Positions 1-64,000 of a stretch of 64,000 bases of DNA are shown here, piece by piece. The notes under the pieces are model-generated. The model had not been told where the DNA came from and searched no databases. It worked only from the letters and a program-made list of their open reading frames with translations. Within the stretch, counting starts at the first letter, position 1; the number at the start of each line of letters is the position of its first letter. The DNA is from Pseudorhodoferax aquiterrae. Its GTDB lineage: Bacteria; Pseudomonadota; Gammaproteobacteria; Burkholderiales; Burkholderiaceae_C. The DNA is taken from NCBI RefSeq assembly GCF_014652235.1, contig NZ_BMYK01000011.1, positions 85,473 to 149,472 of the forward strand, read 5' to 3'. A program made the translations under genes and the position numbers.

Positions 1-761
1 AGGATCTGCGCGAGACAGGCGCCGACCACGGCGCGCTGCACCGTGGCGCCGTCCGGGAAGTCCTTGCCGGCCGGCCACTGCGGCGCGCTGGCCTTGACCG
101 CCGGGCGCGTGGACTGGCCGTGCGCCAGGCGCAGGCCGCGTTCGGACTTGGTCACCGTGCTCAAGGTGAGTCCGTGGCGCGCGACCCATTCGCTGGCCAC
201 GGCGGTGAGGTCGCGCACATCGCCTTCGAGCAGTTCGAGCTCGAGCTCGCAGACCACGGCACTGCGCGGCAGGCCGCCGTCGGGCGCGGGCGCCAGTACA
301 CGGCCCTGGTCCAGGGCAAGCTCGATGCGGCTGGCGCCGACCTGCAGCTGCTGCGTCGCGCGCCAGATGTCGGTGCCGTAGACCTCCACCAGCGGCGTGC
401 CGGCGCGGCACAGCACATGGTCCAGGCGGCGGCCGACGGGCGTGTCGGCGTGCCGGGCGGGATCGGCCTGCAGCGCCTGCTGTGCTTTCGATTTGCGCGC
501 CGGCCCCAGATCCACGTTGTGCTCCAGCCGTTGCACCGGGCCATCGCCCAGAGCCTTGGCGGTCTGCACCCAGCGCGGGCCTTCCTTGCGCAGGCGCAGG
601 GCCACGCCGTGCGCGGCCAGGTCGCCCTGCGGGGTGTCGAAGTAGCGCGCCTGCAGGTGCGTGCGCTGGCTGCCGGGGCCGCGCAGCGCGGCCTCCAGCG
701 CGGGCAGGGCGGCGCGGGGAATGTCGAACTTGAATTCGATCTCGGTCATGGAGGAGGACAT
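1..761 (-). CDS. CYTH-domain inorganic triphosphatase, 3' end cut by window edge
   Basis: This reading frame runs from ATG at 761 (alternative ATG at 749) off the left edge, so only about 253 residues are visible. The N-terminus carries the ExExK signature of the CYTH fold (TEIEFKFD), followed by alternating acidic/basic strands such as HNVDLG, ELELELLEG and TKSERGLRL, as in triphosphate-tunnel enzymes. Family members hydrolyse inorganic triphosphate and often continue into a C-terminal CHAD domain. The last visible residues may be the start of such a region, but it is off-window. The start lies 9 bases after the stop of the upstream CorA-like gene, so the two are probably co-transcribed. Confidence 0.8.
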   Translation of the reverse strand, partial: MSSSMTEIEFKFDIPRAALPALEAALRGPGSQRTHLQARYFDTPQGDLAAHGVALRLRKEGPRWVQTAKALGDGPVQRLEHNVDLGPARKSKAQQALQADPARHADTPVGRRLDHVLCRAGTPLVEVYGTDIWRATQQLQVGASRIELALDQGRVLAPAPDGGLPRSAVVCELELELLEGDVRDLTAVASEWVARHGLTLSTVTKSERGLRLAHGQSTRPAVKASAPQWPAGKDFPDGATVQRAVVGACLAQI

Positions 762-770
762 GGGGTGATG

Positions 771-1808
771 CTAGCGGTCGTCGTGACCGCGAAAGGCCAG
801 CCAGCCGGCCACCGCGGTGAAGGCCATCACCACGGCCACGAGGATCCAGAAGCCGTGGTCGTTGCCGGCCAGCGGCACGCCGCCCACGTTCATGCCGAAC
901 AGGCCGGCCAGGATGTTGATGGGCAGCGCCAGCACGGTGACCACGGTCAGCACGAACAGGCTGCGGCTGGTGCGCTCGTTGACGGCTGCGGCGATCTCTT
1001 CCTGCAGCAGCTTGATGCGTTCCTGCAGCGCCGCCATGTCGCGCAGCGCCACCGAGAACTCCTCGGTGGCCTGGCGCAGTTCGTCCACGTCGCGCTCCAC
1101 CATCCAGGCCGGCGGATGCTGCAGCAGCCGGAACAGCGCAGCCGGCTCGGGCGCGAGCAGGCGCTGCAGCCGCACCAGCAGCCGGCGCAGCACGCCCAGC
1201 CGCGTGCGCTTGTGCTGCAGGCGGCCGGCCAGCAGTGCGTCCTCCACCGCGTCGATGCGCCGCGTGACGCCGCGCACCACGTCGACCAGCACGTCGGCCT
1301 GCGCGCGCAGCAGCCACTCCAGCAGCTCGGTGGTCGAGCGCAGCGGCTCGCCGCGCCGGATCGCGGTGCGCAGGCGGTCCACCGAGCGCAGCGGCGACTG
1401 CCGGGCCGTGACCACCAGCCGTCGGTCCACGCCGATCCACAGCGTGGCGATGTCCGAGGATTCGAAGGCGAAGTCGAACTGCACGTCGTTGATGACCGCG
1501 ATCAGCGCGGCCTCGTCGCGTTCCAGCCGCGTGGAGCGGTGGTCGTCGTGCAGCGTCTCGAAGAAGGACTCGGGCAGCTGCGCATGGCGCTGCAGCCAGC
1601 GCTCGGCGCCGGCGTGCGAGAGGTTGAAGTGCAGCCAGACGAAGCCGCTGCCCTCGCCGGGACCGGCCAGCCATTGCGCGGCCTGGTCGGAGCCGATCGG
1701 GCAGGCCGCGGTCGCCGCCTCGAAGCGGTAGCCGCAGACCAATCCATGCGCATCCGCGCCATAGCGGGTGGGTTCGATCAGGAGGTCGCTGTCCATGGCG
1801 TCGGGCAA
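771..1808 (-). CDS. CorA/ZntB-type divalent-cation transporter
   Basis: The 345-residue protein has the CorA layout: a large acidic N-terminal cytoplasmic domain, a long helical stretch (about residues 180-270) and two C-terminal membrane helices. The first helix ends in the diagnostic GMN motif (LFGMNVGGVP, about residue 305), and a short loop leads to a second helix before the basic tail. The family forms pentameric channels for Mg2+, Co2+ or Zn2+ in the inner membrane. GMN followed by VGG and the overall sequence resemble the ZntB branch, so Zn2+ is possible, but substrate cannot be read from sequence. It is the first gene of a two-gene unit with the CYTH protein. Confidence 0.88.
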   Translation of the reverse strand: MPDAMDSDLLIEPTRYGADAHGLVCGYRFEAATAACPIGSDQAAQWLAGPGEGSGFVWLHFNLSHAGAERWLQRHAQLPESFFETLHDDHRSTRLERDEAALIAVINDVQFDFAFESSDIATLWIGVDRRLVVTARQSPLRSVDRLRTAIRRGEPLRSTTELLEWLLRAQADVLVDVVRGVTRRIDAVEDALLAGRLQHKRTRLGVLRRLLVRLQRLLAPEPAALFRLLQHPPAWMVERDVDELRQATEEFSVALRDMAALQERIKLLQEEIAAAVNERTSRSLFVLTVVTVLALPINILAGLFGMNVGGVPLAGNDHGFWILVAVVMAFTAVAGWLAFRGHDDR

Positions 1809-1903
1809 CCGCGCATGCTGCGCCCCGCGTATGTCAGCTGTGTGACGGTCCGCGGGCGGCCGGAACGCGCTTGCGCCTATGCTCCCGGGCGGAGACCTTC
1901 GCC

Positions 1904-3400
1904 ATGAACCTTGCCGTCCTGCTCGACCAGTCCGCCACCCGCCATCCCGGCCTTCCCGCCGTGTGCCTGGGCCAGCAGACGCTGTGGACCTTCGCGCAGC
2001 TGCGCGAACGCGTTGCGGCCATCTCTGCGGCGCTGCACGCGCGCCATGCGCCCGGCACGCGCGTCGCGCTGGTCTCGGAGAACCGGCCCGAGTACGTGGA
2101 GCTGCTGTTCGCCGTCTGGGCCGCCGGCATGGTGGCCGTGCCCGTCAACTACAAGCTGCATGCGCGCGAGGTGGGCCAGATCGTCGAGGACGCGCAGGCC
2201 GCGCTGCTGTTCGCCTCGCCGGGCCTGGCGCCGGCGCTGCAGGGCCTGCCGTGCCCCTGCATCGCGCTGGACGGACCGGCCTATGCCGAGCTGCTGGCGC
2301 CGGCCGCGCTGCACATCGCGCCCGTGGCGGCCGATGCGCTGGCCTGGCTGTTCTACACCAGCGGCACCACCGGGCGCTCCAAGGGCGCCATGCTCACGCA
2401 CGGCAATCTCATGGCCATGGCCGTGGCCCACCTGGCCGACATCGAGCCCGAGCTCGGCCCGCAGTGCAGCCAGCTGCACGCTGCGCCCATGTCGCACGGC
2501 TCGGGCCTGTACCTGCTGCCTTCGCTCGCGCGCGCTGCGCGCCAGGTGGTGCCGGCCTCCCGGGGCTTCGAGCCCGCGGAATTCCTCGCGCTGTGCGATG
2601 CGCATCCGGGCAGCGGCGCCTTCCTCGCGCCCACCATGGTGCAGCGCCTGCGCGAAGCCCTGGCCGCGCGCGGCGGCCAGCGCCCGCGCCAGCTGCGCTG
2701 CATCGTCTACGGCGGCGGGCCCATGTACCTGGAGGAGCTGCGCAAGTCCATGGCCGCCTTCGGTCCGGTGTTCGCCCAGATCTACGGCCAGGGCGAGACG
2801 CCCATGACCATCACAGGGCTCACGCGGGCGGACCATGCGCGCGGCGACGCCGGCCAGCTCGCCTCGGTCGGCTGGCCGCGCAGCGGCACCGAGGTCGCGG
2901 TGCTCGATGCGCAGGGCCGCCCGCTGCCGGCCGGCGAGCCGGGCGAGATCGCGGTGCGCGGCGCCACCGTGATGGCCGGCTACTGGCGCAACGCCGAAGC
3001 CTCGGCGCAGGCGCTGCGCGGGGGCTGGCTGTGGACCGGCGACATCGGTGTGCTGGACGAAACGGGCTGCCTCACGCTGCGCGACCGGTCCAAGGACGTG
3101 GTCATCAGCGGCGGCTCCAACATCTACCCACGCGAGGTGGAGGAGGTGCTGCTCACGCATCCCGGCGTGGCCGAGGCCTGCGTGCTCGGCGCGCCGGATG
3201 CCGAGTGGGGCGAGGTGGTGGTCGCCCACATCGTCGCCGCGCCTGGCGCGGTGGTCGACGCGGCCGCGCTCGACGCGCATTGCCTCGCGCAGATCGCGCG
3301 CTTCAAGCGGCCCAAGCGCTACGTGTTCGTCGAGGCCTTGCCCAAGAACAGCTACGGCAAGGTGCCCAAGCGCGCGTTGCGCGAGCCGCCGGCTTCCTGA
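1904..3400 (+). CDS. AMP-forming acyl-CoA synthetase (fatty-acid/aromatic acid ligase family)
   Basis: A 498-residue ANL-superfamily ligase that would activate a carboxylate with ATP and join it to CoA. Visible core motifs are the P-loop YTSGTTGRSKGAM (about residue 155), YGQGET (A5), WTGD (A7), the hinge region KDVVISGGSNIYPREVEEVL (A8) and the catalytic-lysine motif PKNSYGKVPKR near the C-terminus (A10). ATG 1904 begins MNLAVLLDQSA, a normal ligase N-terminus, and is preferred over in-frame upstream starts. The short length fits medium/long-chain or aryl ligases, and the substrate is unknown. It stands alone, convergent with the acidic small protein downstream. Confidence 0.88.
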   Translation: MNLAVLLDQSATRHPGLPAVCLGQQTLWTFAQLRERVAAISAALHARHAPGTRVALVSENRPEYVELLFAVWAAGMVAVPVNYKLHAREVGQIVEDAQAALLFASPGLAPALQGLPCPCIALDGPAYAELLAPAALHIAPVAADALAWLFYTSGTTGRSKGAMLTHGNLMAMAVAHLADIEPELGPQCSQLHAAPMSHGSGLYLLPSLARAARQVVPASRGFEPAEFLALCDAHPGSGAFLAPTMVQRLREALAARGGQRPRQLRCIVYGGGPMYLEELRKSMAAFGPVFAQIYGQGETPMTITGLTRADHARGDAGQLASVGWPRSGTEVAVLDAQGRPLPAGEPGEIAVRGATVMAGYWRNAEASAQALRGGWLWTGDIGVLDETGCLTLRDRSKDVVISGGSNIYPREVEEVLLTHPGVAEACVLGAPDAEWGEVVVAHIVAAPGAVVDAAALDAHCLAQIARFKRPKRYVFVEALPKNSYGKVPKRALREPPAS

Positions 3401-3790
3401 TCAGACGCTGTCGTCGTCGCCCGTGCCTTCGATCGGGTCGTCCTCGCTCTCGCCGTCCTCGCCGGCCAGGCCGGGCACCTCGTCCAGCGCGTCGCGGCCG
3501 GCACCCACGCCGGGGCTGACGATGCGGTCGGGCAGGATGTCAGCGTTGGCGCGGACGTCGTCGCCCACGGCCGAGGCGCGCTCGCCCGTGCCCGAGGCGT
3601 CGCTGTCGGAGTCGTGGTCGGCCACCACGGCGCCCCATTCGGCTGCGTTGTCGGGTGCGGTTGCCATGCGGCGCTCGCCCTGCACGTCGCTGCCGCTGTC
3701 GGACGTGTCGCTGGGCCCCAGCAGGTCCATGTCGCTGCCCTCGGGCCGGGTGGCGGGCGTCTCGCCGCCCATGATGCTGCTGCGTGCCAT
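3401..3790 (-). CDS. Small acidic hypothetical protein
   Basis: 129 residues from ATG 3790, preceded by a good AAGGAG site. The protein is rich in Asp, Glu, Ser and Gly (LGPSDTSDSGSDVQGER, DHDSDSDASGTGER) with no membrane segment or Cys, so it is probably largely disordered and soluble. Similar small acidic proteins are common in Comamonadaceae, and I do not recognise a biochemical function. It is divergent from the stress-type SDR gene. The region between them contains a GGCCTACAG box oriented toward this gene. A stress-related role is only suggested by that context. Confidence 0.75.
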   Translation of the reverse strand: MARSSIMGGETPATRPEGSDMDLLGPSDTSDSGSDVQGERRMATAPDNAAEWGAVVADHDSDSDASGTGERASAVGDDVRANADILPDRIVSPGVGAGRDALDEVPGLAGEDGESEDDPIEGTGDDDSV

Positions 3791-3847
3791 GTGTGTTTCT
3801 CCTTGGTTGGATCCTGGCACCAGCCTAGTGCGCGCGCCGCCGCGGCG

Positions 3848-3856
3848 CTGTAGGCC
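3848..3856 (-). promoter_or_regulatory. GGCCTACAG box (variant of GTCCTACAG)
   Basis: Nine-base motif on the minus strand about 58 bases upstream of the small acidic protein start. It is one of six such boxes placed in matching orientation ahead of genes in this window. Its function is not known. Confidence 0.35.
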
Positions 3857-3993
3857 GCGGCGTCGGCCGACGTAGGAGGAGCGCAGCATCCGGGTGCGGC
3901 GCAGCGGCTGACATGGGCCCGCGCCGCCGTCCGAAACCGCGCGCCGCGCCAGGGTCGGAGCATGGAGGTAACCGTCATTTCCAAGGAGTTCCC

Positions 3994-5007
3994 ATGTCCC
4001 GCGACAAGCAGACACCCGATGCCCAGGACACCGTGCGCAAGCAGCAGCGCATCCAGCGCGAACAGGACCACCGCGACGCCGAAGCCCGCGCCCAGGCCAA
4101 GGGCCAGCCGGACGACGGCGGCACGCAGGGCAAGAAGGCCGCCCCCGGCCCGCACCGCGACGAGCCGGCGCCGCCCATGTCGCGCCAGCACCTGGCCAAG
4201 CCGGGCCTGGAGGCCGAGATGGCGCAGAAGCCGCGGTTCGCCGCGCCGCACTACCAGGGCAGCGGCAAGCTTGCGGGCTTTGCCACGCTGGTGACGGGCG
4301 GCGACTCGGGCATCGGCCGCGCCGTGGCCGTGCTGTACGCGCGCGAGGGGGCCGACGTGGCCATCGTCTACCTCAACGAGCACGAAGACGCCGAGCGCAC
4401 GCGCGAACTCGTCGAGGCCGAAGGCGGGCGCTGCCTGCTGATCCCCGGCGACGTGAAGGACCCGGCGTTCTGCCGCGAGGCCGTGGCCAAGACCGTGCAG
4501 GCCTTCGGCAAGCTCGACGTGCTGGTCAACAACGCAGCCTTCCAGGAGCATGCCCAGGCCATCGAGGACCTCAGCGAGGAGCGCTTCGACGAGACGCTGC
4601 GCACCAACGTCTACGGCTACTTCCACATGGCCAAGGCGGCAGTGCCGCACCTGCGGCGCGGCGCCAGCATCGTCAATTGCGGTTCGGTCACCGGGCTCAA
4701 GGGCAGCAAGCACCTGCTGGACTACTCGGCCACCAAGGGTGCGATCCACGCCTTCACGATGTCGCTGGCGGCCAACCTCATGGACAAGGGCATCCGCGTC
4801 AACGCCGTGGCGCCGGGCCCGGTCTGGACGCCGCTGAACCCGGCCGACAAGCCGGCCGACGAGATCGCGCAATTCGGCGCCGGCACCGACATGGGCCGCC
4901 CGGCCCAGCCAGAGGAGATCTCGCCGGCCTTCGTGTTCCTGGCCGCGCCGTGCTGCTCCAGCTACATCAGCGGCATCGTGCTGCCCGTCACGGGCTCGGT
5001 GGGCTGA
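3994..5007 (+). CDS. SDR-family oxidoreductase, general-stress type
   Basis: A 337-residue short-chain dehydrogenase with a roughly 95-residue hydrophilic N-terminal extension, the arrangement of general-stress SDRs such as YhdF/YdaD. The Rossmann motif TGGDSGIG (about residue 101), NNAA, the catalytic Ser in NCGSVTG and the YSATK catalytic Tyr/Lys pair are all present, so it should be an active NAD(P)-dependent reductase. ATG 3994 has a CAAGGAG ribosome site 6 bases upstream. Its TGA stop (5005-5007) overlaps the first base of repeat element copy 1. Substrate is unknown. Confidence 0.9.
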   Translation: MSRDKQTPDAQDTVRKQQRIQREQDHRDAEARAQAKGQPDDGGTQGKKAAPGPHRDEPAPPMSRQHLAKPGLEAEMAQKPRFAAPHYQGSGKLAGFATLVTGGDSGIGRAVAVLYAREGADVAIVYLNEHEDAERTRELVEAEGGRCLLIPGDVKDPAFCREAVAKTVQAFGKLDVLVNNAAFQEHAQAIEDLSEERFDETLRTNVYGYFHMAKAAVPHLRRGASIVNCGSVTGLKGSKHLLDYSATKGAIHAFTMSLAANLMDKGIRVNAVAPGPVWTPLNPADKPADEIAQFGAGTDMGRPAQPEEISPAFVFLAAPCCSSYISGIVLPVTGSVG

Positions 5008-5228
5008 GAACGTGTGAACGAACCGCTCACACCCACGCGAGGCCCCGGTGAGCACCTGCTTCCAGCATGATCGTCGCGCCCGGGGCCTCGCCCTTCGGGC
5101 CGGCGCGCGCCAGGCCGCATGGGGGCGTTGCAGTCCTTGCCCGGGCACCAGCCCGGGCTGCGGCCTGCGCCTTCGCCTGCGGCCCGCCGCACCCCGTCGT
5201 GGGCGCGATTGGTTCATTCACACGTTCT
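5007..5228. repeat. TIR element copy 1 (222 bp, inverted relative to copies 2 and 3)
   Basis: The ends are AGAACGTGTGAACGAACC and GGTTCATTCACACGTTCT, an imperfect terminal inverted repeat extending about 31 bases. Internal hairpins include GCCCGGGC arms around a four-base loop and a longer GAGGCCCCG/CGGGGCCTC stem. CTGA occurs directly on both sides. The left end coincides with the SDR stop codon. The right end supplies the last codons and stop of the LMW phosphatase. About nine-tenths of positions match copies 2 and 3 by eye. Confidence 0.9.
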
Positions 5229-5696
5229 GATCCTGGCCAGCAGGCCGTCCACGCCGCGGTCGATGAGGTCGAAGGCGTGGATGAAGTCCTGTGTGCTGCC
5301 GTACCAGGGGTCGGGCACGTCCTCGCCCGCATGGCCGGGCGCAAAGTCGAGCATCAGCGCGATCTGCGCACGGGCGCCGGCCGGTGCCTGGCGGCGCAGC
5401 GCCGCGCAGTGCGCCTGCGTCATGCCGACGATCCAATCGAAGCGCGCGAAATCCTCGCCCCGCACCTGGCGCGCGCAGTGGTCATGGGCCGGCACGCCGC
5501 GGCGCCGCAGTTCCGCGGCGGCACGGCGGTCGAACGGGTTGCCGCGTTCCTCGTCGGAGATCGCGGCGCTGTCGACGGCGAGCTGCAGGCCGGCCGCGCG
5601 GGCCTTGTGCACGAGCAGCGCATGGGCCGTGGGCGAGCGGCAGATGTTGCCGGTGCAGATAAAGAGGACGCTGGGGAAAGAGGAATGGCCGGGCAT
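5214..5696 (-). CDS. Low-molecular-weight protein-tyrosine-phosphatase
   Basis: 160 residues with the LMW-PTP P-loop CTGNICRS near the N-terminus (nucleophilic Cys14, Arg20) and the general-acid loop VPDPWYGS near residue 130, so the catalytic machinery is complete. The family dephosphorylates phosphotyrosine or phosphoarginine in the cytoplasm. The last residues, RTCE, and the stop codon lie inside repeat element copy 1. If the element is removed together with one CTGA repeat, the frame would instead end in ISPPSP, so the present C-terminus seems to be element-derived. It is divergent from the solute-binding protein gene. Confidence 0.9.
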   Translation of the reverse strand: MPGHSSFPSVLFICTGNICRSPTAHALLVHKARAAGLQLAVDSAAISDEERGNPFDRRAAAELRRRGVPAHDHCARQVRGEDFARFDWIVGMTQAHCAALRRQAPAGARAQIALMLDFAPGHAGEDVPDPWYGSTQDFIHAFDLIDRGVDGLLARIRTCE

Positions 5697-5767
5697 CGCG
5701 CGATTGTCGCGACCAGGCCGTCCACCGTGCTAGCGTTGCGCCCTTCGTTGCACAAAGGCGCTTTCGC

Positions 5768-6502
5768 ATGACCACCTCCGTGTCCGACCTCGTCCCGGCC
5801 TTCGCCCCCACCGGGCGCCTGCGCGCCTCCATCAACCTGGGCAACCCCATCCTGGCCGGCCGCGACGCCGCAGGCCAGGCCCAGGGCGTATCGGTGGACC
5901 TCGCGCGCGCCTTCGCCGAGCGGCTCGGTGTGGCCCTGGAACTCGTCGTCTTCGACACCGCTGGCAAGTCGGTCGAGGCGGTCCGGGCCGAGCAGGCCGA
6001 CATCGGCTTCTTTGCGATCGACCCGCTGCGCGGCGAGGGCATCCGCTTCACTGCGCCCTATGTGCTGATCGAGGGCTGCTACCTCGTGCGCGCCGATGCG
6101 CCACTGCAGGACAAGGCCGAGGTCGATGCCGCGGGCCGCACGGTCATGGTGGGCCAGGGCAGCGCCTACGACCTGTTCCTCACGCGCGAACTGAAGGCCG
6201 CGACCATCCTGCGCGCACCGAGCTCGCCGGCCGTGGTGCCGAGCTTCCTGGACGAGAATGCGGACGTGGCCGCCGGCGTCAAGCAGCAGCTCGAGGCCGA
6301 TGCCGCGCGGCTGGGCGGGCTGCGCCTGCTGCCGGGTTCCTTCATGGTGATCCAGCAGGCCATGGGCCTGCCCGCCGGCCGCGGGCAGGCAGCGCAGGCG
6401 GCGCTGGCGGCCTTCGTGGAAGAGATGAAGGCCAGCGGCTTCGTGGCCGAGGCGCTGCGACGCCACGGCATCCAGGGTGCGGCGGTCGCGCCGAAAGCCT
6501 AG
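5768..6502 (+). CDS. Solute-binding protein family 3 domain protein without signal peptide
   Basis: 244 residues matching periplasmic amino-acid-type binding proteins: LRASINLGNP at the start, then DIGFFAIDPLRGEGIRFTAPY, a typical lobe-1 stretch, and an EEMKASGFVAEAL C-terminus. Remarkably, the mature fold begins almost at once (residue 15) and there is no hydrophobic leader or lipobox, and none in frame upstream. It is therefore either cytoplasmic, exported by another route or mis-started. No permease or ATPase gene is adjacent. It ends overlapping the convergent YihY gene by 4 bases. Confidence 0.8.
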   Translation: MTTSVSDLVPAFAPTGRLRASINLGNPILAGRDAAGQAQGVSVDLARAFAERLGVALELVVFDTAGKSVEAVRAEQADIGFFAIDPLRGEGIRFTAPYVLIEGCYLVRADAPLQDKAEVDAAGRTVMVGQGSAYDLFLTRELKAATILRAPSSPAVVPSFLDENADVAAGVKQQLEADAARLGGLRLLPGSFMVIQQAMGLPAGRGQAAQAALAAFVEEMKASGFVAEALRRHGIQGAAVAPKA

Positions 6503-7458
6503 TCCTTGACCGAGGTCGGCGCCGGCTCCGTGGCCGAGCCCGGCAGGTGGCGCATGGAGCCGTACTGCTTGGCGTACAGCCAGGTGAACTCCGCGCCCAT
6601 CAGGAACACCTGGGCCGAGTAGTAGACCCAGACGAAGATCACGATCAGCGAGCCGGCCGCGCCGAAGCTCGACGCCACGCCGCTCTTGCCGATGTACAGC
6701 CCGATCAGGAAGCGGCCCAGCGTGAACAGCAAGGCCGTGACGGCCGCACCGATCCACACGTCGTACCAGCGCACGTGCACGCGCGGCATGATCTTGTAGA
6801 TCATCGCGAACACGCCGGTCGTCAGCGCGAAGCCCAGCACGATGTTGATGAGCTGGGCCACGATCTCCCAGCCGGCGAAGGCATCGCCCCACCACTTGCC
6901 CAGGGCCGAGACCACGGCGCCCAGCACCAGCGAGACCATCAGCAGGAAGGCGATGCCCAACACCATGCCGAACGACAGCAGCCGCGTGTGCAGCAGGTTC
7001 CACAGCCCGCCCGAGGTGTTGCGCGCGGGCGCGCGCCAGATCCGGTCCAGCGCGTTCTGCAGTTCGCCGAACACGGTGGTGGCGCCGATCAGCAGAACGC
7101 CCAGGCCGATCAGCGTGGAGACGATGCCCTGGGCCGGCTTGTTGACACTGGCCAGCAGCGTCTCCAGCGTCTTGGCCGCGTCGGCGCCCATGAGGCCGGC
7201 GAGTTGGCCGAACAGCTCGCCGCGCGCGGCCTCCTCGCCGAACACCAGGCCGGCGACCGAGATCACGATCAGCAGCAGCGGCGCCATCGAGAACACGCTG
7301 TAGTAGGACAGGGCTGCGCCCATGCTGGGCGCGTAGTCGTCCGACCAGGACTGCACGGCCTGCTTGCACAGCGCCAGCCACTGCTTGAAGGTCGGCAGGA
7401 TGGGACGGTCGGGCGAGCGCTGCGGTGCGGTGGCGGAGGAGGGGACGACGGTGCTCAT
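6499..7458 (-). CDS. YihY/BrkB-family inner-membrane protein
   Basis: 319 residues with six hydrophobic segments and the family's characteristic stretches: MGAALSYYSVFSMAPLLLIV near residue 45, LQNALDRIWRAP, and VIFVWVYYSAQVFLMGAEFT near residue 285. Known members are integral inner-membrane proteins once misnamed RNase BN; their transport role is not settled. The start codon overlaps the stop of the upstream AsmA gene (ATGA at 7455-7458), so the two are translationally coupled, which fits a shared envelope function. Confidence 0.9.
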   Translation of the reverse strand: MSTVVPSSATAPQRSPDRPILPTFKQWLALCKQAVQSWSDDYAPSMGAALSYYSVFSMAPLLLIVISVAGLVFGEEAARGELFGQLAGLMGADAAKTLETLLASVNKPAQGIVSTLIGLGVLLIGATTVFGELQNALDRIWRAPARNTSGGLWNLLHTRLLSFGMVLGIAFLLMVSLVLGAVVSALGKWWGDAFAGWEIVAQLINIVLGFALTTGVFAMIYKIMPRVHVRWYDVWIGAAVTALLFTLGRFLIGLYIGKSGVASSFGAAGSLIVIFVWVYYSAQVFLMGAEFTWLYAKQYGSMRHLPGSATEPAPTSVKD

Positions 7459-9521
7459 GGTCTGGATCGCGTGGTCGGGGCGGCGGCCTTGGCGGCCGGC
7501 CCGGCGCTGGCCAGCAGGCGCTGGCAGTCGGTGTCTTCGCCGGGGCCGGTCTCGATCAAGGGTAGCAGGGCGGCGAGCGGGTTGACCAGCGCCAGCGCCA
7601 CGGCGCCGCCGCCACGCAGGGCCAGGCCGGCCTTGTCGAGTTCGAAGTCGGGCGAGCGGAAGCTGCCGTACACGCGCACTGGCGTGCGCAGCGACAGGAT
7701 GCCGGCCTTCTTGGGCTTGGGCGCGATGGTCAGGTCGAAGCGCTCGTGGTCGAGGTCGAATCCGCCATCGCCCTCGATGCGCGTGTCCTCGGTATCGATG
7801 ACGAACAGCTGCGACTTGCCCTGGCCGTCCTTCACGTCGAAGGAAACGGCCCCGCAGTTGATCGGGATGGGCTTGTCGCCGCCCATGAGCAGCGTGAGGA
7901 TCTTGCCGCCATTGAGGCCCGACACGGCGTCGAGCAGGTTGGACACCTGGCCCCGCGAGAGCGCGGCCTGCACCTGGCCGTCGGCCTTGGCCGCCAGGTC
8001 GGCGATGGAGTTGCCGCTGGCGCTGAGCTTGGCGCGCGCACCCATGGCGCCGCTCGAGGGTGCGAGCCGGGGCGAGGGCGGCACCAGCCGCGCGAGCTTG
8101 AGCCGGCGTGCCGTGATGTCCACGTCGGCGCGCAGGGTGGGCTGCTGCGCGTCGAGCCGCACTACGGATCGGATCTCGCCGTCGGCCAGATCCACGTCGA
8201 ACGGGTCCAGGCGCAGCACCGCATCCTTGAGGTCCAGCTTCACGCGCAGGTTCTGCAGTGCGATGAAGTCCGGCGCGTCGATGCGGTCCACGCGCAGGTC
8301 GGCCTTGGCGTCGATGGCCTTGAAGCGCCCGCCCTCGAACTTGCCCGTGGGCAGCAGCCGCTCGCCCTGCACGGTGCCCGTGGGCAGGGCGCGTTCGCCG
8401 CTGGTCTGCTTCTCGCGGGCCTGGGCCCGTTCGCGCGTCTGCGTTTCGGCCTGCGTGAGCGGCCGGGCGTCGGCGGTCTCCTTGGTCGTGAGGCCGACCA
8501 GCGGCCCCAGGTCGGGCAGGTTCAGCAGCTTGCTGTGCAGCGTGGTGGTGAGCAGCGGGCGCGGTTCACGCTGCACGTAGGCGGCTTCGCCGGCCACGTC
8601 GGTCTTGCCGATGCGGCCCTGGATGTCCTGCATGGAATAGCGGTTGCCGTCGAGCTTCAGATGGCCGGACAGGCGGTAGGGCGGGGAGGCTGGCAGCGGC
8701 AGCAGCAGAAAGGGATAGAGGTTGGCGAGCGTGTTGCCGGCGATGTTCAGCCGCACGTCGATGCCGCTGATGTTGGCGGCGTCGGCCACGGTGCCCTCCA
8801 CGTCGAGCCGCGTGGTGCCGGCCACGAGCCGGCCCTGGATCGGGAACGGGACGTCCGAGCCCTGGAAGCTCAGCACATCGCCGGTCTGGGCCTGGCCGCT
8901 GAACTTGGCATCGTGGTAGGTGCCGGCGAAGCGGTAGCGTGTGGTGTAGCGCGCGTTGTCGGGGCGGGCCTTGGCGTCGTCGGCCTTGGCCGCGGCCGCC
9001 GGGTCGAAGGTCTCGACATCGACGCCGATGTCGAAAGGCGTGGTCCGGTCCACGTAGCGCAGCTTGCCCTGGCGGACCGACAGGCTGGAGATCAGCAGCT
9101 TGCTCGGCTCCTTGGTTTCCGACGGCTCGCCCAGCACCCAGTTGCGGCGCTCGTCCTTGGCTTTCTCGAAGTTGAGCTCGGCCTGGTCCATCGCCACGCG
9201 CGGCACGAAGACCTTGCCGTTCCACAGGTCGCGCAGCGAGACCGAGAACTCCAGCGTGCCGATGCGGGCCATGGGGTGGTCGCCCGTGCCGTCGGCCCAG
9301 TCCGCATTCGCGAAGTAGACGTCCTTGAGGCGGATCACCGGGTTCCAGCCCAGCTGGACGGCCAGGTGAGAACTGTCGAAACGGCGCTGCGTCTTTTCGC
9401 TGATGGTGCGGTTGAGCGGGCCGCGCAGCCAGTCCCAGTCGAACAGCAGCAGGAACACCACGAGTGCACCGAGCAGGGCCAGCAGGATCTTCGTGCCGCG
9501 ACCGGGAGAGAAAGCGCGCAT
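7455..9521 (-). CDS. AsmA-family envelope protein
   Basis: 688 residues with an N-terminal membrane anchor (about 13-27, ILLALLGALVVFLLLFDW) followed by a long periplasmic beta-rich body. It ends in an AsmA C-terminal domain (GAMGARAKLSASGNSIADLA and LTIAPKPKKAGILSLRTPVR). AsmA-like proteins bridge the periplasm and are linked to phospholipid transfer to the outer membrane. The first gene of a coupled pair with the YihY-like protein. Members vary in length and this size is normal. Confidence 0.88.
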   Translation of the reverse strand: MRAFSPGRGTKILLALLGALVVFLLLFDWDWLRGPLNRTISEKTQRRFDSSHLAVQLGWNPVIRLKDVYFANADWADGTGDHPMARIGTLEFSVSLRDLWNGKVFVPRVAMDQAELNFEKAKDERRNWVLGEPSETKEPSKLLISSLSVRQGKLRYVDRTTPFDIGVDVETFDPAAAAKADDAKARPDNARYTTRYRFAGTYHDAKFSGQAQTGDVLSFQGSDVPFPIQGRLVAGTTRLDVEGTVADAANISGIDVRLNIAGNTLANLYPFLLLPLPASPPYRLSGHLKLDGNRYSMQDIQGRIGKTDVAGEAAYVQREPRPLLTTTLHSKLLNLPDLGPLVGLTTKETADARPLTQAETQTRERAQAREKQTSGERALPTGTVQGERLLPTGKFEGGRFKAIDAKADLRVDRIDAPDFIALQNLRVKLDLKDAVLRLDPFDVDLADGEIRSVVRLDAQQPTLRADVDITARRLKLARLVPPSPRLAPSSGAMGARAKLSASGNSIADLAAKADGQVQAALSRGQVSNLLDAVSGLNGGKILTLLMGGDKPIPINCGAVSFDVKDGQGKSQLFVIDTEDTRIEGDGGFDLDHERFDLTIAPKPKKAGILSLRTPVRVYGSFRSPDFELDKAGLALRGGGAVALALVNPLAALLPLIETGPGEDTDCQRLLASAGPAAKAAAPTTRSRP

Positions 9522-9662
9522 GGGGTGCAGCCTATGCCTGCGCCCGCAGCGGCTGCGGCGGCCCCGGCAGCATCCGCGCGGCAGCGCCGGGCGGGACCGG
9601 CTGTCGGACGGCGACTACATGCGGCTAAGCTTGCCGGCCTTTGCACCCACGGAGACTTTTCG

Positions 9663-10616
9663 ATGTCCGCCCCCAAGGGCACCTGGCTCGGCGTGGCCTG
9701 CGGCATGGCCGCCGGCGCAGCCTGGGGCCTGGTGTTCCTCGCGCCAGAGCTGGCGCCCGAATTCAGCCCGCTGCAGTTGTCGGCCGCGCGTTACCTGGCC
9801 TACGGCCTCATCGCTGCGGCGCTGCTGCTGCCGCGCTGGCGGGCCGTGCGCCCGCATGTGGGCGCAAGCGCCTGGCGCGCGCTGTTCTGGCTCAGCCTGC
9901 TCGGCAACAGCCTGTACTACGTGCTGCTGGCCAGCGCCGTGCAGATCGGCGGCATGGCCATGACCTCGCTCGTGATCGGCTTCCTGCCCGTGGCTGTCAC
10001 CTGGGTCGGCAGCCGCGGCGCCGACGCGGTGCCCTTGCGCAGGCTCGCGCCGTCGCTGGCGCTGGGCCTGGCCGGCGTGGCCTGCATTGCTTGGGAATCG
10101 CTCGCCGGCGCATCGGCCCAGCCGCCGGCGCAGCGCTGGCTGGGTTTTGCCTGCGCGGTCGGTGCGCTGGTCTCGTGGTCCAGCTATGCGGTGGGCAACA
10201 GCCGCCAGCTGGCGCGGCTGCGCGGCGTGTCGGCGCACGACTGGAGCCTGCTCACGGGCGTGGTCACGGGTGCGCAGGCGCTGGTGCTGGCGGTGCCGGC
10301 TTTCGTGCTGGCCGATCTCGCGCTGCAGCCGGCCAGCGCCTGGTGGCGCTTCGCCGGTGTCTCGGCCGGCGTGGCCCTGCTGGCATCGGTGCTGGGCAAT
10401 GCGCTGTGGAACCAGGCCAGCCGGCTGCTGCCGCTCACACTCGTCGGCCAGATGGTGGTGTTCGAGACGCTGTTCGCGCTGCTCTACGGCTTTCTGTGGG
10501 AGGTGCGCTGGCCCACGGCCCTGGAATGGCTGGCGATGGCACTGGTGACCAGCGCCGTGCTGTCGTGCATCTCGGCGCACCGCGCACCGGCCGCGGTGGA
10601 CGAGATGCATCCATGA
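9663..10616 (+). CDS. DMT-superfamily (EamA) transporter
   Basis: 317 residues with about ten hydrophobic segments arranged as two EamA repeats. Family-like stretches include AAGAAWGLVFLAPELAP at residues 15-31 and FETLFALLYGFLWEVRWPT near residue 275. These inner-membrane proteins export metabolites or drugs, and the substrate cannot be deduced. ATG 9663 follows directly on MSAPKGTW with a weak upstream purine tract; longer in-frame extensions lie over the divergent AsmA promoter and were not used. The DUF2784 gene starts 10 bases after its stop. Confidence 0.88.
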   Translation: MSAPKGTWLGVACGMAAGAAWGLVFLAPELAPEFSPLQLSAARYLAYGLIAAALLLPRWRAVRPHVGASAWRALFWLSLLGNSLYYVLLASAVQIGGMAMTSLVIGFLPVAVTWVGSRGADAVPLRRLAPSLALGLAGVACIAWESLAGASAQPPAQRWLGFACAVGALVSWSSYAVGNSRQLARLRGVSAHDWSLLTGVVTGAQALVLAVPAFVLADLALQPASAWWRFAGVSAGVALLASVLGNALWNQASRLLPLTLVGQMVVFETLFALLYGFLWEVRWPTALEWLAMALVTSAVLSCISAHRAPAAVDEMHP

Positions 10617-10626
10617 GGGGTACTGC

Positions 10627-11016
10627 ATGAGTCTGGCCATGCTGGCCGATGCCGTGCTGGTGCTGCACGTGGCCATCGTCCTGTTCGTGGTGGGCGGCCT
10701 GGTGCTCGTGGTCGGCGGCAACCTGGCGGGCTGGGTCTGGGTCAACCACTGGTGGCTGCGGCTGCTGCACCTGGGCACCATCGGCTTCGTGGTGGCCGAG
10801 GCCTGGCTGGGCATCACCTGCCCGCTCACGACCTGGGAGATGGCGCTGCGGCTGGCGGCCGGACAGCCCGCCCATGCCGGCGGCTTCCTGCAGCACTGGC
10901 TGCAGCGGCTGCTGTACTGGGACGCGCCGGCCTGGGTCTTCACGCTGGCCTACACGCTGTTCGGCCTGGCCGTGGCGTGGGCCTGGTGGCGCTGGCCGCC
11001 GCGGCGTTCAGCCTGA
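10627..11016 (+). CDS. DUF2784-family small membrane protein
   Basis: 129 residues with three or four hydrophobic helices. The N-terminal LADAVLVLHVAIVLFVVGGL and the internal HLGTIGFVVAEAWLGITCPL are typical of DUF2784 proteins of unknown function. Conserved Trp and Cys residues lie near the membrane faces. It follows the DMT transporter by 10 bases and is probably in the same transcript. Its 3' end overlaps the convergent Sel1-like gene by 9 bases. Confidence 0.85.
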   Translation: MSLAMLADAVLVLHVAIVLFVVGGLVLVVGGNLAGWVWVNHWWLRLLHLGTIGFVVAEAWLGITCPLTTWEMALRLAAGQPAHAGGFLQHWLQRLLYWDAPAWVFTLAYTLFGLAVAWAWWRWPPRRSA

Positions 11017-11391
11017 GCAGGCGGGACGGCCGGCCGGCGCGCTGCGCGTGCGGTTCAGGAACACCAGCTGCTGCCAGGCCACCAGGCTGCCTTGGGCAAA
11101 GGCCTGGCGCGCCCAGTGCAGGGCTTCGCAGCGGTCCGCCGTGACGGCCGGACCGTAGACGGCGGGCCCCACCAGCAGGGCCAGCCCCAGCATCTCCTGG
11201 GCCTCGACATGGCCGGCGCGCGCGGAGCGGCGCAGCAGCTCCAGCATCTGCGGGTAGGCGCGCTCGGACTGGGCTTCGAGCGCGAGCTGGTAGAGCTGTT
11301 CGGGCGTGGCGGCATGGACCGGGCCGAGCAGCAGGGCGGTGGACAGGGCCAGGGCGGAGGGGTGCATGGGCATGGCGGGTGCTTTGGGCAA
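11008..11391 (-). CDS. Small secreted Sel1-like repeat protein
   Basis: 127 residues beginning with a likely signal peptide (ALALSTALLLGPVHAA), then one and a half Sel1/TPR-like helical repeats containing SARAGHVEAQEMLGLALLVG and CEALHWARQAFAQGS. Sel1 repeats are protein-interaction scaffolds, so a periplasmic adaptor role is possible but unproven. The start is uncertain: ATGs at residues 1, 7 and 9 are all in frame. Members of the family are usually longer, so this is a minimal version. Confidence 0.7.
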   Translation of the reverse strand: MPKAPAMPMHPSALALSTALLLGPVHAATPEQLYQLALEAQSERAYPQMLELLRRSARAGHVEAQEMLGLALLVGPAVYGPAVTADRCEALHWARQAFAQGSLVAWQQLVFLNRTRSAPAGRPACSG

Positions 11392-11403
11392 GGTGTCGCC
11401 ATG

Positions 11404-11827
11404 TTCCGGCCGGACTGGCTGCGCGCACCAGCGGGATCTGCCGCAGGGCGGCTCAGGCTGCGGCGAATCCGGCGGCCTGGGCTAGCCCGCTGGGGTGAAC
11501 GCAGCTCCCGCCTGTTGATCCGCCAACCGGCTTTATTCGGATGCCAGCTCGGTCGAACGACACCCGCAGATCAGTTTCGGCTGGAACGCGCCCATCAGAG
11601 CCATTCGCAGTGATGAACAAGACTCCCGGAAGCCGAGTAACGTGGATGCTGCGCTGCACAGAGCCGCAACGGTTCTGCAGCACGGCTCGGCAAGCAAGCC
11701 CACAGTGTCGAACCGAACGGAGAGAACGAGACGGGCGCAGTCTGAACTGGGGATTTGCTTTGGATGCGGGCGCTGGCGTTCGTGTACCCCTGCAAGGGCA
11801 AACCCTCGCGCATCCGCCCAGCCGCTG
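11404..11827. other. Gene-free stretch at the left border of the catabolic cluster
   Basis: About 420 bases with visibly lower GC than neighbouring genes and no reading frame with credible composition, start signal or family resemblance. It could be degraded DNA at the border of an acquired segment. I see no transposase remnant, tRNA or terminal repeat in it. Confidence 0.5.
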
Positions 11828-12730
11828 CTACGTGCTCGGCAGAACGTCGAATCGGTACAACTGGGCCGGGTTGTCTACCAGGACACGTGGCGAGCCAGTA
11901 TCTGGAAGCCACGCGGCGACGAGGTCCATCAGTTCGGCATCGTCCGGCTTTTCGCGCTCAGTGACATGGGGCCAGTCGGAGCCCCAGACGAGGCGCTCGG
12001 GAAACGCGTCGAACCAACGCCGTACGGTCTCTGCCAGAGCGGCGCGTTGCTGTTCCGCCGGAGCCGCGATATAGGGGGCAGACAGCTTCAGCCACACCCT
12101 CCCGGAGTCCAGCAGCCGCAGCACCGCCTGCTCGAGCGGCCGTGGGTCGCCCATGTCGGCTTGGTGCCGCGCGAAGTGGTCGATGACCAGCGGCACGTGC
12201 AACGCCAGCAGCCGGTCGGCCAGCTGGACCAGGTCGCCACCGGGCGCATGCACCTGCAGGTGCCAGCCCAGCGGCCGCACCATCTCGGCCACCGGCTCCA
12301 GCATGTCGACCACCGTCGCGCCCGCCTGCACCAGATTGAACCGCGTGCCGACGACGCCGGCATCGTCGAGCAACTGCAGATCGCGCCGCGTGAACGAAGG
12401 GTCGATGACCGCGACACCACGCGCCGCACCGCCGAAGGTCCGCAGTCCCGCCACCAGCACGCGGTTGTCGGTGCCGTAGCTCGAGGGCTGCACCACGACG
12501 TTGCGGGTGATGCCCAGCCGATGCTGCAACTGCCGGTAGTGGCGCACTGAAGCCTCTGCATGCTGCAGAACAGGACCGCCTGCGAATGGCATCTGTGGGT
12601 CGTACAGATGCATCTGGCAATCGCAGGTGTCCGCAGGCACGCGGCGCATGGGAGGCCGCGTTCCTCGCGAATGAGGAACCCGGCTCGCCGCCCCCGATGG
12701 GGTGTCAGCCGTGCTCTGGTCCGGCCTCAC
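11828..12730 (-). CDS. Amidohydrolase, 2-pyrone-4,6-dicarboxylate hydrolase-like
   Basis: 300 residues of the amidohydrolase TIM-barrel family closest to LigI/PDC hydrolases. Visible elements are DCQMHLYD (strand-1 metal/substrate motif, here with one His), HLQVHAPGG, VIDHFARH and the late GSDWPH motif. Such enzymes open lactone rings of aromatic meta-cleavage products. A GTG at 12730 overlaps the TGA of the upstream receptor gene (GTGA) and would couple translation. ATG 12649, giving MRRVPADTCDCQ, is the alternative. Last gene of the five-gene cluster; lactone hydrolysis before aldol cleavage fits its aldolase neighbour. Confidence 0.82.
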   Translation of the reverse strand: MRPDQSTADTPSGAASRVPHSRGTRPPMRRVPADTCDCQMHLYDPQMPFAGGPVLQHAEASVRHYRQLQHRLGITRNVVVQPSSYGTDNRVLVAGLRTFGGAARGVAVIDPSFTRRDLQLLDDAGVVGTRFNLVQAGATVVDMLEPVAEMVRPLGWHLQVHAPGGDLVQLADRLLALHVPLVIDHFARHQADMGDPRPLEQAVLRLLDSGRVWLKLSAPYIAAPAEQQRAALAETVRRWFDAFPERLVWGSDWPHVTEREKPDDAELMDLVAAWLPDTGSPRVLVDNPAQLYRFDVLPST

Positions 12731-13674
12731 TTCGCGGGCTTCGCAGCGTTCCAGAAGGCGTGCGACTTGCCCAACTCGATGGCGGATTGCTCCAGATCGG
12801 TCGGCGCAAGGTCAAGCGACATGTCCTTGATCTTTGCCTGCACCTCGGGCTCGGCCAGCACCTTGCGCAGTGCGGCGTTGAACCGCTCGGCGAGCGGCTT
12901 GGGCAGCGCCTTGGGCGCAAAGAAGGCATTGAAGCTGTTGACGTTCACGCCGGTGAAGCCGAGCTCCTCGAAGGTCGGGACGTCTGGCAGCAAGCCGGAG
13001 CGTTTGCCACCGGAGATGGCCAGGATGCGAACCTTGCCCCCGCGGGACATGGTCACGCCCTCGGGTTCGCCTGTGACACCGGACGCCAGTTGCCCACCAA
13101 TGAGCTGCGGCATCATCTGCGCGGAACCCCCGAAGGCAATGGCCTCCATCTTGACGCCCGCTTTGCGAGTGATGGCGTCACCGATGATGTCCGGCACACC
13201 GCCGGTCAGCGGTACTCCGTAGTTGCCCATTTTGGGGTCCTTGCGCACCACGTCGACGAACTCCGCGAGCGTCTTCGCCGGGCTGCTGAGCGGCACCGCG
13301 AGCGTCCACTGGAAGCGCGCAACCTGGCCGACAGGCGCGAAGTCCTTCACGGCGTCGTAGCCTGCACTGGGCGTGATGAGCGGCACGACGACCACGGAAT
13401 GGTCCAGCGCCAGCAGGAAGGTCGATCCGTCGGCCGGCGCTGCCTTGACCGCAGCCGTGCCGATCTGGCCGCTGGCACCCGGTCGGTTTTCGATGATGAC
13501 CGGATGGCCCAGCTCGCTGGACATCTTCGGTCCGAGCAGGCGGGCCAGCGCATCGGTTGCACCACCGGGTGCGAACGGGACCACGAATCGGATCGGGCTC
13601 TTGAAGTCCTGGGCGCTTGCACCAGCCGCCGCGACGGCCAGCGCGGCCGCCAGAATGTTTCGTCTGTTCAGCAT
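12727..13674 (-). CDS. Bug/TctC-type periplasmic substrate-binding receptor (first of two)
   Basis: 315 residues from ATG 13674, preceded by GGAGGAGA. It has a signal peptide (ILAAALAVAAAGASAQ) and the Bug-family core: RFVVPFAPGGATDALAR, ENRPGASGQIGT and LLPDVPTFEELG. These proteins bind carboxylates such as tricarboxylates or aromatic acids in the periplasm and normally serve a TctAB permease. No permease gene is present here, which is usual for Burkholderiales Bug orphans. It lies between a second receptor and the amidohydrolase in one minus-strand unit. Confidence 0.9.
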   Translation of the reverse strand: MLNRRNILAAALAVAAAGASAQDFKSPIRFVVPFAPGGATDALARLLGPKMSSELGHPVIIENRPGASGQIGTAAVKAAPADGSTFLLALDHSVVVVPLITPSAGYDAVKDFAPVGQVARFQWTLAVPLSSPAKTLAEFVDVVRKDPKMGNYGVPLTGGVPDIIGDAITRKAGVKMEAIAFGGSAQMMPQLIGGQLASGVTGEPEGVTMSRGGKVRILAISGGKRSGLLPDVPTFEELGFTGVNVNSFNAFFAPKALPKPLAERFNAALRKVLAEPEVQAKIKDMSLDLAPTDLEQSAIELGKSHAFWNAAKPAK

Positions 13675-13696
13675 GTCATCTCCTCCCTGGACTGCG

Positions 13697-14674
13697 TTAT
13701 TCGGCCTTGGCGCCGGTTTCTTTGATGACCCGCGCCCAGCGCTCACCTTCGGCGCGCATGTAGTCGACGTACTGTTTCTGCGTGCCGCCGAGCATGATCG
13801 AACCCTGACTGTCCAGCCGGTCGATGAGCTCCTTGCTCTGCACCGTCTTCTGCAAGGCGGCGGTGACCTTCGTCACCACATCGGCCGGCGCGCCTTTGGG
13901 CAGCATCAGGCCTTGCCAGGCGCCCATGTCCATCGTGGACTTGCCCGTCACCTCGCGCAGCGTCGGGACGTTGGGCAGCAGGGCGACGCGCTTGTCATGC
14001 GACACGGCCAGCGCGCGGATGCCGCCGCCCTTGATGTGCGGCATGGCTTCGTTGATGGGCAGGAACATGAACTGCGTCGCGCCGGCCAGCAGGTCCGTGA
14101 CCGCCGGTGCGCTGCCCTTGTAGGCGATGTGGGTCGCTTCGATGCCCACTTCCTTCGTGAACAGGGCACCCCCGAGGTGCAGCAGCGCGCCGGTGCCCGA
14201 CGATGCATAGTTGACCTTGCCCTTCTGGGTCTTCGCCCAGGCGATGAACTCCGTCGCACTCTGAGCCGGGATGTCCTTGTTCACGACGAGCACCAGGGGA
14301 ATCGTTGCCGTCAGGGAGATGGGAACGTAGTCCGTGTAGGGATCGAAGCCCGGCGACGCGTACAGCGAAGGGGCCAGCACCACGGCAGAAGTTGCGTAGA
14401 AGAACGTGTAGCCGTCCGGCGCGGAACGCTTGACGTCCTGGGCGCCCAGGTTGCCACCGGCGCCGCCCTTGTTCTCGACGACGATGGTGCCGCCCAGGTC
14501 CTTGGACAGTTGTTGGCCGACCGCGCGCGCGTTGATGTCGGCCGAGCCGCCGGGGGCGAACGCGACGACCATGCGGATGGGCTTGTTCGGATAGTTGTCG
14601 GGCTGGGCTTGGGCACCAGCGGTCAACGTGAACGCAGTGGCCAGAACGGCCAGGGATTGGATGAGTTTGTGCAC
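13697..14674 (-). CDS. Bug/TctC-type periplasmic substrate-binding receptor (second)
   Basis: 325 residues with a signal peptide (IQSLAVLATAFTLTAGAQAQ) and family motifs RMVVAFAPGGSADINARAVG, VENKGGAGGNLGA and LLPNVPTLREVTG. It is clearly a paralogue type rather than a recent duplicate of the neighbouring receptor, because identity by eye is low outside the motifs. Two different receptors in one catabolic cluster suggest two related carboxylate substrates or pathway branches. Spacing to the aldolase gene upstream is 28 bases, so co-transcription is likely. Confidence 0.9.
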   Translation of the reverse strand: MHKLIQSLAVLATAFTLTAGAQAQPDNYPNKPIRMVVAFAPGGSADINARAVGQQLSKDLGGTIVVENKGGAGGNLGAQDVKRSAPDGYTFFYATSAVVLAPSLYASPGFDPYTDYVPISLTATIPLVLVVNKDIPAQSATEFIAWAKTQKGKVNYASSGTGALLHLGGALFTKEVGIEATHIAYKGSAPAVTDLLAGATQFMFLPINEAMPHIKGGGIRALAVSHDKRVALLPNVPTLREVTGKSTMDMGAWQGLMLPKGAPADVVTKVTAALQKTVQSKELIDRLDSQGSIMLGGTQKQYVDYMRAEGERWARVIKETGAKAE

Positions 14675-14702
14675 GGGGTCTCCTTCTGTTGTTGCGATGG
14701 CG

Positions 14703-15341
14703 TCAGACCAGGCCGAAGCGCTTGAGCGTCTCGGTCAGGTTGAGCAGTTCGGCGGTCGTGGCGCCTTCCTCGATGGCCTTGCGCTGCTTGGCTTCCTTCT
14801 CTTCGCGTGCAAGGCTGCTCGCGATGGCGTGCTGGACCTCGTCCTGTGCCACGACGACCAGGCCATCGCGGTCGCCAACGATGATGTCGCCGGGGTTGAT
14901 CTGCGTGTCGCCAATGAAGATGGGCACGTTGACCTTTCCGGGTTGGTTCTTGCCGGTGCCCTTGATGGACAGGCCGCGGCAGAACACCGGGAAGCCCAGC
15001 TCGATGATGAGGTTGGCATCGCGCACGCAGCCGCTGATGACCAGGCCGGCGATACCCAACTTCATGGCCTGCAGCGTGAGCACGTCGCCCCACGGGCCCG
15101 CTTCCATGAAGCCCTTGGCGTCCACCACCAGCACGTCGCCGGGCTTGGCCTTCAGAACGGCGTGGTGGAGGATGAGGTTGTCGGCCGGACGCGCATCGAC
15201 CGTCAGCGCAGGGCCAGCCAGTCGGACCGTCGGGTCAATCGGCTTCATGCCGTTGTCGAGAGCGCCCTTGGCGCCTTGGGCTTCGTAGACGGTGGCTGCG
15301 CCCAGGTCGCGCAGTTGCTTGATTTGTTCAGTGGTGGCCAT
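14703..15341 (-). CDS. RraA-family aldolase (HMG/CHA aldolase-like)
   Basis: 212 residues of the RraA fold, with AATVYEAQG near the N-terminus, GDVLTLQAMKLGIAGLVISG and the active-site segment GCVRDANLI containing the conserved Arg-Asp. Enzymatic members (LigK/GalC/ProA) cleave 4-hydroxy-4-methyl-2-oxoglutarate or 4-carboxy-4-hydroxy-2-oxoadipate to pyruvate products at the end of protocatechuate or gallate meta-cleavage. The extended C-terminal helix (SLAREEKEAKQRKAIEEG) is typical of the enzymes rather than of the RNase E inhibitor. The context of an amidohydrolase and receptors supports the catabolic role. Confidence 0.87.
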   Translation of the reverse strand: MATTEQIKQLRDLGAATVYEAQGAKGALDNGMKPIDPTVRLAGPALTVDARPADNLILHHAVLKAKPGDVLVVDAKGFMEAGPWGDVLTLQAMKLGIAGLVISGCVRDANLIIELGFPVFCRGLSIKGTGKNQPGKVNVPIFIGDTQINPGDIIVGDRDGLVVVAQDEVQHAIASSLAREEKEAKQRKAIEEGATTAELLNLTETLKRFGLV

Positions 15342-15410
15342 GGTGAGTCGGTAGGAGGAAGAAGGAGAAGAACAGGGGCCGCGGAAGCGGCAACCAACGG
15401 GTCGGAGCGG

Positions 15411-16277
15411 TCAGGACGGCTGCTCGGCCGTGAGCAGCCAGTCGAGCGCTTGCTCGACTGACGGGTCATCGGAAGGAAGGGGCTTGCGGTCCAGCGCGGC
15501 GGCCGTGTTCAGGAAGCGTTGCGACACCCCCGGCAGCACCACGGACGGCAGGCGTTGGGCAATAAGTTCGCCCTGGGCGTCGTGGACTTCATGGGCACGG
15601 CGCTTGGCGTGGATGACATGCGTGCGGACCAGCATGTCAATGAAGGCGCGCAGCGGCGTGTTGTCGATGTCGCTGAGCTGCTCGTAGAGCTTGTCGCGCA
15701 CGCCTTGCTTCTCGGCGCTCATGAGCAGCTCGACGCACAGCGCCTCCATGCCCTTGGTAAAGACGCTACGGAGAATCTTCAGCGACATCGCGTCGCCGGG
15801 CTTGCCGTTGGCGATGACCTGCACCTTACCGCCGGCACCGTCCAGGACCGACTTGAGCGACCCGGCGCCCGAGCCGGACACCAGCAGCGGCGTGCGTGCC
15901 AGGTTCAGCGAGATGGCGCCCATGATGGCGGTGTCCGCGTACAGCGCGCCGACAGCTTCGACCAAGGCCCCGCCTTCGCGCTTGACCGCGGGGCTGGCCG
16001 TCGTCAGGTCGGCCAACGTCGCGCCTTTTTTGAGGTACGGGAGCACCTGCTGCAACACCGGCAGCGAGGTCGTGCCCGTGACGCAGGACAGCACCAAGTC
16101 GGCGCTCGACAGCCAGTCTCCGACCTTTTCCTGGATCGCCAGGTGTGCAGATTCGGCCAGCTTGCGTGCGGCCTCCGAGACACGTGCTTCGCACAGCAGC
16201 AGCGTATGGCCTGCAGCGTGCAGAGGCGCCGCGTAGCAGCGTCCCACTTCGCCCAGTCCGATGATTGCGATGTTCAT
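15411..16277 (-). CDS. NAD(P)-dependent oxidoreductase, beta-hydroxyacid dehydrogenase type with DUF1932
   Basis: 288 residues with the N-terminal dinucleotide motif IIGLGEVG, LADLTTASPAVK and a C-terminal helical DUF1932 domain (about residues 190-265) in place of the usual 3-hydroxyisobutyrate dehydrogenase tail. Related proteins reduce or oxidise small hydroxyacids; LigC/GalD-like steps or dehydrogenation of a side-chain hydroxyl are possible. It is the promoter-proximal gene of the cluster and is divergent from the GntR regulator, with four GTACA boxes in between. Substrate unknown. Confidence 0.85.
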   Translation of the reverse strand: MNIAIIGLGEVGRCYAAPLHAAGHTLLLCEARVSEAARKLAESAHLAIQEKVGDWLSSADLVLSCVTGTTSLPVLQQVLPYLKKGATLADLTTASPAVKREGGALVEAVGALYADTAIMGAISLNLARTPLLVSGSGAGSLKSVLDGAGGKVQVIANGKPGDAMSLKILRSVFTKGMEALCVELLMSAEKQGVRDKLYEQLSDIDNTPLRAFIDMLVRTHVIHAKRRAHEVHDAQGELIAQRLPSVVLPGVSQRFLNTAAALDRKPLPSDDPSVEQALDWLLTAEQPS

Positions 16278-16304
16278 TCAGTCACCTTTCAAACCGGCCG
16301 AAGA

Positions 16305-16320
16305 GTACAAAAAAAGTACA
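16305..16320. promoter_or_regulatory. Paired GTACA boxes, cluster-proximal candidate operator
   Basis: GTACA at 16305-16309 and 16316-16320, exactly 11 bases apart, one helical turn. They are 28 bases upstream of the dehydrogenase start, so an occupied site could block transcription of the cluster. A GGGGTTTACCCC inverted repeat follows at 16339-16350. Confidence 0.5.
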
Positions 16321-16389
16321 AACATAGCAATATGCGAAGGGGTTTACCCCTAAATACCTCTGAAGTTCGATTCAGGCGTCTTGGATGAA

Positions 16390-16406
16390 GTACATATAAA
16401 GTACAT
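16390..16406. promoter_or_regulatory. Paired GTACAT boxes, regulator-proximal candidate operator
   Basis: GTACAT at 16390-16395 and 16401-16406, again 11 bases apart and 85 bases from the first pair. They lie just ahead of the GntR gene. The repetition suggests binding by the divergently encoded regulator at both promoters. Confidence 0.5.
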
Positions 16407-16442
16407 TTGACATCCATTCGACACTCGAGGGAGCTTGCGGCC

Positions 16443-17162
16443 ATGAACCTAGAATCGGCCGACAAAACAGGCGACTTCATGCGAGTACAGAACGGTCGGG
16501 ACAAGGCGTACGAGACGCTGCGGCAGCGGTTGGTCGGAGGGCACTACGGCCCTGGTGAGCAACTCAAGGAGGAGCCGCTGGCCCGTGAACTCGGGTTGAG
16601 CCGCACACCTGTGCGAACGGCTTTGCGACGGCTGGTGGAAGACGGGTTGGCAACGGATGCCGCGGGTCAGGGCATCCGCGTAGCCGAGTGGAGCGACTGG
16701 GACGTCGAGGAGACCTTCCAGCTGCGGATGCTGCTCGAACCCTACGCGTCGTTCCTGGCTGCAACGCGGGGTGGCGCAGCCGTGGTGGAGAAACTGGAGG
16801 CCAGCAATGCGGCCATGGCTGCCGGCATCGCTGCAGGAAGCGATGGCATCGGCGAAGTTCAATCAGCGAACCGGGATTTCCACCACGCGCTGCTCGAGGC
16901 ATCAGGGTCGCCTCGGCTCCGAACCATTCTGGTCACGATGATCGACATGCCGATCATCAAGCGCTCGTTCTACCTCTACACGCCGCAGGAACTGGAGCAG
17001 AGCCTGCACCACCATCGAGACCTAACGCTTGCAGTCCACGCCCAAGACGGAGAGCTTGCGCGACAGGTCATGCAGTTGCACCTGCGCATGTCGTACCACC
17101 GCTTCATGGTGCATCGCGACGAGTACCGACGGGTGTCCCCCACGCCGGACGGGGAGAAGTAG
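16443..17162 (+). CDS. GntR-family transcriptional regulator (FadR/FCD type)
   Basis: 239 residues from ATG 16443. The N-terminal winged-helix contains LREL-type GntR motifs (EPLARELGLSRTPVRTALRR, about residues 42-61). The C-terminal helical FCD domain has metal-ligand-type residues in NRDFHHALLEASGSPRL and HHHRDLTLAVHAQDGELA. FCD regulators sense small carboxylates and usually repress an adjacent catabolic operon. Divergence from the dehydrogenase-aldolase-receptor-amidohydrolase genes and the paired GTACA boxes between them point to local control. A TTG start at 16407 is possible but would overlap the boxes. Confidence 0.9.
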   Translation: MNLESADKTGDFMRVQNGRDKAYETLRQRLVGGHYGPGEQLKEEPLARELGLSRTPVRTALRRLVEDGLATDAAGQGIRVAEWSDWDVEETFQLRMLLEPYASFLAATRGGAAVVEKLEASNAAMAAGIAAGSDGIGEVQSANRDFHHALLEASGSPRLRTILVTMIDMPIIKRSFYLYTPQELEQSLHHHRDLTLAVHAQDGELARQVMQLHLRMSYHRFMVHRDEYRRVSPTPDGEK

Positions 17163-17499
17163 CCCTGGCCATGTGAGGCAAATCCCAAGCATTGCGTTGA
17201 GCTGACGCCTTTGCCGAGCGGCTCGCAGAGGTGCGCACGATCTCGAACGCAGCGGTACGTCACAGAAGCCGGTCGTTCGTGGACGTCAGCTTGTGGCCGC
17301 AGCCTGCCACACGTCCGGGTGCGCCAGAGCGCCCATTTCACGCTCTCGAAATGCCAAAACGTAAACCTAGGGACGGCCGTCTCTGAATCACCCTGGGGCT
17401 CCAGCAGCGGACCTTCAATCCATCCGGATGTCACCGAAAGCAAGCGTCTTCACGCGCCCGGAAGGCTTCAGGGTCTGCGCGTCGGCCGACACCGCTGCC
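17163..17499. other. Gene-free stretch at the right border of the catabolic cluster
   Basis: About 340 bases with no credible gene, repeat or RNA. Base composition is less GC-rich than the surroundings. With the similar empty stretch at 11404-11827 it brackets the GntR-controlled cluster, which may mark the borders of transferred DNA. Confidence 0.5.
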
Positions 17500-18408
17500 T
17501 CACATCACGAGGCTTGCCACGAAGTCCAGCAGTGCCCGTGTCTTGGCCGGCACGTGGTGGCGAGAGGGGTAGTAGGCATACAGCGGAAAACGCTCGTCCG
17601 GCCAGTCCGGAAATAGGCGCACGAGCTTCTTCCCGGTGATGAAGGACTCGGCCCCCAGCTCGAACAGCTGGGCGATGCCGTGGCCGGCCAGGCAGGTGCT
17701 GTAAAGGGTGCCGGCGTCATTGACGGTCAGGGCGCCGCGCGCCGCAACCGTGATCTTGCGGCGGCGCTGGTGGAACTCCCAGGGAAAGGGCCGACCGGTG
17801 GTCGAATCGCGGAACAGGATGCACCGGTGATGGCCGGCCTCGAGTTCGCGCGGGTCGGTCGGGCAGCCATAACGCCGGACATAGCCGGGCGACGCCACCG
17901 TCAGCACCCGGGTGTCGAGCAGCTTGCGCGCCACCAGGGAAGAAGGCCGGGGGTTTCCGAAACGAATGGCCAAGTCAAAGCCGTCGGCCACCATGTCGCC
18001 CAGGTCGTCGCGGCTGCGCAGTTCCATCTCCAGGTCCGGATGGCTGTCCAGAAAAGCCCCCAGTCGCGGACCCAGGATGAGGCGCGAGAAGAAGGGGTCG
18101 ATATTGACCCGCAAGCGGCCTCGCACAGCCGCTGCGCCGCCTGCGGCGCTCCCAGTGGCTTCCGCCAGCGCGCCGACGAGGGGCATCACCTGCTCGTAGA
18201 AGCGTCGTCCCTCGTCGGTCAATCGCACCGACCGGGTCGTGCGTTCGAACACTCGGATGCCCAGCCGGGTCTCCAACCGCGCGATGGCGCGGCTCACACC
18301 GGACTGCGACATGTCGAGCGCTTCACCGGCGCGTCCGAAGCTTGCCGCGTCGACGACCGCCGCCATGACGTCGATCCCTTCGAGCAGCTGCGTGCTGATA
18401 CCTGCCAT
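17500..18408 (-). CDS. LysR-family transcriptional regulator
   Basis: 302 residues from ATG 18408. The N-terminal helix-turn-helix is textbook LysR: AAVVDAASFGRAGEALDMSQ, SGVSRAIARLETRLGIRVFE and RTTRSVRLTDEG. The effector-binding domain follows, with RLRVNIDPFFSRLILGPRL and a CLAGHGIAQL segment. It is divergent from an NmrA-type reductase gene across 111 bases that contain a perfect AAGCAT/ATGCTT inverted repeat, the usual design for a LysR regulator acting on its neighbour. The inducer is not predictable. Confidence 0.92.
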   Translation of the reverse strand: MAGISTQLLEGIDVMAAVVDAASFGRAGEALDMSQSGVSRAIARLETRLGIRVFERTTRSVRLTDEGRRFYEQVMPLVGALAEATGSAAGGAAAVRGRLRVNIDPFFSRLILGPRLGAFLDSHPDLEMELRSRDDLGDMVADGFDLAIRFGNPRPSSLVARKLLDTRVLTVASPGYVRRYGCPTDPRELEAGHHRCILFRDSTTGRPFPWEFHQRRRKITVAARGALTVNDAGTLYSTCLAGHGIAQLFELGAESFITGKKLVRLFPDWPDERFPLYAYYPSRHHVPAKTRALLDFVASLVM

Positions 18409-18419
18409 TGATGACTTCC

Positions 18420-18438
18420 AAGCATAAACCAAATGCTT
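18420..18438. promoter_or_regulatory. Candidate LysR operator, AAGCAT-N7-ATGCTT
   Basis: Perfect six-base inverted repeat with a seven-base spacer, 12 bases upstream of the LysR start and about 82 bases upstream of the NmrA-type gene. Position and symmetry fit a LysR recognition site controlling both genes. Confidence 0.5.
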
Positions 18439-18519
18439 TTCATGCTATCGATCTTTGCGGACAGCGTGCACAGAATTCTCGTCAAGCGGCGCGCGGTGCG
18501 CCGCATCAGGAGAAAGACG

Positions 18520-19398
18520 ATGTTTGTTGTCACGGGAGTCACTGGCAAGGTGGGCGGTCAGGTCGCAAGGAGATTGCTGGCCGCGGGTTTGCCGGTACGG
18601 GCCGTTTTGCGGGATGCGGCCAAGGCGCCGGCCTGGCGCGCGCTCGGCTGCGAGACAGCGCTCGCGTCCATGGATGACGCGGCGGCGCTGGGCACCGCTT
18701 TTGCCGCTGCAGAAGCGATATTCGTGCTATTGCCTCCGGTGTTCGACCCGTCGGAGGCCTATGCCGAAACGCAGGCACACATCGCGGCGCTGGTCGCGGC
18801 GTTGCAGAAAGCCCAGCCCCGGCGGGTGGTGGCCCTGTCGACCATCGGCGCCCAGGCGGCGGAAGACAATCTGCTGACGCAGTTGCAGATGATGGAGCGC
18901 GCCTTTGCCGCGCTGACCATGCCGGTCGCCTTCCTGCGCCCTGCATGGTTCATGGAGAACGCTGCCTGGGATATCGACGACGCTCGCTCGCTTGGTGTCG
19001 TGTCGAGCTTCCTCCAGCCGCTGGACAAGCCGGTGCCGATGGTCGCGACGGCAGACGTCGCCGCCACCGCGGTGCAGATGCTGCAAGACAACTGGGAGGG
19101 TCGCTGTGTGGTCGAACTCGAAGGGCCAGTGCGGATCACGCCACAGGTGCTGGCTTCCACACTGGGCAGGGTTCTGGGGCGCGACGTTGTGGACCGGGCG
19201 GTGCCGCGTGCGACGTGGGCAGCGCTGTTCCGCTCGCAGGGTATGGCCAACCCGTTGCCGCGCATCCGGATGCTGGACGGCTTCAACGAAGGCTGGATTG
19301 AGTTCGAGGCCGGCGCTGGCGCATCGCGAAAGGGCGTGACAGCACTCGAAACGTTATTGCGAGGTCTTGCAGATCCGATGGACGCGCTGGGCGGCTAG
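18520..19398 (+). CDS. NmrA-like NAD(P)H-binding reductase
   Basis: 292 residues from ATG 18520 with CAGGAGA upstream. The N-terminus is an atypical-SDR Rossmann motif, VVTGVTGKVGGQVARRLLAA. It continues with RAVLRD, the LSTIGAQ segment and FLRPAWFMENAAWD, as in NmrA/quinone-oxidoreductase-2-like proteins. Members bind NAD(P) and act as quinone reductases or redox sensors. It pairs with the divergent LysR gene. The stop codon at 19396-19398 overlaps the stop of a broken gene on the opposite strand. Confidence 0.87.
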   Translation: MFVVTGVTGKVGGQVARRLLAAGLPVRAVLRDAAKAPAWRALGCETALASMDDAAALGTAFAAAEAIFVLLPPVFDPSEAYAETQAHIAALVAALQKAQPRRVVALSTIGAQAAEDNLLTQLQMMERAFAALTMPVAFLRPAWFMENAAWDIDDARSLGVVSSFLQPLDKPVPMVATADVAATAVQMLQDNWEGRCVVELEGPVRITPQVLASTLGRVLGRDVVDRAVPRATWAALFRSQGMANPLPRIRMLDGFNEGWIEFEAGAGASRKGVTALETLLRGLADPMDALGG

Positions 19399-19642
19399 GC
19401 GAGCGCCTGCTTGTGGTGCGTGAGCCAGATGCCGCGGTGCTTGCGGTCCTCATGGTGTTCCTCGGCCCTCGCACGCGCGAGCCTCACCACGAAGGGCTGC
19501 CCGTGCGCGATCAGCGTTCCCAGCTCCGCGGCCAACGCGCAGCGTAGCCGGGAGGCGCATCGGCGGTCGCCAGAACCAGCGGGAAGCGGGAAGCGCCGTG
19601 GATGGTGAAGTCGGTCGTCTTCAAGGCCATGGTCTTGTCCAT
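19395..19642 (-). pseudogene. Frameshifted small conserved hypothetical gene
   Basis: Two adjoining frames together look like one small protein of about 82 residues. The start frame (ATG 19642 or 19630) gives MALKTTDFTIHGASRFPLVL and TADAPPGYAA, then stops at once after a switch. The next frame continues sensibly as ALAAELGTLIAHGQPFVVRL and EEHHEDRKHRGIWLTHHKQA to a TAG at 19395. A one-base indel near the GGCTACGCTGCGCG segment explains the break. Proteins with an EDRKxRGIWLK-type tail are known to me only as hypothetical. It could also be a sequencing error. Confidence 0.55.
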
Positions 19643-19659
19643 TCGAGTGAAGCTGCGCT

Positions 19660-21087
19660 TCAGCCCCGTGGCGCGAGCCGCAGAGAGATCAACCCGCACA
19701 GCAGTGCGAGCCCCGAGGCGGCCAGGAACGCCGCCTGGCTGCCCGCCAGCAGTGCGGCCTGCGGCCCGGCGGACGCCGGCTGAGCCCGCACCACGGTGTG
19801 CAGCACCGTGGCGATGCCGGCCACGCCCAGGGCACCGCCCAGTTGCCGCGCGGTGTTGGCCAGGCCCGAGGCCATGCCGGCGTCATGGACCGGGACGCCG
19901 GCGCTCACGGCGTGCGTGGCCGCCAGGATCACCATGCCGAGGCCGGCACCTGCGGCCAGCGTGGGACCGAGCACGTCCAGCCAGAACACCAGCTGCGGCG
20001 GCATCCGTGCCAGCCACGCCAGACCGGCCGCGGCCACCAATGCGCCCCACAGCGGCAACCGCCGCGATGCACCAGCACCGATGGAGCGCGTGAACACCAG
20101 GCGCACTGCCGCCAATGCAACGCCCATGGGCAGCATCGCCAGGCCGGTCGCGCGGGCGCTGTAGCCGGCGGCCTGCTGCAAGGTGTTGGAGATCAGGAAG
20201 ATCGATGCCGCCAGCAGCCCGCCCAGGCACAGCATCAGCAGGTTGCCGGCGGCCAGGCCGGGCAACTCGAAGATGGACAGGCGCACCAGCGGCTGCTGGC
20301 TTCGGCGTTCCACGCTGAGCAACAGCAGGAAGGCGGCGAGCGACAGTCCCAGGGCGCCCAGCACCAGGGGCGAGCCCCAGCCCTGGGCCGCGGACTGCGT
20401 GATGCCGTAGACCAGCGCCGCGCTGCCCAGCGTGGACAGCAGTGCGCCGGGCAGGTCCAGCACCGGGCGCGTTGCCTGGGTAGGCGGCGGCCGCAGGCTG
20501 CAGGCAATGCCCACGATCAGCAACAGGCCGATCGGGACGTTCACGAACATCACCCAGCGCCAGCCCGCGCCGTCGGTCAGCAGGCCGCCGATCACCACGC
20601 CCAGCGCGAAGCCGGCTGAATTCAGCGCCGCCCACCAGGACAGTGCACTGGCGCGCGCCTGCCTGTCGTGGTGCGTGGCCGCCATGACCAGTGTCATGGA
20701 CGAGGTGGCCAACACGGCCGCACCCAGGCCCTGCGCCGCACGGGCGGCCAGCAACAGGCCGGCATCGCCCGCGAGGCCGCCCGCCAGGCTGGCGAAGGTG
20801 AACAGCGCCAGCCCGGCCTGCAGCACCGGCCGCCGGCCGTAGAGATCGCCGGCGCGGGCTGCCAGCAGCATGCAGCCGCCGAAGCTCAGCAGGTAGGCGT
20901 CGATGACCCACTGCTGGGCCTGCGCCGACAGCTGCAGCTCGCGCTGCATGGCGGGCAGCGCCACGTTCACGATGGATCCGTCCATGACGACCATGAACGA
21001 GGCCAGGCAGGCGATGGCAACGACCAGCCAGGGCGGCAGGTTCGCGCGCAGCAGGGGCGCGGGCGGGGACAGTGCGGCGGTGCGCAT
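19660..21087 (-). CDS. MFS multidrug transporter, DHA2 (14-helix) type
   Basis: 475 residues with about fourteen membrane helices. MFS signatures include SFMVVMDGSIVNVALPAMQ in helix 1 (the D-x-x-I-V-N-V-A-L-P motif of drug:H+ antiporter-2), LLAARAGDLYGRRPVL (loop 2-3 motif A) and SWWAALNSAGFALGVVIGGL (antiporter motif C). DHA2 proteins export drugs, dyes or aromatic compounds across the inner membrane. The divergent AraC-type regulator is the likely controller. Confidence 0.92.
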   Translation of the reverse strand: MRTAALSPPAPLLRANLPPWLVVAIACLASFMVVMDGSIVNVALPAMQRELQLSAQAQQWVIDAYLLSFGGCMLLAARAGDLYGRRPVLQAGLALFTFASLAGGLAGDAGLLLAARAAQGLGAAVLATSSMTLVMAATHHDRQARASALSWWAALNSAGFALGVVIGGLLTDGAGWRWVMFVNVPIGLLLIVGIACSLRPPPTQATRPVLDLPGALLSTLGSAALVYGITQSAAQGWGSPLVLGALGLSLAAFLLLLSVERRSQQPLVRLSIFELPGLAAGNLLMLCLGGLLAASIFLISNTLQQAAGYSARATGLAMLPMGVALAAVRLVFTRSIGAGASRRLPLWGALVAAAGLAWLARMPPQLVFWLDVLGPTLAAGAGLGMVILAATHAVSAGVPVHDAGMASGLANTARQLGGALGVAGIATVLHTVVRAQPASAGPQAALLAGSQAAFLAASGLALLCGLISLRLAPRG

Positions 21088-21147
21088 AGAAGGCTCCAGT
21101 GGTTCGGGGTGGCCAGTGTGGTGTCCCGGGCGCGCAACCTGATAACG

Positions 21148-21166
21148 TTGTTTAGACGATCAACAA
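21148..21166. promoter_or_regulatory. TTGTT-N9-AACAA inverted repeat between MFS and AraC genes
   Basis: Five-base arms with a nine-base spacer, 13 bases ahead of the AraC-type start and 61 bases ahead of the transporter start. A candidate operator for the divergent pair. Confidence 0.35.
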
Positions 21167-21178
21167 TGAAATCCGGCC

Positions 21179-22255
21179 ATGTCCGCCCTGCGCCCCGCTG
21201 CCGCCTCTGCGGCTGTTCCCGTGTCCCCCAACATGGCGCTGCTCGAGTTCAGCGAGCGGGCCGACGGCCCGCCGCTGATCGCGGTCCGGGGCAGCGCGCA
21301 GAGCGGCAGCGAATTCGAGTTGGGCACGCGCGAGACCGGCTGGCACCAGCATCTGCGCGGCCAGGTCTTCTGCATCGAGAACGGCCTGGTGCATGTGCGC
21401 ACGCCGCACGGCTCCTGGTTGCTGCCGCCGCACCGGGCGGGCTGGGTGCCGCCCGGCGTGCCGCACATGGCCAGCATCAGCGGCGTGATGAGCGGCTGGA
21501 ATGTGCTGGTGGCGCCCCCGGCCGCGCGTTCGCTGCCGAAGCTGCCTTGCGTGGTGGGGGTCAGTGAACTCATGCGCTCCCTGGTGCGCCGCGCCGTGCA
21601 ATGGGGCGGGCAGGAAAGGCTCTCGCCGGCGGAGCGGCGTGTGGGTGCCGTGCTGCTGGACGAACTGCGCACGGCGCCGCACGAGCGCCTGCACCTGCCC
21701 ATGCCGCAGGACCGGCGCCTCGTGCGCATCGCCCATGCGGTGTTGCAGGCGCCGGGCGACACCCGCACGCTCGCCGAATGGGGGGCCTGGGCCGGACTGT
21801 CGGCGCGCAGCCTGTCACGGTTGTGCCAGGCCGAACTGGGCATGGGCTTCGCGCAGTGGCGCCAGCAGGCCGGCCTGGTGCATGCGCTGGAAGCCCTGGC
21901 GCGCGGCGAGCCGGTGGCGCAGGTGTCCGATGCGCTGGGCTATGCCACACCGAGCAACTTCATCGCCATGTTCCGGCGGACCTTCGGGCAATCGCCGGGG
22001 CGCTATTTCGCCAGGCGCGGCCCACCCGCCCGATGCCCGGTCGTGGCGCCTGGAAGGGGTCAGCGCCCGTCCGCGGCCACGCGCCACACCGCATTGCCCA
22101 CGTCGTCGGCCACCAGCAGCCCGCCACGCTGGTCCAGCGCCACCCCCACGGGCCGCCCCAGCGCCTTGCCGTCCTCGCTCAGGAAGCCCGTCAGCACGTC
22201 GCGCGGCAGGCCCTGCGGCTTGCCGTCCACGAAGGACACGAACACCACCTTGTAG
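21179..22255 (+). CDS. AraC-family regulator with long C-terminal run-on
   Basis: The first 275 or so residues are a normal AraC protein: a cupin-like N-terminal sensor (GWHQHLRGQVFCIENGLVHV, LLPPHRAGWVPPGVPH) and two helix-turn-helix units ending in the conserved YATPSNFIAMFRRTFGQSPG and RYFA. Family members stop about here, but this frame continues another 80 residues of Ser/Pro/Arg-rich sequence to 22255, running 196 bases into the opposite strand of the sugar dehydrogenase gene. The tail looks like antisense read-through after loss of the original stop. Likely regulates the divergent MFS pump. Confidence 0.85.
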   Translation: MSALRPAAASAAVPVSPNMALLEFSERADGPPLIAVRGSAQSGSEFELGTRETGWHQHLRGQVFCIENGLVHVRTPHGSWLLPPHRAGWVPPGVPHMASISGVMSGWNVLVAPPAARSLPKLPCVVGVSELMRSLVRRAVQWGGQERLSPAERRVGAVLLDELRTAPHERLHLPMPQDRRLVRIAHAVLQAPGDTRTLAEWGAWAGLSARSLSRLCQAELGMGFAQWRQQAGLVHALEALARGEPVAQVSDALGYATPSNFIAMFRRTFGQSPGRYFARRGPPARCPVVAPGRGQRPSAATRHTALPTSSATSSPPRWSSATPTGRPSALPSSLRKPVSTSRGRPCGLPSTKDTNTTL

Positions 22256-23391
22256 CCGCTCGGCGGCTTGCGGTTCCAGGAGCCGTGGTTGCCGATGTAG
22301 GCCCCTGCACCGAACTTGCCGCCCAGCGCCTGGGCGTCGCCGACCGCCAGCCCCAGCGGCGCCACGTGCGCGCCCAGCGCGTAGTCCGGCACGCGGGCCT
22401 TGGCCACCATGTCGGGCCGCGGTGGCTGCACACGCTCGTCCACGTGCTGGCCGAAGTAGCTCCAGGGCCAGCCGTAGAAGGCGCCGTCCTCCACGGCCGT
22501 GAGGTAGTCGGGCACGAGGTCGTTGCCGAGTTCGTCGCGCTCGTTGACCACGGTCCACAGCCGGCCGCCGTGCCAGGCCAGGCCGTTGGGGTTGCGCAGG
22601 CCCGAGGCATAGACGCGGTGCTGGCCCGTCTTCGCATCCACCTCCCAGATCGCAGCCCGGCCTTCCTCGTTCTCCATGCCGTTCTCGCCGATGTTGCTGT
22701 TCGAGCCCACGGTCACGTAGAGCTTGCTGCCGTCGGCGCTGGCGATCAGGTTCTTGGTCCAGTGGTGGTTGATCTTCGACGGCAGGTCCACGAGCTTGGT
22801 CGGCTGCGCCGTGACCTGCGTCTGGCCGGCCTGGTAGGGCAGCTTCACGACGGCGTCGGCGTTCGCGATGAACAGGCTGTCGCCCACCAGCGCCATGCCG
22901 AAGGGCGAGCTCAGGCCCTGCAGCAGCACCGTGCGCAACTCGGCCACGCCGTCGCCGTCGGCATCGCGCAGCAGCGTGATGCGGTCGGCGCTGGGCACGC
23001 CGGCACCGGCGCGTTTCATGAACAGGCCCTGCACCCAGCCGCGCAGCGAGGGCTTCTTGCCTTCGCCCGCGTTGGCCGGCTTGTTGCTCTCGGCCACCAG
23101 CACGTCGCCGTTGGGCAGCACGCTGATCCAGCGCGGGTGGTCCAGGCCGCGCGCGAAAGGCGTGACGGCCATGCCGGGCGCGGGCCGGGGCATGGCGTCC
23201 GCGGGCCAGCCCTGCGCAGGCGCGACCTTGACGGTGGGGATCAGGCTGGTGCTGGGCGCGGGCAGTTGCGGCGCCGAGCCGGCCACGCCGGTCTCGGGCA
23301 GGCGTGAGGTCTCGCCGCAGCCCGCGAGCAGGGCCAGGGCGGCGATGGCACAGAGGGCGGGCAGGGCAGGGCGCAGCTGCGGCGGTGGCAT
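22060..23391 (-). CDS. PQQ-dependent sugar (sorbosone/glucose) dehydrogenase-like lipoprotein
   Basis: 443 residues from ATG 23391 with CAGGAG upstream. It begins with a lipoprotein signal (ALCAIAALALLAGCGE; lipobox LAGC). The body is the six-bladed beta-propeller of GDH/sorbosone dehydrogenases: GLDHPRWISVLPNGDVLVAE, YVTVGSNSNIGENG, ASGLRNPNGLAWHGGRLW, YIGNHGSWNRKPPSGYKVVF and ALDQRGGLLVADDVGNAVWR. It probably sits on the periplasmic side, oxidising an aldose or related compound with PQQ. Its 3' end is overlapped by the AraC run-on frame. Confidence 0.88.
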   Translation of the reverse strand: MPPPQLRPALPALCAIAALALLAGCGETSRLPETGVAGSAPQLPAPSTSLIPTVKVAPAQGWPADAMPRPAPGMAVTPFARGLDHPRWISVLPNGDVLVAESNKPANAGEGKKPSLRGWVQGLFMKRAGAGVPSADRITLLRDADGDGVAELRTVLLQGLSSPFGMALVGDSLFIANADAVVKLPYQAGQTQVTAQPTKLVDLPSKINHHWTKNLIASADGSKLYVTVGSNSNIGENGMENEEGRAAIWEVDAKTGQHRVYASGLRNPNGLAWHGGRLWTVVNERDELGNDLVPDYLTAVEDGAFYGWPWSYFGQHVDERVQPPRPDMVAKARVPDYALGAHVAPLGLAVGDAQALGGKFGAGAYIGNHGSWNRKPPSGYKVVFVSFVDGKPQGLPRDVLTGFLSEDGKALGRPVGVALDQRGGLLVADDVGNAVWRVAADGR

Positions 23392-23478
23392 GGGCGAGAA
23401 CTCCTGTGGGAAAGGCTGGAATGGACAGGAGCTTGGCACGCGCAGCCGGCCGCGCCTGCCGGTGTGCAGGCACGCACG

Positions 23479-23487
23479 CTGTAGGCC
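23479..23487 (-). promoter_or_regulatory. GGCCTACAG box
   Basis: Minus-strand motif about 88 bases upstream of the sugar dehydrogenase start, identical to the box ahead of the small acidic protein gene. Confidence 0.35.
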
Positions 23488-23503
23488 GCGGGGAAGGCGG
23501 CTC

Positions 23504-23726
23504 AGAACGTGTGAATGAACCGATCGCGCCCACGACGGGGCGCGGCGGGCCGCAGGCGCAGGCGCGGGCCGCAGCCCGGGCTGGTGCCCGGGCAAGGACC
23601 GCAACGCCCGCATGCGGCCTGGCGCGGCCCGGCCCGAAGGGCGAGGCCCCGAGCGCAACGAACATGATGGAAACGGCTGCTCATCCGGGGCCTCGCGTGG
23701 GTGTGAGCGGTTCGTTCACACGTTCT
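23504..23726. repeat. TIR element copy 2 (223 bp)
   Basis: Starts AGAACGTGTGAATGAACC and ends GGTTCGTTCACACGTTCT, flanked on both sides by TCAG. The right end overlaps the TGA stop of the REC-HK-REC hybrid kinase (23726-23728). Carries the same internal hairpins as copy 1 and the same 60-codon reading frame on the minus strand. Confidence 0.9.
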
Positions 23727-25345
23727 CAGCCCAGCAGGCGCCGGATCGCGTTGAGCAGCAGTTGCGGCTCGAAGGGCTTGGCCACGTGCGCGTCGAAGCC
23801 GGCGTCCAGCGCCATGGCGCGGTCGTCCGGCCGGCCGAAGGCGGTCAGCGCGATGGCCGGCAGCCGCGGCAGGCCCTGGCGGGCCTCCAGCGCGCGCCAG
23901 TGGCGGATCAGCGCATAGCCGTCCTTGCCGGGCAGGCCGATGTCGCTGAGCAGCAGGTCGGGGCGGCAGGCCTGCAGCGCTGCCAGGCCACCGTCGTGGT
24001 CGCCCGCGATGCTCACCTGGGCACCGCGGTCCTCCAGGATGTGGCCCAGCATGTCGGCCGCGTCGCGGTCGTCCTCCACCACCAGCACCTTGCGCCCGCT
24101 CAGGCCCGCGAGCGCGGCATCGTCGAGCACGCCGGGCTGCGACTCGGGGGCCGGGCTGCCGTCGGCCGCGGTCGGCTGCAGCGGCAGCCAGACATGGGCG
24201 GTGGTGCCGGCGTCCAGGCCGGGGCTGCTCAGCGCCACGCCGCCGCCATGCAGCTCGGCCAGGTGCTTGACGATGGACAGGCCCAGCCCCAGGCCGCCGC
24301 TGGCCCGCTTGCCCGGCGCCTCGCTCTGCGTGAACTTCTCGAAGACGCGGTCGAGGAAGGCCGGGGCGATGCCCTTGCCCTGGTCCGTCACCGTCAGTTC
24401 CAGCCGATCGGCCGTGCGCGCCAGCGCCACGCGCACGCTGCCGCCCGGGTGCGAGAACTTGATCGCGTTGTTGAAGATGTTCCAGAAGATCTGCTGAAAG
24501 CGCGCCGGGTCGAGCAGCACCGGACCCGTGGCCTGCAGTTGGAGATCCAGGTGCAGGGCCCGGCTGCCCAGCTGCTGGCGCATCGCGTCGATGGACGACT
24601 GCACCAGCGCCACCGGGTCGGCCAGCTCGCGCTGCAGCGCCAGCTTGCCCGAGTTGATGCGCGAGACGTCCAGGATGTCCGAGATGATGCGCGCCTGCGT
24701 CTGCGCGTTGCGCCGGATCGCGTCCAGCCCCTTGGCGATCTCCGGCGGCTGCGGCTTTCGCTGCAGCACGTGCACGTTCATGAGGATCGCATTGAGCGGG
24801 TTGCGCAGCTCGTGCGAAAGCACGGCGACGAAGTCGTCCTTGGTGCGGCTGTGGCGCTCTGCATTGGCGCGCGCGGCCTGTTCGCGTTCCAGCAGCAGCT
24901 GCTTGTAGCGCTGCTCGGTCTCGCGCAGCTGTTCCTCGGCGATGCGCGCGCGGATCAGCGCCTGCACCGTGGCGACCAGCACGGCCGGCTCGACCGGGTG
25001 CTCCAGGTAGGCGTCGGCGCCCGAGTTCAGGCCGGCCACCTTGTCCGAACTCTCGATGTAGGTGGCCGACAGGTGCAGTACCGGCAGCACCACGGTCTCT
25101 GGCAGCTCGCGCAGCATGCGGCACACCGTGAAGCCGTCCATGTCGGGCAGGTGCACGTCCAGCACCACGGCCGAGATGCCGCCGGCACGGGCGCGGTCCA
25201 GGCCGGTGCCGCCGCTGGTCGCCTCCACCGTCTGGAAGCCCGCCGCGCGCAGGATGCGGCAGGTCGAATAGCGGGTGGCGGGGTTGTCGTCGACCACCAG
25301 CACCTGGTGCTGCGCGCGGTCGATGGTGATGCTGACCTTGTGCAT
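23726..25345 (-). CDS. Hybrid sensor kinase REC-HisKA-HATPase-REC, end of stressosome operon
   Basis: 539 residues from ATG 25345. A receiver (VLVVDDNPATR, phospho-Asp in VVLDVHLPDMDG) is followed by a short coiled coil, the H-box LSHELRNPLNAI near residue 177, the ATPase motifs FWNIFNNAIKF, TDQGKGI and GGLGLGLSIV, and a second receiver (VLVVEDDRDAAD, LLLSDIGLPGKDG). It has no membrane helix. It is the last gene of the rsbRST operon, 14 bases after the preceding kinase. It would receive and relay phosphate, probably giving the stressosome a two-component output. The stop codon abuts repeat copy 2. Confidence 0.92.
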   Translation of the reverse strand: MHKVSITIDRAQHQVLVVDDNPATRYSTCRILRAAGFQTVEATSGGTGLDRARAGGISAVVLDVHLPDMDGFTVCRMLRELPETVVLPVLHLSATYIESSDKVAGLNSGADAYLEHPVEPAVLVATVQALIRARIAEEQLRETEQRYKQLLLEREQAARANAERHSRTKDDFVAVLSHELRNPLNAILMNVHVLQRKPQPPEIAKGLDAIRRNAQTQARIISDILDVSRINSGKLALQRELADPVALVQSSIDAMRQQLGSRALHLDLQLQATGPVLLDPARFQQIFWNIFNNAIKFSHPGGSVRVALARTADRLELTVTDQGKGIAPAFLDRVFEKFTQSEAPGKRASGGLGLGLSIVKHLAELHGGGVALSSPGLDAGTTAHVWLPLQPTAADGSPAPESQPGVLDDAALAGLSGRKVLVVEDDRDAADMLGHILEDRGAQVSIAGDHDGGLAALQACRPDLLLSDIGLPGKDGYALIRHWRALEARQGLPRLPAIALTAFGRPDDRAMALDAGFDAHVAKPFEPQLLLNAIRRLLG

Positions 25346-25359
25346 GGTGGCGCGGTCCT

Positions 25360-26229
25360 TCAATCGGAGGGCTGGCCGTCCGGCGGCGCAGCGCGCAGCG
25401 GGATGCGCACATGGAAGGTGGAGCCCTGGTCCGGAACGCTCTGCATGCCCACGCTGCCGCCCAGCAGCTCGGCCAGCCGCTTGGACAGCGACAGGCCCAA
25501 CCCGGTGCCGCGCAGGCTCTTCTGGATCGGCGAGTCGACCTGCGAGAAGTCCTGGAAGATCGCGCCGTGGTATTCGCTGGCGATGCCGATGCCGGTGTCG
25601 GCCACGGCGAAGCGGACCCAATCCTGCCCGTCCTCGGACACGCGCTGGGCCGACACACGCACCTCGCCGCGCTGCGTGAACTTGAGCGCATTGCTGATGT
25701 AGTTGCGCAGGATCTGCGCGAGCTTGCGGTCGTCGCTGAAGACCTGGGGCACGTCCACCGGGTCCTCGAAGATCAGCGAGACGGCGGGATTGGTCAACAC
25801 CGGCTTGAACATGCCGCGCAGCGCCGCGAACAGGTCCACCATGTCGAACCAGCCGGGTGACACGTCGATGCGGCCGGCCTCCACCTTGGCCAGGTCCAGC
25901 AGGTCGTTGACGATCTCGGAGAACTCGAGCGCGTTCTGGTGGATGAACTGCACCTGCCGCTCCTGCTCGGCCGTCAACGGGCCGTCCAGCCGGTCCAGCA
26001 GCAGCCGCGTCATGCTCTGGATCGCGCCCAGGGGCGTGCGGAACTCGTGGCTCATGTAGGCCAGGAAGCGGCTCTTGAGCTCGTTGGCATGGCGCAGTTC
26101 GGCCGCCTGGGTGTCCAGCTCGGCGTACAGCGCCAGCACGCCGCGGTTGGTCTCTTCGAGCTCCTCGGACAGCTGCGCCACCTGCGCTTGCGCGGCGGCC
26201 AGCTGCCCGGCCAGGGTGGTGTCATCCAT
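25360..26229 (-). CDS. Cytoplasmic sensor histidine kinase with coiled-coil N-terminus
   Basis: 289 residues from ATG 26229, overlapping the previous stop by 8 bases. An N-terminal coiled coil (AAAQAQVAQLSEELEETNRG to about residue 50) replaces a sensor domain. The H-box MSHEFRTPLGAI (about residue 60), N-box LRNYISNALKFTQ, DTGIGI and RGTGLGLSLSKRL are intact. There is no transmembrane segment or receiver, so input probably comes from protein contacts through the coiled coil. Its position after the RsbX-like phosphatase suggests the stressosome or RsbT feeds it. Confidence 0.9.
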   Translation of the reverse strand: MDDTTLAGQLAAAQAQVAQLSEELEETNRGVLALYAELDTQAAELRHANELKSRFLAYMSHEFRTPLGAIQSMTRLLLDRLDGPLTAEQERQVQFIHQNALEFSEIVNDLLDLAKVEAGRIDVSPGWFDMVDLFAALRGMFKPVLTNPAVSLIFEDPVDVPQVFSDDRKLAQILRNYISNALKFTQRGEVRVSAQRVSEDGQDWVRFAVADTGIGIASEYHGAIFQDFSQVDSPIQKSLRGTGLGLSLSKRLAELLGGSVGMQSVPDQGSTFHVRIPLRAAPPDGQPSD

Positions 26230-27238
26230 GGGTGTTCCTTTGCAGCACCAGCACGGTGGCGTCGTCGCGGCCGCGCAGATGTCCGTGCAGCAACCAGGCG
26301 GCCAGCAGAGCGGGGTCGCGTGCCACCAGGGGCGCCAGCGGCTCTGCGCGCCAGCGGCTCTGCAACCCGTCGCTGTGCAGCACGGCCACCGCATGGGGCG
26401 GCCACTCGGTGTGCACCGGTTCGAAATGCCGGGCCTGCACACCGAGCGTGCCATGCTGCGGGGCCAGGCTCTTGCTGTGCGTGCCGGAGACCAGCCGCGT
26501 GGCGATGTTGCCGGCCCCGGCCAGCTGCACGCCGGCCGGCTCCAGCAGGGCCAGCGAACCGGCCGCGCCGCGCGTGATGCGCAGTGCCCCGTGCATGCGG
26601 TCCAGCTGTTCGGTCAGCGGCGCGAACGGTGCCCGCACGAACTGCGCCACTGCGGCCTGCGAGGCCTCGGCGGCCTGCGGGCCGTGGCCCAGGCCGTCGG
26701 CCACCAGCACGGCCGCGCGCGCACTGTCCAGCGCCAGCGCCCAGGCATCGCCGCAGGCCTGCTCGCCCGGCGCGCAGAGCATCACCGCACCCCAGCGCCA
26801 GGCCGCGGGCGCGCGCCGGTGTGCCTCGGGTCGCACGCGCGCCAGCAGCACCGTGCCCACACCAAGTTCGGAGTGCAGGTCGAAGTCGCTGGCCAGCCGG
26901 CGCACCGCCCCCAGTCCCGTGCCCGGCGTGCCGCCGGTGGAATAGCCATCGGCCAGCGCACGCGCCGTGTCGGCGATGCCGGGGCCGTCGTCCAGCGCCA
27001 GCACCTCCACCTCGGGCTGGCCCAGCTGGCGCTGGGCGATCAGCAGCCGGCCGCCACGGGCGTGACGCACGAGGTTGTTGCCCAGCTCGGTGACGACCAG
27101 CGCAAGCCTGCCGGCCGTGGTCGCGTCGAGCGCGAGCTGCGTGGCCAGCTGGGCCGCATGGCGGCGCGCCTCGCCCACCCGGCTGGCATCGCCCATGGGA
27201 AACAGCACGTGCGGCGTGCCGGGCCGGATCACTTCCAT
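26222..27238 (-). CDS. RsbX-like fusion: anti-sigma-type ATPase domain plus SpoIIE phosphatase domain
   Basis: 338 residues from ATG 27238, which overlaps the rsbT end by 10 bases. The N-terminal half is an HATPase_c_2 domain (VVTELGNNLVRHARGG, LALDDGPGIADTAR, GTGLGAVRRL). The C-terminal half is a PP2C/SpoIIE phosphatase (AVLVADGLGHGPQAAEASQ with its metal-binding Asp, VLHSDGLQ, GRDDATVLVL). In Bacillus, RsbX dephosphorylates RsbS and RsbR to reset the stressosome. This fused version presumably does the same, with an added RsbT-like ATP domain. Confidence 0.88.
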   Translation of the reverse strand: MEVIRPGTPHVLFPMGDASRVGEARRHAAQLATQLALDATTAGRLALVVTELGNNLVRHARGGRLLIAQRQLGQPEVEVLALDDGPGIADTARALADGYSTGGTPGTGLGAVRRLASDFDLHSELGVGTVLLARVRPEAHRRAPAAWRWGAVMLCAPGEQACGDAWALALDSARAAVLVADGLGHGPQAAEASQAAVAQFVRAPFAPLTEQLDRMHGALRITRGAAGSLALLEPAGVQLAGAGNIATRLVSGTHSKSLAPQHGTLGVQARHFEPVHTEWPPHAVAVLHSDGLQSRWRAEPLAPLVARDPALLAAWLLHGHLRGRDDATVLVLQRNTHG

Positions 27239-27636
27239 CGCGTCACGCTCACACAGGTGCCCTGGCCGACGGTGGACTGGATGTCGAACTCGTGCACCAG
27301 CCGGCGGCTGCCCGACAGGCCCAGGCCCATGCCCTTGCCTGAGGTCCAGCCGTCGGTCAGCGCCTGGGCGATGTCGGGAATGCCGGGGCCCTGGTCGCGA
27401 AAGCGCAGCCGCAGGCCGCGTCGCACGCCTTGTTCCACGACGTCCCAGCACATCTCGCCGCCGCCGCCGTAGGTCACGGTATTGCGCGACAGCTCGCTCG
27501 CGGCCGTGATCATCTTGGTCTGGTCGACCAGCGAGAAGCCCAACTGCTGCGTGAGCTTGCGCACCAGCTGGCGGCTGGCCACGATGTCGGGCTCGCCGCG
27601 CAGCGGCAGCTGGCCGCTGGGTTCAGTCGCGCTCAA
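27229..27636 (-). CDS. rsbT: Stressosome switch kinase RsbT
   Basis: 135 residues, a single GHKL ATPase domain of the anti-sigma kinase type with ASELSRNTVTYGGGG (N-box), FRDQGPGIPDIAQAL (G1) and GKGMGLGLSGSRRLV (G2). In the known system RsbT is held by RsbR/RsbS, phosphorylates them on stress, and leaves to activate a partner. Here no RsbU phosphatase or sigma-B gene is present, so the released RsbT must act on something else, perhaps the downstream kinases. It overlaps rsbS by 14 bases and the RsbX-like gene by 10. Confidence 0.92.
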   Translation of the reverse strand: MSATEPSGQLPLRGEPDIVASRQLVRKLTQQLGFSLVDQTKMITAASELSRNTVTYGGGGEMCWDVVEQGVRRGLRLRFRDQGPGIPDIAQALTDGWTSGKGMGLGLSGSRRLVHEFDIQSTVGQGTCVSVTRWK

Positions 27637-28000
27637 GAGACTCTCCGTGCTGGCCCTGCTCGAGCAGCAGCATGCCGCGCTTGACGTTGAGCGCCGTCTT
27701 CACGCCCTGCAGCGACAGGCCCAGCTCCACCAGCGTGATGGCCACGGCCGGCTGCATGCCGACCACCACCGTGGTGGCGTCCAGCACGCGCGCGATGCCG
27801 GAGATCGACGCCAGCATGCGCCCGACGAAGGAGTCGACGATTTCCAGGGCCGAGATGTCGATCAGCACGCCCGTGGCGCCGCTGGTCTCGATCCTGGTGG
27901 CCAGGTCGTCCTGCAGCTGCACGGCCGTCTGGTCCTCCATGTCGACCTGGATGGTGACGAGCAGCGCACTGCCCATCTGCAGGATCGGGATCCGGTACAT
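27623..28000 (-). CDS. rsbS: Stressosome scaffold protein RsbS
   Basis: 125 residues, a lone STAS domain (IPILQMGSALLVTIQVDMED at the start). The phosphorylatable serine is conserved in VLIDISALEIVDSFVGR, corresponding to Ser59 of Bacillus RsbS. The order is rsbR then rsbS then rsbT, with an 11-base gap to rsbR and overlap with rsbT, exactly as in Bacillus and Vibrio stressosome modules. With RsbR it would build the icosahedral signalling particle in the cytoplasm. Confidence 0.93.
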   Translation of the reverse strand: MYRIPILQMGSALLVTIQVDMEDQTAVQLQDDLATRIETSGATGVLIDISALEIVDSFVGRMLASISGIARVLDATTVVVGMQPAVAITLVELGLSLQGVKTALNVKRGMLLLEQGQHGESLERD

Positions 28001-28010
28001 GGCCGGCGGC

Positions 28011-28847
28011 TCAGGCGGTGCGCGCGACGGTCCAGCCGCTGCGCTTGAGCGCCAGGGCCAATGCCGCCGCCAGGCTGGCCTTGGTGGTCACGCCCTGCAG
28101 GTCCACGCCCAGGTGCACGATGGTCTGCGCGATCTGCGGGCGCACACCGCTGATGATGCAGTCCGCACCCATCAGGCGGATCGCCGTCACGGTCTTGAGC
28201 AGGTGCTGGGCGACCAGCGTGTCCACCGTGGGCACGCCCGTGATGTCGATGATGGCCAGGCCCGATTCGGTGTCGACGATCTTCTGCAGCAGGGCCTCCA
28301 TGACCATCTGCGTGCGGCTGGAATCCAGCGTGCCGATCATGGGCACGGCCAGCACGCCTTCCCACAGCTTGATCACCGGCGTGGAGAGCTCCAGCAGCTC
28401 CTGCTGCTGGCGCGCGATGAGTTCTTCGCGCGTGCGCTGAAATGCCGTCGCCGTCCATTGCGCCATGGCGTCGAGCTTGGTCGTCACGCTGACCACGGCC
28501 TGCAGCAGGGTCTGGCTGTCCTGGCCCAGGCGCTGTTGCAGCGCGGCGAAGATCGGCAGCTTGAGCGCCAGCACGAAGGCGCTGGTGTCGCCGGCACTCT
28601 GGCCCTGCGCGGCCCGCGAGGCCGACAGGGCCTCGAGCAGCCGGCGTGCGCCGGACCAGCCGGCGCCTTGCAGGTCCTCAGGCGCATCGCCCTGCAGGGC
28701 CTGCAGCAGCGCTTCGAACAGTTCTTCGGCCTCCTCGCGGGTGGCGGCGCTGGCATTGGCGCCATGCGTGGCGGTGGTCCACGCCTGGAGCAGGGTGGCG
28801 CGCTCGTCGCGCAACAGCGCGATCAGGGTCTGGGCATGGGAAGCCAT
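28011..28847 (-). CDS. rsbR: Stressosome sensor RsbR with globin-fold-like N-terminus
   Basis: 278 residues from ATG 28847 (GAGGACC upstream). The N-terminal 150 residues are helical and would form the sensor turret. The C-terminal STAS domain contains both phosphorylatable threonines: IDITGVPTVDTLVAQHLL (Thr171 equivalent) and SGVRPQIAQTIVHLGVDL (Thr205 equivalent). The signal is not evident; no heme-ligand or flavin motif can be claimed from sequence. First gene of a six-gene operon. Confidence 0.92.
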   Translation of the reverse strand: MASHAQTLIALLRDERATLLQAWTTATHGANASAATREEAEELFEALLQALQGDAPEDLQGAGWSGARRLLEALSASRAAQGQSAGDTSAFVLALKLPIFAALQQRLGQDSQTLLQAVVSVTTKLDAMAQWTATAFQRTREELIARQQQELLELSTPVIKLWEGVLAVPMIGTLDSSRTQMVMEALLQKIVDTESGLAIIDITGVPTVDTLVAQHLLKTVTAIRLMGADCIISGVRPQIAQTIVHLGVDLQGVTTKASLAAALALALKRSGWTVARTA

Positions 28848-29072
28848 GGGGGTCCTCGGGCGGGTCTTGTCGGGCCGGTTGTGGGTGCACCGGTGTTTTT
28901 GCCACATAAATTCTAGGAGGCGCGACCAGGGTTCCGGTGCCGGCGCGCGCAAGTCGCGGCGTTGTCCTGCAAGCAAGGGGCGTGGTCACCCTCAGCGTCC
29001 GCCGCGCCCGGGCACCAGCATCGGGCCGCCCCTGCGCCTGCGCCGGGCCCCACGACACAAGAGGAAGCGTCC

Positions 29073-30225
29073 ATGGATGCACGACAGGAGGAGGCCCCGG
29101 AGCCCATTGCCGCCGCGCCCGCGCCCGAGGGCGGGCATGCGCTGCCCGATGCGGCGGTGGACATGCGCAACGCGGCGCTGGCGGTGCTCGCCGTGCTGGC
29201 CTGCGTGTTCGCGCTGCGCTGGGCGGCGCAGGTGTTCATTCCCCTCATGATGAGCCTGCTGCTCACCTACGCGCTGTCGCCGGCGGTGGAGCGGCTGGCG
29301 CGCTGGCATGTCTCGCGCTGGATCGGCGCGGCGCTGGTGCTGCTCGCGCTGCTGGGCGCCGTCGGCTTCACGGGTTACCGGCTGGCCGGCAGCGCCGGCG
29401 CGCTGCTCGATGCACTGCCCGTGGCCGCGCAGAAGCTGCGCCTGCACATCCAGGCCAGCCAGCGGCCTGGCGATGTGAGCGCGCTGAGCACCGTGCAGAA
29501 GGCCGCCGCCCATCTGGAGCAGGCCGCCGAGGGCGCGGCCGAGCCGCCGCGCCGCGGCGTCCAGCGCGTGACCATCGAGCGACCGCGCTTCAACGTGCGC
29601 GACTACCTGTGGACCGGCACCATGGGCTTGGTCAGCATGGTGCTGCAGCTCACGCTCGTGACCTTCATGACCTATTTCGCGCTGGCATCGGGCACGATGT
29701 TCCGGCGCAAGCTCGTGCGCATCAGCGGCGCCAGCTTCAGCAAGAAGAAGATCACCGTGCAGGTGCTGGACGACATCGTCGGCCATGTGGAGCGTTACCT
29801 GCTCGTGCAGATCCTCACCAGCGCCATCGTCGGCCTGGCCACGGGGCTCGTGTTCTGGGCCTTCGGTCTGGAGAATGCCGCGGTCTGGGGCATCGTGGCC
29901 GGCGTCACCAACCTGATTCCCTACCTGGGTTCGCTGCTGGTCATGGTGGGTGCCGGCCTGCTGGCGCTGCTGCAGTTCGACAGCTACCACATGGCACTGC
30001 TGATCGCCGGTAGCTCGCTGGCCATCCACACGCTGGTGGGCCAGCTGCTGGTGCCCTGGCTCACCAGCCGCACCAGCCGCATGAACCCGGTGGCGGTGTT
30101 CGTGGGCGTGATCTTCTGGGGCTGGCTCTGGGGCGTGCCGGGCCTGCTGCTGGGCATCCCGATCATGATGGTCATCAAGGCCATCTGCGACCATGTGGAA
30201 GACCTGCAGCCGGTGGGCGAGTTGC

Positions 30226-30236
<11 letters not shown>
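29073..30236 (+). CDS. AI-2E/PerM-family transporter
   Basis: 387 residues from ATG 29073 with GAGGAAG upstream. After a hydrophilic, Ala/Pro-rich head come about eight helices. The PerM hallmarks IPLMMSLLLTYALSPAVERL, AAVWGIVAGVTNLIPYLGSL and VFVGVIFWGWLWGVPGLLLG are clear. The central region has an unusually long soluble segment (about residues 115-190). Family members export AI-2 or act as Na+(Li+)/H+ antiporters; substrate here is unknown. Divergent from rsbR, convergent with the hybrid kinase, overlapping it by 11 bases. Confidence 0.9.
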
Positions 30237-31760
<1,524 letters not shown>

Positions 31761-31764
<4 letters not shown>

Positions 31765-33263
31765 GAAGGGTTGCTGGCCGGCGCATCGACGGGGAGGGGC
31801 ACGCCAGTCAGGATGCCGCGGAAGTTGCGCAAGGGCTCGCCGATGTGGATGCCGGTCTCCGTGAGCGAGAAGTCGCGGATGGTCCGCTCGTGGTGGCCAC
31901 CGCGCTTCTTGACGACCGAGATCGCCTGGCGCACCTCGCCAGCCAGTTCGAAGTAGCGCAACAGCACCACCGCATCGGCCAGGTAGCTGGCATCCACCGC
32001 CGCCGTCATGTTGCCGCCGATCAGGCCATGGTGTGCGCCGACCATCAGGGTGGCCACGCCGTGCTGGCCGAGGTAGGTCAGCAGCTCGTGCAGCTGCACG
32101 ATCAGGAAATGCTCGTCCGGCATGGCGTTCAGGTAGCCGTTCAGGCTGTCGATCAGCAGCACCTTGGCCTGGTGCTCGGTGACGGCCTCGCGCACCAGAT
32201 GCACGAACTCGCCCGGCGACAGTTCCGCAGGATCGACCTGGCGCACGCGGATCAAGCCCTGGTCGATGAAGGGGCCGAGCTCCATGCCCATGCCGGCGCT
32301 GCGCGTGCGCAGCGTATTGACGCTTTCGTCGAAGATAAACAGCGCCGAGCATTCGCCGCGGCGCGCTGCCGCCAGCGCGAATTGCACGCCCAGCGTGGAC
32401 TTGCCGGTGCCGGGCGCCCCGACGAACAGTGTGCTGGTGCCGCGTTCGATGCCGCCACCCAGCAACGCATCCAGCGCCGGCAGGCCGCTGGGCATGCGCA
32501 CCTGTTCCAGTGGCTTGTGGTGTTCGGCCGCGACCAGACGCGGATACACCCGAAGGCCGCCACGGCCGATGGTGTAGTCGTGGTAGCCGGTGCGAAATTG
32601 CCGGCCACGGTACTTGGTGACGAGCAGGCGCCTGCGCGTCGAACCGAAATCCGAGTTGTGCTGGTCGAGCCGGATCACCGCATGCGAGATGCTCTGCACC
32701 TGCAGGTCGTGCTCCATCGCCGTCATGTCGTCCAGCAGCAGCACGGTGCAGTTGCGCCCGGCAAAAAACTGCTTGAGTGCCAGGATCTGGCGCCGGTAGC
32801 GCAGCGAGTTGCCGGCCAGCAGGCGTAGCTCCGACAGCGAATCGAACACCACGCGCTGCGGGCGCAGCAGTTCCACATCGGCCAGGATCTTGAGCGTGGT
32901 CTCGCTGAGTTCCACCTCGGAGGGGTGGAACATGGTGTATTGCTCCTCGGGCTCGAGAGCATCGTTGTTCGGCAGCATCTCGCGCACGTGCACACCTTGC
33001 AGGTCCCACCCGTGCGAACGTGCCACGCCGGCCAGTTCGTTCGCGGTTTCCGACAGCGTCACGTACAGCACCGATTCGCCGTGCCGCGCGCCCTCAAGCA
33101 GGAACTGCATCGCGATCGTGGTCTTGCCCGCGCCGGGCGCGCCTTCCAGCAGGTACAGCCGGTTGACCGTGAGGCCGCCGCCCAGCACGTCGTCCAGGCC
33201 CGGCACACCGATCTGCGCCATGGCTTCGACAGGGTCGGCAGAAGAAGAAGGCAGGTCGGCCAC
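31761..33263 (-). CDS. kaiC: Two-domain KaiC-like RecA ATPase
   Basis: 500 residues from GTG 33263 (CGGAG upstream; ATG 33221 is an alternative). Tandem KaiC domains each have Walker A (EGAPGAGKTT and VGAPGTGKST) and Walker B (RVVFDSLSEL and KVLLIDSLNGYL). Aligning CII by eye with cyanobacterial KaiC places Ala at Thr426, Ser at Ser431 and Tyr at Thr432, so phosphorylation would differ from the clock protein. No kaiA or kaiB is nearby. Non-cyanobacterial KaiC proteins are linked to stress responses, in keeping with the signalling genes around it. Confidence 0.9.
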
Positions 33264-33390
33264 GTGTTGCTCCGTGCGTTGGTTGGGCTGGCTGGGTCCG
33301 TCGACCTTGCCGGCGGTTATACACGCCTGCACCACCGATTTCGGGGTTTGCGCAACGGTCTGCCCGCCGGCGACCATGGGTCGAGGTGCT

Positions 33391-33399
33391 GTCCTACAG
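33391..33399 (+). promoter_or_regulatory. GTCCTACAG box
   Basis: Plus-strand exact match, 56 bases upstream of the TonB-receptor start. Confidence 0.4.
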
Positions 33400-33454
33400 G
33401 CCGGTTTCAAGAATGGCGAGAATGGCGCCCCGCACCGTGTCTTGGACCTGCCGC

Positions 33455-35557
33455 ATGAACGACTCCTTGCGTTGGATACCTTTGCTGGTCTGCTCGACCA
33501 TCGCACTGCCGTTGCCCGGGCAAGCCCAGACCGACGCCCCTGCGCTGGCTGCCACGGTGGTCACCGCGACGCGCACCGAAGCCGATCCGCAAGACGTGCC
33601 GGCCTCGATCGGCAGCGTGGCCGGCGACGATCTGCGCCAGGGCCGCGCCCAGGTCAACATCTCCGAGGCCCTGGGCAGCGTGCCCGGCCTGCAGGCACGC
33701 GAGCGCCAGAACTACGCCCAGGACGTGCAGATCTCCATGCGCGGCTTCGGCACGCGCGCCACCTTCGGCATCCGCGGGCTGCGCCTGTACGTGGACGGCA
33801 TCCCGGCCACCCAGCCCGATGGCCAGGGCCAGCTCTCGCATGTCGACCTGGCATCGGCCGAGCGCATCGAGGTGCTGCGCGGGCCGTTCTCTGCGCTGTA
33901 CGGCAACTCCTCGGGTGGCGTGCTGCAGGTGTTCACCGAGGAAGGCCGCGGCGCGCCGCGGCTGCGGCTGGACACGGCCGCCGGCAGCGACGGCCTGCTG
34001 CGCTTCGGCACCAAGTTGTCTGGCAATACGGGGCCGAACGACAGCGGCGTGGGCTATGTGCTCTCTGCGAGCCGCTTCGCCACCGACGGCTACCGCGAGC
34101 ACAGCGCGGCACGGCGCACCCTGGCCAATGCCAAGCTCACGCTGCGGCCGCACGAGGACGGCAAGCTCACGCTCGTGGCGAACCGCGTGGTGCTGCCGAA
34201 AGCGGAAGATCCGTTGGGGCTGGAACGCAAGGATTGGCAGGCCAACCCGCGCGGCGTAGCAGCTGCGGCGACGAACTACAACACCCGCAAGAGCATGGAC
34301 CAGACCCAGGCTGGACTGGTGTATGAGCACTACTTGAGCGAGGCCCACTCCGTACAAGGAACGCTGTATGGCGGACAGCGCAGCACGCAGCAATTTCAAT
34401 CGATCCCTCGGAATACGCAGGTCAGCCTACCGTTGCACCCTGGCGGTGTGATCGACCTGGACCGCGACTACGCCGGGGCCGATCTGCGCTGGACCTGGCA
34501 CACGCGGCTGGCCGACGCGCCGCTCACCGTGGTGGCCGGGCTGGCCTACGACGGCCTGCGCGAGGACCGGCGCGGCTACGAGAACTTTGTCGGCAGCGCG
34601 TTGGGAGTGCAGGGTGCGCTGCGCCGCGACGAGCACAACCGCGTCAACAACTTCGACCAATACCTGCAGGCCGACTGGCGCGTGACGCAGCGCTGGACGC
34701 TGAACGCAGGACTGCGCCACAGCCGCATCCGTGTCGACTCGCAGGACCGGTACATCACGGCGGCGAACCCCGACGACAGTGGCGTCGCCCGCTATGGCGC
34801 CACACTGCCGGTGGTTGGAGCGAGCTTTGCCATCACGGAATCCCTGCGCATCTATGCGTCGGCCGGCAAGGGCTTCGAGACGCCGACTCTGAACGAGCTG
34901 TCTTACCGTCCAGACCAGTTGCCCGGCCTCAACTTCGGCCTGAACCCGGCCCGCAGCAAGAGCGTAGAGACAGGCCTCAAGCACCGCAGTGCGGCGTTCG
35001 GCGAATGGACGGTGGCAGTGTTCCGTACCGGAACTGAAGACGAAATTGTCACCCGCACCATCGATGGCCGCGCGACGGCAACCAATGCTGGGCGCACGAG
35101 GCGCAATGGGTTGGAGCTTTCATGGGAACAGCGTTTCCTTCAACATCTGCGGATGCAGATGGCTGCCACCCTGCTCGACGCGCGTTATCGCGATGGCGCG
35201 AACGCTGGGTCTCGCATGCCGGGTCTGGCAAAGAGCAGTCTGTATGCGAGCGCCGGCTGGATGCCACAGCAGGGTTGGCGCGCCGGTGCGGACTGGCGTG
35301 TCTTGAGCAAGGTCTACGTGAACGATGCCAACAACGATGCGGCGGCGGGATACGGTGTGCTGGGGCTTTACACAGGCTACCTCGCACGAGTGGGTAGCTG
35401 GCAGCTGGAGGGCTTCGTGCGCGCCGACAACCTGCTGGACAAGCGCTATGCCGGCTCGGTCATCGTGAATGACGCGACGATGCCGGTCGGCCGTTACTTC
35501 GAACCCGCACCGGGCCGCAACTGGCTGGTCGGCCTGTCGGCCACGCTGGCGCTGTAG
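33455..35557 (+). CDS. TonB-dependent outer-membrane receptor
   Basis: 700 residues from ATG 33455. A signal peptide ends near AQT, followed by the TonB-box-like TVVTATRTEADPQDVPASI, the plug domain (QISMRGFGTRATFGIRGLRL, ERIEVLRGPFSALYGNSSGG) and a 22-strand barrel. The barrel ends in the canonical terminal strand RNWLVGLSATLAL. The plug and barrel style resemble PfeA/IutA-like siderophore receptors, but the ligand is not determinable. A GTCCTACAG box precedes it and a strong stem-loop follows the stop. No TonB-ExbBD or siderophore gene is nearby. Confidence 0.92.
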   Translation: MNDSLRWIPLLVCSTIALPLPGQAQTDAPALAATVVTATRTEADPQDVPASIGSVAGDDLRQGRAQVNISEALGSVPGLQARERQNYAQDVQISMRGFGTRATFGIRGLRLYVDGIPATQPDGQGQLSHVDLASAERIEVLRGPFSALYGNSSGGVLQVFTEEGRGAPRLRLDTAAGSDGLLRFGTKLSGNTGPNDSGVGYVLSASRFATDGYREHSAARRTLANAKLTLRPHEDGKLTLVANRVVLPKAEDPLGLERKDWQANPRGVAAAATNYNTRKSMDQTQAGLVYEHYLSEAHSVQGTLYGGQRSTQQFQSIPRNTQVSLPLHPGGVIDLDRDYAGADLRWTWHTRLADAPLTVVAGLAYDGLREDRRGYENFVGSALGVQGALRRDEHNRVNNFDQYLQADWRVTQRWTLNAGLRHSRIRVDSQDRYITAANPDDSGVARYGATLPVVGASFAITESLRIYASAGKGFETPTLNELSYRPDQLPGLNFGLNPARSKSVETGLKHRSAAFGEWTVAVFRTGTEDEIVTRTIDGRATATNAGRTRRNGLELSWEQRFLQHLRMQMAATLLDARYRDGANAGSRMPGLAKSSLYASAGWMPQQGWRAGADWRVLSKVYVNDANNDAAAGYGVLGLYTGYLARVGSWQLEGFVRADNLLDKRYAGSVIVNDATMPVGRYFEPAPGRNWLVGLSATLAL

Positions 35558-35568
35558 CACAAGAAAAA

Positions 35569-35586
35569 GGGCGCCGCGCGGCGCCC
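35569..35586. terminator. Bidirectional stem-loop between convergent genes
   Basis: GGGCGCC and GGCGCCC arms with a four-base GCGC loop lie 12 bases after the receptor stop and 25 bases before the stop of the opposing gene. An A-rich run (AAGAAAAA) precedes it, which reads as a U-rich tract for the opposing transcript. Confidence 0.75.
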
Positions 35587-35610
35587 TCGTTCGCTGCGGC
35601 ACCAGCCGCC

Positions 35611-36417
35611 TTACTTCTGGCCGCCGGTGTTCTTCGCCGCGTTCGCTGCGCTGCCTGGCAGATCGTTCTTCTGTTCGCCGCTCTGGCGGTTCTTGCGCCA
35701 AGTGTCGAACTCGTCGGAGAACTTCTTGTAGCGCTCCCCGCGCCAGGACTGGTAGTCCTCGTCCAGGTTGCGCAGCTGCTGCTCGCGCCATTGCTGGTAG
35801 TCGGGGTCGTGGTGGTGCTGCTGCTGGCGGCCGCCCTGGTAGGAGCCGTAGCCCAGTTGGTCGCCATAGCCGCCATAGGTCTGGCTGCCGGCGTAGGGGC
35901 CGGTGTTGGAACGGTAGCCGCCGGAACCACCCTGGTAGCGCTCGTGGCCGTAGCGGTCCTCGTCGCTGCCGTAGGTGCGGTTCCAGTCGCGGCCTTCGTC
36001 GTAGCCGTAGCCGCCCTGGCGGTAGCTCTGGTTGCGGTAGCCCGCATCCGCACCGCCGTAGCCGCCATATTCGCCACCGCGGCGCTCGTCGCGGCTGCCG
36101 TAGCCCTGGTAGCCCGGGTTGCGCATATAGCCCGGCCGGTTGTAGCCCGGATCGGCCTGCCAATCGCGCTGGTAGCCGCCGCTCGGGCCGCCATGCACAT
36201 CGGGTGCGCTGGCGCGACCGTAACTGGCCTGGGCCGGGTCGTGCCGGTGCAGGTCGCTGCCCTCCTGGCGTGCGCCCCAATTGCGCGCGTCGTGCCGGTT
36301 GTCCTCGTAGCGCTCGCCTCCGTGCTGGCGCTGCTGGTCAGCGTACTGCCCCATCTGGTTGCGGTTGTTCTCGTGCCACGCGTCCTGCTGGTCGTGGCGT
36401 TGATCGCGTTGTGCCAT
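35611..36417 (-). CDS. Tyr/Gly/Gln/Arg-rich low-complexity protein with charged C-terminal domain
   Basis: 268 residues from ATG 36417 (GGAGCG upstream). The first 200 residues are almost free of aliphatics and dominated by Gly, Tyr, Gln, Arg, Asp and His in loose repeats (GGYGGADAGYRNQSYRQGGY). The last 60 form a short conserved module, DYQSWRGERYKKFSDEFDTW, as in SWFGD-type proteins of Burkholderiales. The composition resembles condensate-forming or prion-like regions. No signal peptide, so cytoplasmic. A GTCCTACCG box precedes it. Function unknown; a stress role is inferred from context only. Confidence 0.82.
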   Translation of the reverse strand: MAQRDQRHDQQDAWHENNRNQMGQYADQQRQHGGERYEDNRHDARNWGARQEGSDLHRHDPAQASYGRASAPDVHGGPSGGYQRDWQADPGYNRPGYMRNPGYQGYGSRDERRGGEYGGYGGADAGYRNQSYRQGGYGYDEGRDWNRTYGSDEDRYGHERYQGGSGGYRSNTGPYAGSQTYGGYGDQLGYGSYQGGRQQQHHHDPDYQQWREQQLRNLDEDYQSWRGERYKKFSDEFDTWRKNRQSGEQKNDLPGSAANAAKNTGGQK

Positions 36418-36536
36418 CGTGCTTCGCTCCTGTGCATGCGGTTGTGGAATCGGCAGCGCCGCGTGCGGCTGCCGTGCTGTGAATCGCAGGTTGCGGCGCC
36501 CGCCGCTGGCCGCAGGCCGGGATCGGCGCCAAGCTC

Positions 36537-36545
36537 CGGTAGGAC
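36537..36545 (-). promoter_or_regulatory. GTCCTACCG box (one mismatch)
   Basis: Minus-strand near-match 120 bases upstream of the low-complexity protein. Confidence 0.3.
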
Positions 36546-36560
36546 GGCTCCGACCCGGTC

Positions 36561-36896
36561 TCAGCCGCCTGGTGCGGAAGCCGGCGGTGCCGCCGGCAAG
36601 GCGGATGCCGGGTTGTGCGCCGGTTCCGGCGTGGGGGCCGGTGCGGCACTGCCCGCGCCGCTGCTGCCCTGCGGGGTGTCCGTCCCGGGGCTCTTGCCGG
36701 TTCCTCCGCCGCTGCCCGTGCTCTCGGGCGCCGTCGGCGTCGTCGCCGGCGCACTGGACGCAGTGGCCGGCGCATTGGCGCTGTTGCCGGACACGCCCGG
36801 CGTGGGCGCCTCCTGGCGCTGGCAGGCGGCCAGCAGCGTGACGAGGGCGATGGCGCCGGCGGCGCGCAGGCCGGCTCGCGCGAGGGAAGCGGACAT
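36561..36896 (-). CDS. Small Pro/Ala/Ser-rich lipoprotein
   Basis: 111 residues from ATG 36896 with GGGAGA six bases upstream. A lipoprotein signal (GAIALVTLLAACQR; lipobox LAAC) is followed by a low-complexity mature part rich in Pro, Ala, Thr, Ser and Gly without predicted fold. Such proteins are usually tethered to the outer membrane as flexible stalks. Function unknown. A GTCCTACAG box lies about 56 bases upstream in the proper orientation. Confidence 0.7.
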   Translation of the reverse strand: MSASLARAGLRAAGAIALVTLLAACQRQEAPTPGVSGNSANAPATASSAPATTPTAPESTGSGGGTGKSPGTDTPQGSSGAGSAAPAPTPEPAHNPASALPAAPPASAPGG

Positions 36897-36951
36897 GGTG
36901 GTCTCCCGTGGATGTGGAAACCGCCATGCTGCGCGGCGCATGCGCCGCGCG

Positions 36952-36960
36952 CTGTAGGAC
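36952..36960 (-). promoter_or_regulatory. GTCCTACAG box
   Basis: Exact minus-strand match about 56 bases upstream of the lipoprotein gene. A GC-rich palindrome (GCGCGGCGCATGCGCCGCGC) lies between the box and the gene. Confidence 0.4.
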
Positions 36961-36994
36961 GGGCGCGCCGCAGCTTGCCGGCCTGGCGTGGCCG

Positions 36995-38197
<1,203 letters not shown>

Positions 38198-38216
38198 GGG
38201 TACTCCCTGCGGCCGG

Positions 38217-38828
38217 TCATGCCAGCTCCCTGGCCTGCGAGGCCGCGTCCAGCGTGCCCAGCAGCGCGACCAGCGCGTGCAGCGGCAGCACGAAGTCGGC
38301 CGGGCCCGTGGCCAGAGCGCACTCCGGCATCAGCGGCATCTGCGCATCGGCGGGGTCCTGCACGGCCGTGAGGCCGCCGGCCGCGCGCACGCTGGCCAGG
38401 CCTTCGGCACCGTCCTGGTTGCCGCCGGTCAGCACCATGCCCAGCAGGCGTGGGCCGTAGAGGTCGGCGGCGGACTGGAACAGCACGTCGATGGCCGGGC
38501 GCGAGTAGTGCACCGGCGCGTCCACCGAGAGCGCCAGCTGCGGGCCGGTGTCCAGCAGCAGGTGGTAGTCCGGCGGCGCGAAATAGACCTGTCCGGGCTC
38601 GATGGGCTGCTTGTCCTGGGCCTCGCGCAGCGGCACGGCGCAGCGCGGCGCGAAGATCTCCACGAGCAGGCTGGCGCGGTCGCGCGGCAGGTGCTGCACC
38701 ACGAACACCGGGGCCCGCAGGCCGGCCGGCAGCGCGGGCAGCAGCTGCGACAAGGCTTCGACGCCTCCGGCCGAGGCGCCGATCACGACCGCGTCCACGC
38801 GGCCTGCAAGCGATGGGGCGGTCGTCAT
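38217..38828 (-). CDS. Stand-alone CheB-type methylesterase domain
   Basis: 203 residues consisting only of the CheB catalytic domain: VVIGASAGGVEAL with the active-site Ser, VVQHLPRDRASLL containing the His, and GMVLTGGNQDGAEGL with the Asp. The regulatory receiver of chemotactic CheB is missing, so control would have to come from the neighbouring kinases. The start overlaps the cheR stop (ATGA, 38825-38828). No methyl-accepting chemoreceptor is encoded nearby, so the substrate of this CheR/CheB pair is an open question. Confidence 0.88.
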   Translation of the reverse strand: MTTAPSLAGRVDAVVIGASAGGVEALSQLLPALPAGLRAPVFVVQHLPRDRASLLVEIFAPRCAVPLREAQDKQPIEPGQVYFAPPDYHLLLDTGPQLALSVDAPVHYSRPAIDVLFQSAADLYGPRLLGMVLTGGNQDGAEGLASVRAAGGLTAVQDPADAQMPLMPECALATGPADFVLPLHALVALLGTLDAASQARELA

Positions 38829-39646
38829 AGGCTCTTTTGGTAGATGCGCTCTTCGCGCACGAACTCCGTGAACGCATGCGCGCAGGACGAAAAGCGCAGC
38901 GATTCCTTGCTGCCCAAGCCGAGAAAGCCCTTGCGGCACAGCGCGTCGCGGAACAGGCCGAGCGCGCGGTCCTGCAGCGGCCGGTCGAAATAGATCAGCA
39001 CGTTGCGGCAGGAGACCAGCTGCATCTCGGCGAACACCGAGTCGGTGGCCAGGCTGTGGTCGGAGAACACCACGTTGCGGCGCAGGCTCTTGTCGAACAC
39101 CGCGCGGCCGTAGGCGGCCGTGTAGTAGTCCGACAGCGAGCTCTTGCCACCGGCACGCTGGTGGTTGAGCGTGAAGCCGGCGATGCGGTCGAGCTCGTAG
39201 ACGCCGGCCTCGGCCTGCTGCAGGGCTTGCGGGTTGATGTCGGTGGCGTAGATCAGCGTGCGCTCCAGCAGGCCTTCCTCGCGCAGCAGGATGGCCAGCG
39301 AGTAGACCTCCTCGCCGGTGCTGCAGCCGGCCACCCAGACCTTGAGCGAGGGGTAGGTGCGCAGCAGCGGCACCACCTCGCGGCGCAGCGCCAGGAAGTA
39401 CCCTGGGTCGCGGAACATCTCGCTGACCTGCACCGTGAGGTAGTCCAGCAGGGCCGGGAAGAAGTCCGGCTGGTGCAGCACCTTGTCCTGCAGTTGCGAC
39501 AGGGAGGTGCAGGAAAAACGCCCCATCGCGGCCTTGAGCCGGCGCCGCAGGGAGGCCTGCGCGTAGCCGCGGAAGTCGAAGTGCCAGCGCAGGTAGATGG
39601 CGTCCACGAGCAGGCCCATCTCGATGTCGAAGGTGCGGTCGGACAT
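38825..39646 (-). CDS. cheR: CheR-type SAM-dependent methyltransferase
   Basis: 273 residues with the CheR N-terminal helical domain (MGLLVDAIYLRWHFDFRGYA), the VSEMFRDPGYF segment, the SAM-binding VWVAGCSTGEEVYSLAILL and ATDINPQALQQAEAG, and LVSCRNVLIYFDRP. Classical CheR methylates chemoreceptor glutamates. With an adjacent receiver-less CheB and hybrid kinases but no receptors, it belongs to the non-chemotactic CheR/CheB-kinase group. It is 3 bases downstream of the large hybrid kinase gene. Confidence 0.9.
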   Translation of the reverse strand: MSDRTFDIEMGLLVDAIYLRWHFDFRGYAQASLRRRLKAAMGRFSCTSLSQLQDKVLHQPDFFPALLDYLTVQVSEMFRDPGYFLALRREVVPLLRTYPSLKVWVAGCSTGEEVYSLAILLREEGLLERTLIYATDINPQALQQAEAGVYELDRIAGFTLNHQRAGGKSSLSDYYTAAYGRAVFDKSLRRNVVFSDHSLATDSVFAEMQLVSCRNVLIYFDRPLQDRALGLFRDALCRKGFLGLGSKESLRFSSCAHAFTEFVREERIYQKSL

Positions 39647-39649
39647 GGC

Positions 39650-43144
<3,495 letters not shown>

Positions 43145-43227
43145 GGGGCGCGCATGGCGTGGCAGGGGGCGGATGCGGGGAGCATGGGCATGAGGTGGGA
43201 GATTCTAGAAATCGACATCCCGCCTTC

Positions 43228-43236
43228 CTGTAGGAC
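43228..43236 (-). promoter_or_regulatory. GTCCTACAG box
   Basis: Exact minus-strand match about 84 bases upstream of the large hybrid kinase start, inside the divergent region shared with the cyclase gene. Confidence 0.4.
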
Positions 43237-43353
43237 CAATCCTATGCCGCTGTCGGAAAGCAGCGGGGCAGCTGGCCGATCGCGACGCGGCGGCGCGCGA
43301 GGCGCCCTCTATACTGCGCCGCCGCCCCATTGCCCATTGCAAGGACTGCCGCC

Positions 43354-44427
43354 ATGACCTCAGCAGAACAACATCCCGCGCTGGCCGCCGTGCTGGCGGT
43401 GCTGGCGCGCGAAACCCAGGCGCCGGTGGCCCCCGCGGTGCAGGCGGAGATCGCCAGCATCCTCGCGGCGCGCCACGGCGTGCCGGCCGAGCTGGCGGTG
43501 GACCAGCGCGAAGTCACCATCCTGGTGGCCGACCTGCGCGGCTTCACGGCGCTGACGGCCACGCAGCCTGCCGGCACCATCGTGACCATGCTGAACCTGT
43601 GCCTGTCGCGGCTCTCGGAAGTGGTGTTCCGCTACGAGGGCGTGATCGACAAGTTCAACGGCGACTCGCTGACCGTGCTGTTCGGCGCGCCCGCCGCGCG
43701 CGAGGACGACGTGCTGCGCGCGCTGTGCTGCGCGGTGGAGATGCAGCTGGCCATGCGCGACCTCAACAACCACTACCTGCGCCGCCAGATGCCCGAGCTG
43801 CACCTGGGCATCGGCGTGAACACGGGCATGGTGATGGCCGGGCGCTTCGGCAGCCAGGCCTATTCGGAGTACGCCGTGATCGGCAACCAGGTCAGCCTGG
43901 CCTCGCGCATCGAATCGTTCAGCCTGCGCGGCCAGGTGCTGATCAGCGAGAACACCTACGCGCGCTGCAACGGCGTGGCCTCGGCCACAGAGCCCAAGGA
44001 AGTGTTCGTTGCCGGCAAGAGCCTGCCGGTCAAGGTGCGCGAGCTGATCGCCATTGCTTCGCGGCGCCTGAAGGTGCCACGCCAGGAGTTCCGCCGCAGC
44101 CACCGCGTGGAGGTGCGCCTGCCCTGCAGCCTGCGCCGGCTCGACAACGGGCAGCCCGTGGGCGAGCCCCAGCGCGCGCTGATCCGCGACGTGGGCTACC
44201 ATGGCCTGCTGCTCGAACTGGAGCGCCCGCTGGCCGTGCAGGACGAGGTGGCGCTGGCCTTCGACCTGACGCTGGTGGACTACCAGGTGAACGACGTGCG
44301 CGCCCGCGTGGCCAAGGTCAAGCGCGAGGAAGGCCGGTTGCTGGCCGGCCTGGAGTTCACGCACATCGGCGTGGAGAGCAACGCCAAGATCCAGATGTTC
44401 GTGCAGCTGCTGGTCGGCGCAGGCTGA
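43354..44427 (+). CDS. Class III adenylate/guanylate cyclase fused to a PilZ domain
   Basis: 357 residues from ATG 43354. The catalytic domain (about 55-235) has both metal-binding Asp residues in TILVADLRGFTAL and DKFNGDSLTVLFGAP and the transition-state Asn/Arg in VIGNQVSLASRIE, so it should be active. It is followed by a PilZ domain (about 250-355) with the c-di-GMP motifs RRSHRVEVR and RDVGYHGLLLE, the second being imperfect (usual D/NxSxxG). The fusion would let c-di-GMP modulate cyclic-nucleotide synthesis. Soluble, divergent from the large hybrid kinase. Confidence 0.9.
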   Translation: MTSAEQHPALAAVLAVLARETQAPVAPAVQAEIASILAARHGVPAELAVDQREVTILVADLRGFTALTATQPAGTIVTMLNLCLSRLSEVVFRYEGVIDKFNGDSLTVLFGAPAAREDDVLRALCCAVEMQLAMRDLNNHYLRRQMPELHLGIGVNTGMVMAGRFGSQAYSEYAVIGNQVSLASRIESFSLRGQVLISENTYARCNGVASATEPKEVFVAGKSLPVKVRELIAIASRRLKVPRQEFRRSHRVEVRLPCSLRRLDNGQPVGEPQRALIRDVGYHGLLLELERPLAVQDEVALAFDLTLVDYQVNDVRARVAKVKREEGRLLAGLEFTHIGVESNAKIQMFVQLLVGAG

Positions 44428-44430
44428 GGC

Positions 44431-45042
44431 TCACAGCCGCGCCTCGCGCAGGTCGGCCGGGCCGCCACCCAGCAGCTTCGCCTTGAGCGCCGGGTCCGTC
44501 GGCTTCTCGCCGAGCCAGACCATCAGCAGCGCATCGTAGACGGCGCGGTTGCGCAGGGGCGGTGCGAGCGGCTTGCCGTTGAGCGCCACCACGGCGCCCA
44601 CGCCGGGCACCCAGTCCAGCGTCAACACCTCGCCGCGGCGCAGGCCACCGGGCCGCTGGCCGATCATGTCGGCCAGGGCCAGCAGATGCGCGCGCACCTC
44701 AGCGCTGGCGAAGCGCTCGGCCGAGAGGTCGCGCATGACGGCTTCGCAGAAGTCGTCGCCGCCGATGTCGCGCAGCGGCACGATGGTCATGCGGCGTGCT
44801 CCTGCGGTGGCCAGCACGGCGTCGGTGCGCTGCGTGCGGTCGGGCAGGTACAGGCCCATGGCATAGACCTTGAAGACCAGCCGCCGGGCGATGCCCGCGC
44901 CGTTGAGCTGCAGGTTCTGGCCGCCGACCTGGGCCGCCTCTTCCAAGGTCACCTCGCCCAGGTCGACCGCCGGCAGTGCCGGCAGGCAGGCCATGGCGCA
45001 GGCCGCGGCCAGGAGTCCGCGCAAGGGTCGAAGGGTGCGCAT
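44431..45042 (-). CDS. Periplasmic chalcone-isomerase-like protein
   Basis: 203 residues with a signal peptide ending near ALPAVD and the chalcone-isomerase-like fold markers: LNGAGIARRLVFKVYAMGLY, MTIVPLRDIGGDDF and LTLDWVPGVGAVVALNGKPL. Bacterial members are periplasmic and of unknown role, not flavonoid enzymes. It follows flgH by 17 bases and is probably the last gene of that operon. It converges with the cyclase gene, leaving only 3 bases between stops. Confidence 0.87.
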   Translation of the reverse strand: MRTLRPLRGLLAAACAMACLPALPAVDLGEVTLEEAAQVGGQNLQLNGAGIARRLVFKVYAMGLYLPDRTQRTDAVLATAGARRMTIVPLRDIGGDDFCEAVMRDLSAERFASAEVRAHLLALADMIGQRPGGLRRGEVLTLDWVPGVGAVVALNGKPLAPPLRNRAVYDALLMVWLGEKPTDPALKAKLLGGGPADLREARL

Positions 45043-45059
45043 GCTGTGCTCCTGTGCCG

Positions 45060-45782
45060 CTACCAGACCGACAGCGTGCTCGTGAGCACGCGCTGCAGCC
45101 AGCTGCGCGAGGCGGCCTCGGAGATGTCGCCCTTGCCGCCGACCTCCACGCGCGCCTGCGCCACGTCGACCGAAGCCACGACGTTGCCGTCGCGCAGGTC
45201 CTTAGGATCGACGATGCCCGAGAAGCGCAGCATGGTGTAGTCGCCGCGCACCAGCACGCTGCGCTCGCCGGCCACCAGCAGGTTGCCGTTGGGCAGCACG
45301 TTGATGACCGAGGCCGCCAGCTGGCCCGAGAAGCTGCTGCTGTTCTCGGCCGTGCCGCTGCCCTTGTACGAATCGCTACCCGAGGCCGCGACGTCCAGGT
45401 TCAGGATGCCCTTGAGGATGCCCCAAGTGTCTTCGCTGGTGCCCGGGCCCTTGCTCGCGACGGCGTTCTCGCGGCTGGTGCTGTTGGCGATCTTGTTGCT
45501 GCTGGCCAGGTTCTCGGCGATGTCGACCTTGAGCGTGTCGCCGATGCGGCGCGGCTTGGCGCGGCCCGCGTACGAGAACACCATGGGCTGGCCCAGCTGG
45601 TAGATGGCACCGTTGTTGACGCGCTCCACGTTCGGCGGTTTGGGGAGCGGCGGCGCGTAGCTGGGCTGCACCGGCACGGCCGGCGGGGTCTGGAACAGCG
45701 CGCAGCCGGGCAGGGCCAGCGCCGCGGCCAGCAAGGCCGCCCAGGCCGGCCGGCGCGCGGGTTCAGCAGTGGCGTGGGTCAT
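45060..45782 (-). CDS. flgH: Orphan flagellar L-ring protein FlgH
   Basis: 240 residues from ATG 45782 (GAGGAG upstream). It has a lipoprotein signal (AALLAAALALPGCAL; lipobox LPGC) and the FlgH body: PRRIGDTLKVDIAENLASSN, FSGQLAASVINVLPNGNLLV, GERSVLVRGDYTMLRFSGIV and a C-terminal SWLQRVLTSTLSVW. Canonical FlgH forms the outer-membrane bushing of the flagellar rod. No flgG, flgI or other flagellar gene lies within the window. It overlaps the upstream lipoprotein gene by 20 bases, so it belongs to a different gene set here. Confidence 0.9.
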   Translation of the reverse strand: MTHATAEPARRPAWAALLAAALALPGCALFQTPPAVPVQPSYAPPLPKPPNVERVNNGAIYQLGQPMVFSYAGRAKPRRIGDTLKVDIAENLASSNKIANSTSRENAVASKGPGTSEDTWGILKGILNLDVAASGSDSYKGSGTAENSSSFSGQLAASVINVLPNGNLLVAGERSVLVRGDYTMLRFSGIVDPKDLRDGNVVASVDVAQARVEVGGKGDISEAASRSWLQRVLTSTLSVW

Positions 45783-46395
45783 TCGGGAACTCCTCTTGCG
45801 CGCGCTGCGCGACATGTAGACATTGGTAGAAACCGACGTTCTCCGCACCGGTCACCAGGGCCGTCACGACCGGCGCGATCTTCTGGCGCGTCGTGGCCCA
45901 TTTGTCGGTGCGCAGGCCGTCGGCCATCACGTAGTGGCTGGACGAAAGCACCTCGCCCTCGCTGGTGCGCAGCGTGAGCGATGCCGCGCTGATGTAGGGC
46001 CGCGGCAGCGGCGTCAGCGGCTGCGTGTCCCACTCGATCCAGGCGGCGTAGTGCAGCCAGACCTTGCAGGCGGGCACCTGTTGCAGCGCCTCGTAGACGC
46101 GGCTGTCCACGCCGTGGCTGCGCAGCGATTGCTGCAGCGCGGGCACCATGTCGGCGACCTCGGCCTGCGGGTTGAACGCGATGCACAGCGCGCGCAGCGG
46201 CGCATGCGGGTGGTAGACGGTGTGGCGCGCCTCGCTGTCGGCGCGTTCCAGCGCCAGGCTGGCCATGGCACCGGCGCCCTTGACGACTTCCCAGGCCGGC
46301 CAGGGGCTGACGATGCTGCAACCGCCCGACAGGGCCGCCGCCAGGGTGGCCAGCGCGAGCGCCGTGCGGCGCCGCCAGGTGTCAGACGATGGCAT
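45763..46395 (-). CDS. Hypothetical lipoprotein upstream of flgH
   Basis: 210 residues from ATG 46395 with a lipobox (ALATLAAALSGGCSIV). The mature part has a mixed alpha/beta pattern, RAVHR-type basic stretches, ADMVPALQQSLRSHGVDSRV and LPRPYISAASLTLRTSEGEV, and two late Cys. The last phrases resemble DUF4136/ShiA-like outer-membrane-associated lipoproteins, but I cannot name a family. It overlaps the preceding gene by 14 bases and flgH by 20, so the products are made together and probably act together at the outer membrane. Confidence 0.78.
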   Translation of the reverse strand: MPSSDTWRRRTALALATLAAALSGGCSIVSPWPAWEVVKGAGAMASLALERADSEARHTVYHPHAPLRALCIAFNPQAEVADMVPALQQSLRSHGVDSRVYEALQQVPACKVWLHYAAWIEWDTQPLTPLPRPYISAASLTLRTSEGEVLSSSHYVMADGLRTDKWATTRQKIAPVVTALVTGAENVGFYQCLHVAQRAQEEFPNDPRHC

Positions 46396-46873
46396 CGATG
46401 CCCCGGCTCACGGCGTTGGCGGCGAGGGCCGCGTACAGGCCGACCTGGCTGGCCGCGGACGCGATGCCGCCGACCACGCTGGAGGCTGCGTCGCCGACCG
46501 CATCGACGGCGCCGGACGCGGCATCGCCCACGGCATCGACCGTGTCGGCGACGAAAGCGGCCGCGCTGTCGTAGGCCGCCACGCCGGCGTCCGCGACCGC
46601 GGCGACGGCGTCCTCGCCGGCGTCCCAGACGGCCTCCAGCCCGTCCTGCACCGCCTGGACCACGGCACTGCCGCCCTCGACGACGCTGCCGGCCGTGCTG
46701 GCGGCGCCCTGGACTTCCTTGCCCAGGCGTTCCAGCCCTTGCGCGCTGAGCGACACGACCGTGCTGGCGGCGGCTGCCGCCGGTCTGGCGCTGGCCAGCT
46801 GGCCGCCGACGCGCTGCACCGCCTGGGCCGCGGTGGCCAGGCCTGTGGCCGTGGCCGATGTGATGGGATTCAT
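46382..46873 (-). CDS. Alanine-rich helical protein at head of flgH operon
   Basis: 163 residues from ATG 46873 (AAGGAG upstream). Over a third of residues are Ala, with Val, Ser, Gly and regularly spaced Asp (DAVGDAASGAVDAVGDAASS is an internal duplication). Predicted to be helical throughout, with no Cys, no signal peptide and amphipathic repeats. This composition resembles secreted translocator-type or late-embryogenesis-like proteins, but no family is recognised. First in the operon before the lipoprotein, flgH and CHI-like genes. Preceded by an AT-rich promoter region. Confidence 0.75.
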   Translation of the reverse strand: MNPITSATATGLATAAQAVQRVGGQLASARPAAAAASTVVSLSAQGLERLGKEVQGAASTAGSVVEGGSAVVQAVQDGLEAVWDAGEDAVAAVADAGVAAYDSAAAFVADTVDAVGDAASGAVDAVGDAASSVVGGIASAASQVGLYAALAANAVSRGIDAIV

Positions 46874-47349
46874 CCGGTACTCCTTGGGTCGAGTGGTTTG
46901 AGTGGACGAATCCTAGGTGCGCGCGGTGATTTTCTCTTTTGAATAAGAAGCGCGAATATGCGCCAATTGGAGATTATCGTTTGATGCAATATCTCGTCAT
47001 ATTGAATAATGTGATTTGAATATATAAATCATTGATTTGAAAAGACTTTGTTTTACTCTGAATGACGTCCGGTGATGGCCCGTTCAATGGAAAATTGTCA
47101 AAGTGGAAACTCCCCATCGCACCGCGCGGCGCACCGTCGCGTGCGCTGCTTCGTGAAACGGAGATTGGTGACGCCGTGTGCGTTTTCGCCATGCATCGCA
47201 TGCGGCGTCACACAAGGGCTGGCGCGCTTCACCAAGCGGACAAGCGCTGCGGCGAAGATGCGGGCGCGCCACCCGGGCTCCCCGAGAATCCTTCGCCGCG
47301 GGCCGGGCCGGCGCCGCCTTCGCATCGAACAACACACCCAGACCATCCC
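46874..47349. promoter_or_regulatory. AT-rich divergent control region
   Basis: About 475 bases without a credible gene between the flgH operon and the response-regulator gene. Roughly 46920-47070 is strikingly AT-rich for this genome, with TTGAATATATAAATCATTG and several TTGAAT/TTTGAA words. It is likely to hold promoters for both sides and could attract a silencing nucleoid protein. Confidence 0.5.
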
Positions 47350-48084
47350 ATGCCATCCGTGGAGTCCGCCAAGCCTTTTCATGCCTACATCGTCGAGGAC
47401 GATGACGCGCTGCGCGACATGCTGTGCGCCTACCTGGGCCGCCACGGCCTGGAGGTGACCACCATGCGCAGCGCCGAAGAACTGCTGCAGCGCATGCACC
47501 GCCAGCGCCCCGACCTGATCGTGCTGGACGTGGGGCTGCCCGGCATCTCGGGCCTGCAGGCCTGCCAGCGCATGCGCGCCGAGGGCGACCGCGTGCCCAT
47601 CATCCTGCTGACGGCTTTCAGCGAGGAGGTCGACCGCATCATCGGCCTGGAGATGGGTGCCGACGACTACCTGGGCAAGCCCTTTTCGGCGCGCGAGCTG
47701 CTGGCCCGCATCAACGCCGTGCTGCGCCGCGCCTCCTTCATTCCGGGCGCGCCGGTGGAGGCGCGCCGCACCGTGCGCGTGGGCCCCTTCCTGTTCGCAC
47801 TGGATTCGCGCAGCCTGCACCGCGGCGAGGAGGTGCGTGTGCTCAACACGGTGGAGTACGCGCTGCTGGCCGAGCTCACGTCCAATCCCTCGGTGCCGGT
47901 CTCGCGCGAACGCCTGCTGGCCGTCTCGCACAGCCGCGGCGACGAGGTCATGCTGCGCGCGGTGGACGCCGCCATCATGCGGCTGCGCAAGCTGATCGAG
48001 CCCGAGCCGGCCTCGCCGCGCTTCATCCAGACCGTGCGCAGCCACGGCTACATGTTCGTGCCCATGGACGCCCTGCTCGCGTGA
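47350..48084 (+). CDS. OmpR-family response regulator
   Basis: 244 residues from ATG 47350. The receiver has the acidic pocket (YIVEDDDALRD), phospho-Asp (LIVLDVGLPGISG) and the Thr/Lys switch (LLTAFSE, LGKPFSARELL). The C-terminal winged helix has LNTVEYALLAELTSNPSVPV, VSRERLLAVSH and IQTVRSHGYMFVP. Pairs with the sensor kinase 194 bases downstream. It is divergent from the flgH operon across the AT-rich region, which it might control. Confidence 0.92.
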   Translation: MPSVESAKPFHAYIVEDDDALRDMLCAYLGRHGLEVTTMRSAEELLQRMHRQRPDLIVLDVGLPGISGLQACQRMRAEGDRVPIILLTAFSEEVDRIIGLEMGADDYLGKPFSARELLARINAVLRRASFIPGAPVEARRTVRVGPFLFALDSRSLHRGEEVRVLNTVEYALLAELTSNPSVPVSRERLLAVSHSRGDEVMLRAVDAAIMRLRKLIEPEPASPRFIQTVRSHGYMFVPMDALLA

Positions 48085-48103
48085 CGTGAACCCTCCCCCG
48101 TTT

Positions 48104-48211
48104 GGACTTCTCACTGCGTGTAGAAGTCCCATCCCCCCTCAAGGGGGCGCACCCAGCAGTCCGGCAGAGCCGGCCCCGCGGGTGCACGCGCATGGCCTGC
48201 TCCGCGGCCTT
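48104..48211 (+). repeat. Intergenic hairpin repeat, copy A
   Basis: Between the response regulator and kinase genes. It contains a perfect GGACTTCT/AGAAGTCC hairpin (48104-48129), a CCCCC/GGGGG hairpin (48133-48147), and GCATGGCCTGCTCCGCGGCC at 48190-48209. The last 20 bases recur exactly in copy B. It could be a post-transcriptional signal between the two cistrons or a mobile hairpin repeat. Confidence 0.6.
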
Positions 48212-48278
48212 TCGACCAGCGGCGTGCGGGGCGGTTTCGTGTCCTGCGGTTGGCGCGCCAGCCCCACGGAAAACTGAC

Positions 48279-49730
48279 ATGTCCCGTCGCCCGTTCTCCA
48301 TCGTCCGCCGCCTGACCATCCTGGTGGTGGCAGTGATGGTGGTCATGCTGTGCCTGAACGCCTACCTGTTCCTGCGCTCCACCCAGCCCATGGCCTGGCA
48401 GCTGGCCGGCACGCTGGCGCGCAGCATCCACGTGGTGCGCACGGCACTGCAGCAGGCGCCCGCGGCCCAGCGCGACGCGCTGGCCAGGGCCTTGCGCTTC
48501 GGCGGCTTTCCGGTGCACCGGGCCACGGCCGCGCCGCCCTACACGCAGGCGCCGCCGCCCTTCGACCCCTTTCCGCTGCTGGCCCAGCCGCCGCGCTTCG
48601 GGCCGCCGCAGTTCGGGCCGCCGCGCCCGGGCCTGTGGCCGGACCGCGGGCCGCCGCCGGACGCGCGGCCCTGGCCCATGCACGAGGGCCCCGCGCCGGC
48701 GCAGCGGCTGGACTGGGCCGAGCAGCTGCGCAGCAAGCTGGACTTCCCGATCACGCTGAGCTGGCTGCACCCCGCACCGCCCGGCCCGCCGCTGCTGCGC
48801 GTGCGCTTCTCGGTGGACATGGAGGAGTGGGTGATCGACATGCCGGGCGGCGGCCGTCCGCCGATGGCGCCGCTGCTGCTGGCGCTGCTGCTGCTGGTGG
48901 GCGTGGGCGTGGCGGCCGCGGCGGCCACGGTGGCCGGCGTGCGCTGGATCACGCGGCCCATGGCCCAGCTGGCCGACGAGGTCGCGGCACGCCAGCGCGA
49001 GCTGCGCCCCATCACCCAGGCCAGCCCGGTGGCGGCCGAACTGCGGCCGCTGGTGGAAGCCTTCAACGGGCTGGTGGGTGCCGTCACCGCGGCCGACGCC
49101 ACGCGCCAGCAGCTGCTGGCCGGCCTCTCGCACGACCTGCGCACGCCGCTGGCACGGCTGCGCCTGCGCATGGAATGCATGTGCCCGGACGACCAGCTGG
49201 AAAGCATGGAGCACGACTTCCAGGCCCTGGCCCACATCGTCGACCAGTTCCTGGCCTATGCCCAGGGCGAGGCCGACGTGGCGCCCGGCTCGCCCGAGCC
49301 GCTGGGCGCGCTGGCCCGGCGCATCGCGCGCAGCCACGGCGAGGGCAAGGTGCAGGTCGAGATCGAGGACCCGGCGGCCGGCGAGCTGCTGGTGCCCGAC
49401 ATCGCGCTGCACCGCGTGCTGAGCAACCTCATCGACAACGCCGCCGCGCACGGCCTTGCGCCCATCGTGCTGTGCATCCGCAGCGTGGCGCGCGAGTGCC
49501 AGCTGCTGGTGCTGGACAGCGGCCCCGGCATCGGCGCCGAGCGCTTCGAGGAGGCGCAGCAGCCCTTCGTGCGGCTGCAGGCCGGGCGCGCGGGCATCGG
49601 CCACTGCGGCCTGGGCCTTGCCATCGTGGCGCAGATCGCGCGGCGCCTGCACGGCCGCGTGTTCCTGCACGCGTTCGACGGCCAGCAATCCGGCGTGGGC
49701 GTCGCCCTGCCGTTCCCCACGCACATCTGA
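48279..49730 (+). CDS. EnvZ-type sensor histidine kinase with proline-rich periplasmic loop
   Basis: 483 residues from ATG 48279. Two helices (about 12-32 and 200-223) enclose a 165-residue periplasmic domain whose middle is extremely Pro-rich (APPPFDPFPLLAQPPRFGPP and onwards). A HAMP linker, the H-box LSHDLRTPLARL (about residue 286) and a GHKL domain (LSNLIDNAAAHG, DSGPGIG, CGLGLAIV) follow. It acts with the upstream OmpR-type regulator. The convergent solute-binding protein ends 1 base after it. Confidence 0.92.
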   Translation: MSRRPFSIVRRLTILVVAVMVVMLCLNAYLFLRSTQPMAWQLAGTLARSIHVVRTALQQAPAAQRDALARALRFGGFPVHRATAAPPYTQAPPPFDPFPLLAQPPRFGPPQFGPPRPGLWPDRGPPPDARPWPMHEGPAPAQRLDWAEQLRSKLDFPITLSWLHPAPPGPPLLRVRFSVDMEEWVIDMPGGGRPPMAPLLLALLLLVGVGVAAAAATVAGVRWITRPMAQLADEVAARQRELRPITQASPVAAELRPLVEAFNGLVGAVTAADATRQQLLAGLSHDLRTPLARLRLRMECMCPDDQLESMEHDFQALAHIVDQFLAYAQGEADVAPGSPEPLGALARRIARSHGEGKVQVEIEDPAAGELLVPDIALHRVLSNLIDNAAAHGLAPIVLCIRSVARECQLLVLDSGPGIGAERFEEAQQPFVRLQAGRAGIGHCGLGLAIVAQIARRLHGRVFLHAFDGQQSGVGVALPFPTHI

Positions 49731-49731
49731 A

Positions 49732-50754
49732 TTACTTCGGCAGCGCCTCCACCTCCCGGGTCCAGCGGTCGATCAGCCGCTTGCGCTCGGCCGACTTGCC
49801 GTACTTCTCGAAGTCGTACTTGATGAGCTTGACGCTATCGATGGCGGGGATGCGCGGGTCGGGCTTGAAGGTGCGGTTGGCCGGCGTCTGGTAGCTGCCC
49901 ACCGTGGCGCCGATGGCCTGGCCGGCCGGGCCCATGAGCCAGTCGTAGTACTTCTGCGCGTTGGCCTTGTTGCGCGCGCCCTTCACGAGCGCGATGCCGC
50001 CGATCTCGTAGCTCGTGCCCTCGCAGGGCGCGGCCGTCTTCACGGGGTACTTGTCGTGCTTCCACTTCTCGAAGTTGAAGGCAAAGGTCACGCCGATGGC
50101 GACTTCGCCCTTGGCCACGTTGGGCGCCTGGGCCTGGCCGCTGCGCGTGTACTGGGTCACGTTGCGGTGCAGCTTCTTGAGGTAGTCGAAGGCGGCGTCC
50201 TCGCCCATCTGCTGCACCAGGCCGGCGATGACGGTGTAGGCCGTGCCGCTGGAGGCCGGATGCGAGATCTCGATCTCGCCCTTGTATTCGGGCTTGATCA
50301 GGTCGGCCCAGCACTTGGGCTCGGGCAGGCCCTTCTTCTTGAGCAGCTCGGTGTTGTAGCCGAAGCCGATGGTGCTGGTGTAAAAGCCCCCGACCTGGTT
50401 GCCGCTCATGGCGTACTGGCGCACGGACCATTCGTGCAGGTCGTTGATGTAGGCCGGGCGGTAGGCATCGAGCAGGCCGACCTCGGCGGCCTGCAGGAAG
50501 GGGTCGCCGGTGCCGCCCCACCAGATGTCGGTCTTGGGGTTCTGGGCCTCGGCGCGCAGCTGGGCCCCGATCTCGCCCGTGCCCTTGTGCGCCTGGTTGA
50601 CCTTGATGCCGGTCTGGCGCGTGAACGCGGCGGCCGCGGCCTCGCACCAGGGCGCGTCGGTGCTGCACAGCGCGTTGACCACGCCCTGGGCCTGGGCGCC
50701 CATGGCGAGGGCCGCGATGGCCAGGGTGGGGAGGGTGCGGACGAAGAGGGGCAT
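49732..50754 (-). CDS. ABC transporter substrate-binding protein, iron/phosphonate/phosphoglycerate type
   Basis: 340 residues from ATG 50754 (GGAG upstream). A signal peptide ends at AMGAQAQG. The type-2 periplasmic fold shows VNALCSTDAPWCEAAAAAFT, KTDIWWGGTGDPFLQAA, GFGYNTELLKKKGLPEPKCW and NKANAQKYYDWLMGPAGQAI. The FbpA/PhnS/PgtC-like family binds Fe3+, 2-aminoethylphosphonate or phosphoglycerate. Two Cys near the N-terminus are unusual. No permease or ATPase gene adjoins it. The adjacent two-component pair may sense the same solute, as in PgtABC systems. Confidence 0.88.
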   Translation of the reverse strand: MPLFVRTLPTLAIAALAMGAQAQGVVNALCSTDAPWCEAAAAAFTRQTGIKVNQAHKGTGEIGAQLRAEAQNPKTDIWWGGTGDPFLQAAEVGLLDAYRPAYINDLHEWSVRQYAMSGNQVGGFYTSTIGFGYNTELLKKKGLPEPKCWADLIKPEYKGEIEISHPASSGTAYTVIAGLVQQMGEDAAFDYLKKLHRNVTQYTRSGQAQAPNVAKGEVAIGVTFAFNFEKWKHDKYPVKTAAPCEGTSYEIGGIALVKGARNKANAQKYYDWLMGPAGQAIGATVGSYQTPANRTFKPDPRIPAIDSVKLIKYDFEKYGKSAERKRLIDRWTREVEALPK

Positions 50755-50834
50755 GCGGTCTCCAGTTGTTGTGTCGGTGCAGGCCATTGTGGGACGGCCC
50801 GCCCGCGCATGCGCTCCGGGTTTTCAGCCAGCGT

Positions 50835-51209
50835 TCAACCCGCCTGCGGCACCAGGTCGAGGAAGCCGCTGACTTCGGCCAGCCGGCCGTCGCCCGCGAG
50901 CACCGCGAAGTCCGTGCCCTTGGCCACGGCGGTGGCGGCATCGGGGCCCAGCGTCCAGCGAAAGCGCAGGCGCTCGCCATGGCCGTCGGCCTGGCCATCG
51001 AGGTGAAAGCGCAGGCCGCCGAACTGCTGCTGCGCCGCGCCGATCATCTGGTCCAGTGCCGCGTGGCCCTGGGCCTGCATGAGCGGGTCGGTGTAGCGCG
51101 CGTCGGGCGCGAAGGCCTGCGCGATCGCCGCGGCGCGCGCGGCGCCGGTGGCGTTCCAGGCGGCGATGTACTGCTGGGCGATGGCCTGGTAGTCGAGGGC
51201 GGTGTTCAT
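50835..51209 (-). CDS. SnoaL/NTF2-like protein
   Basis: 124 residues from ATG 51209, with GGAGAG upstream. It has the cone-shaped NTF2-like fold pattern: an N-terminal helix IAQQYIAAWNATGAARAAAI, then ARYTDPLMQAQGHAALDQMI and four beta strands (LRFRWTLG, FAVLAGDGRLAEVSGFLDLV). Family members are polyketide cyclases, isomerases or binding proteins; the role here is unknown. It lies between ureD and the solute-binding protein on the same strand but with gaps of about 80-105 bases, so it may have its own promoter. Confidence 0.85.
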   Translation of the reverse strand: MNTALDYQAIAQQYIAAWNATGAARAAAIAQAFAPDARYTDPLMQAQGHAALDQMIGAAQQQFGGLRFHLDGQADGHGERLRFRWTLGPDAATAVAKGTDFAVLAGDGRLAEVSGFLDLVPQAG

Positions 51210-51314
51210 GGACGGGCTCTCCTGCGTTGCGGCGTCCCACCGTGGAACGCCATGGCGCAAGAGTAGGGCGCGGCCCGCGCGCAGGCCATGACCTGGCAGG
51301 TCATGGCGGCGCAG

Positions 51315-52145
51315 CTACATGGCCCAGATGCGTGGCGGCGTGGCCGGCAGCTGCCAGCAGGCGCCACGCCAGGCGGCCCAGATCTGCTTCATGAGGCCCA
51401 TGGCCGGCTCGACCACGGGCGCCAGCGCACGCACCACGACCACCTGCGCGTTCGGGCTGGTCGCACCGGCCGTGGCGCGCAGCGCGTGACCGTCGATCAC
51501 GGCGCGCGCAGCGTCCAGCACCTGCTCGCGCCGGGCGCGCGCGAGCTTGTCGCCGCAGGCGAAGAACAGCGTGGCGATGCAGCGCTGGCCGGCCATGCCC
51601 AGCGGGCTGTCGAGCAGCAGGGCGTCGTCGGCCGCCATGCGCGCGCGCTCGAGCCAGACGCCGGGCAGTTCCAGGTGCTGGTGCAGCTGGCCCCGCGCGA
51701 ACGGCTTGCCGGCATGGGGCAGGCCCAGCGCAGTGATGTCCCAGCCGATGAGTTCGGCGCCCGGCGCAAGCTGCAGGCGGAGCCGGTTCTCGGCCAGGCA
51801 CTCGTCGTAGCACAGCGTCTCGGCCGGCAGCCATTCGAAGCGGGCGCCGGGGGCCAGCTTGAGCTCCGTGCGCTGTGCGGCGGTCTCGCCCGCGCTGCGG
51901 TAAAAGCGCGCCGCGCCGGGTGTGGTCACCAGGCCGTGCGCGCCTTCGCCCACGTCGATGCCGATGTCCAGCACGTCGCCGCCCACGAGCCCCCCCGGCG
52001 GGTGCACGAGCACGTTGTGGCAGATGCCCTCGTGCTCCGGATAAAGGCTTTGCAGCACGCGCAGCGGGCCCTGATGGCGGTGGCGCGCGACGCTGCGACC
52101 GGCTTCGAGACGGTAGTCCAGCGCGAGGCTGGCATGCCAGGCCAC
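51315..52145 (-). CDS. ureD: Urease accessory protein UreD, orphan
   Basis: 276 residues of a complete UreD: LRVLQSLYPEHEGICHNVLV, HPPGGLVGGDVLDIGI, TTPGAARFYRSAG, LPAETLCYDECLAENRLRLQ and a C-terminal PATPPRIWAM. UreD is the scaffold on which UreF and UreG deliver nickel to urease. In Burkholderiales it normally directly precedes ureA; here no ureABC, ureE, ureF or ureG gene is present on either side, and an NTF2-like gene follows instead. It is either a relic or serves urease genes elsewhere in the genome. Confidence 0.93.
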   Translation of the reverse strand: MAWHASLALDYRLEAGRSVARHRHQGPLRVLQSLYPEHEGICHNVLVHPPGGLVGGDVLDIGIDVGEGAHGLVTTPGAARFYRSAGETAAQRTELKLAPGARFEWLPAETLCYDECLAENRLRLQLAPGAELIGWDITALGLPHAGKPFARGQLHQHLELPGVWLERARMAADDALLLDSPLGMAGQRCIATLFFACGDKLARARREQVLDAARAVIDGHALRATAGATSPNAQVVVVRALAPVVEPAMGLMKQIWAAWRGACWQLPATPPRIWAM

Positions 52146-52203
52146 GTCAGCCCGCCGGTGCGGCTTGCACGGTCGGCAACGCAGGTGCCAGCGCGGAGCC
52201 GAT

Positions 52204-52307
52204 GGCCGCGGAGCAGGCCATGCCAGCGACCGCCGCGGAACTGGCTCTGCCAGGCCGCCGGCGGTGCCCCCCTTCGCGCAGCAGAAGGGGGGAGCGGCGA
52301 AGCCGCT
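52204..52307 (-). repeat. Intergenic hairpin repeat, copy B
   Basis: Between opgD and ureD. The segment 52204-52223 is the reverse complement of the 20-base core in copy A. It is followed by a nine-base perfect CCCCCCTTC/GAAGGGGGG hairpin (52267-52292) and an AGCGGC/GCCGCT hairpin (52293-52307). It may also terminate the opgD transcript. Confidence 0.6.
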
Positions 52308-52319
52308 TGGGGGGATGTC

Positions 52320-53909
52320 TCATAACAATTGATACAGCCAGGTCTCGGAGAGCGTCTGGTCGCCGATCTTGAGGAACAGGCGCAGGTCCACCGGCCCGTT
52401 GCCCTCGGGCGTGTAGTCGAACTGGGCGCGCCAGTGGCCGGCCACGTTGTTCGGCACGGCCTCGGTGAAGACGTAGGAGAAGCTGCCGCGCGGCGCGCTC
52501 AGCACGGCCTCGGGCTTGACGCCGAAAGGCACGTTGGCCAGCGGCCCGCCCAGGAACTCGACCATGAACTTGCGCACGCCCTGTGGCCGCGGCTGGCCCG
52601 GCACGCCGCCGCGGCCGATGCGCGTGGCCACGCAGCGCGCCAGCGGCGAGGGAAAGGGCTCGTCCGCGACCCAGTGCAGGCGGTAGCGCAGGTCGTAGCT
52701 GCTGCCGGCCGCGGCCTTGGCCTTGGGCACCCAGAAGGCGCCGATGTTGTCGTGGATCTCGTCGTCGGTGGGGATCTCGACGAGCTCGACCGCACCCTCG
52801 CCGAAGTCCGACAGCGGCTCCACCCACAGGCTGGGGCGCTTGTCGTAGTTCACGCCGTCCAGGTAGTGGTCGAAGTTGCGGTCGCGCTGCATCAGGCCGA
52901 AGCCCTTGGGCGACCTGTCGCCGAAGGCCGAGATGCCGGTGGACGCGGGGTTGTTGAGCGGGCGCCAGATGCGCTCGCCGGCGCCGGTCCACAGCGCCAG
53001 GCCGTCGGAGTCGTGCACCTCGGGGCGCCAGTCGATGCCGCTGGGCTTGAGCTTGTCCGAATACCAGTACATCGAGGTCAGCGGCACCAGGCCGAGGCGC
53101 GCCACGTCCTGGCGCAGGAACAGCTTGCAGTCGATGTCCATGGTCACGGCCTGGTCGCGCCGCATCTGGAAGCGGTAGGCACCCGCGATGCTGGGGCCTT
53201 CGAGCAAGGCATAGACCACCACCGTGTTGCTGCCCTCGGCGGGCGGCTCGAACCAGACCTGCGTGAAGGCCGGGAACTCCTCGTTCTTGCCGTTCACGGC
53301 CACGTCCAGCGCCACGCCCCGCGCCGACAGGCCGTACTGGTACAGGCCGCCGATGGCGCGGAAGTAAGAAGCACCGAGAAAGGCGACCCAGTCGTTGCCC
53401 TGCCAGGGCAGCTTGGCCTGGTCGCCCAGCCGGCTTTCCTGGAAGCGGAATCCCGCGAAGCCCGCGCCGGGGGGCAGGGCCTTGGCCGGGCTGTCGGCCG
53501 GCATCTCGAAGTAGGCCGGGTCGTAGAGGATCTCGCGGCCGCGCGCGCCGCTGCCGGCCTTGTCCAGCACATGCATGTGCACAGGCGTCTGGAAGTAGCG
53601 GCCCATGTGGAAGAAGGTGACCGGGAAGGGGCCGGGCCCGTCCTTGAACAGCGCGAAGTCCGTCTTGTACTTGAGCTTGCCGTGCGCGTCGTAGTCGATG
53701 CGCTCGAGCACATCGGCCGGCAGCGGCGGCGGTGGTGCGTGGGGCTTGGCGGCCAGTGCGCGTGCGCGCGTGACCAGTTGTTCGAACGAGAACGGCGTGG
53801 CCGGGCCGAGCCTCAGGCCGGCTTGTGCCATCGCCTGGGGCGACAGCCCCAGCGCGGCCAGCGCGGCGGTGGTGCCGCCGGCGGTCAGAAGGGTTCTGCG
53901 GTGCAACAT
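52320..53909 (-). CDS. opgD: Periplasmic glucan biosynthesis protein (OpgD/OpgG family)
   Basis: 529 residues from ATG 53909. The leader HRRTLLTAGGTTAALAALGL has a twin Arg and looks Tat-dependent, which favours OpgD over OpgG. Family stretches include FSFEQLVTRARALAAKPHAP, FHMGRYFQTPVHMHVLD, WVAFLGASYFRAIG, YQYGLSARGVALDVA and FVFTEAVPNN-type C-terminal phrases. The protein acts in the periplasm on osmoregulated beta-glucan backbones. The OpgH glucosyltransferase partner is not in the window. Hairpin repeat copy B follows. Confidence 0.87.
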   Translation of the reverse strand: MLHRRTLLTAGGTTAALAALGLSPQAMAQAGLRLGPATPFSFEQLVTRARALAAKPHAPPPPLPADVLERIDYDAHGKLKYKTDFALFKDGPGPFPVTFFHMGRYFQTPVHMHVLDKAGSGARGREILYDPAYFEMPADSPAKALPPGAGFAGFRFQESRLGDQAKLPWQGNDWVAFLGASYFRAIGGLYQYGLSARGVALDVAVNGKNEEFPAFTQVWFEPPAEGSNTVVVYALLEGPSIAGAYRFQMRRDQAVTMDIDCKLFLRQDVARLGLVPLTSMYWYSDKLKPSGIDWRPEVHDSDGLALWTGAGERIWRPLNNPASTGISAFGDRSPKGFGLMQRDRNFDHYLDGVNYDKRPSLWVEPLSDFGEGAVELVEIPTDDEIHDNIGAFWVPKAKAAAGSSYDLRYRLHWVADEPFPSPLARCVATRIGRGGVPGQPRPQGVRKFMVEFLGGPLANVPFGVKPEAVLSAPRGSFSYVFTEAVPNNVAGHWRAQFDYTPEGNGPVDLRLFLKIGDQTLSETWLYQLL

Positions 53910-54225
53910 CGGGCCGAATGTACCGGAGCGGCCAGCCTTGTCCGAAGGGCCTGCCCGAGATGGGCCATTGGGCGACGGACGCTTGCGGCCTGCGCCTACA
54001 CCGCAGTGCGCCGTGCGCTGCGGCGGGAGGACGACGTCCGACGGCCCGGCCGTTCGATCTTGCAGGCGTCGATCTGGTTTGTTGTCCTGGCGCAAGTCCG
54101 GCGCGCCGGTGCTGCCTAGACTTCCGAGCAGGCGCGGGGCAGGCATGCAACCGGTGCCGGGCGAGCCGACCGGTGCAGCGTGCGCCCGCGACCCGCATGA
54201 CGACGAAGAACGGAAGGAGTTCAGC
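53910..54225. other. Non-coding region between opgD and the alcohol dehydrogenase
   Basis: 316 bases, divergent promoters for opgD and the dehydrogenase. I see a GGAAGGAG ribosome site for the dehydrogenase but no further gene, RNA or repeat. Confidence 0.5.
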
Positions 54226-55296
54226 ATGTTGATGAAGGCAGCTGTGTTCGTGGAGCCCGGCCGGATCGTGCTGGAAGACAAGCCGGTCCCCGATGTCGGA
54301 CCCAATGACGCGCTGTTGCGCGTGACGACGACGACGATCTGCGGAACCGATGTGCACATCCTCAAAGGCGAGTACCCGGTCGCCCGCGGGCTCACCGTGG
54401 GGCACGAGCCCGTGGGTGTGATCGAGAAGCTCGGATCGGCCGTGCAAGGCTATGCCGAAGGCCAGCGCGTGATCGCCGGAGCCATCACGCCCAGCGGTTG
54501 GAGCAATGCCTGTCTGTGCGGTCAGTGCGCACAAGACGGCGCCGGCACGCCGCACGGCTTCAAGGCGATGGGGGGCTGGAAGTTCGGCAACACGATCGAC
54601 GGCTGCCAGGCGGAGTATGTGCTCGTGCCCGATGCCATGGCCAACCTGGCGCCGGTACCCGATGGCCTGTCCGACGAGCAGGTGCTGATGTGCCCCGACA
54701 TCATGTCCACGGGTTTCAGCAGCGCCGAGTCGGGCGGCGTGCGCATCGGCGACAGCGTCGCCGTGTTTGCCCAAGGGCCGATCGGCCTGTGCGCGACGGC
54801 CGGCGCGAAGCTGAGCGGCGCGAGCCTGGTGATCGGCGTGGACCGGCTGCCCGAGCGGTTGCGCATGGCCGCGACACTGGGGGCGGACGCTGTCGTGGAC
54901 AGCAGCCGACAGGACCCCGTGGCGGAGATCATGCGCCTGACCGGCGGACGCGGCGTCGATGTCGCGATCGAGGCGTTGGGCACGCAGGCGACGTTCGAAG
55001 CGGCTCTCAGGGTGCTCAGGCCGGGAGGAACGCTGTCCAGTCTCGGCGTGTATTCGACGGACCTCACGATTCCGCTGAACGCCTTCGCCGCGGGTCTCGG
55101 CGACCACCGGATCGTGACCACGCTGTGCCCTGGCGGCAAGGAACGCATGCGCCGGCTCATGGCGGTGATCGCGGCACGCCGGATCGACCTGTCCGCCATG
55201 GTGACGCACCGCTTCCGGCTCGATGACATCGAGTCGGCCTACGAGGTCTTCGCGCACCAGCGTGACGGTGTCCTGAAGGTGGCCATCACGCCGTGA
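54226..55296 (+). CDS. Zinc-dependent medium-chain alcohol dehydrogenase
   Basis: 356 residues from ATG 54226 with GGAAGGAG. MDR features are the catalytic-zinc Cys and His-Glu in ICGTDVHILKGEYPVARG and GLTVGHEPVG, a cysteine-rich structural-zinc lobe (NACLCGQCAQD) and the NAD-binding region VAVFAQGPIGLCATAGAKLS. The structural lobe has three visible Cys, fewer than the usual four. The type resembles NAD-dependent isopropanol/2,3-butanediol-like dehydrogenases. The physiological substrate is unknown. Small frames and repeat copy 3 follow it. Confidence 0.9.
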   Translation: MLMKAAVFVEPGRIVLEDKPVPDVGPNDALLRVTTTTICGTDVHILKGEYPVARGLTVGHEPVGVIEKLGSAVQGYAEGQRVIAGAITPSGWSNACLCGQCAQDGAGTPHGFKAMGGWKFGNTIDGCQAEYVLVPDAMANLAPVPDGLSDEQVLMCPDIMSTGFSSAESGGVRIGDSVAVFAQGPIGLCATAGAKLSGASLVIGVDRLPERLRMAATLGADAVVDSSRQDPVAEIMRLTGGRGVDVAIEALGTQATFEAALRVLRPGGTLSSLGVYSTDLTIPLNAFAAGLGDHRIVTTLCPGGKERMRRLMAVIAARRIDLSAMVTHRFRLDDIESAYEVFAHQRDGVLKVAITP

Positions 55297-55386
55297 ACGC
55301 GCCAGGCGTGTCGCTGCGGTCCGGTGGCCGCGGCGCGCGCCAGGGGCGGCCGGTCACAGCGCCACCGAGGAGAGAAGGAGGCACAC

Positions 55387-55521
55387 ATGCCCTTGTTGTC
55401 CCGCAAACCTGGCACCATCGACCGCAGCCTGCCGATCTGCGGTGGCGCGCTGGTCACGGACAGCGCCGGAATCTGCCCGCTGTACGGCCGACCGGGAGTG
55501 CGTTCGTGCGCGCCGTGCTGA
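55387..55521 (+). CDS. Putative 44-residue Cys-containing peptide
   Basis: A short frame begins at ATG 55387 behind a very strong AGAAGGAGG site. It encodes a small basic peptide with Cys at four places (PICGGAL, GICPLYG, RSCAPC), ending in CxxC, so metal binding is conceivable. There is no family match that I know. The strong ribosome site is the main reason to list it. It is 90 bases after the alcohol dehydrogenase and may be in its transcript. Confidence 0.4.
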   Translation: MPLLSRKPGTIDRSLPICGGALVTDSAGICPLYGRPGVRSCAPC

Positions 55522-55643
55522 TACGCGGCGTGGGGCGGTCAGCGCTGCGCCGCGTGCTGTCGTTTCTGACCGGGCTCGCGTTTCTCGGGGGAGTGCTGGT
55601 CCTTGCCATCCGGGCCTACACCGCCTGGGTCACCCTGGACTGA
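55506..55643 (+). CDS. Putative 45-residue single-helix membrane peptide
   Basis: From GTG 55506 a frame reads a basic head (RGVGRSALRR) followed by one hydrophobic helix (VLSFLTGLAFLGGVLVLAIR) and a short tail. It overlaps the end of the preceding peptide frame by 16 bases, as in coupled small genes. Start choice is uncertain, and it could be a chance frame. Confidence 0.35.
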   Translation: MRAVLIRGVGRSALRRVLSFLTGLAFLGGVLVLAIRAYTAWVTLD

Positions 55644-55704
55644 TGCACCGCGACACCTTGGCAGGCGTTTCGCGGGGCATGGAGCATCGTGCGCCGGGAC
55701 GGTC

Positions 55705-55927
55705 AGAACGTGTGAATGAACCGATCGCGCCCACGACGGGGTGCGGCGGGCCGCAGGCGTAGGCGCGGGCCGCCGCCCGGGCTCGTGCCCGGGCAAGGAC
55801 CGCAACGCCCGCATGCGGCCTGGCGCGCCCCGGCCCGAAGGGCGAGGCCCCGAGCGCAACGATCATGATGGAAACGGGTGCTCATCGAGGGCCTCGCGTG
55901 GGTGTGAGCGGTTCGTTCACACGTTCT
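55705..55927. repeat. TIR element copy 3 (223 bp)
   Basis: Starts AGAACGTGTGAATGAACC, ends GGTTCGTTCACACGTTCT, flanked by TCAG on both sides. Same orientation as copy 2. The right end overlaps the TGA stop (55927-55929) of the small conserved gene that follows. The 60-codon internal frame is intact here too (55703-55885, minus). Confidence 0.9.
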
Positions 55928-56196
55928 CAGTCGTCCAGGCTGTCGCGCCGGCCGCGCTGCAGCGGGGCCTCCGGCGGCGGTACCGCATTGCGCAAGGCCG
56001 ACTCGCCACGCTCGGTGAGGCCGAAGATCACGGCCTCGCCCTCTTCGCCGAAGGCGGTGTTCAGCGGCCCCAGCGGGACCGAGGCGGTGATGTACTCGGC
56101 GGCCTTGAGCACGCGCACCTTGTCGACATCGCTGGCCTTGCGAACCAGCAAAGGAAAACGGGCCCTTTCGAGCCGGGCGAGATAGTCCAGCGGCAT
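55927..56196 (-). CDS. Conserved hypothetical small protein
   Basis: 89 residues from ATG 56196 with GGAGGAA directly upstream. The sequence MPLDYLARLERARFPLLVRK and KAAEYITASVPLGPLNTAFG has a mixed alpha/beta profile, followed by a segment VIFGLTERGESALRN that looks like a winged-helix end. No named family is recognised. The C-terminal SLDD and stop run straight into repeat copy 3. It is separated by about 107 bases from the deaminase gene. Confidence 0.72.
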   Translation of the reverse strand: MPLDYLARLERARFPLLVRKASDVDKVRVLKAAEYITASVPLGPLNTAFGEEGEAVIFGLTERGESALRNAVPPPEAPLQRGRRDSLDD

Positions 56197-56303
56197 GGGT
56201 TCCTCCGTCAGCGCGTTGTCAGCCGATTGTGCGGGCGGCCGGATCGCTGGCCGTGAATTTTTGTGTAACGGCCTTGCCGCCGGGTCGGCCAATGCGCGCC
56301 GGC

Positions 56304-56780
56304 TCAGCGGGTTTGCCAGAAGCCTGCATGCGTGGCGACCATTTCCGCCGCGACCGCGGGCACGGGGCCGACCACCGCCACCGCGCGTTGCCCGCGCGCG
56401 AAGACCTCGCGGCAGGGCAGGGACAGCGTGGGGTTCTCGGGATGGTCGCCGGTCAGCGCGAGCAGGGCGGTCTCCTCGGCACCGTAGACCACGCGGCCGA
56501 TGCCGGCCCAGTAGACGGTGCCGGCGCACATGGAGCAGGGCTCGAAGGTGGTGACCAGCGTGCACTGCGCGAGGTAGGCGCCGGGGTAGTTGGCCGCCGC
56601 GTGCCGTGCCAGCGTGGACTCGGCGTGGTTCACCGTGTCGATGTTGCCCTGCTCGGCCAGCACGGTCTCGCCGTCGGGCGCGACGAGCAGCGCGCCGAAG
56701 GGATGCCGGCCCATGGCCATGGCACGCCGCGCGACCTGGTCGGCGCGGCGCAGCGCGCGGATCGTCTGCTCCGGGCTCAT
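56304..56780 (-). CDS. Nucleoside/nucleobase deaminase of the CDA (TadA/guanine deaminase) fold
   Basis: 158 residues with the zinc signature of the cytidine-deaminase fold: HAE in TVNHAESTLA with the catalytic Glu, and PCSMCAG. The N-terminus (RRAMAMGRHPFGALLVAPDG) matches nucleoside deaminases rather than the tRNA enzyme. It is the last gene of an ABC uptake operon; its start overlaps the permease stop (ATGA at 56777-56780), so it probably deaminates the imported base or a pyrimidine precursor. Confidence 0.88.
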   Translation of the reverse strand: MSPEQTIRALRRADQVARRAMAMGRHPFGALLVAPDGETVLAEQGNIDTVNHAESTLARHAAANYPGAYLAQCTLVTTFEPCSMCAGTVYWAGIGRVVYGAEETALLALTGDHPENPTLSLPCREVFARGQRAVAVVGPVPAVAAEMVATHAGFWQTR

Positions 56781-57544
56781 GCGTTCTGGCTGCCGCGGTG
56801 CGCCCAGCCCGTCGTGTGCTTCTCGACATAGCTGAACAACTCGTACATCAGCATGGCCATCGCGCCGACCACGAGCAGGCCGGCGAAGGCCAGGCCCATC
56901 TGCATGGACGAGCCGGCCGAGATCAGCAGGTAGCCGATGCCCTCGTTGGCGGCCGTCATCTCCGACACCGTGGTGCCCACGAAGGCCAGCGTGATCGCCA
57001 CCTTGAGCGAGCCGTAGAAGTAGGGCAGCGAGCGCGGCAGGCCGACCTTGACCAGCACGTCCCAGCGCTTGGCGCCGAGCACGCGCAGCACGTCCTCGAG
57101 CTCTGGTTCCAGCGTGGCCAGGCCGGTGGCGATGTTGACCATGATGGGGAAGAAGCTGATCAGGAAGGCCGTCAGGATGGCCGGCCCGATGCCGATGCCG
57201 AACCACACCACGAGGATGGGCACGAAGGCGGCCTTGGGCAGCGCGTTGAAGGCTGTCATGAGCGGATAGACCGCGGCATAGGCCAGCCGCGAGGAGCCGA
57301 TCACGAAGCCCAGCAGCACGCCGACCACGATGGCCAGGCCAAAACCCGCCATCGTGACCCAGAAGGTGCGCCAGGCGTGGCCGGCGATGATGGCCTTGAA
57401 CTCCCAGAACTGCTCCCAGATCCGCAGCGGGCTCGGAAAGATGAACTCCGACACGTTGAAGGCCGCGCAGAGGATCTGCCACAGCGCGACGACGACGAAC
57501 AGCAGCAGCCAGGGCGACCAGGCTTCGACGACTTTCTTGTTCAT
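56777..57544 (-). CDS. ABC transporter permease, NitT/TauT/ThiX type
   Basis: 255 residues with about six helices. The BPD_transp_1 EAA-type loop is visible in LEDVLRVLGAKRWDVLVKVG, followed by LPRSLPYFYGSLKVAITLAF. FGIGIGPAILTAFLISFFPI is typical of nitrate/taurine/thiamine-precursor permeases. It works with the ATPase (start overlap of 4 bases at 57541-57544) and the binding protein upstream. The deaminase gene overlaps its stop. Inner-membrane. Confidence 0.92.
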   Translation of the reverse strand: MNKKVVEAWSPWLLLFVVVALWQILCAAFNVSEFIFPSPLRIWEQFWEFKAIIAGHAWRTFWVTMAGFGLAIVVGVLLGFVIGSSRLAYAAVYPLMTAFNALPKAAFVPILVVWFGIGIGPAILTAFLISFFPIMVNIATGLATLEPELEDVLRVLGAKRWDVLVKVGLPRSLPYFYGSLKVAITLAFVGTTVSEMTAANEGIGYLLISAGSSMQMGLAFAGLLVVGAMAMLMYELFSYVEKHTTGWAHRGSQNA

Positions 57545-58377
57545 TGCGGCAGTGCGTTCTCAGAGGGTTTGGCCGCGCCGCTGCGGATCGCGCCGATGTG
57601 GCTGCGCAGCTCGAGCACGATGTCGGTGAACTCCTTGGTGTAAGTCAGCTCGAGCTCGCGCGGGCGCGGCAGTTCGATCTCGCGCTTGACGACGAAGCGG
57701 CCCGGGCTCTTGCTCATCACGTAGACCGTGTCGGCCAGGAATACCGACTCGCGCAGGTCGTGCGTGACCAGGATCACGTTGAACTGCTGCTCGGTCCACA
57801 GGTCGCGCAGGATGCACCAGAGCTCCTCGCGCGTGAACGCGTCGAGCGCGCCGAAGGGCTCGTCGAGCAGCAGCATCTTGGGCTCGTGGATCAGCGCGCG
57901 GCAGATGCTGGCGCGCTGCTGCATGCCGCCCGACAGCTGCCAGGGGAATTTGTCCTCGTAGCCGGCCAGGCCCACCTTCTGCAACAGCCGGCGTGCGCGC
58001 TCCTCGTACTCCTTGCGCTTGGCCTTGAAGCTCGAGCGGTAGGGCTCGACGATCTCCAGCGGCAGCAGCACGTTGTCCACCGTGGTGCGCCAGGGCAGCA
58101 GCGAGGAAGCCTGGAAGGCCATGCCCGAGATCTTGAGCGGGCCCGTGACGGGCTGGCCGTCGATGAAGATCTTGCCCATGGAGGGCATTCGCAGGCCCGT
58201 GGTCAGCTTCATGAAGGTCGACTTGCCGCAGCCCGAGGGGCCGACGATGGCGATGAACTCGCCCTTGCGAACCTTCAGGTCGATGGCCTCGACGGCGAAG
58301 TGGTTCTCGCGCAGCAGCTGCTCGTTGTAGGCGAGCCAGACATCGCGGAAGTCGACGAACGGGGTTTCTTCTGCCAT
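57541..58377 (-). CDS. ABC transporter ATP-binding protein, NitT/TauT/ThiZ type
   Basis: 278 residues with Walker A (VGPSGCGKST, about residue 45), the signature LSGGMQQRASICRALI and Walker B LLLDEPFGALDA, followed by the His switch VTHDL. The spacing and the FQASSLLPWRTTVDNVLLPL stretch match the nitrate/taurine/thiamine-precursor subfamily. It begins two bases after the binding protein stop and overlaps the permease start. Confidence 0.93.
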   Translation of the reverse strand: MAEETPFVDFRDVWLAYNEQLLRENHFAVEAIDLKVRKGEFIAIVGPSGCGKSTFMKLTTGLRMPSMGKIFIDGQPVTGPLKISGMAFQASSLLPWRTTVDNVLLPLEIVEPYRSSFKAKRKEYEERARRLLQKVGLAGYEDKFPWQLSGGMQQRASICRALIHEPKMLLLDEPFGALDAFTREELWCILRDLWTEQQFNVILVTHDLRESVFLADTVYVMSKSPGRFVVKREIELPRPRELELTYTKEFTDIVLELRSHIGAIRSGAAKPSENALPQ

Positions 58378-58379
58378 CG

Positions 58380-59417
58380 TCACTTCTTGGCCGGCGGCAG
58401 CACGTTGAGCTCGGCGGCGCTCGGCAGGAAGCTGGCGTTCCACACGGCCTCGGGGTTCACGCGCGTCTTGGTGCCGAAGGCGTCCGACACCTGCGAGGCC
58501 ATCAGCGACAGCCGGCCCGGGTTGGCCTGGCCGAAGCCTTCGGCGCGTGCGTTGGGGCTGGCGATCACGGTGTCGATGGCCAGCTGCAGCCGGCGCGTTT
58601 CCAGCGGCACGTTGACGATGCCATCGCGGGCCTTGACGTACTCGATGGCCGCGGGCGGGTTGGCCATGACCTCCTTGGCGCCCTTGGCGAAGGCCACCAG
58701 GAAGGCCTTCACCGCGGCCGGGTTGTCCTTGACCATCTTGGGCGAGGCGATGATCACGTTGCCGTACAGCTTCACGCCGTACTGCGGGTAGGGCAGGATG
58801 ACCACGTCCTCGGTCTTGGCGCCGCGCGCCTCCAGGTTCAGCAGCGAGGTGAAGGTGAAACCGGTGATGGCGTCGATGTCGCCACGCATGAGCATGGTCT
58901 CGCGCAGCGGCGGGTCCATCGCGGTCCAGGCCACGTTGCCCACGTTGTTGGCCTTGGCGAAGATCGGGAAGGCGCGGCGCCCGGCGTCGAACACGGGCGC
59001 GCCCAGCTTCTTGCCGGTCAGGTCGGCGGGGGTCTTGATGCCGCTCTTCTTGAGCGCCATGACCGAGGCCGGCGTGTCGTTGTAGACCATCATGACCGCG
59101 ACGGGCTTGTTCGGCGCGTCGGGGTTGTTGGCGTGGAACTCCATGAGCGCGGCCAGGTCGGCGAAACCCATGTCGTAGGCGCCCGAGGCCACGCGCGTGA
59201 CCGTGCCGCCCGAGCCGTTGCCCGCGTCGATGGACACGTCCAGGCCGGCCGCCTTGAAGTAGCCCTTGGCGGCGGGCTGCAGGAACAGCGCGGCCGGGCC
59301 TTCGAAACGCCAGTCGAGCTGGAACTTGATCGGCGTGGTCTGCGCGTGCGCGGCCGGCAGGCCGAGCGCGAGGGCAGAGGCGGCGAGGAAGGTCTGGAGC
59401 AGATGGCGCTTGTTCAT
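58380..59417 (-). CDS. ABC substrate-binding protein, NMT1/THI5-like
   Basis: 345 residues from ATG 59417. A signal peptide ends at AHAQT, followed by an NMT1-type domain: IKFQLDWRFEGPAALFLQPA, KGYFKAAGLDVSIDAGNGSG and MGFADLAALMEFHANN. The family binds hydroxymethyl- or formylamino-pyrimidines, alkylsulfonates or related solutes. A nucleobase deaminase in the same operon favours a pyrimidine or purine ligand, which is inference only. First gene of the four-gene operon SBP-ATPase-permease-deaminase. Confidence 0.9.
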   Translation of the reverse strand: MNKRHLLQTFLAASALALGLPAAHAQTTPIKFQLDWRFEGPAALFLQPAAKGYFKAAGLDVSIDAGNGSGGTVTRVASGAYDMGFADLAALMEFHANNPDAPNKPVAVMMVYNDTPASVMALKKSGIKTPADLTGKKLGAPVFDAGRRAFPIFAKANNVGNVAWTAMDPPLRETMLMRGDIDAITGFTFTSLLNLEARGAKTEDVVILPYPQYGVKLYGNVIIASPKMVKDNPAAVKAFLVAFAKGAKEVMANPPAAIEYVKARDGIVNVPLETRRLQLAIDTVIASPNARAEGFGQANPGRLSLMASQVSDAFGTKTRVNPEAVWNASFLPSAAELNVLPPAKK

Positions 59418-59501
59418 CGGTGTCTCGGAGTGAAAAGTGGGGCATTCAAGCAAATTGGATGCCTGCACGCCATTGGTGCGATTCCCGAGCGTTCCAATGG
59501 A

Positions 59502-59535
59502 AACGCCCCATCATGGGGTCCCATGGTGGGGCGTT
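59502..59535 (-). terminator. Long stem-loop terminator downstream of maeB
   Basis: AACGCCCCATCATGGG pairs with CCCATGGTGGGGCGTT, sixteen positions with one wobble and a two-base core loop. Read on the minus strand it lies 20 bases after the maeB stop and is followed by a short T-containing tail. Confidence 0.75.
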
Positions 59536-59554
59536 GCGCACGGAGGTGGTGCGG

Positions 59555-61852
59555 CTACTTCGCGATGTTCGCGTCGGCTACGGCCAGCGCCGTCATGTTG
59601 ACCACGCGGCGCACCGTCGCCGAGGGCGTGAGCACGTGCGCGGGCTTGGCCGCACCCAGCAGGATGGGGCCCACCGTCACGCCGTTGGCACCGGTCATCT
59701 TGAGCACGTTGAACAGGATGTTGGCGGCGTCCAGGTTGGGGCAGATCAAGAGGTTGGCCTCGCCCGTCATGGTGCTCGTGGGCAGCGTGCTGCGGCGCAC
59801 GTCTTCGGAGAGGGCGGAGTCGCCGTGCATCTCGCCCTCGGACTCGATGTCGGGGGCCAGCTGGGCGAAGATCTCACGCGCCTCGCGCATCTTGCGCGCC
59901 GAGGCGCGCTCGGAGGTGCCGAAGTTCGAGTGCGACAGGAAGGCCACCTTGGGCGGCAGGCCGAAGCGGCGCACCTCCTCGGCGGCCATCAGCGCGATGT
60001 GCGCGAGCTGCTCGGCCGTGGGGTCGTCGTGCACGCTGGTGTCGGCCACGAAGAGGGTGTACTTGTCCAGCGTCAGCGCGTTGACCGTGGCGAAGCCCGG
60101 GCCGCCCTTCTGCGTGCCCAGCAGCTGGTCGAGGATCTTGAGGTGGCTGTCGAAGCGGCCGACCAGGCCGCACAACATGGCATCGGCATCGCCCAGGTGC
60201 ACCATGAGCGCGGCGATGGTGGTGTTGGAGCGGCGCACCATGGCCTTGGCCGCCTCGGGCGTGATGCCGCGCCGGCCCATGAGCGCGTGGTAGGCCTCCC
60301 AGTACTGGCGGAAGCGCGGGTCGTTCTCGGGGTCGACCACCTCGGCGTCCACGCCGGGCCGCAGGTGCAGGCCGGCCTTCTTGACGCGTGCCGCGATGAT
60401 GTCGGGCCGGCCGATCAGGATGGGTTGGGCCAGGCCTTCGTCCACGGCCAGCTGGGCCGCGCGCAGCACGCGGTCGTCCTCGCCCTCGGCATAGGCCACG
60501 CGCTTCTTGGTCGCCAGCTTGGCGGCCGTGAACACCGGGCGCATGAACATGCCCGTGTGGTAGACGAAGCGCTGCAGGTGCTGGGCGTAGGCTTCCAGGT
60601 CCTCGATCGGCCGCGTGGCCACGCCGGAGGCAGCGGCGGCCTTGGCCACGGCCGGGGCGATGCGCAGGATCAGGCGCGAGTCGAACGGCGTGGGGATGAT
60701 GTAGTCCGGGCCGAAGGAAAGTTCCTTGCCGGCATAGGCCGTGGCCACCTCCTCGCTGATGTCGGCCTTGGCCAGTTCGGCGATCTCGCGCACGCAGGCC
60801 AGCTTCATCTCCTCGGTGATCTTGGTGGCGCCGCAGTCGAGCGCGCCACGGAAGATGTAGGGGAAGCACAGCACGTTGTTGACCTGGTTCGGGTAGTCCG
60901 AACGGCCGGTGGCGATGATCACGTCGGGCCGCACGGCCTTGGCCAGCTCGGGCCGGATCTCGGGCTCGGGGTTGGCCAGCGCCAGGATGATGGGCTTGTC
61001 GGCCATGGTCTTGACCATGTCCTGCGTCAGCACGCCGGCGGCCGAGCAGCCCAGGAACACGTCGGCGTCCTTCACGACGTCGGCCAGCGTGCGGGCCGAG
61101 GTGTCCTGCGCGTAGACGGCCTTGGAGGCGTCGAAGCCACCGGGGCGGCCGTGGTAGATCACGCCCTTGGAGTCCACGGCGTAGACGTTCTCGCGCTTGA
61201 CGCCCAGGCCGACCATCACGTCCAGGCAGGCGATGGCCGCGGCGCCGGCGCCCGAGACGGCGATCTTGACCTTGCCGATGTCCTTGCCCACGAGCTCCAG
61301 CCCGTTGATGAGCGCGGCGGCCGAGATGATGGCCGTGCCGTGCTGGTCGTCATGGAACACCGGGATGTTCATGCGCTCGCGCAGCTTCTTCTCGATGTAG
61401 AAGCACTCGGGCGCCTTGATGTCTTCCAGATTCACGCCGCCCAGCGTGGGCTCCAGCGCGGCGACGATCTCGACGATCTTGTCGGGGTCGCGCTCGGCCA
61501 GTTCGATGTCGAACACGTCGACGCCGGCGAACTTCTTGAACAGGCAGCCCTTGCCTTCCATGACGGGCTTGGAGGCCAGCGGACCGATGTCCCCCAGGCC
61601 CAGCACGGCCGTGCCGTTGGTGATCACGCCGACCAGATTGCCGCGCGAGGTGAACTCGGCTGCCAGCGCGGGATCGGCCTCGATGTCCAGGCAGGGGTAG
61701 GCCACGCCGGGCGAGTAGGCCAGTGACAGGTCGCGCTGGTTCAGCAGCGGCTTGGTGGGCGTGACCGAGATCTTGCCCTTGCTCGGGAAACGGTGGTAGT
61801 CGCGCGCGGCGTCGCGCAGGGCCTGCTCTGCAGGGGACAGTTCTTTGCTCAC
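59555..61852 (-). CDS. maeB: NADP-dependent malic enzyme (MaeB, malic plus phosphotransacetylase-like domain)
   Basis: 765 residues from GTG 61852, which has GAGGAG eight bases upstream; longer frames start in non-conserved sequence. The N-terminal malic-enzyme part (to about 430) shows [49 protein letters not shown] and [19 protein letters not shown]. The C-terminal 330 residues are a phosphotransacetylase-like domain, typical of MaeB and thought to be regulatory. The enzyme oxidatively decarboxylates malate to pyruvate and produces NADPH. A hairpin terminator follows. Confidence 0.95.
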
Positions 61853-62032
61853 TGGGAACTCCTCGGTATGTAACGCTGCCCGGCAGTGGCGGGCCCGGTG
61901 TCCTGCCGCTGCGCGGGGGCTTAGCCTACCCCATGCGCACACTGCTCCAGGCGCCGCTTTATAGGGAATTACCAGTTGCCTCTATACGAGATCGATGATG
62001 CTGCGCGGGCGCAGCGGGCGCAGAATCCCCGC

Positions 62033-62902
62033 ATGACCAGCTTGCACGCGCTCGACGACTGCCTGGACCGCCTCGCCCGCGAGGACGGGGTGCTGGTGCA
62101 GGTCGAGGCCACGCAGGGCTCGGCCCCGCGCGAGGCCGGCACCTGGATGGCGGTCTGGCGCGCTGCGCTGACCGGCACCATCGGTGGCGGCCAGCTCGAG
62201 TACCAGGCCATCGCGGCGGCCCGTGCGCTGCTGCAGGGCCAGGCCGGTGCGGTGGCGCAGAACGCCGTGGTGCGTTATCCGCTCGGCCCCACGCTGGGCC
62301 AGTGCTGCGGCGGCGTGGTGTTCCTGCGCTACCGGCGCATCGGCGCGGCCGACGCGCCAGCGCTGCGCAGTGCGCTGACCGAACGGCTGGCGCCGGTAGC
62401 CCTGTTCGGCGGTGGCCACGTCGGGGCTGCGATCGTGCGCCTGCTGGCAGGCCTGCCGTACGCAGTGCGCTGGATCGACAGCCGCGATGGCGTGTTCCCG
62501 CCGCAGTTGCCCACCCAGGTGGAGACCGAGCACAGCCAGCCCGTGCAGGACGCCATCGCCACGCTGCCGGCCGGCGCCAGGGTGCTCATCATGAGCTTCA
62601 GCCATGCCGAGGACCTGGACATCGTGGTCGCCTGCCTGCAGCGCCTGCGCACGCGCGACGACCTGCCGTTCGTGGGCCTGATCGGCAGCAAGACCAAGTG
62701 GGCGACCTTCCGCCGCCGGCTCGAGGCGCGCGGCTTCACGGCCGCCGAGATCGCACGCATCACCTGCCCGATCGGCGTTCCCGGCATCGCGGGCAAGCAG
62801 CCCGAGGTGATCGCCGTGGCGGTGGCAGCGCAGCTGCTGCAGCTGGCACCGCCGGAGGCGACCACCGCGGCCGCCTCGCTTCAGGCGGCCGGCGCCCGGT
62901 AG
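62033..62902 (+). CDS. xdhC: Xanthine dehydrogenase accessory protein XdhC
   Basis: 289 residues from ATG 62033. The XdhC/CoxI N-terminus (DGVLVQVEATQGSAPREAGT, GTIGGGQLEYQAI, GPTLGQCCGGVVFLRY) is followed by a C-terminal Rossmann domain (LFGGGHVGAAIVRLLAGLPY, IMSFSHAEDLDIV, GLIGSKTKWATFRRRLEARG, CPIGVPGIAGKQPEVIAVAV). XdhC binds and sulfurates the molybdenum cofactor for xanthine dehydrogenase. The xdhA and xdhB genes are not in the window. Its last 22 bases overlap the convergent methyltransferase gene. Confidence 0.93.
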   Translation: MTSLHALDDCLDRLAREDGVLVQVEATQGSAPREAGTWMAVWRAALTGTIGGGQLEYQAIAAARALLQGQAGAVAQNAVVRYPLGPTLGQCCGGVVFLRYRRIGAADAPALRSALTERLAPVALFGGGHVGAAIVRLLAGLPYAVRWIDSRDGVFPPQLPTQVETEHSQPVQDAIATLPAGARVLIMSFSHAEDLDIVVACLQRLRTRDDLPFVGLIGSKTKWATFRRRLEARGFTAAEIARITCPIGVPGIAGKQPEVIAVAVAAQLLQLAPPEATTAAASLQAAGAR

Positions 62903-63816
62903 GCCAGCACCTTGAGGCTGCGCTCTTCGTCGGCATCGGCGAAGGCCGGCGGGTTGGCGACACGCTCCACGAACTGCAGATCGGGCGCCTGCTCGGCCAT
63001 GTGCCCGGTGAGGAAGTCCACGCCCAGTTCCGGTGCGTTCAGGCACAGCAGCGCATGGCCGCCCGGCATCAGCAGCTCAGGCAAGCGGCGCATCACGCGC
63101 GCGTAGTCCTTGGTCGCGACGAAGCTGCCCTTCTGGTAGCTGGGCGGGTCGACGACGATGAGCTCGTACGCGCCGCCACGCTTGATCTTGCCCCAACTGC
63201 TGAACACGTCGTGCGCCGCGAAGCTGGCGCCGGCCGCCACGCCGTTGAGCTGGTGGTTCTGCTGGCCGATGGCCAGCGCGGCGCGGCTCATGTCCATGTT
63301 GAGCACCTGTCCGGCGCCGGCCAGGCGCGCCACGACCGAGAACGCGCAGGTGTAGGCGAACAGGTTGAGCACGCGCATGCGCCGCGGCTCGGTATGGGCC
63401 GCGACGGTGCGGCGCACCCAGGCGCGGCCCGCCGCCATGTCGGGGAACAGGCCGTGGTTCTGCCCGCGCAGCAGGTGCACGAGGTAGCGCGCGCCTTGCT
63501 CGGTCACCACATGGGGGTCGGGCACGCTGCCGGCCATCAGCCGCGTCTGGGCCTGTCCGTGGGACGGCCGGATCTGCAGCACCCAGCGCAAGGGCTGGCC
63601 GGGCGCGATGGCCTGCCAGCGCCGTGCCAGTGCCTCGCCGATGGCAGCCACCTCGGGCTCGGCCAGCGGGGCGAAGCTGGTCAGCAGCAGCACGGGCGGG
63701 AAGACGTCGAGCACCAGGTGCTCGCAGCCGGGCTGGCGGGCGCCGCGGCCGTGGAAGATGCGCTGGACATCGGTGCTGGGCGCCATGGTGGCGATGGCGT
63801 CTAGGAGTGCTTGCAT
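62881..63816 (-). CDS. Class I SAM-dependent methyltransferase, RlmI/RlmK-like
   Basis: 311 residues from ATG 63816. The SAM-binding core is visible as RVLNLFAYTCAFSVVARLAG, VLNMDMSRAALAIGQQNHQL and the catalytic-type VVDPPSYQKGSFV, the DPPSY phrase of rRNA cytosine/guanine methyltransferases. The PUA domain of full RlmI proteins is absent. It probably modifies 23S rRNA, but the target base is not certain. No clear ribosome site precedes the chosen start. Confidence 0.85.
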   Translation of the reverse strand: MQALLDAIATMAPSTDVQRIFHGRGARQPGCEHLVLDVFPPVLLLTSFAPLAEPEVAAIGEALARRWQAIAPGQPLRWVLQIRPSHGQAQTRLMAGSVPDPHVVTEQGARYLVHLLRGQNHGLFPDMAAGRAWVRRTVAAHTEPRRMRVLNLFAYTCAFSVVARLAGAGQVLNMDMSRAALAIGQQNHQLNGVAAGASFAAHDVFSSWGKIKRGGAYELIVVDPPSYQKGSFVATKDYARVMRRLPELLMPGGHALLCLNAPELGVDFLTGHMAEQAPDLQFVERVANPPAFADADEERSLKVLAYRAPAA

Positions 63817-63951
63817 GGTCGTGAAGAGAGGGGAGCCGCTTCCCGCGGGGCGGTGGCACAAGTGTTGCAGCGCGTGCTTGCGGGTTTACCCGGGGCATTC
63901 ATAACGCACTGCGCATATGCACTATGGTGATGTTGGTATGCCACAACGCGT

Positions 63952-64000
63952 ATGAACCGTGACCATCCTGTCCCTGGCGAGACCAGCGAGGATCGCCGAA
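63952..64000 (+). CDS. Start of an unidentified gene, cut by the right edge
   Basis: A frame opens at ATG 63952 (MNRDHPVPGETSEDRR) and is still open at the window end. Only 16 residues are visible, so no function is proposed. A GCATATGC palindrome lies at 63913-63920 in the preceding 135 bases, which look like a divergent promoter. Confidence 0.3.
   Translation, partial: MNRDHPVPGETSEDRR

What the first reader, a model, noticed from the sequence alone, without database searches (positions are those of the whole stretch)
5007..55927. Three-copy 222-223 bp element with terminal inverted repeats that sits on TGA stop codons
Copies lie at 5007-5228, 23504-23726 and 55705-55927. Each has imperfect terminal inverted repeats of about 31 bp (AGAACGTGTGAAYGAACC inward), internal hairpins, and the same direct repeat on both sides (CTGA, or TCAG in the other orientation). 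In every copy the end carrying GAACGTGTGAACG begins inside the TGA stop of a gene: SDR, hybrid kinase, small conserved protein. No transposase is encoded. The simplest reading is a non-autonomous MITE-like or REP-like element targeting C-TGA at gene ends with a 4-bp duplication. The other reading is a structured 3'-UTR or terminator cassette spread by recombination. I do not know a described family with these features.
Basis: partly seen in the sequence, partly recalled or inferred. Interest (0 to 1): 0.78.

Follow-up and report, generated by a model that had tools for sequence, protein, structure and literature searches.

The report
Mobile repeat nested in stop codons
A short non-coding DNA element, related to others across one order of mostly environmental bacteria, inserts in a fixed direction into TGA, mostly at the stop codon that ends a gene, and leaves a TGA on both sides so that the gene stays intact; its family carries a conserved folded structure, and neither its mover nor its function is known.

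Summary
The three window copies belong to 43 full-length copies (plus one cut by a contig end) found in this genome. In element orientation the right flank reads TGA in 43 of 43 and the left in 41 of 43: TGA|GAACGTGTGAAC...GTTCACACGTTC|TGA. The repeat is best read as TGA (3 bp); the base before it varies on the left. Four congeners hold window copies 1 and 2 as empty sites with one TGA, and two congener insertions face an unoccupied TGA in this genome: the element is mobile. The left TGA is a gene's stop codon in 37 to 39 of 43 copies, by two methods. Most of this, perhaps not all, follows from a (C)TGA(G) target plus loss of insertions inside genes. Related forms occur across Burkholderiales, most often 159 bp among those read; their fold is supported by compensatory changes, with G-T/U mismatches favoured on the strand opposite the upstream gene. 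No mobilising gene was found; IS110 and Y1 transposases are not supported, DDE families were not searched. Best filed as a new variant of non-autonomous palindromic repeats (MITE/REPIN/Correia-like).

The parts
5005..5007 (+). TGA stop codon of a short-chain dehydrogenase gene (called 3994-5007); left copy of the direct repeat
   Evidence: single TGA at the empty site in G002-G005
5008..5227 (+). copy 1 of the element (220 bp), GAACGTGTGAACGAACC...GGTTCATTCACACGTTC
   Evidence: folds with z -7.2 on + and -9.6 on -; covariance-model hit to the core only, 5123-5174 minus strand, E 6e-6
5228..5230 (+). right TGA of copy 1
23726..23728 (-). TGA stop codon of a hybrid sensor kinase gene (HisKA, HATPase_c, receiver domains); left repeat of copy 2
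   Evidence: empty site in G004 gap-free, and in G002, G003, G005 with small gaps in the downstream flank
23505..23725 (-). copy 2 of the element (221 bp)
   Evidence: covariance-model hit 23505-23725 + strand, whole model, E 2e-5
23502..23504 (-). right TGA of copy 2
55927..55929 (-). TGA stop codon of a called small gene (55927-56151, no Pfam match at E 0.001); left repeat of copy 3
   Evidence: four relatives keep the gene up to this TGA, after which the flank is not alignable
55706..55926 (-). copy 3 of the element (221 bp)
   Evidence: covariance-model hit to part of the model, 55748-55821 + strand, E 3e-5
55703..55705 (-). right TGA of copy 3

Best explanation
It is a non-autonomous mobile element, mobilised in trans by an enzyme not identified here. 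SHOWN: it sits in TGA (context C-TGA-G preferred) with TGA on both sides, in one orientation relative to TGA, it is too short to encode a transposase, and it has moved within the genus, since orthologous sites are empty. SHOWN: the fold of the 159-bp sister form is conserved with compensatory changes, and mismatches are biased to G-T/U on one strand there and, more weakly, in the 222-bp form. INFERRED: the mover reads the folded ends on that one strand, which would give the fixed polarity. INFERRED: insertion in a stop codon is nearly free because the stop is re-made, so gene ends in this high-GC genome (where many stops read C-TGA-G) collect the survivors, while most insertions inside genes are lost.
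For: 43 full copies, flanks TGA on the left 41 of 43 and on the right 43 of 43. Empty sites with one TGA: copy 1 gap-free over 90 bp in 4 of 5 congeners; copy 2 gap-free in G004 and with small flank gaps in three more; two congener insertions (G002 L121, G003 L137) have unoccupied TGA sites in G000. In the genus the tight end pattern has 76 places in G000 against 0 to 6 in five congeners, i.e. amplification in this lineage. Orientation elsewhere: the end beside TGA reads AAC in 75 of 80 loci, the end beside TCA reads AAT in 41 of 43. Fold: 39 distinct 159-bp sequences, 59 pairs, 96.8% of cells paired, 28 pairs with changes on both sides, 0 of 500 shuffles as high. Pairs chosen without strand preference: G-T 75 against A-C 6 (159-bp family), 158 against 56 (222-bp family, 70 distinct sequences). 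A model of the 159-bp family finds all three window copies, two of them only in part, and the 7 elements in 400 kb of the own genome as its 7 best hits there.
Against: No mover was found, and no longer element with these ends was seen in the own genome (draft in 94 contigs) or among the 80 loci. The strand bias was not significant in the 27 congener copies alone (62 against 30 cells; 22 against 14 pairs, p 0.24). Four of 43 own copies are not on a called stop (six by the stricter reading), and 7 of 27 congener copies are not. A fourth own site (C4:364264) gave no clean empty site: G003 aligned only with a gap at the junction region and G005 hardly at all.
Confidence: 0.72

Rival explanations
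1. Ordinary MITE: internally deleted derivative of a DDE insertion sequence with 3-bp target duplication; orientation and stop-codon position come from target sequence and selection.
For: Terminal inverted repeats, 3-bp direct repeats, no room for an ORF, precise empty sites. In one congener copy (L121) both flanks read TAA while the G000 site reads TGA, as expected of a true duplication rather than a fixed element end, though later mutation of both is possible.
Against: DDE elements with near-identical ends normally insert in both orientations at an asymmetric target (recalled); here 43 of 43 share one. A fixed 159-bp length with a compensatory fold is not expected of deletion derivatives. 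No parent insertion sequence with these ends was seen; DDE transposase families themselves were not searched.
Confidence: 0.3
2. REPIN-like element moved by a Y1 (RAYT/IS200-type) transposase acting on single-strand hairpins.
For: Strand-biased fold, oriented insertion, one RAYT-like Y1 gene in the own genome and Y1 matches in 115 of 150 family genomes. GTAG REPs also often supply a stop codon to flanking ORFs (passage in PMC3733652).
Against: Four genomes with 7 to 14 end matches (G071, G073, G076, G095) had no Y1 match at E 0.001. No end or core lies in the locus of the own Y1 gene, and only one weak core-like match in 21 Y1 loci looked at. No GTAG tag.
Confidence: 0.2
3. Non-autonomous relative of IS110-type elements whose structured RNA guides the recombinase to TGA.
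For: Structured RNA candidate, oriented insertion at a short core, precise empty sites.
Against: No IS110 match in G000 or G004 although both hold copies (4 of 6 genus genomes do have one); 10 IS110 loci carry no such ends apart from one chance-like match. The mechanism is recalled; pairing of element loops with the target was not tested.
Confidence: 0.08
4. A 3'-UTR processing or termination cassette, spread by recombination and kept because it works at gene ends.
For: 37 to 39 of 43 at stop codons, an excess over the motif expectation, strong hairpins.
Against: No terminator-like site with a T run at copy 1 (the only copy scanned). Precise empty sites point to insertion. The better-folding strand is the antisense one.
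Confidence: 0.08

Closest known systems
MITE-like palindromic repeats of bacteria (ERIC, Correia/NEMIS, RUP; properties recalled, names listed in PMC3110155)
   Same: Short, no ORF, terminal inverted repeats, whole element folds into a hairpin, mostly outside genes, many copies
   Different: Target is TGA with fixed orientation and mostly stop-codon position; those families are recalled as TA-targeting; their sequences were not compared here
REP/REPIN elements with RAYT transposases
   Same: Inverted ends, hairpins, mobilisation in trans likely; REP termini can supply stop codons (passage in PMC3733652)
   Different: No GTAG tag; no Y1 match in four element-bearing genomes
BRE, Betaproteobacterial repeat element (PMC3110155: abstract, passages and section 14 read)
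   Same: Repeat of unknown function in Comamonadaceae and Bordetella, with mobile-like features, GC-rich, mostly intergenic
   Different: About 90 bp and often tandem; no stop-codon or terminal-repeat feature reported in the section read.
IS200/IS605 and IS110 elements (mechanisms recalled)
   Same: Oriented insertion at a short target, structured ends or RNA
   Different: No gene of either kind was found linked to the element

Membership tests
MITE | short non-coding element with terminal inverted repeats | tested here: met
MITE | target-site duplication and empty sites | tested here: met
   TGA both sides, single at empty sites; that TGA is a true duplication rather than partly an element end is likely, not proven
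MITE | parent insertion sequence with the same ends | tested here: inconclusive
   none seen by end pattern in the draft own genome nor in the 80 loci; other genomes and DDE families not searched
REPIN/RAYT | GTAG/GTRG-type tag at the hairpin foot | tested here: not met
   ends read TGA|GAACGTGTGAA or TGA|GAASSTGTGAA
REPIN/RAYT | RAYT gene in the host, usually flanked by the repeat | tested here: not met
   one RAYT-like gene present but without the repeat in its locus; no Y1 match in G071, G073, G076, G095
Correia/NEMIS or ERIC | insertion at TA (recalled) | tested here: not met
   target TGA
Correia/NEMIS or ERIC | family-specific sequence | not tested
   their sequences were not compared
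BRE | sequence match to the published repeat | not tested
   sequence not in the text read
IS110 bridge-RNA system | DEDD recombinase in the host | tested here: not met
   no PF01548 match in G000 or G004
Known RNA families | Rfam 15 match | tested here: not met
   no gathering match in the window; none overlapping an element in 8 loci at E up to 5 or 3
Intrinsic terminator | GC stem followed by T run | tested here: not met
   0 found in window 4900-5400; copies 2 and 3 not scanned

The most novel reading that the evidence does not exclude
An order-wide family of mobile structured nucleic acids that insert by an undescribed, strand-specific and orientation-specific mechanism into stop codons, with real preference for gene ends beyond the TGA motif, so that the host gene's stop is regenerated and the insertion is silent.
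Probability: 0.27. Interest if true: 0.87.

Novelty: new variant of a known kind. Interest (0 to 1): 0.68.

Why it matters
If right, it shows a mobile element that copes with dense bacterial genomes by using the stop codon as a safe harbour and re-making it on insertion. Fixed orientation and a covarying, strand-biased fold in elements without any gene point to a mover that is either unknown or not known to work this way. The family is widespread in Burkholderiales, is amplified in this genome compared with five congeners, and offers ready empty/filled site pairs for experiments.

Tried and rejected
Searches that led nowhere: plasmids, phages and E. coli genomes with the 222-bp element, no match; phages with the 159-bp form, no match; Rfam; viral contigs, one end match and no core match. 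Single ends in the own genome: two (L075, L076) were read and taken as chance; four more with 2 mismatches (L077-L080) gave no element match. RAYT/Y1, IS110 and reverse transcriptase were tested as movers and not supported. DDE transposases were not searched as families. Group I and II introns, integron attC sites and IS91-type elements were considered from recall only and set aside.

Papers: PMC3110155, abstract, passages and section 14; PMC3733652, two passages; all others seen as search listings only. That I found no description in print rests on these eight searches of the held library, which lacks most subscription journals.

Rows dropped: 6 of 33 congener loci (L114, L116, L124-L126, L131) were left out of the fold and stop counts as partial or unlike; 23 of the 80 loci had no right end within 400 bases (some loci end earlier) and were left out of the 57; of 45 sequences of 159-160 bp, 5 duplicates and the one of 160 bp were left out of A1. 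One search scored only 40 of 319 candidates and only 13 per genome, so diverged copies may be missed. The two stop-codon counts differ: searches left six copies out (L003, L008, L041, L043, L046, L074), four (L003, L043, L046, L074); one search also showed long coding-like frames across L003, L046 and L074, so some of these may lie inside genes.
Full report
WHAT IS THERE. Searches show the three copies as described. A search of the own genome (7.11 Mb, 94 contigs) with copy 1 lists 40 full-length matches (40 of 319 candidates scored) and the end pattern finds more; 43 full copies and one cut at a contig end were extracted. Thirty-six begin AGAACGTG, with mean pairwise identity 94%; five form a GAAGC subfamily and two have other single changes. 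In element orientation the left flank is TGA in 41 of 43 and the right flank TGA in 43 of 43. The base before the left TGA position is C in 35 of 43 and the base after the right TGA is G in 36 of 43. So the repeat is TGA, in a C-TGA-G context.

MOBILITY. For copy 1 the join of upstream flank, one TGA and downstream flank aligns without gaps over 90 bp to G002, G003, G004 and G005, but not to G001. For copy 2 it aligns without gaps to G004, and with small gaps in the downstream flank to G002, G003 and G005. For copy 3 four relatives share the gene up to TGA, after which the flank is unrelated, and no element match lies there. A fourth own site, C4:364264, gave no clean empty site in G003 or G005. 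In the other direction, insertions of G003 (L137) and G002 (L121) are unoccupied in G000, where the site reads TGA. In L137 the left flank now reads TAA and the right TGA; in L121 both read TAA. One G004 copy (L108) is at the same site as a G000 copy, and a diverged one (L115) shares only the right flank of another. The tight end pattern (up to 1 mismatch) has 76 places in G000 and 6, 2, 6, 0 and 3 in the congeners G004, G003, G002, G001 and G005.

STOP CODONS. With a simple codon-usage gene caller of my own, the left TGA is the stop of a called gene in 39 of 43 own copies, 20 of 27 congener copies, and 46 of 57 loci of other genera (the last set was found by a pattern that demands TGA). An earlier reading by GC at codon positions gave 37 of 43 own copies. 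Of the four exceptions to the caller one lies at a contig edge, one has a stop codon one base upstream, and three (L003, L046, L074) show long coding-like frames across the site. In 400 kb of the own genome, CTGAG falls on stops 54 times, intergenic 38 and in genes 171; G..CTGAG 28, 11 and 52. Weighting TGA sites by the observed context gives an expected stop share of 0.62 among non-coding sites; the context was learned from the insertions themselves, so this leans high. Against 0.62, 39 of 43 has p 2e-5 and 37 of 43 p 5e-4; against 0.72 (the G..CTGAG share) p is 0.003 and 0.02. Selection against insertions in promoters could account for the rest, so active targeting of stop codons is possible but not shown.

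ORIENTATION. Among the loci the end beside TGA reads AAC in 75 of 80 and the end beside TCA reads AAT in 41 of 43. Orientation therefore follows the TGA itself. Of the four own copies not called as stops all have TGA on the right, and two have it exactly at the left end.

FAMILY. The titles that name a genus are Burkholderiales (taxonomy recalled) except one Streptomyces contig with a single unpaired end; several MAG titles name only a higher rank. Of the 57 with both ends, 45 are 159 or 160 bp; the others range from 49 to 267 bp, and 55 of 57 have TGA on the right. Among 60 relatives, 16 have some match to the 222-bp element, mostly partial outside the genus. In a sample of 150 genomes of the family 32 have end matches, with no match of the reversed control pattern in the listed genomes. 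Plasmids of Cupriavidus and Mitsuaria hold repeats with the same core (CGTTGCAAATGCTCGCC, hairpin, TTTGCGCCT) but other ends, and one Variovorax plasmid holds a form with TGA flanks.

FOLD. Copy 1 folds better than shuffles on both strands, more so on the minus strand. For 33 elements of the genus under 95% identity the consensus energy is -113 on the minus strand and -58 on the plus. For 39 distinct 159-bp sequences 59 pairs hold in 96.8% of cells, 28 pairs have changes on both sides, and no shuffle of 500 reaches these values; the structure was derived from the same alignment, which favours it over the slid controls. One pair in the terminal stem is a U-G wobble in 39 of 39. Pairs chosen without strand preference give 75 G-T against 6 A-C cells (25 pairs against 4) in the 159-bp family and 158 against 56 (36 against 15) in the 222-bp family; congeners alone, 62 against 30 (22 against 14), are not significant by pairs. 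A covariance model of the 159-bp family finds the three window copies (E 6e-6 to 3e-5; whole model only for copy 2), the seven elements of the 400 kb as its seven best hits (E up to 1e-4, next 0.02), and the Cupriavidus repeats full length at 74 to 85 bits despite different end letters.

MOVER. No transposase was seen in or between such ends. The own genome has one RAYT-like Y1 gene without the repeat in its locus, no IS110 match, and one reverse-transcriptase fragment. G071, G073, G076 and G095 hold 7 to 14 end matches but no Y1 match at E 0.001. DDE families were not searched. The mover remains unknown.

VERDICT. A real, mobile, non-autonomous family with an unusual combination: TGA target, fixed polarity, stop codon re-made, and a covarying, strand-biased fold. 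It belongs to the broad kind of palindromic mobile repeats but misses tested defining features of REPIN/RAYT, Correia/ERIC and IS110 systems, hence a new variant of a known kind.

Noticed in passing
window 5214-5230: The convergent LMW protein-tyrosine-phosphatase-like gene (5214-5696, minus) ends on a stop codon inside the right end of copy 1; the same holds for the convergent gene at the copy in L002.
   Followed up: partly
L291 646-806, L292 642-803, L294 646-806: Cupriavidus plasmid repeats match the fold model full length (74-85 bits) with quite different terminal repeats and no clear TGA flanks.
   Followed up: partly
L053 1501-1723 and 2473-2695: Two copies in the same orientation with starts 972 bp apart.
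   Followed up: no
L162 19187-19237: A stretch of about 50 bases, apart from the elements studied here, that recurs at many places in the five congeners, up to 100% identity.
   Followed up: no
L242, L211, L258: Very short forms (49, 57, 65 bp) that keep the ends and TGA flanks and are too short for the core; either deletion derivatives or minimal movers.
   Followed up: no
L331 1887-1906: One end match in a 139-kb IMG/VR contig.
   Followed up: no
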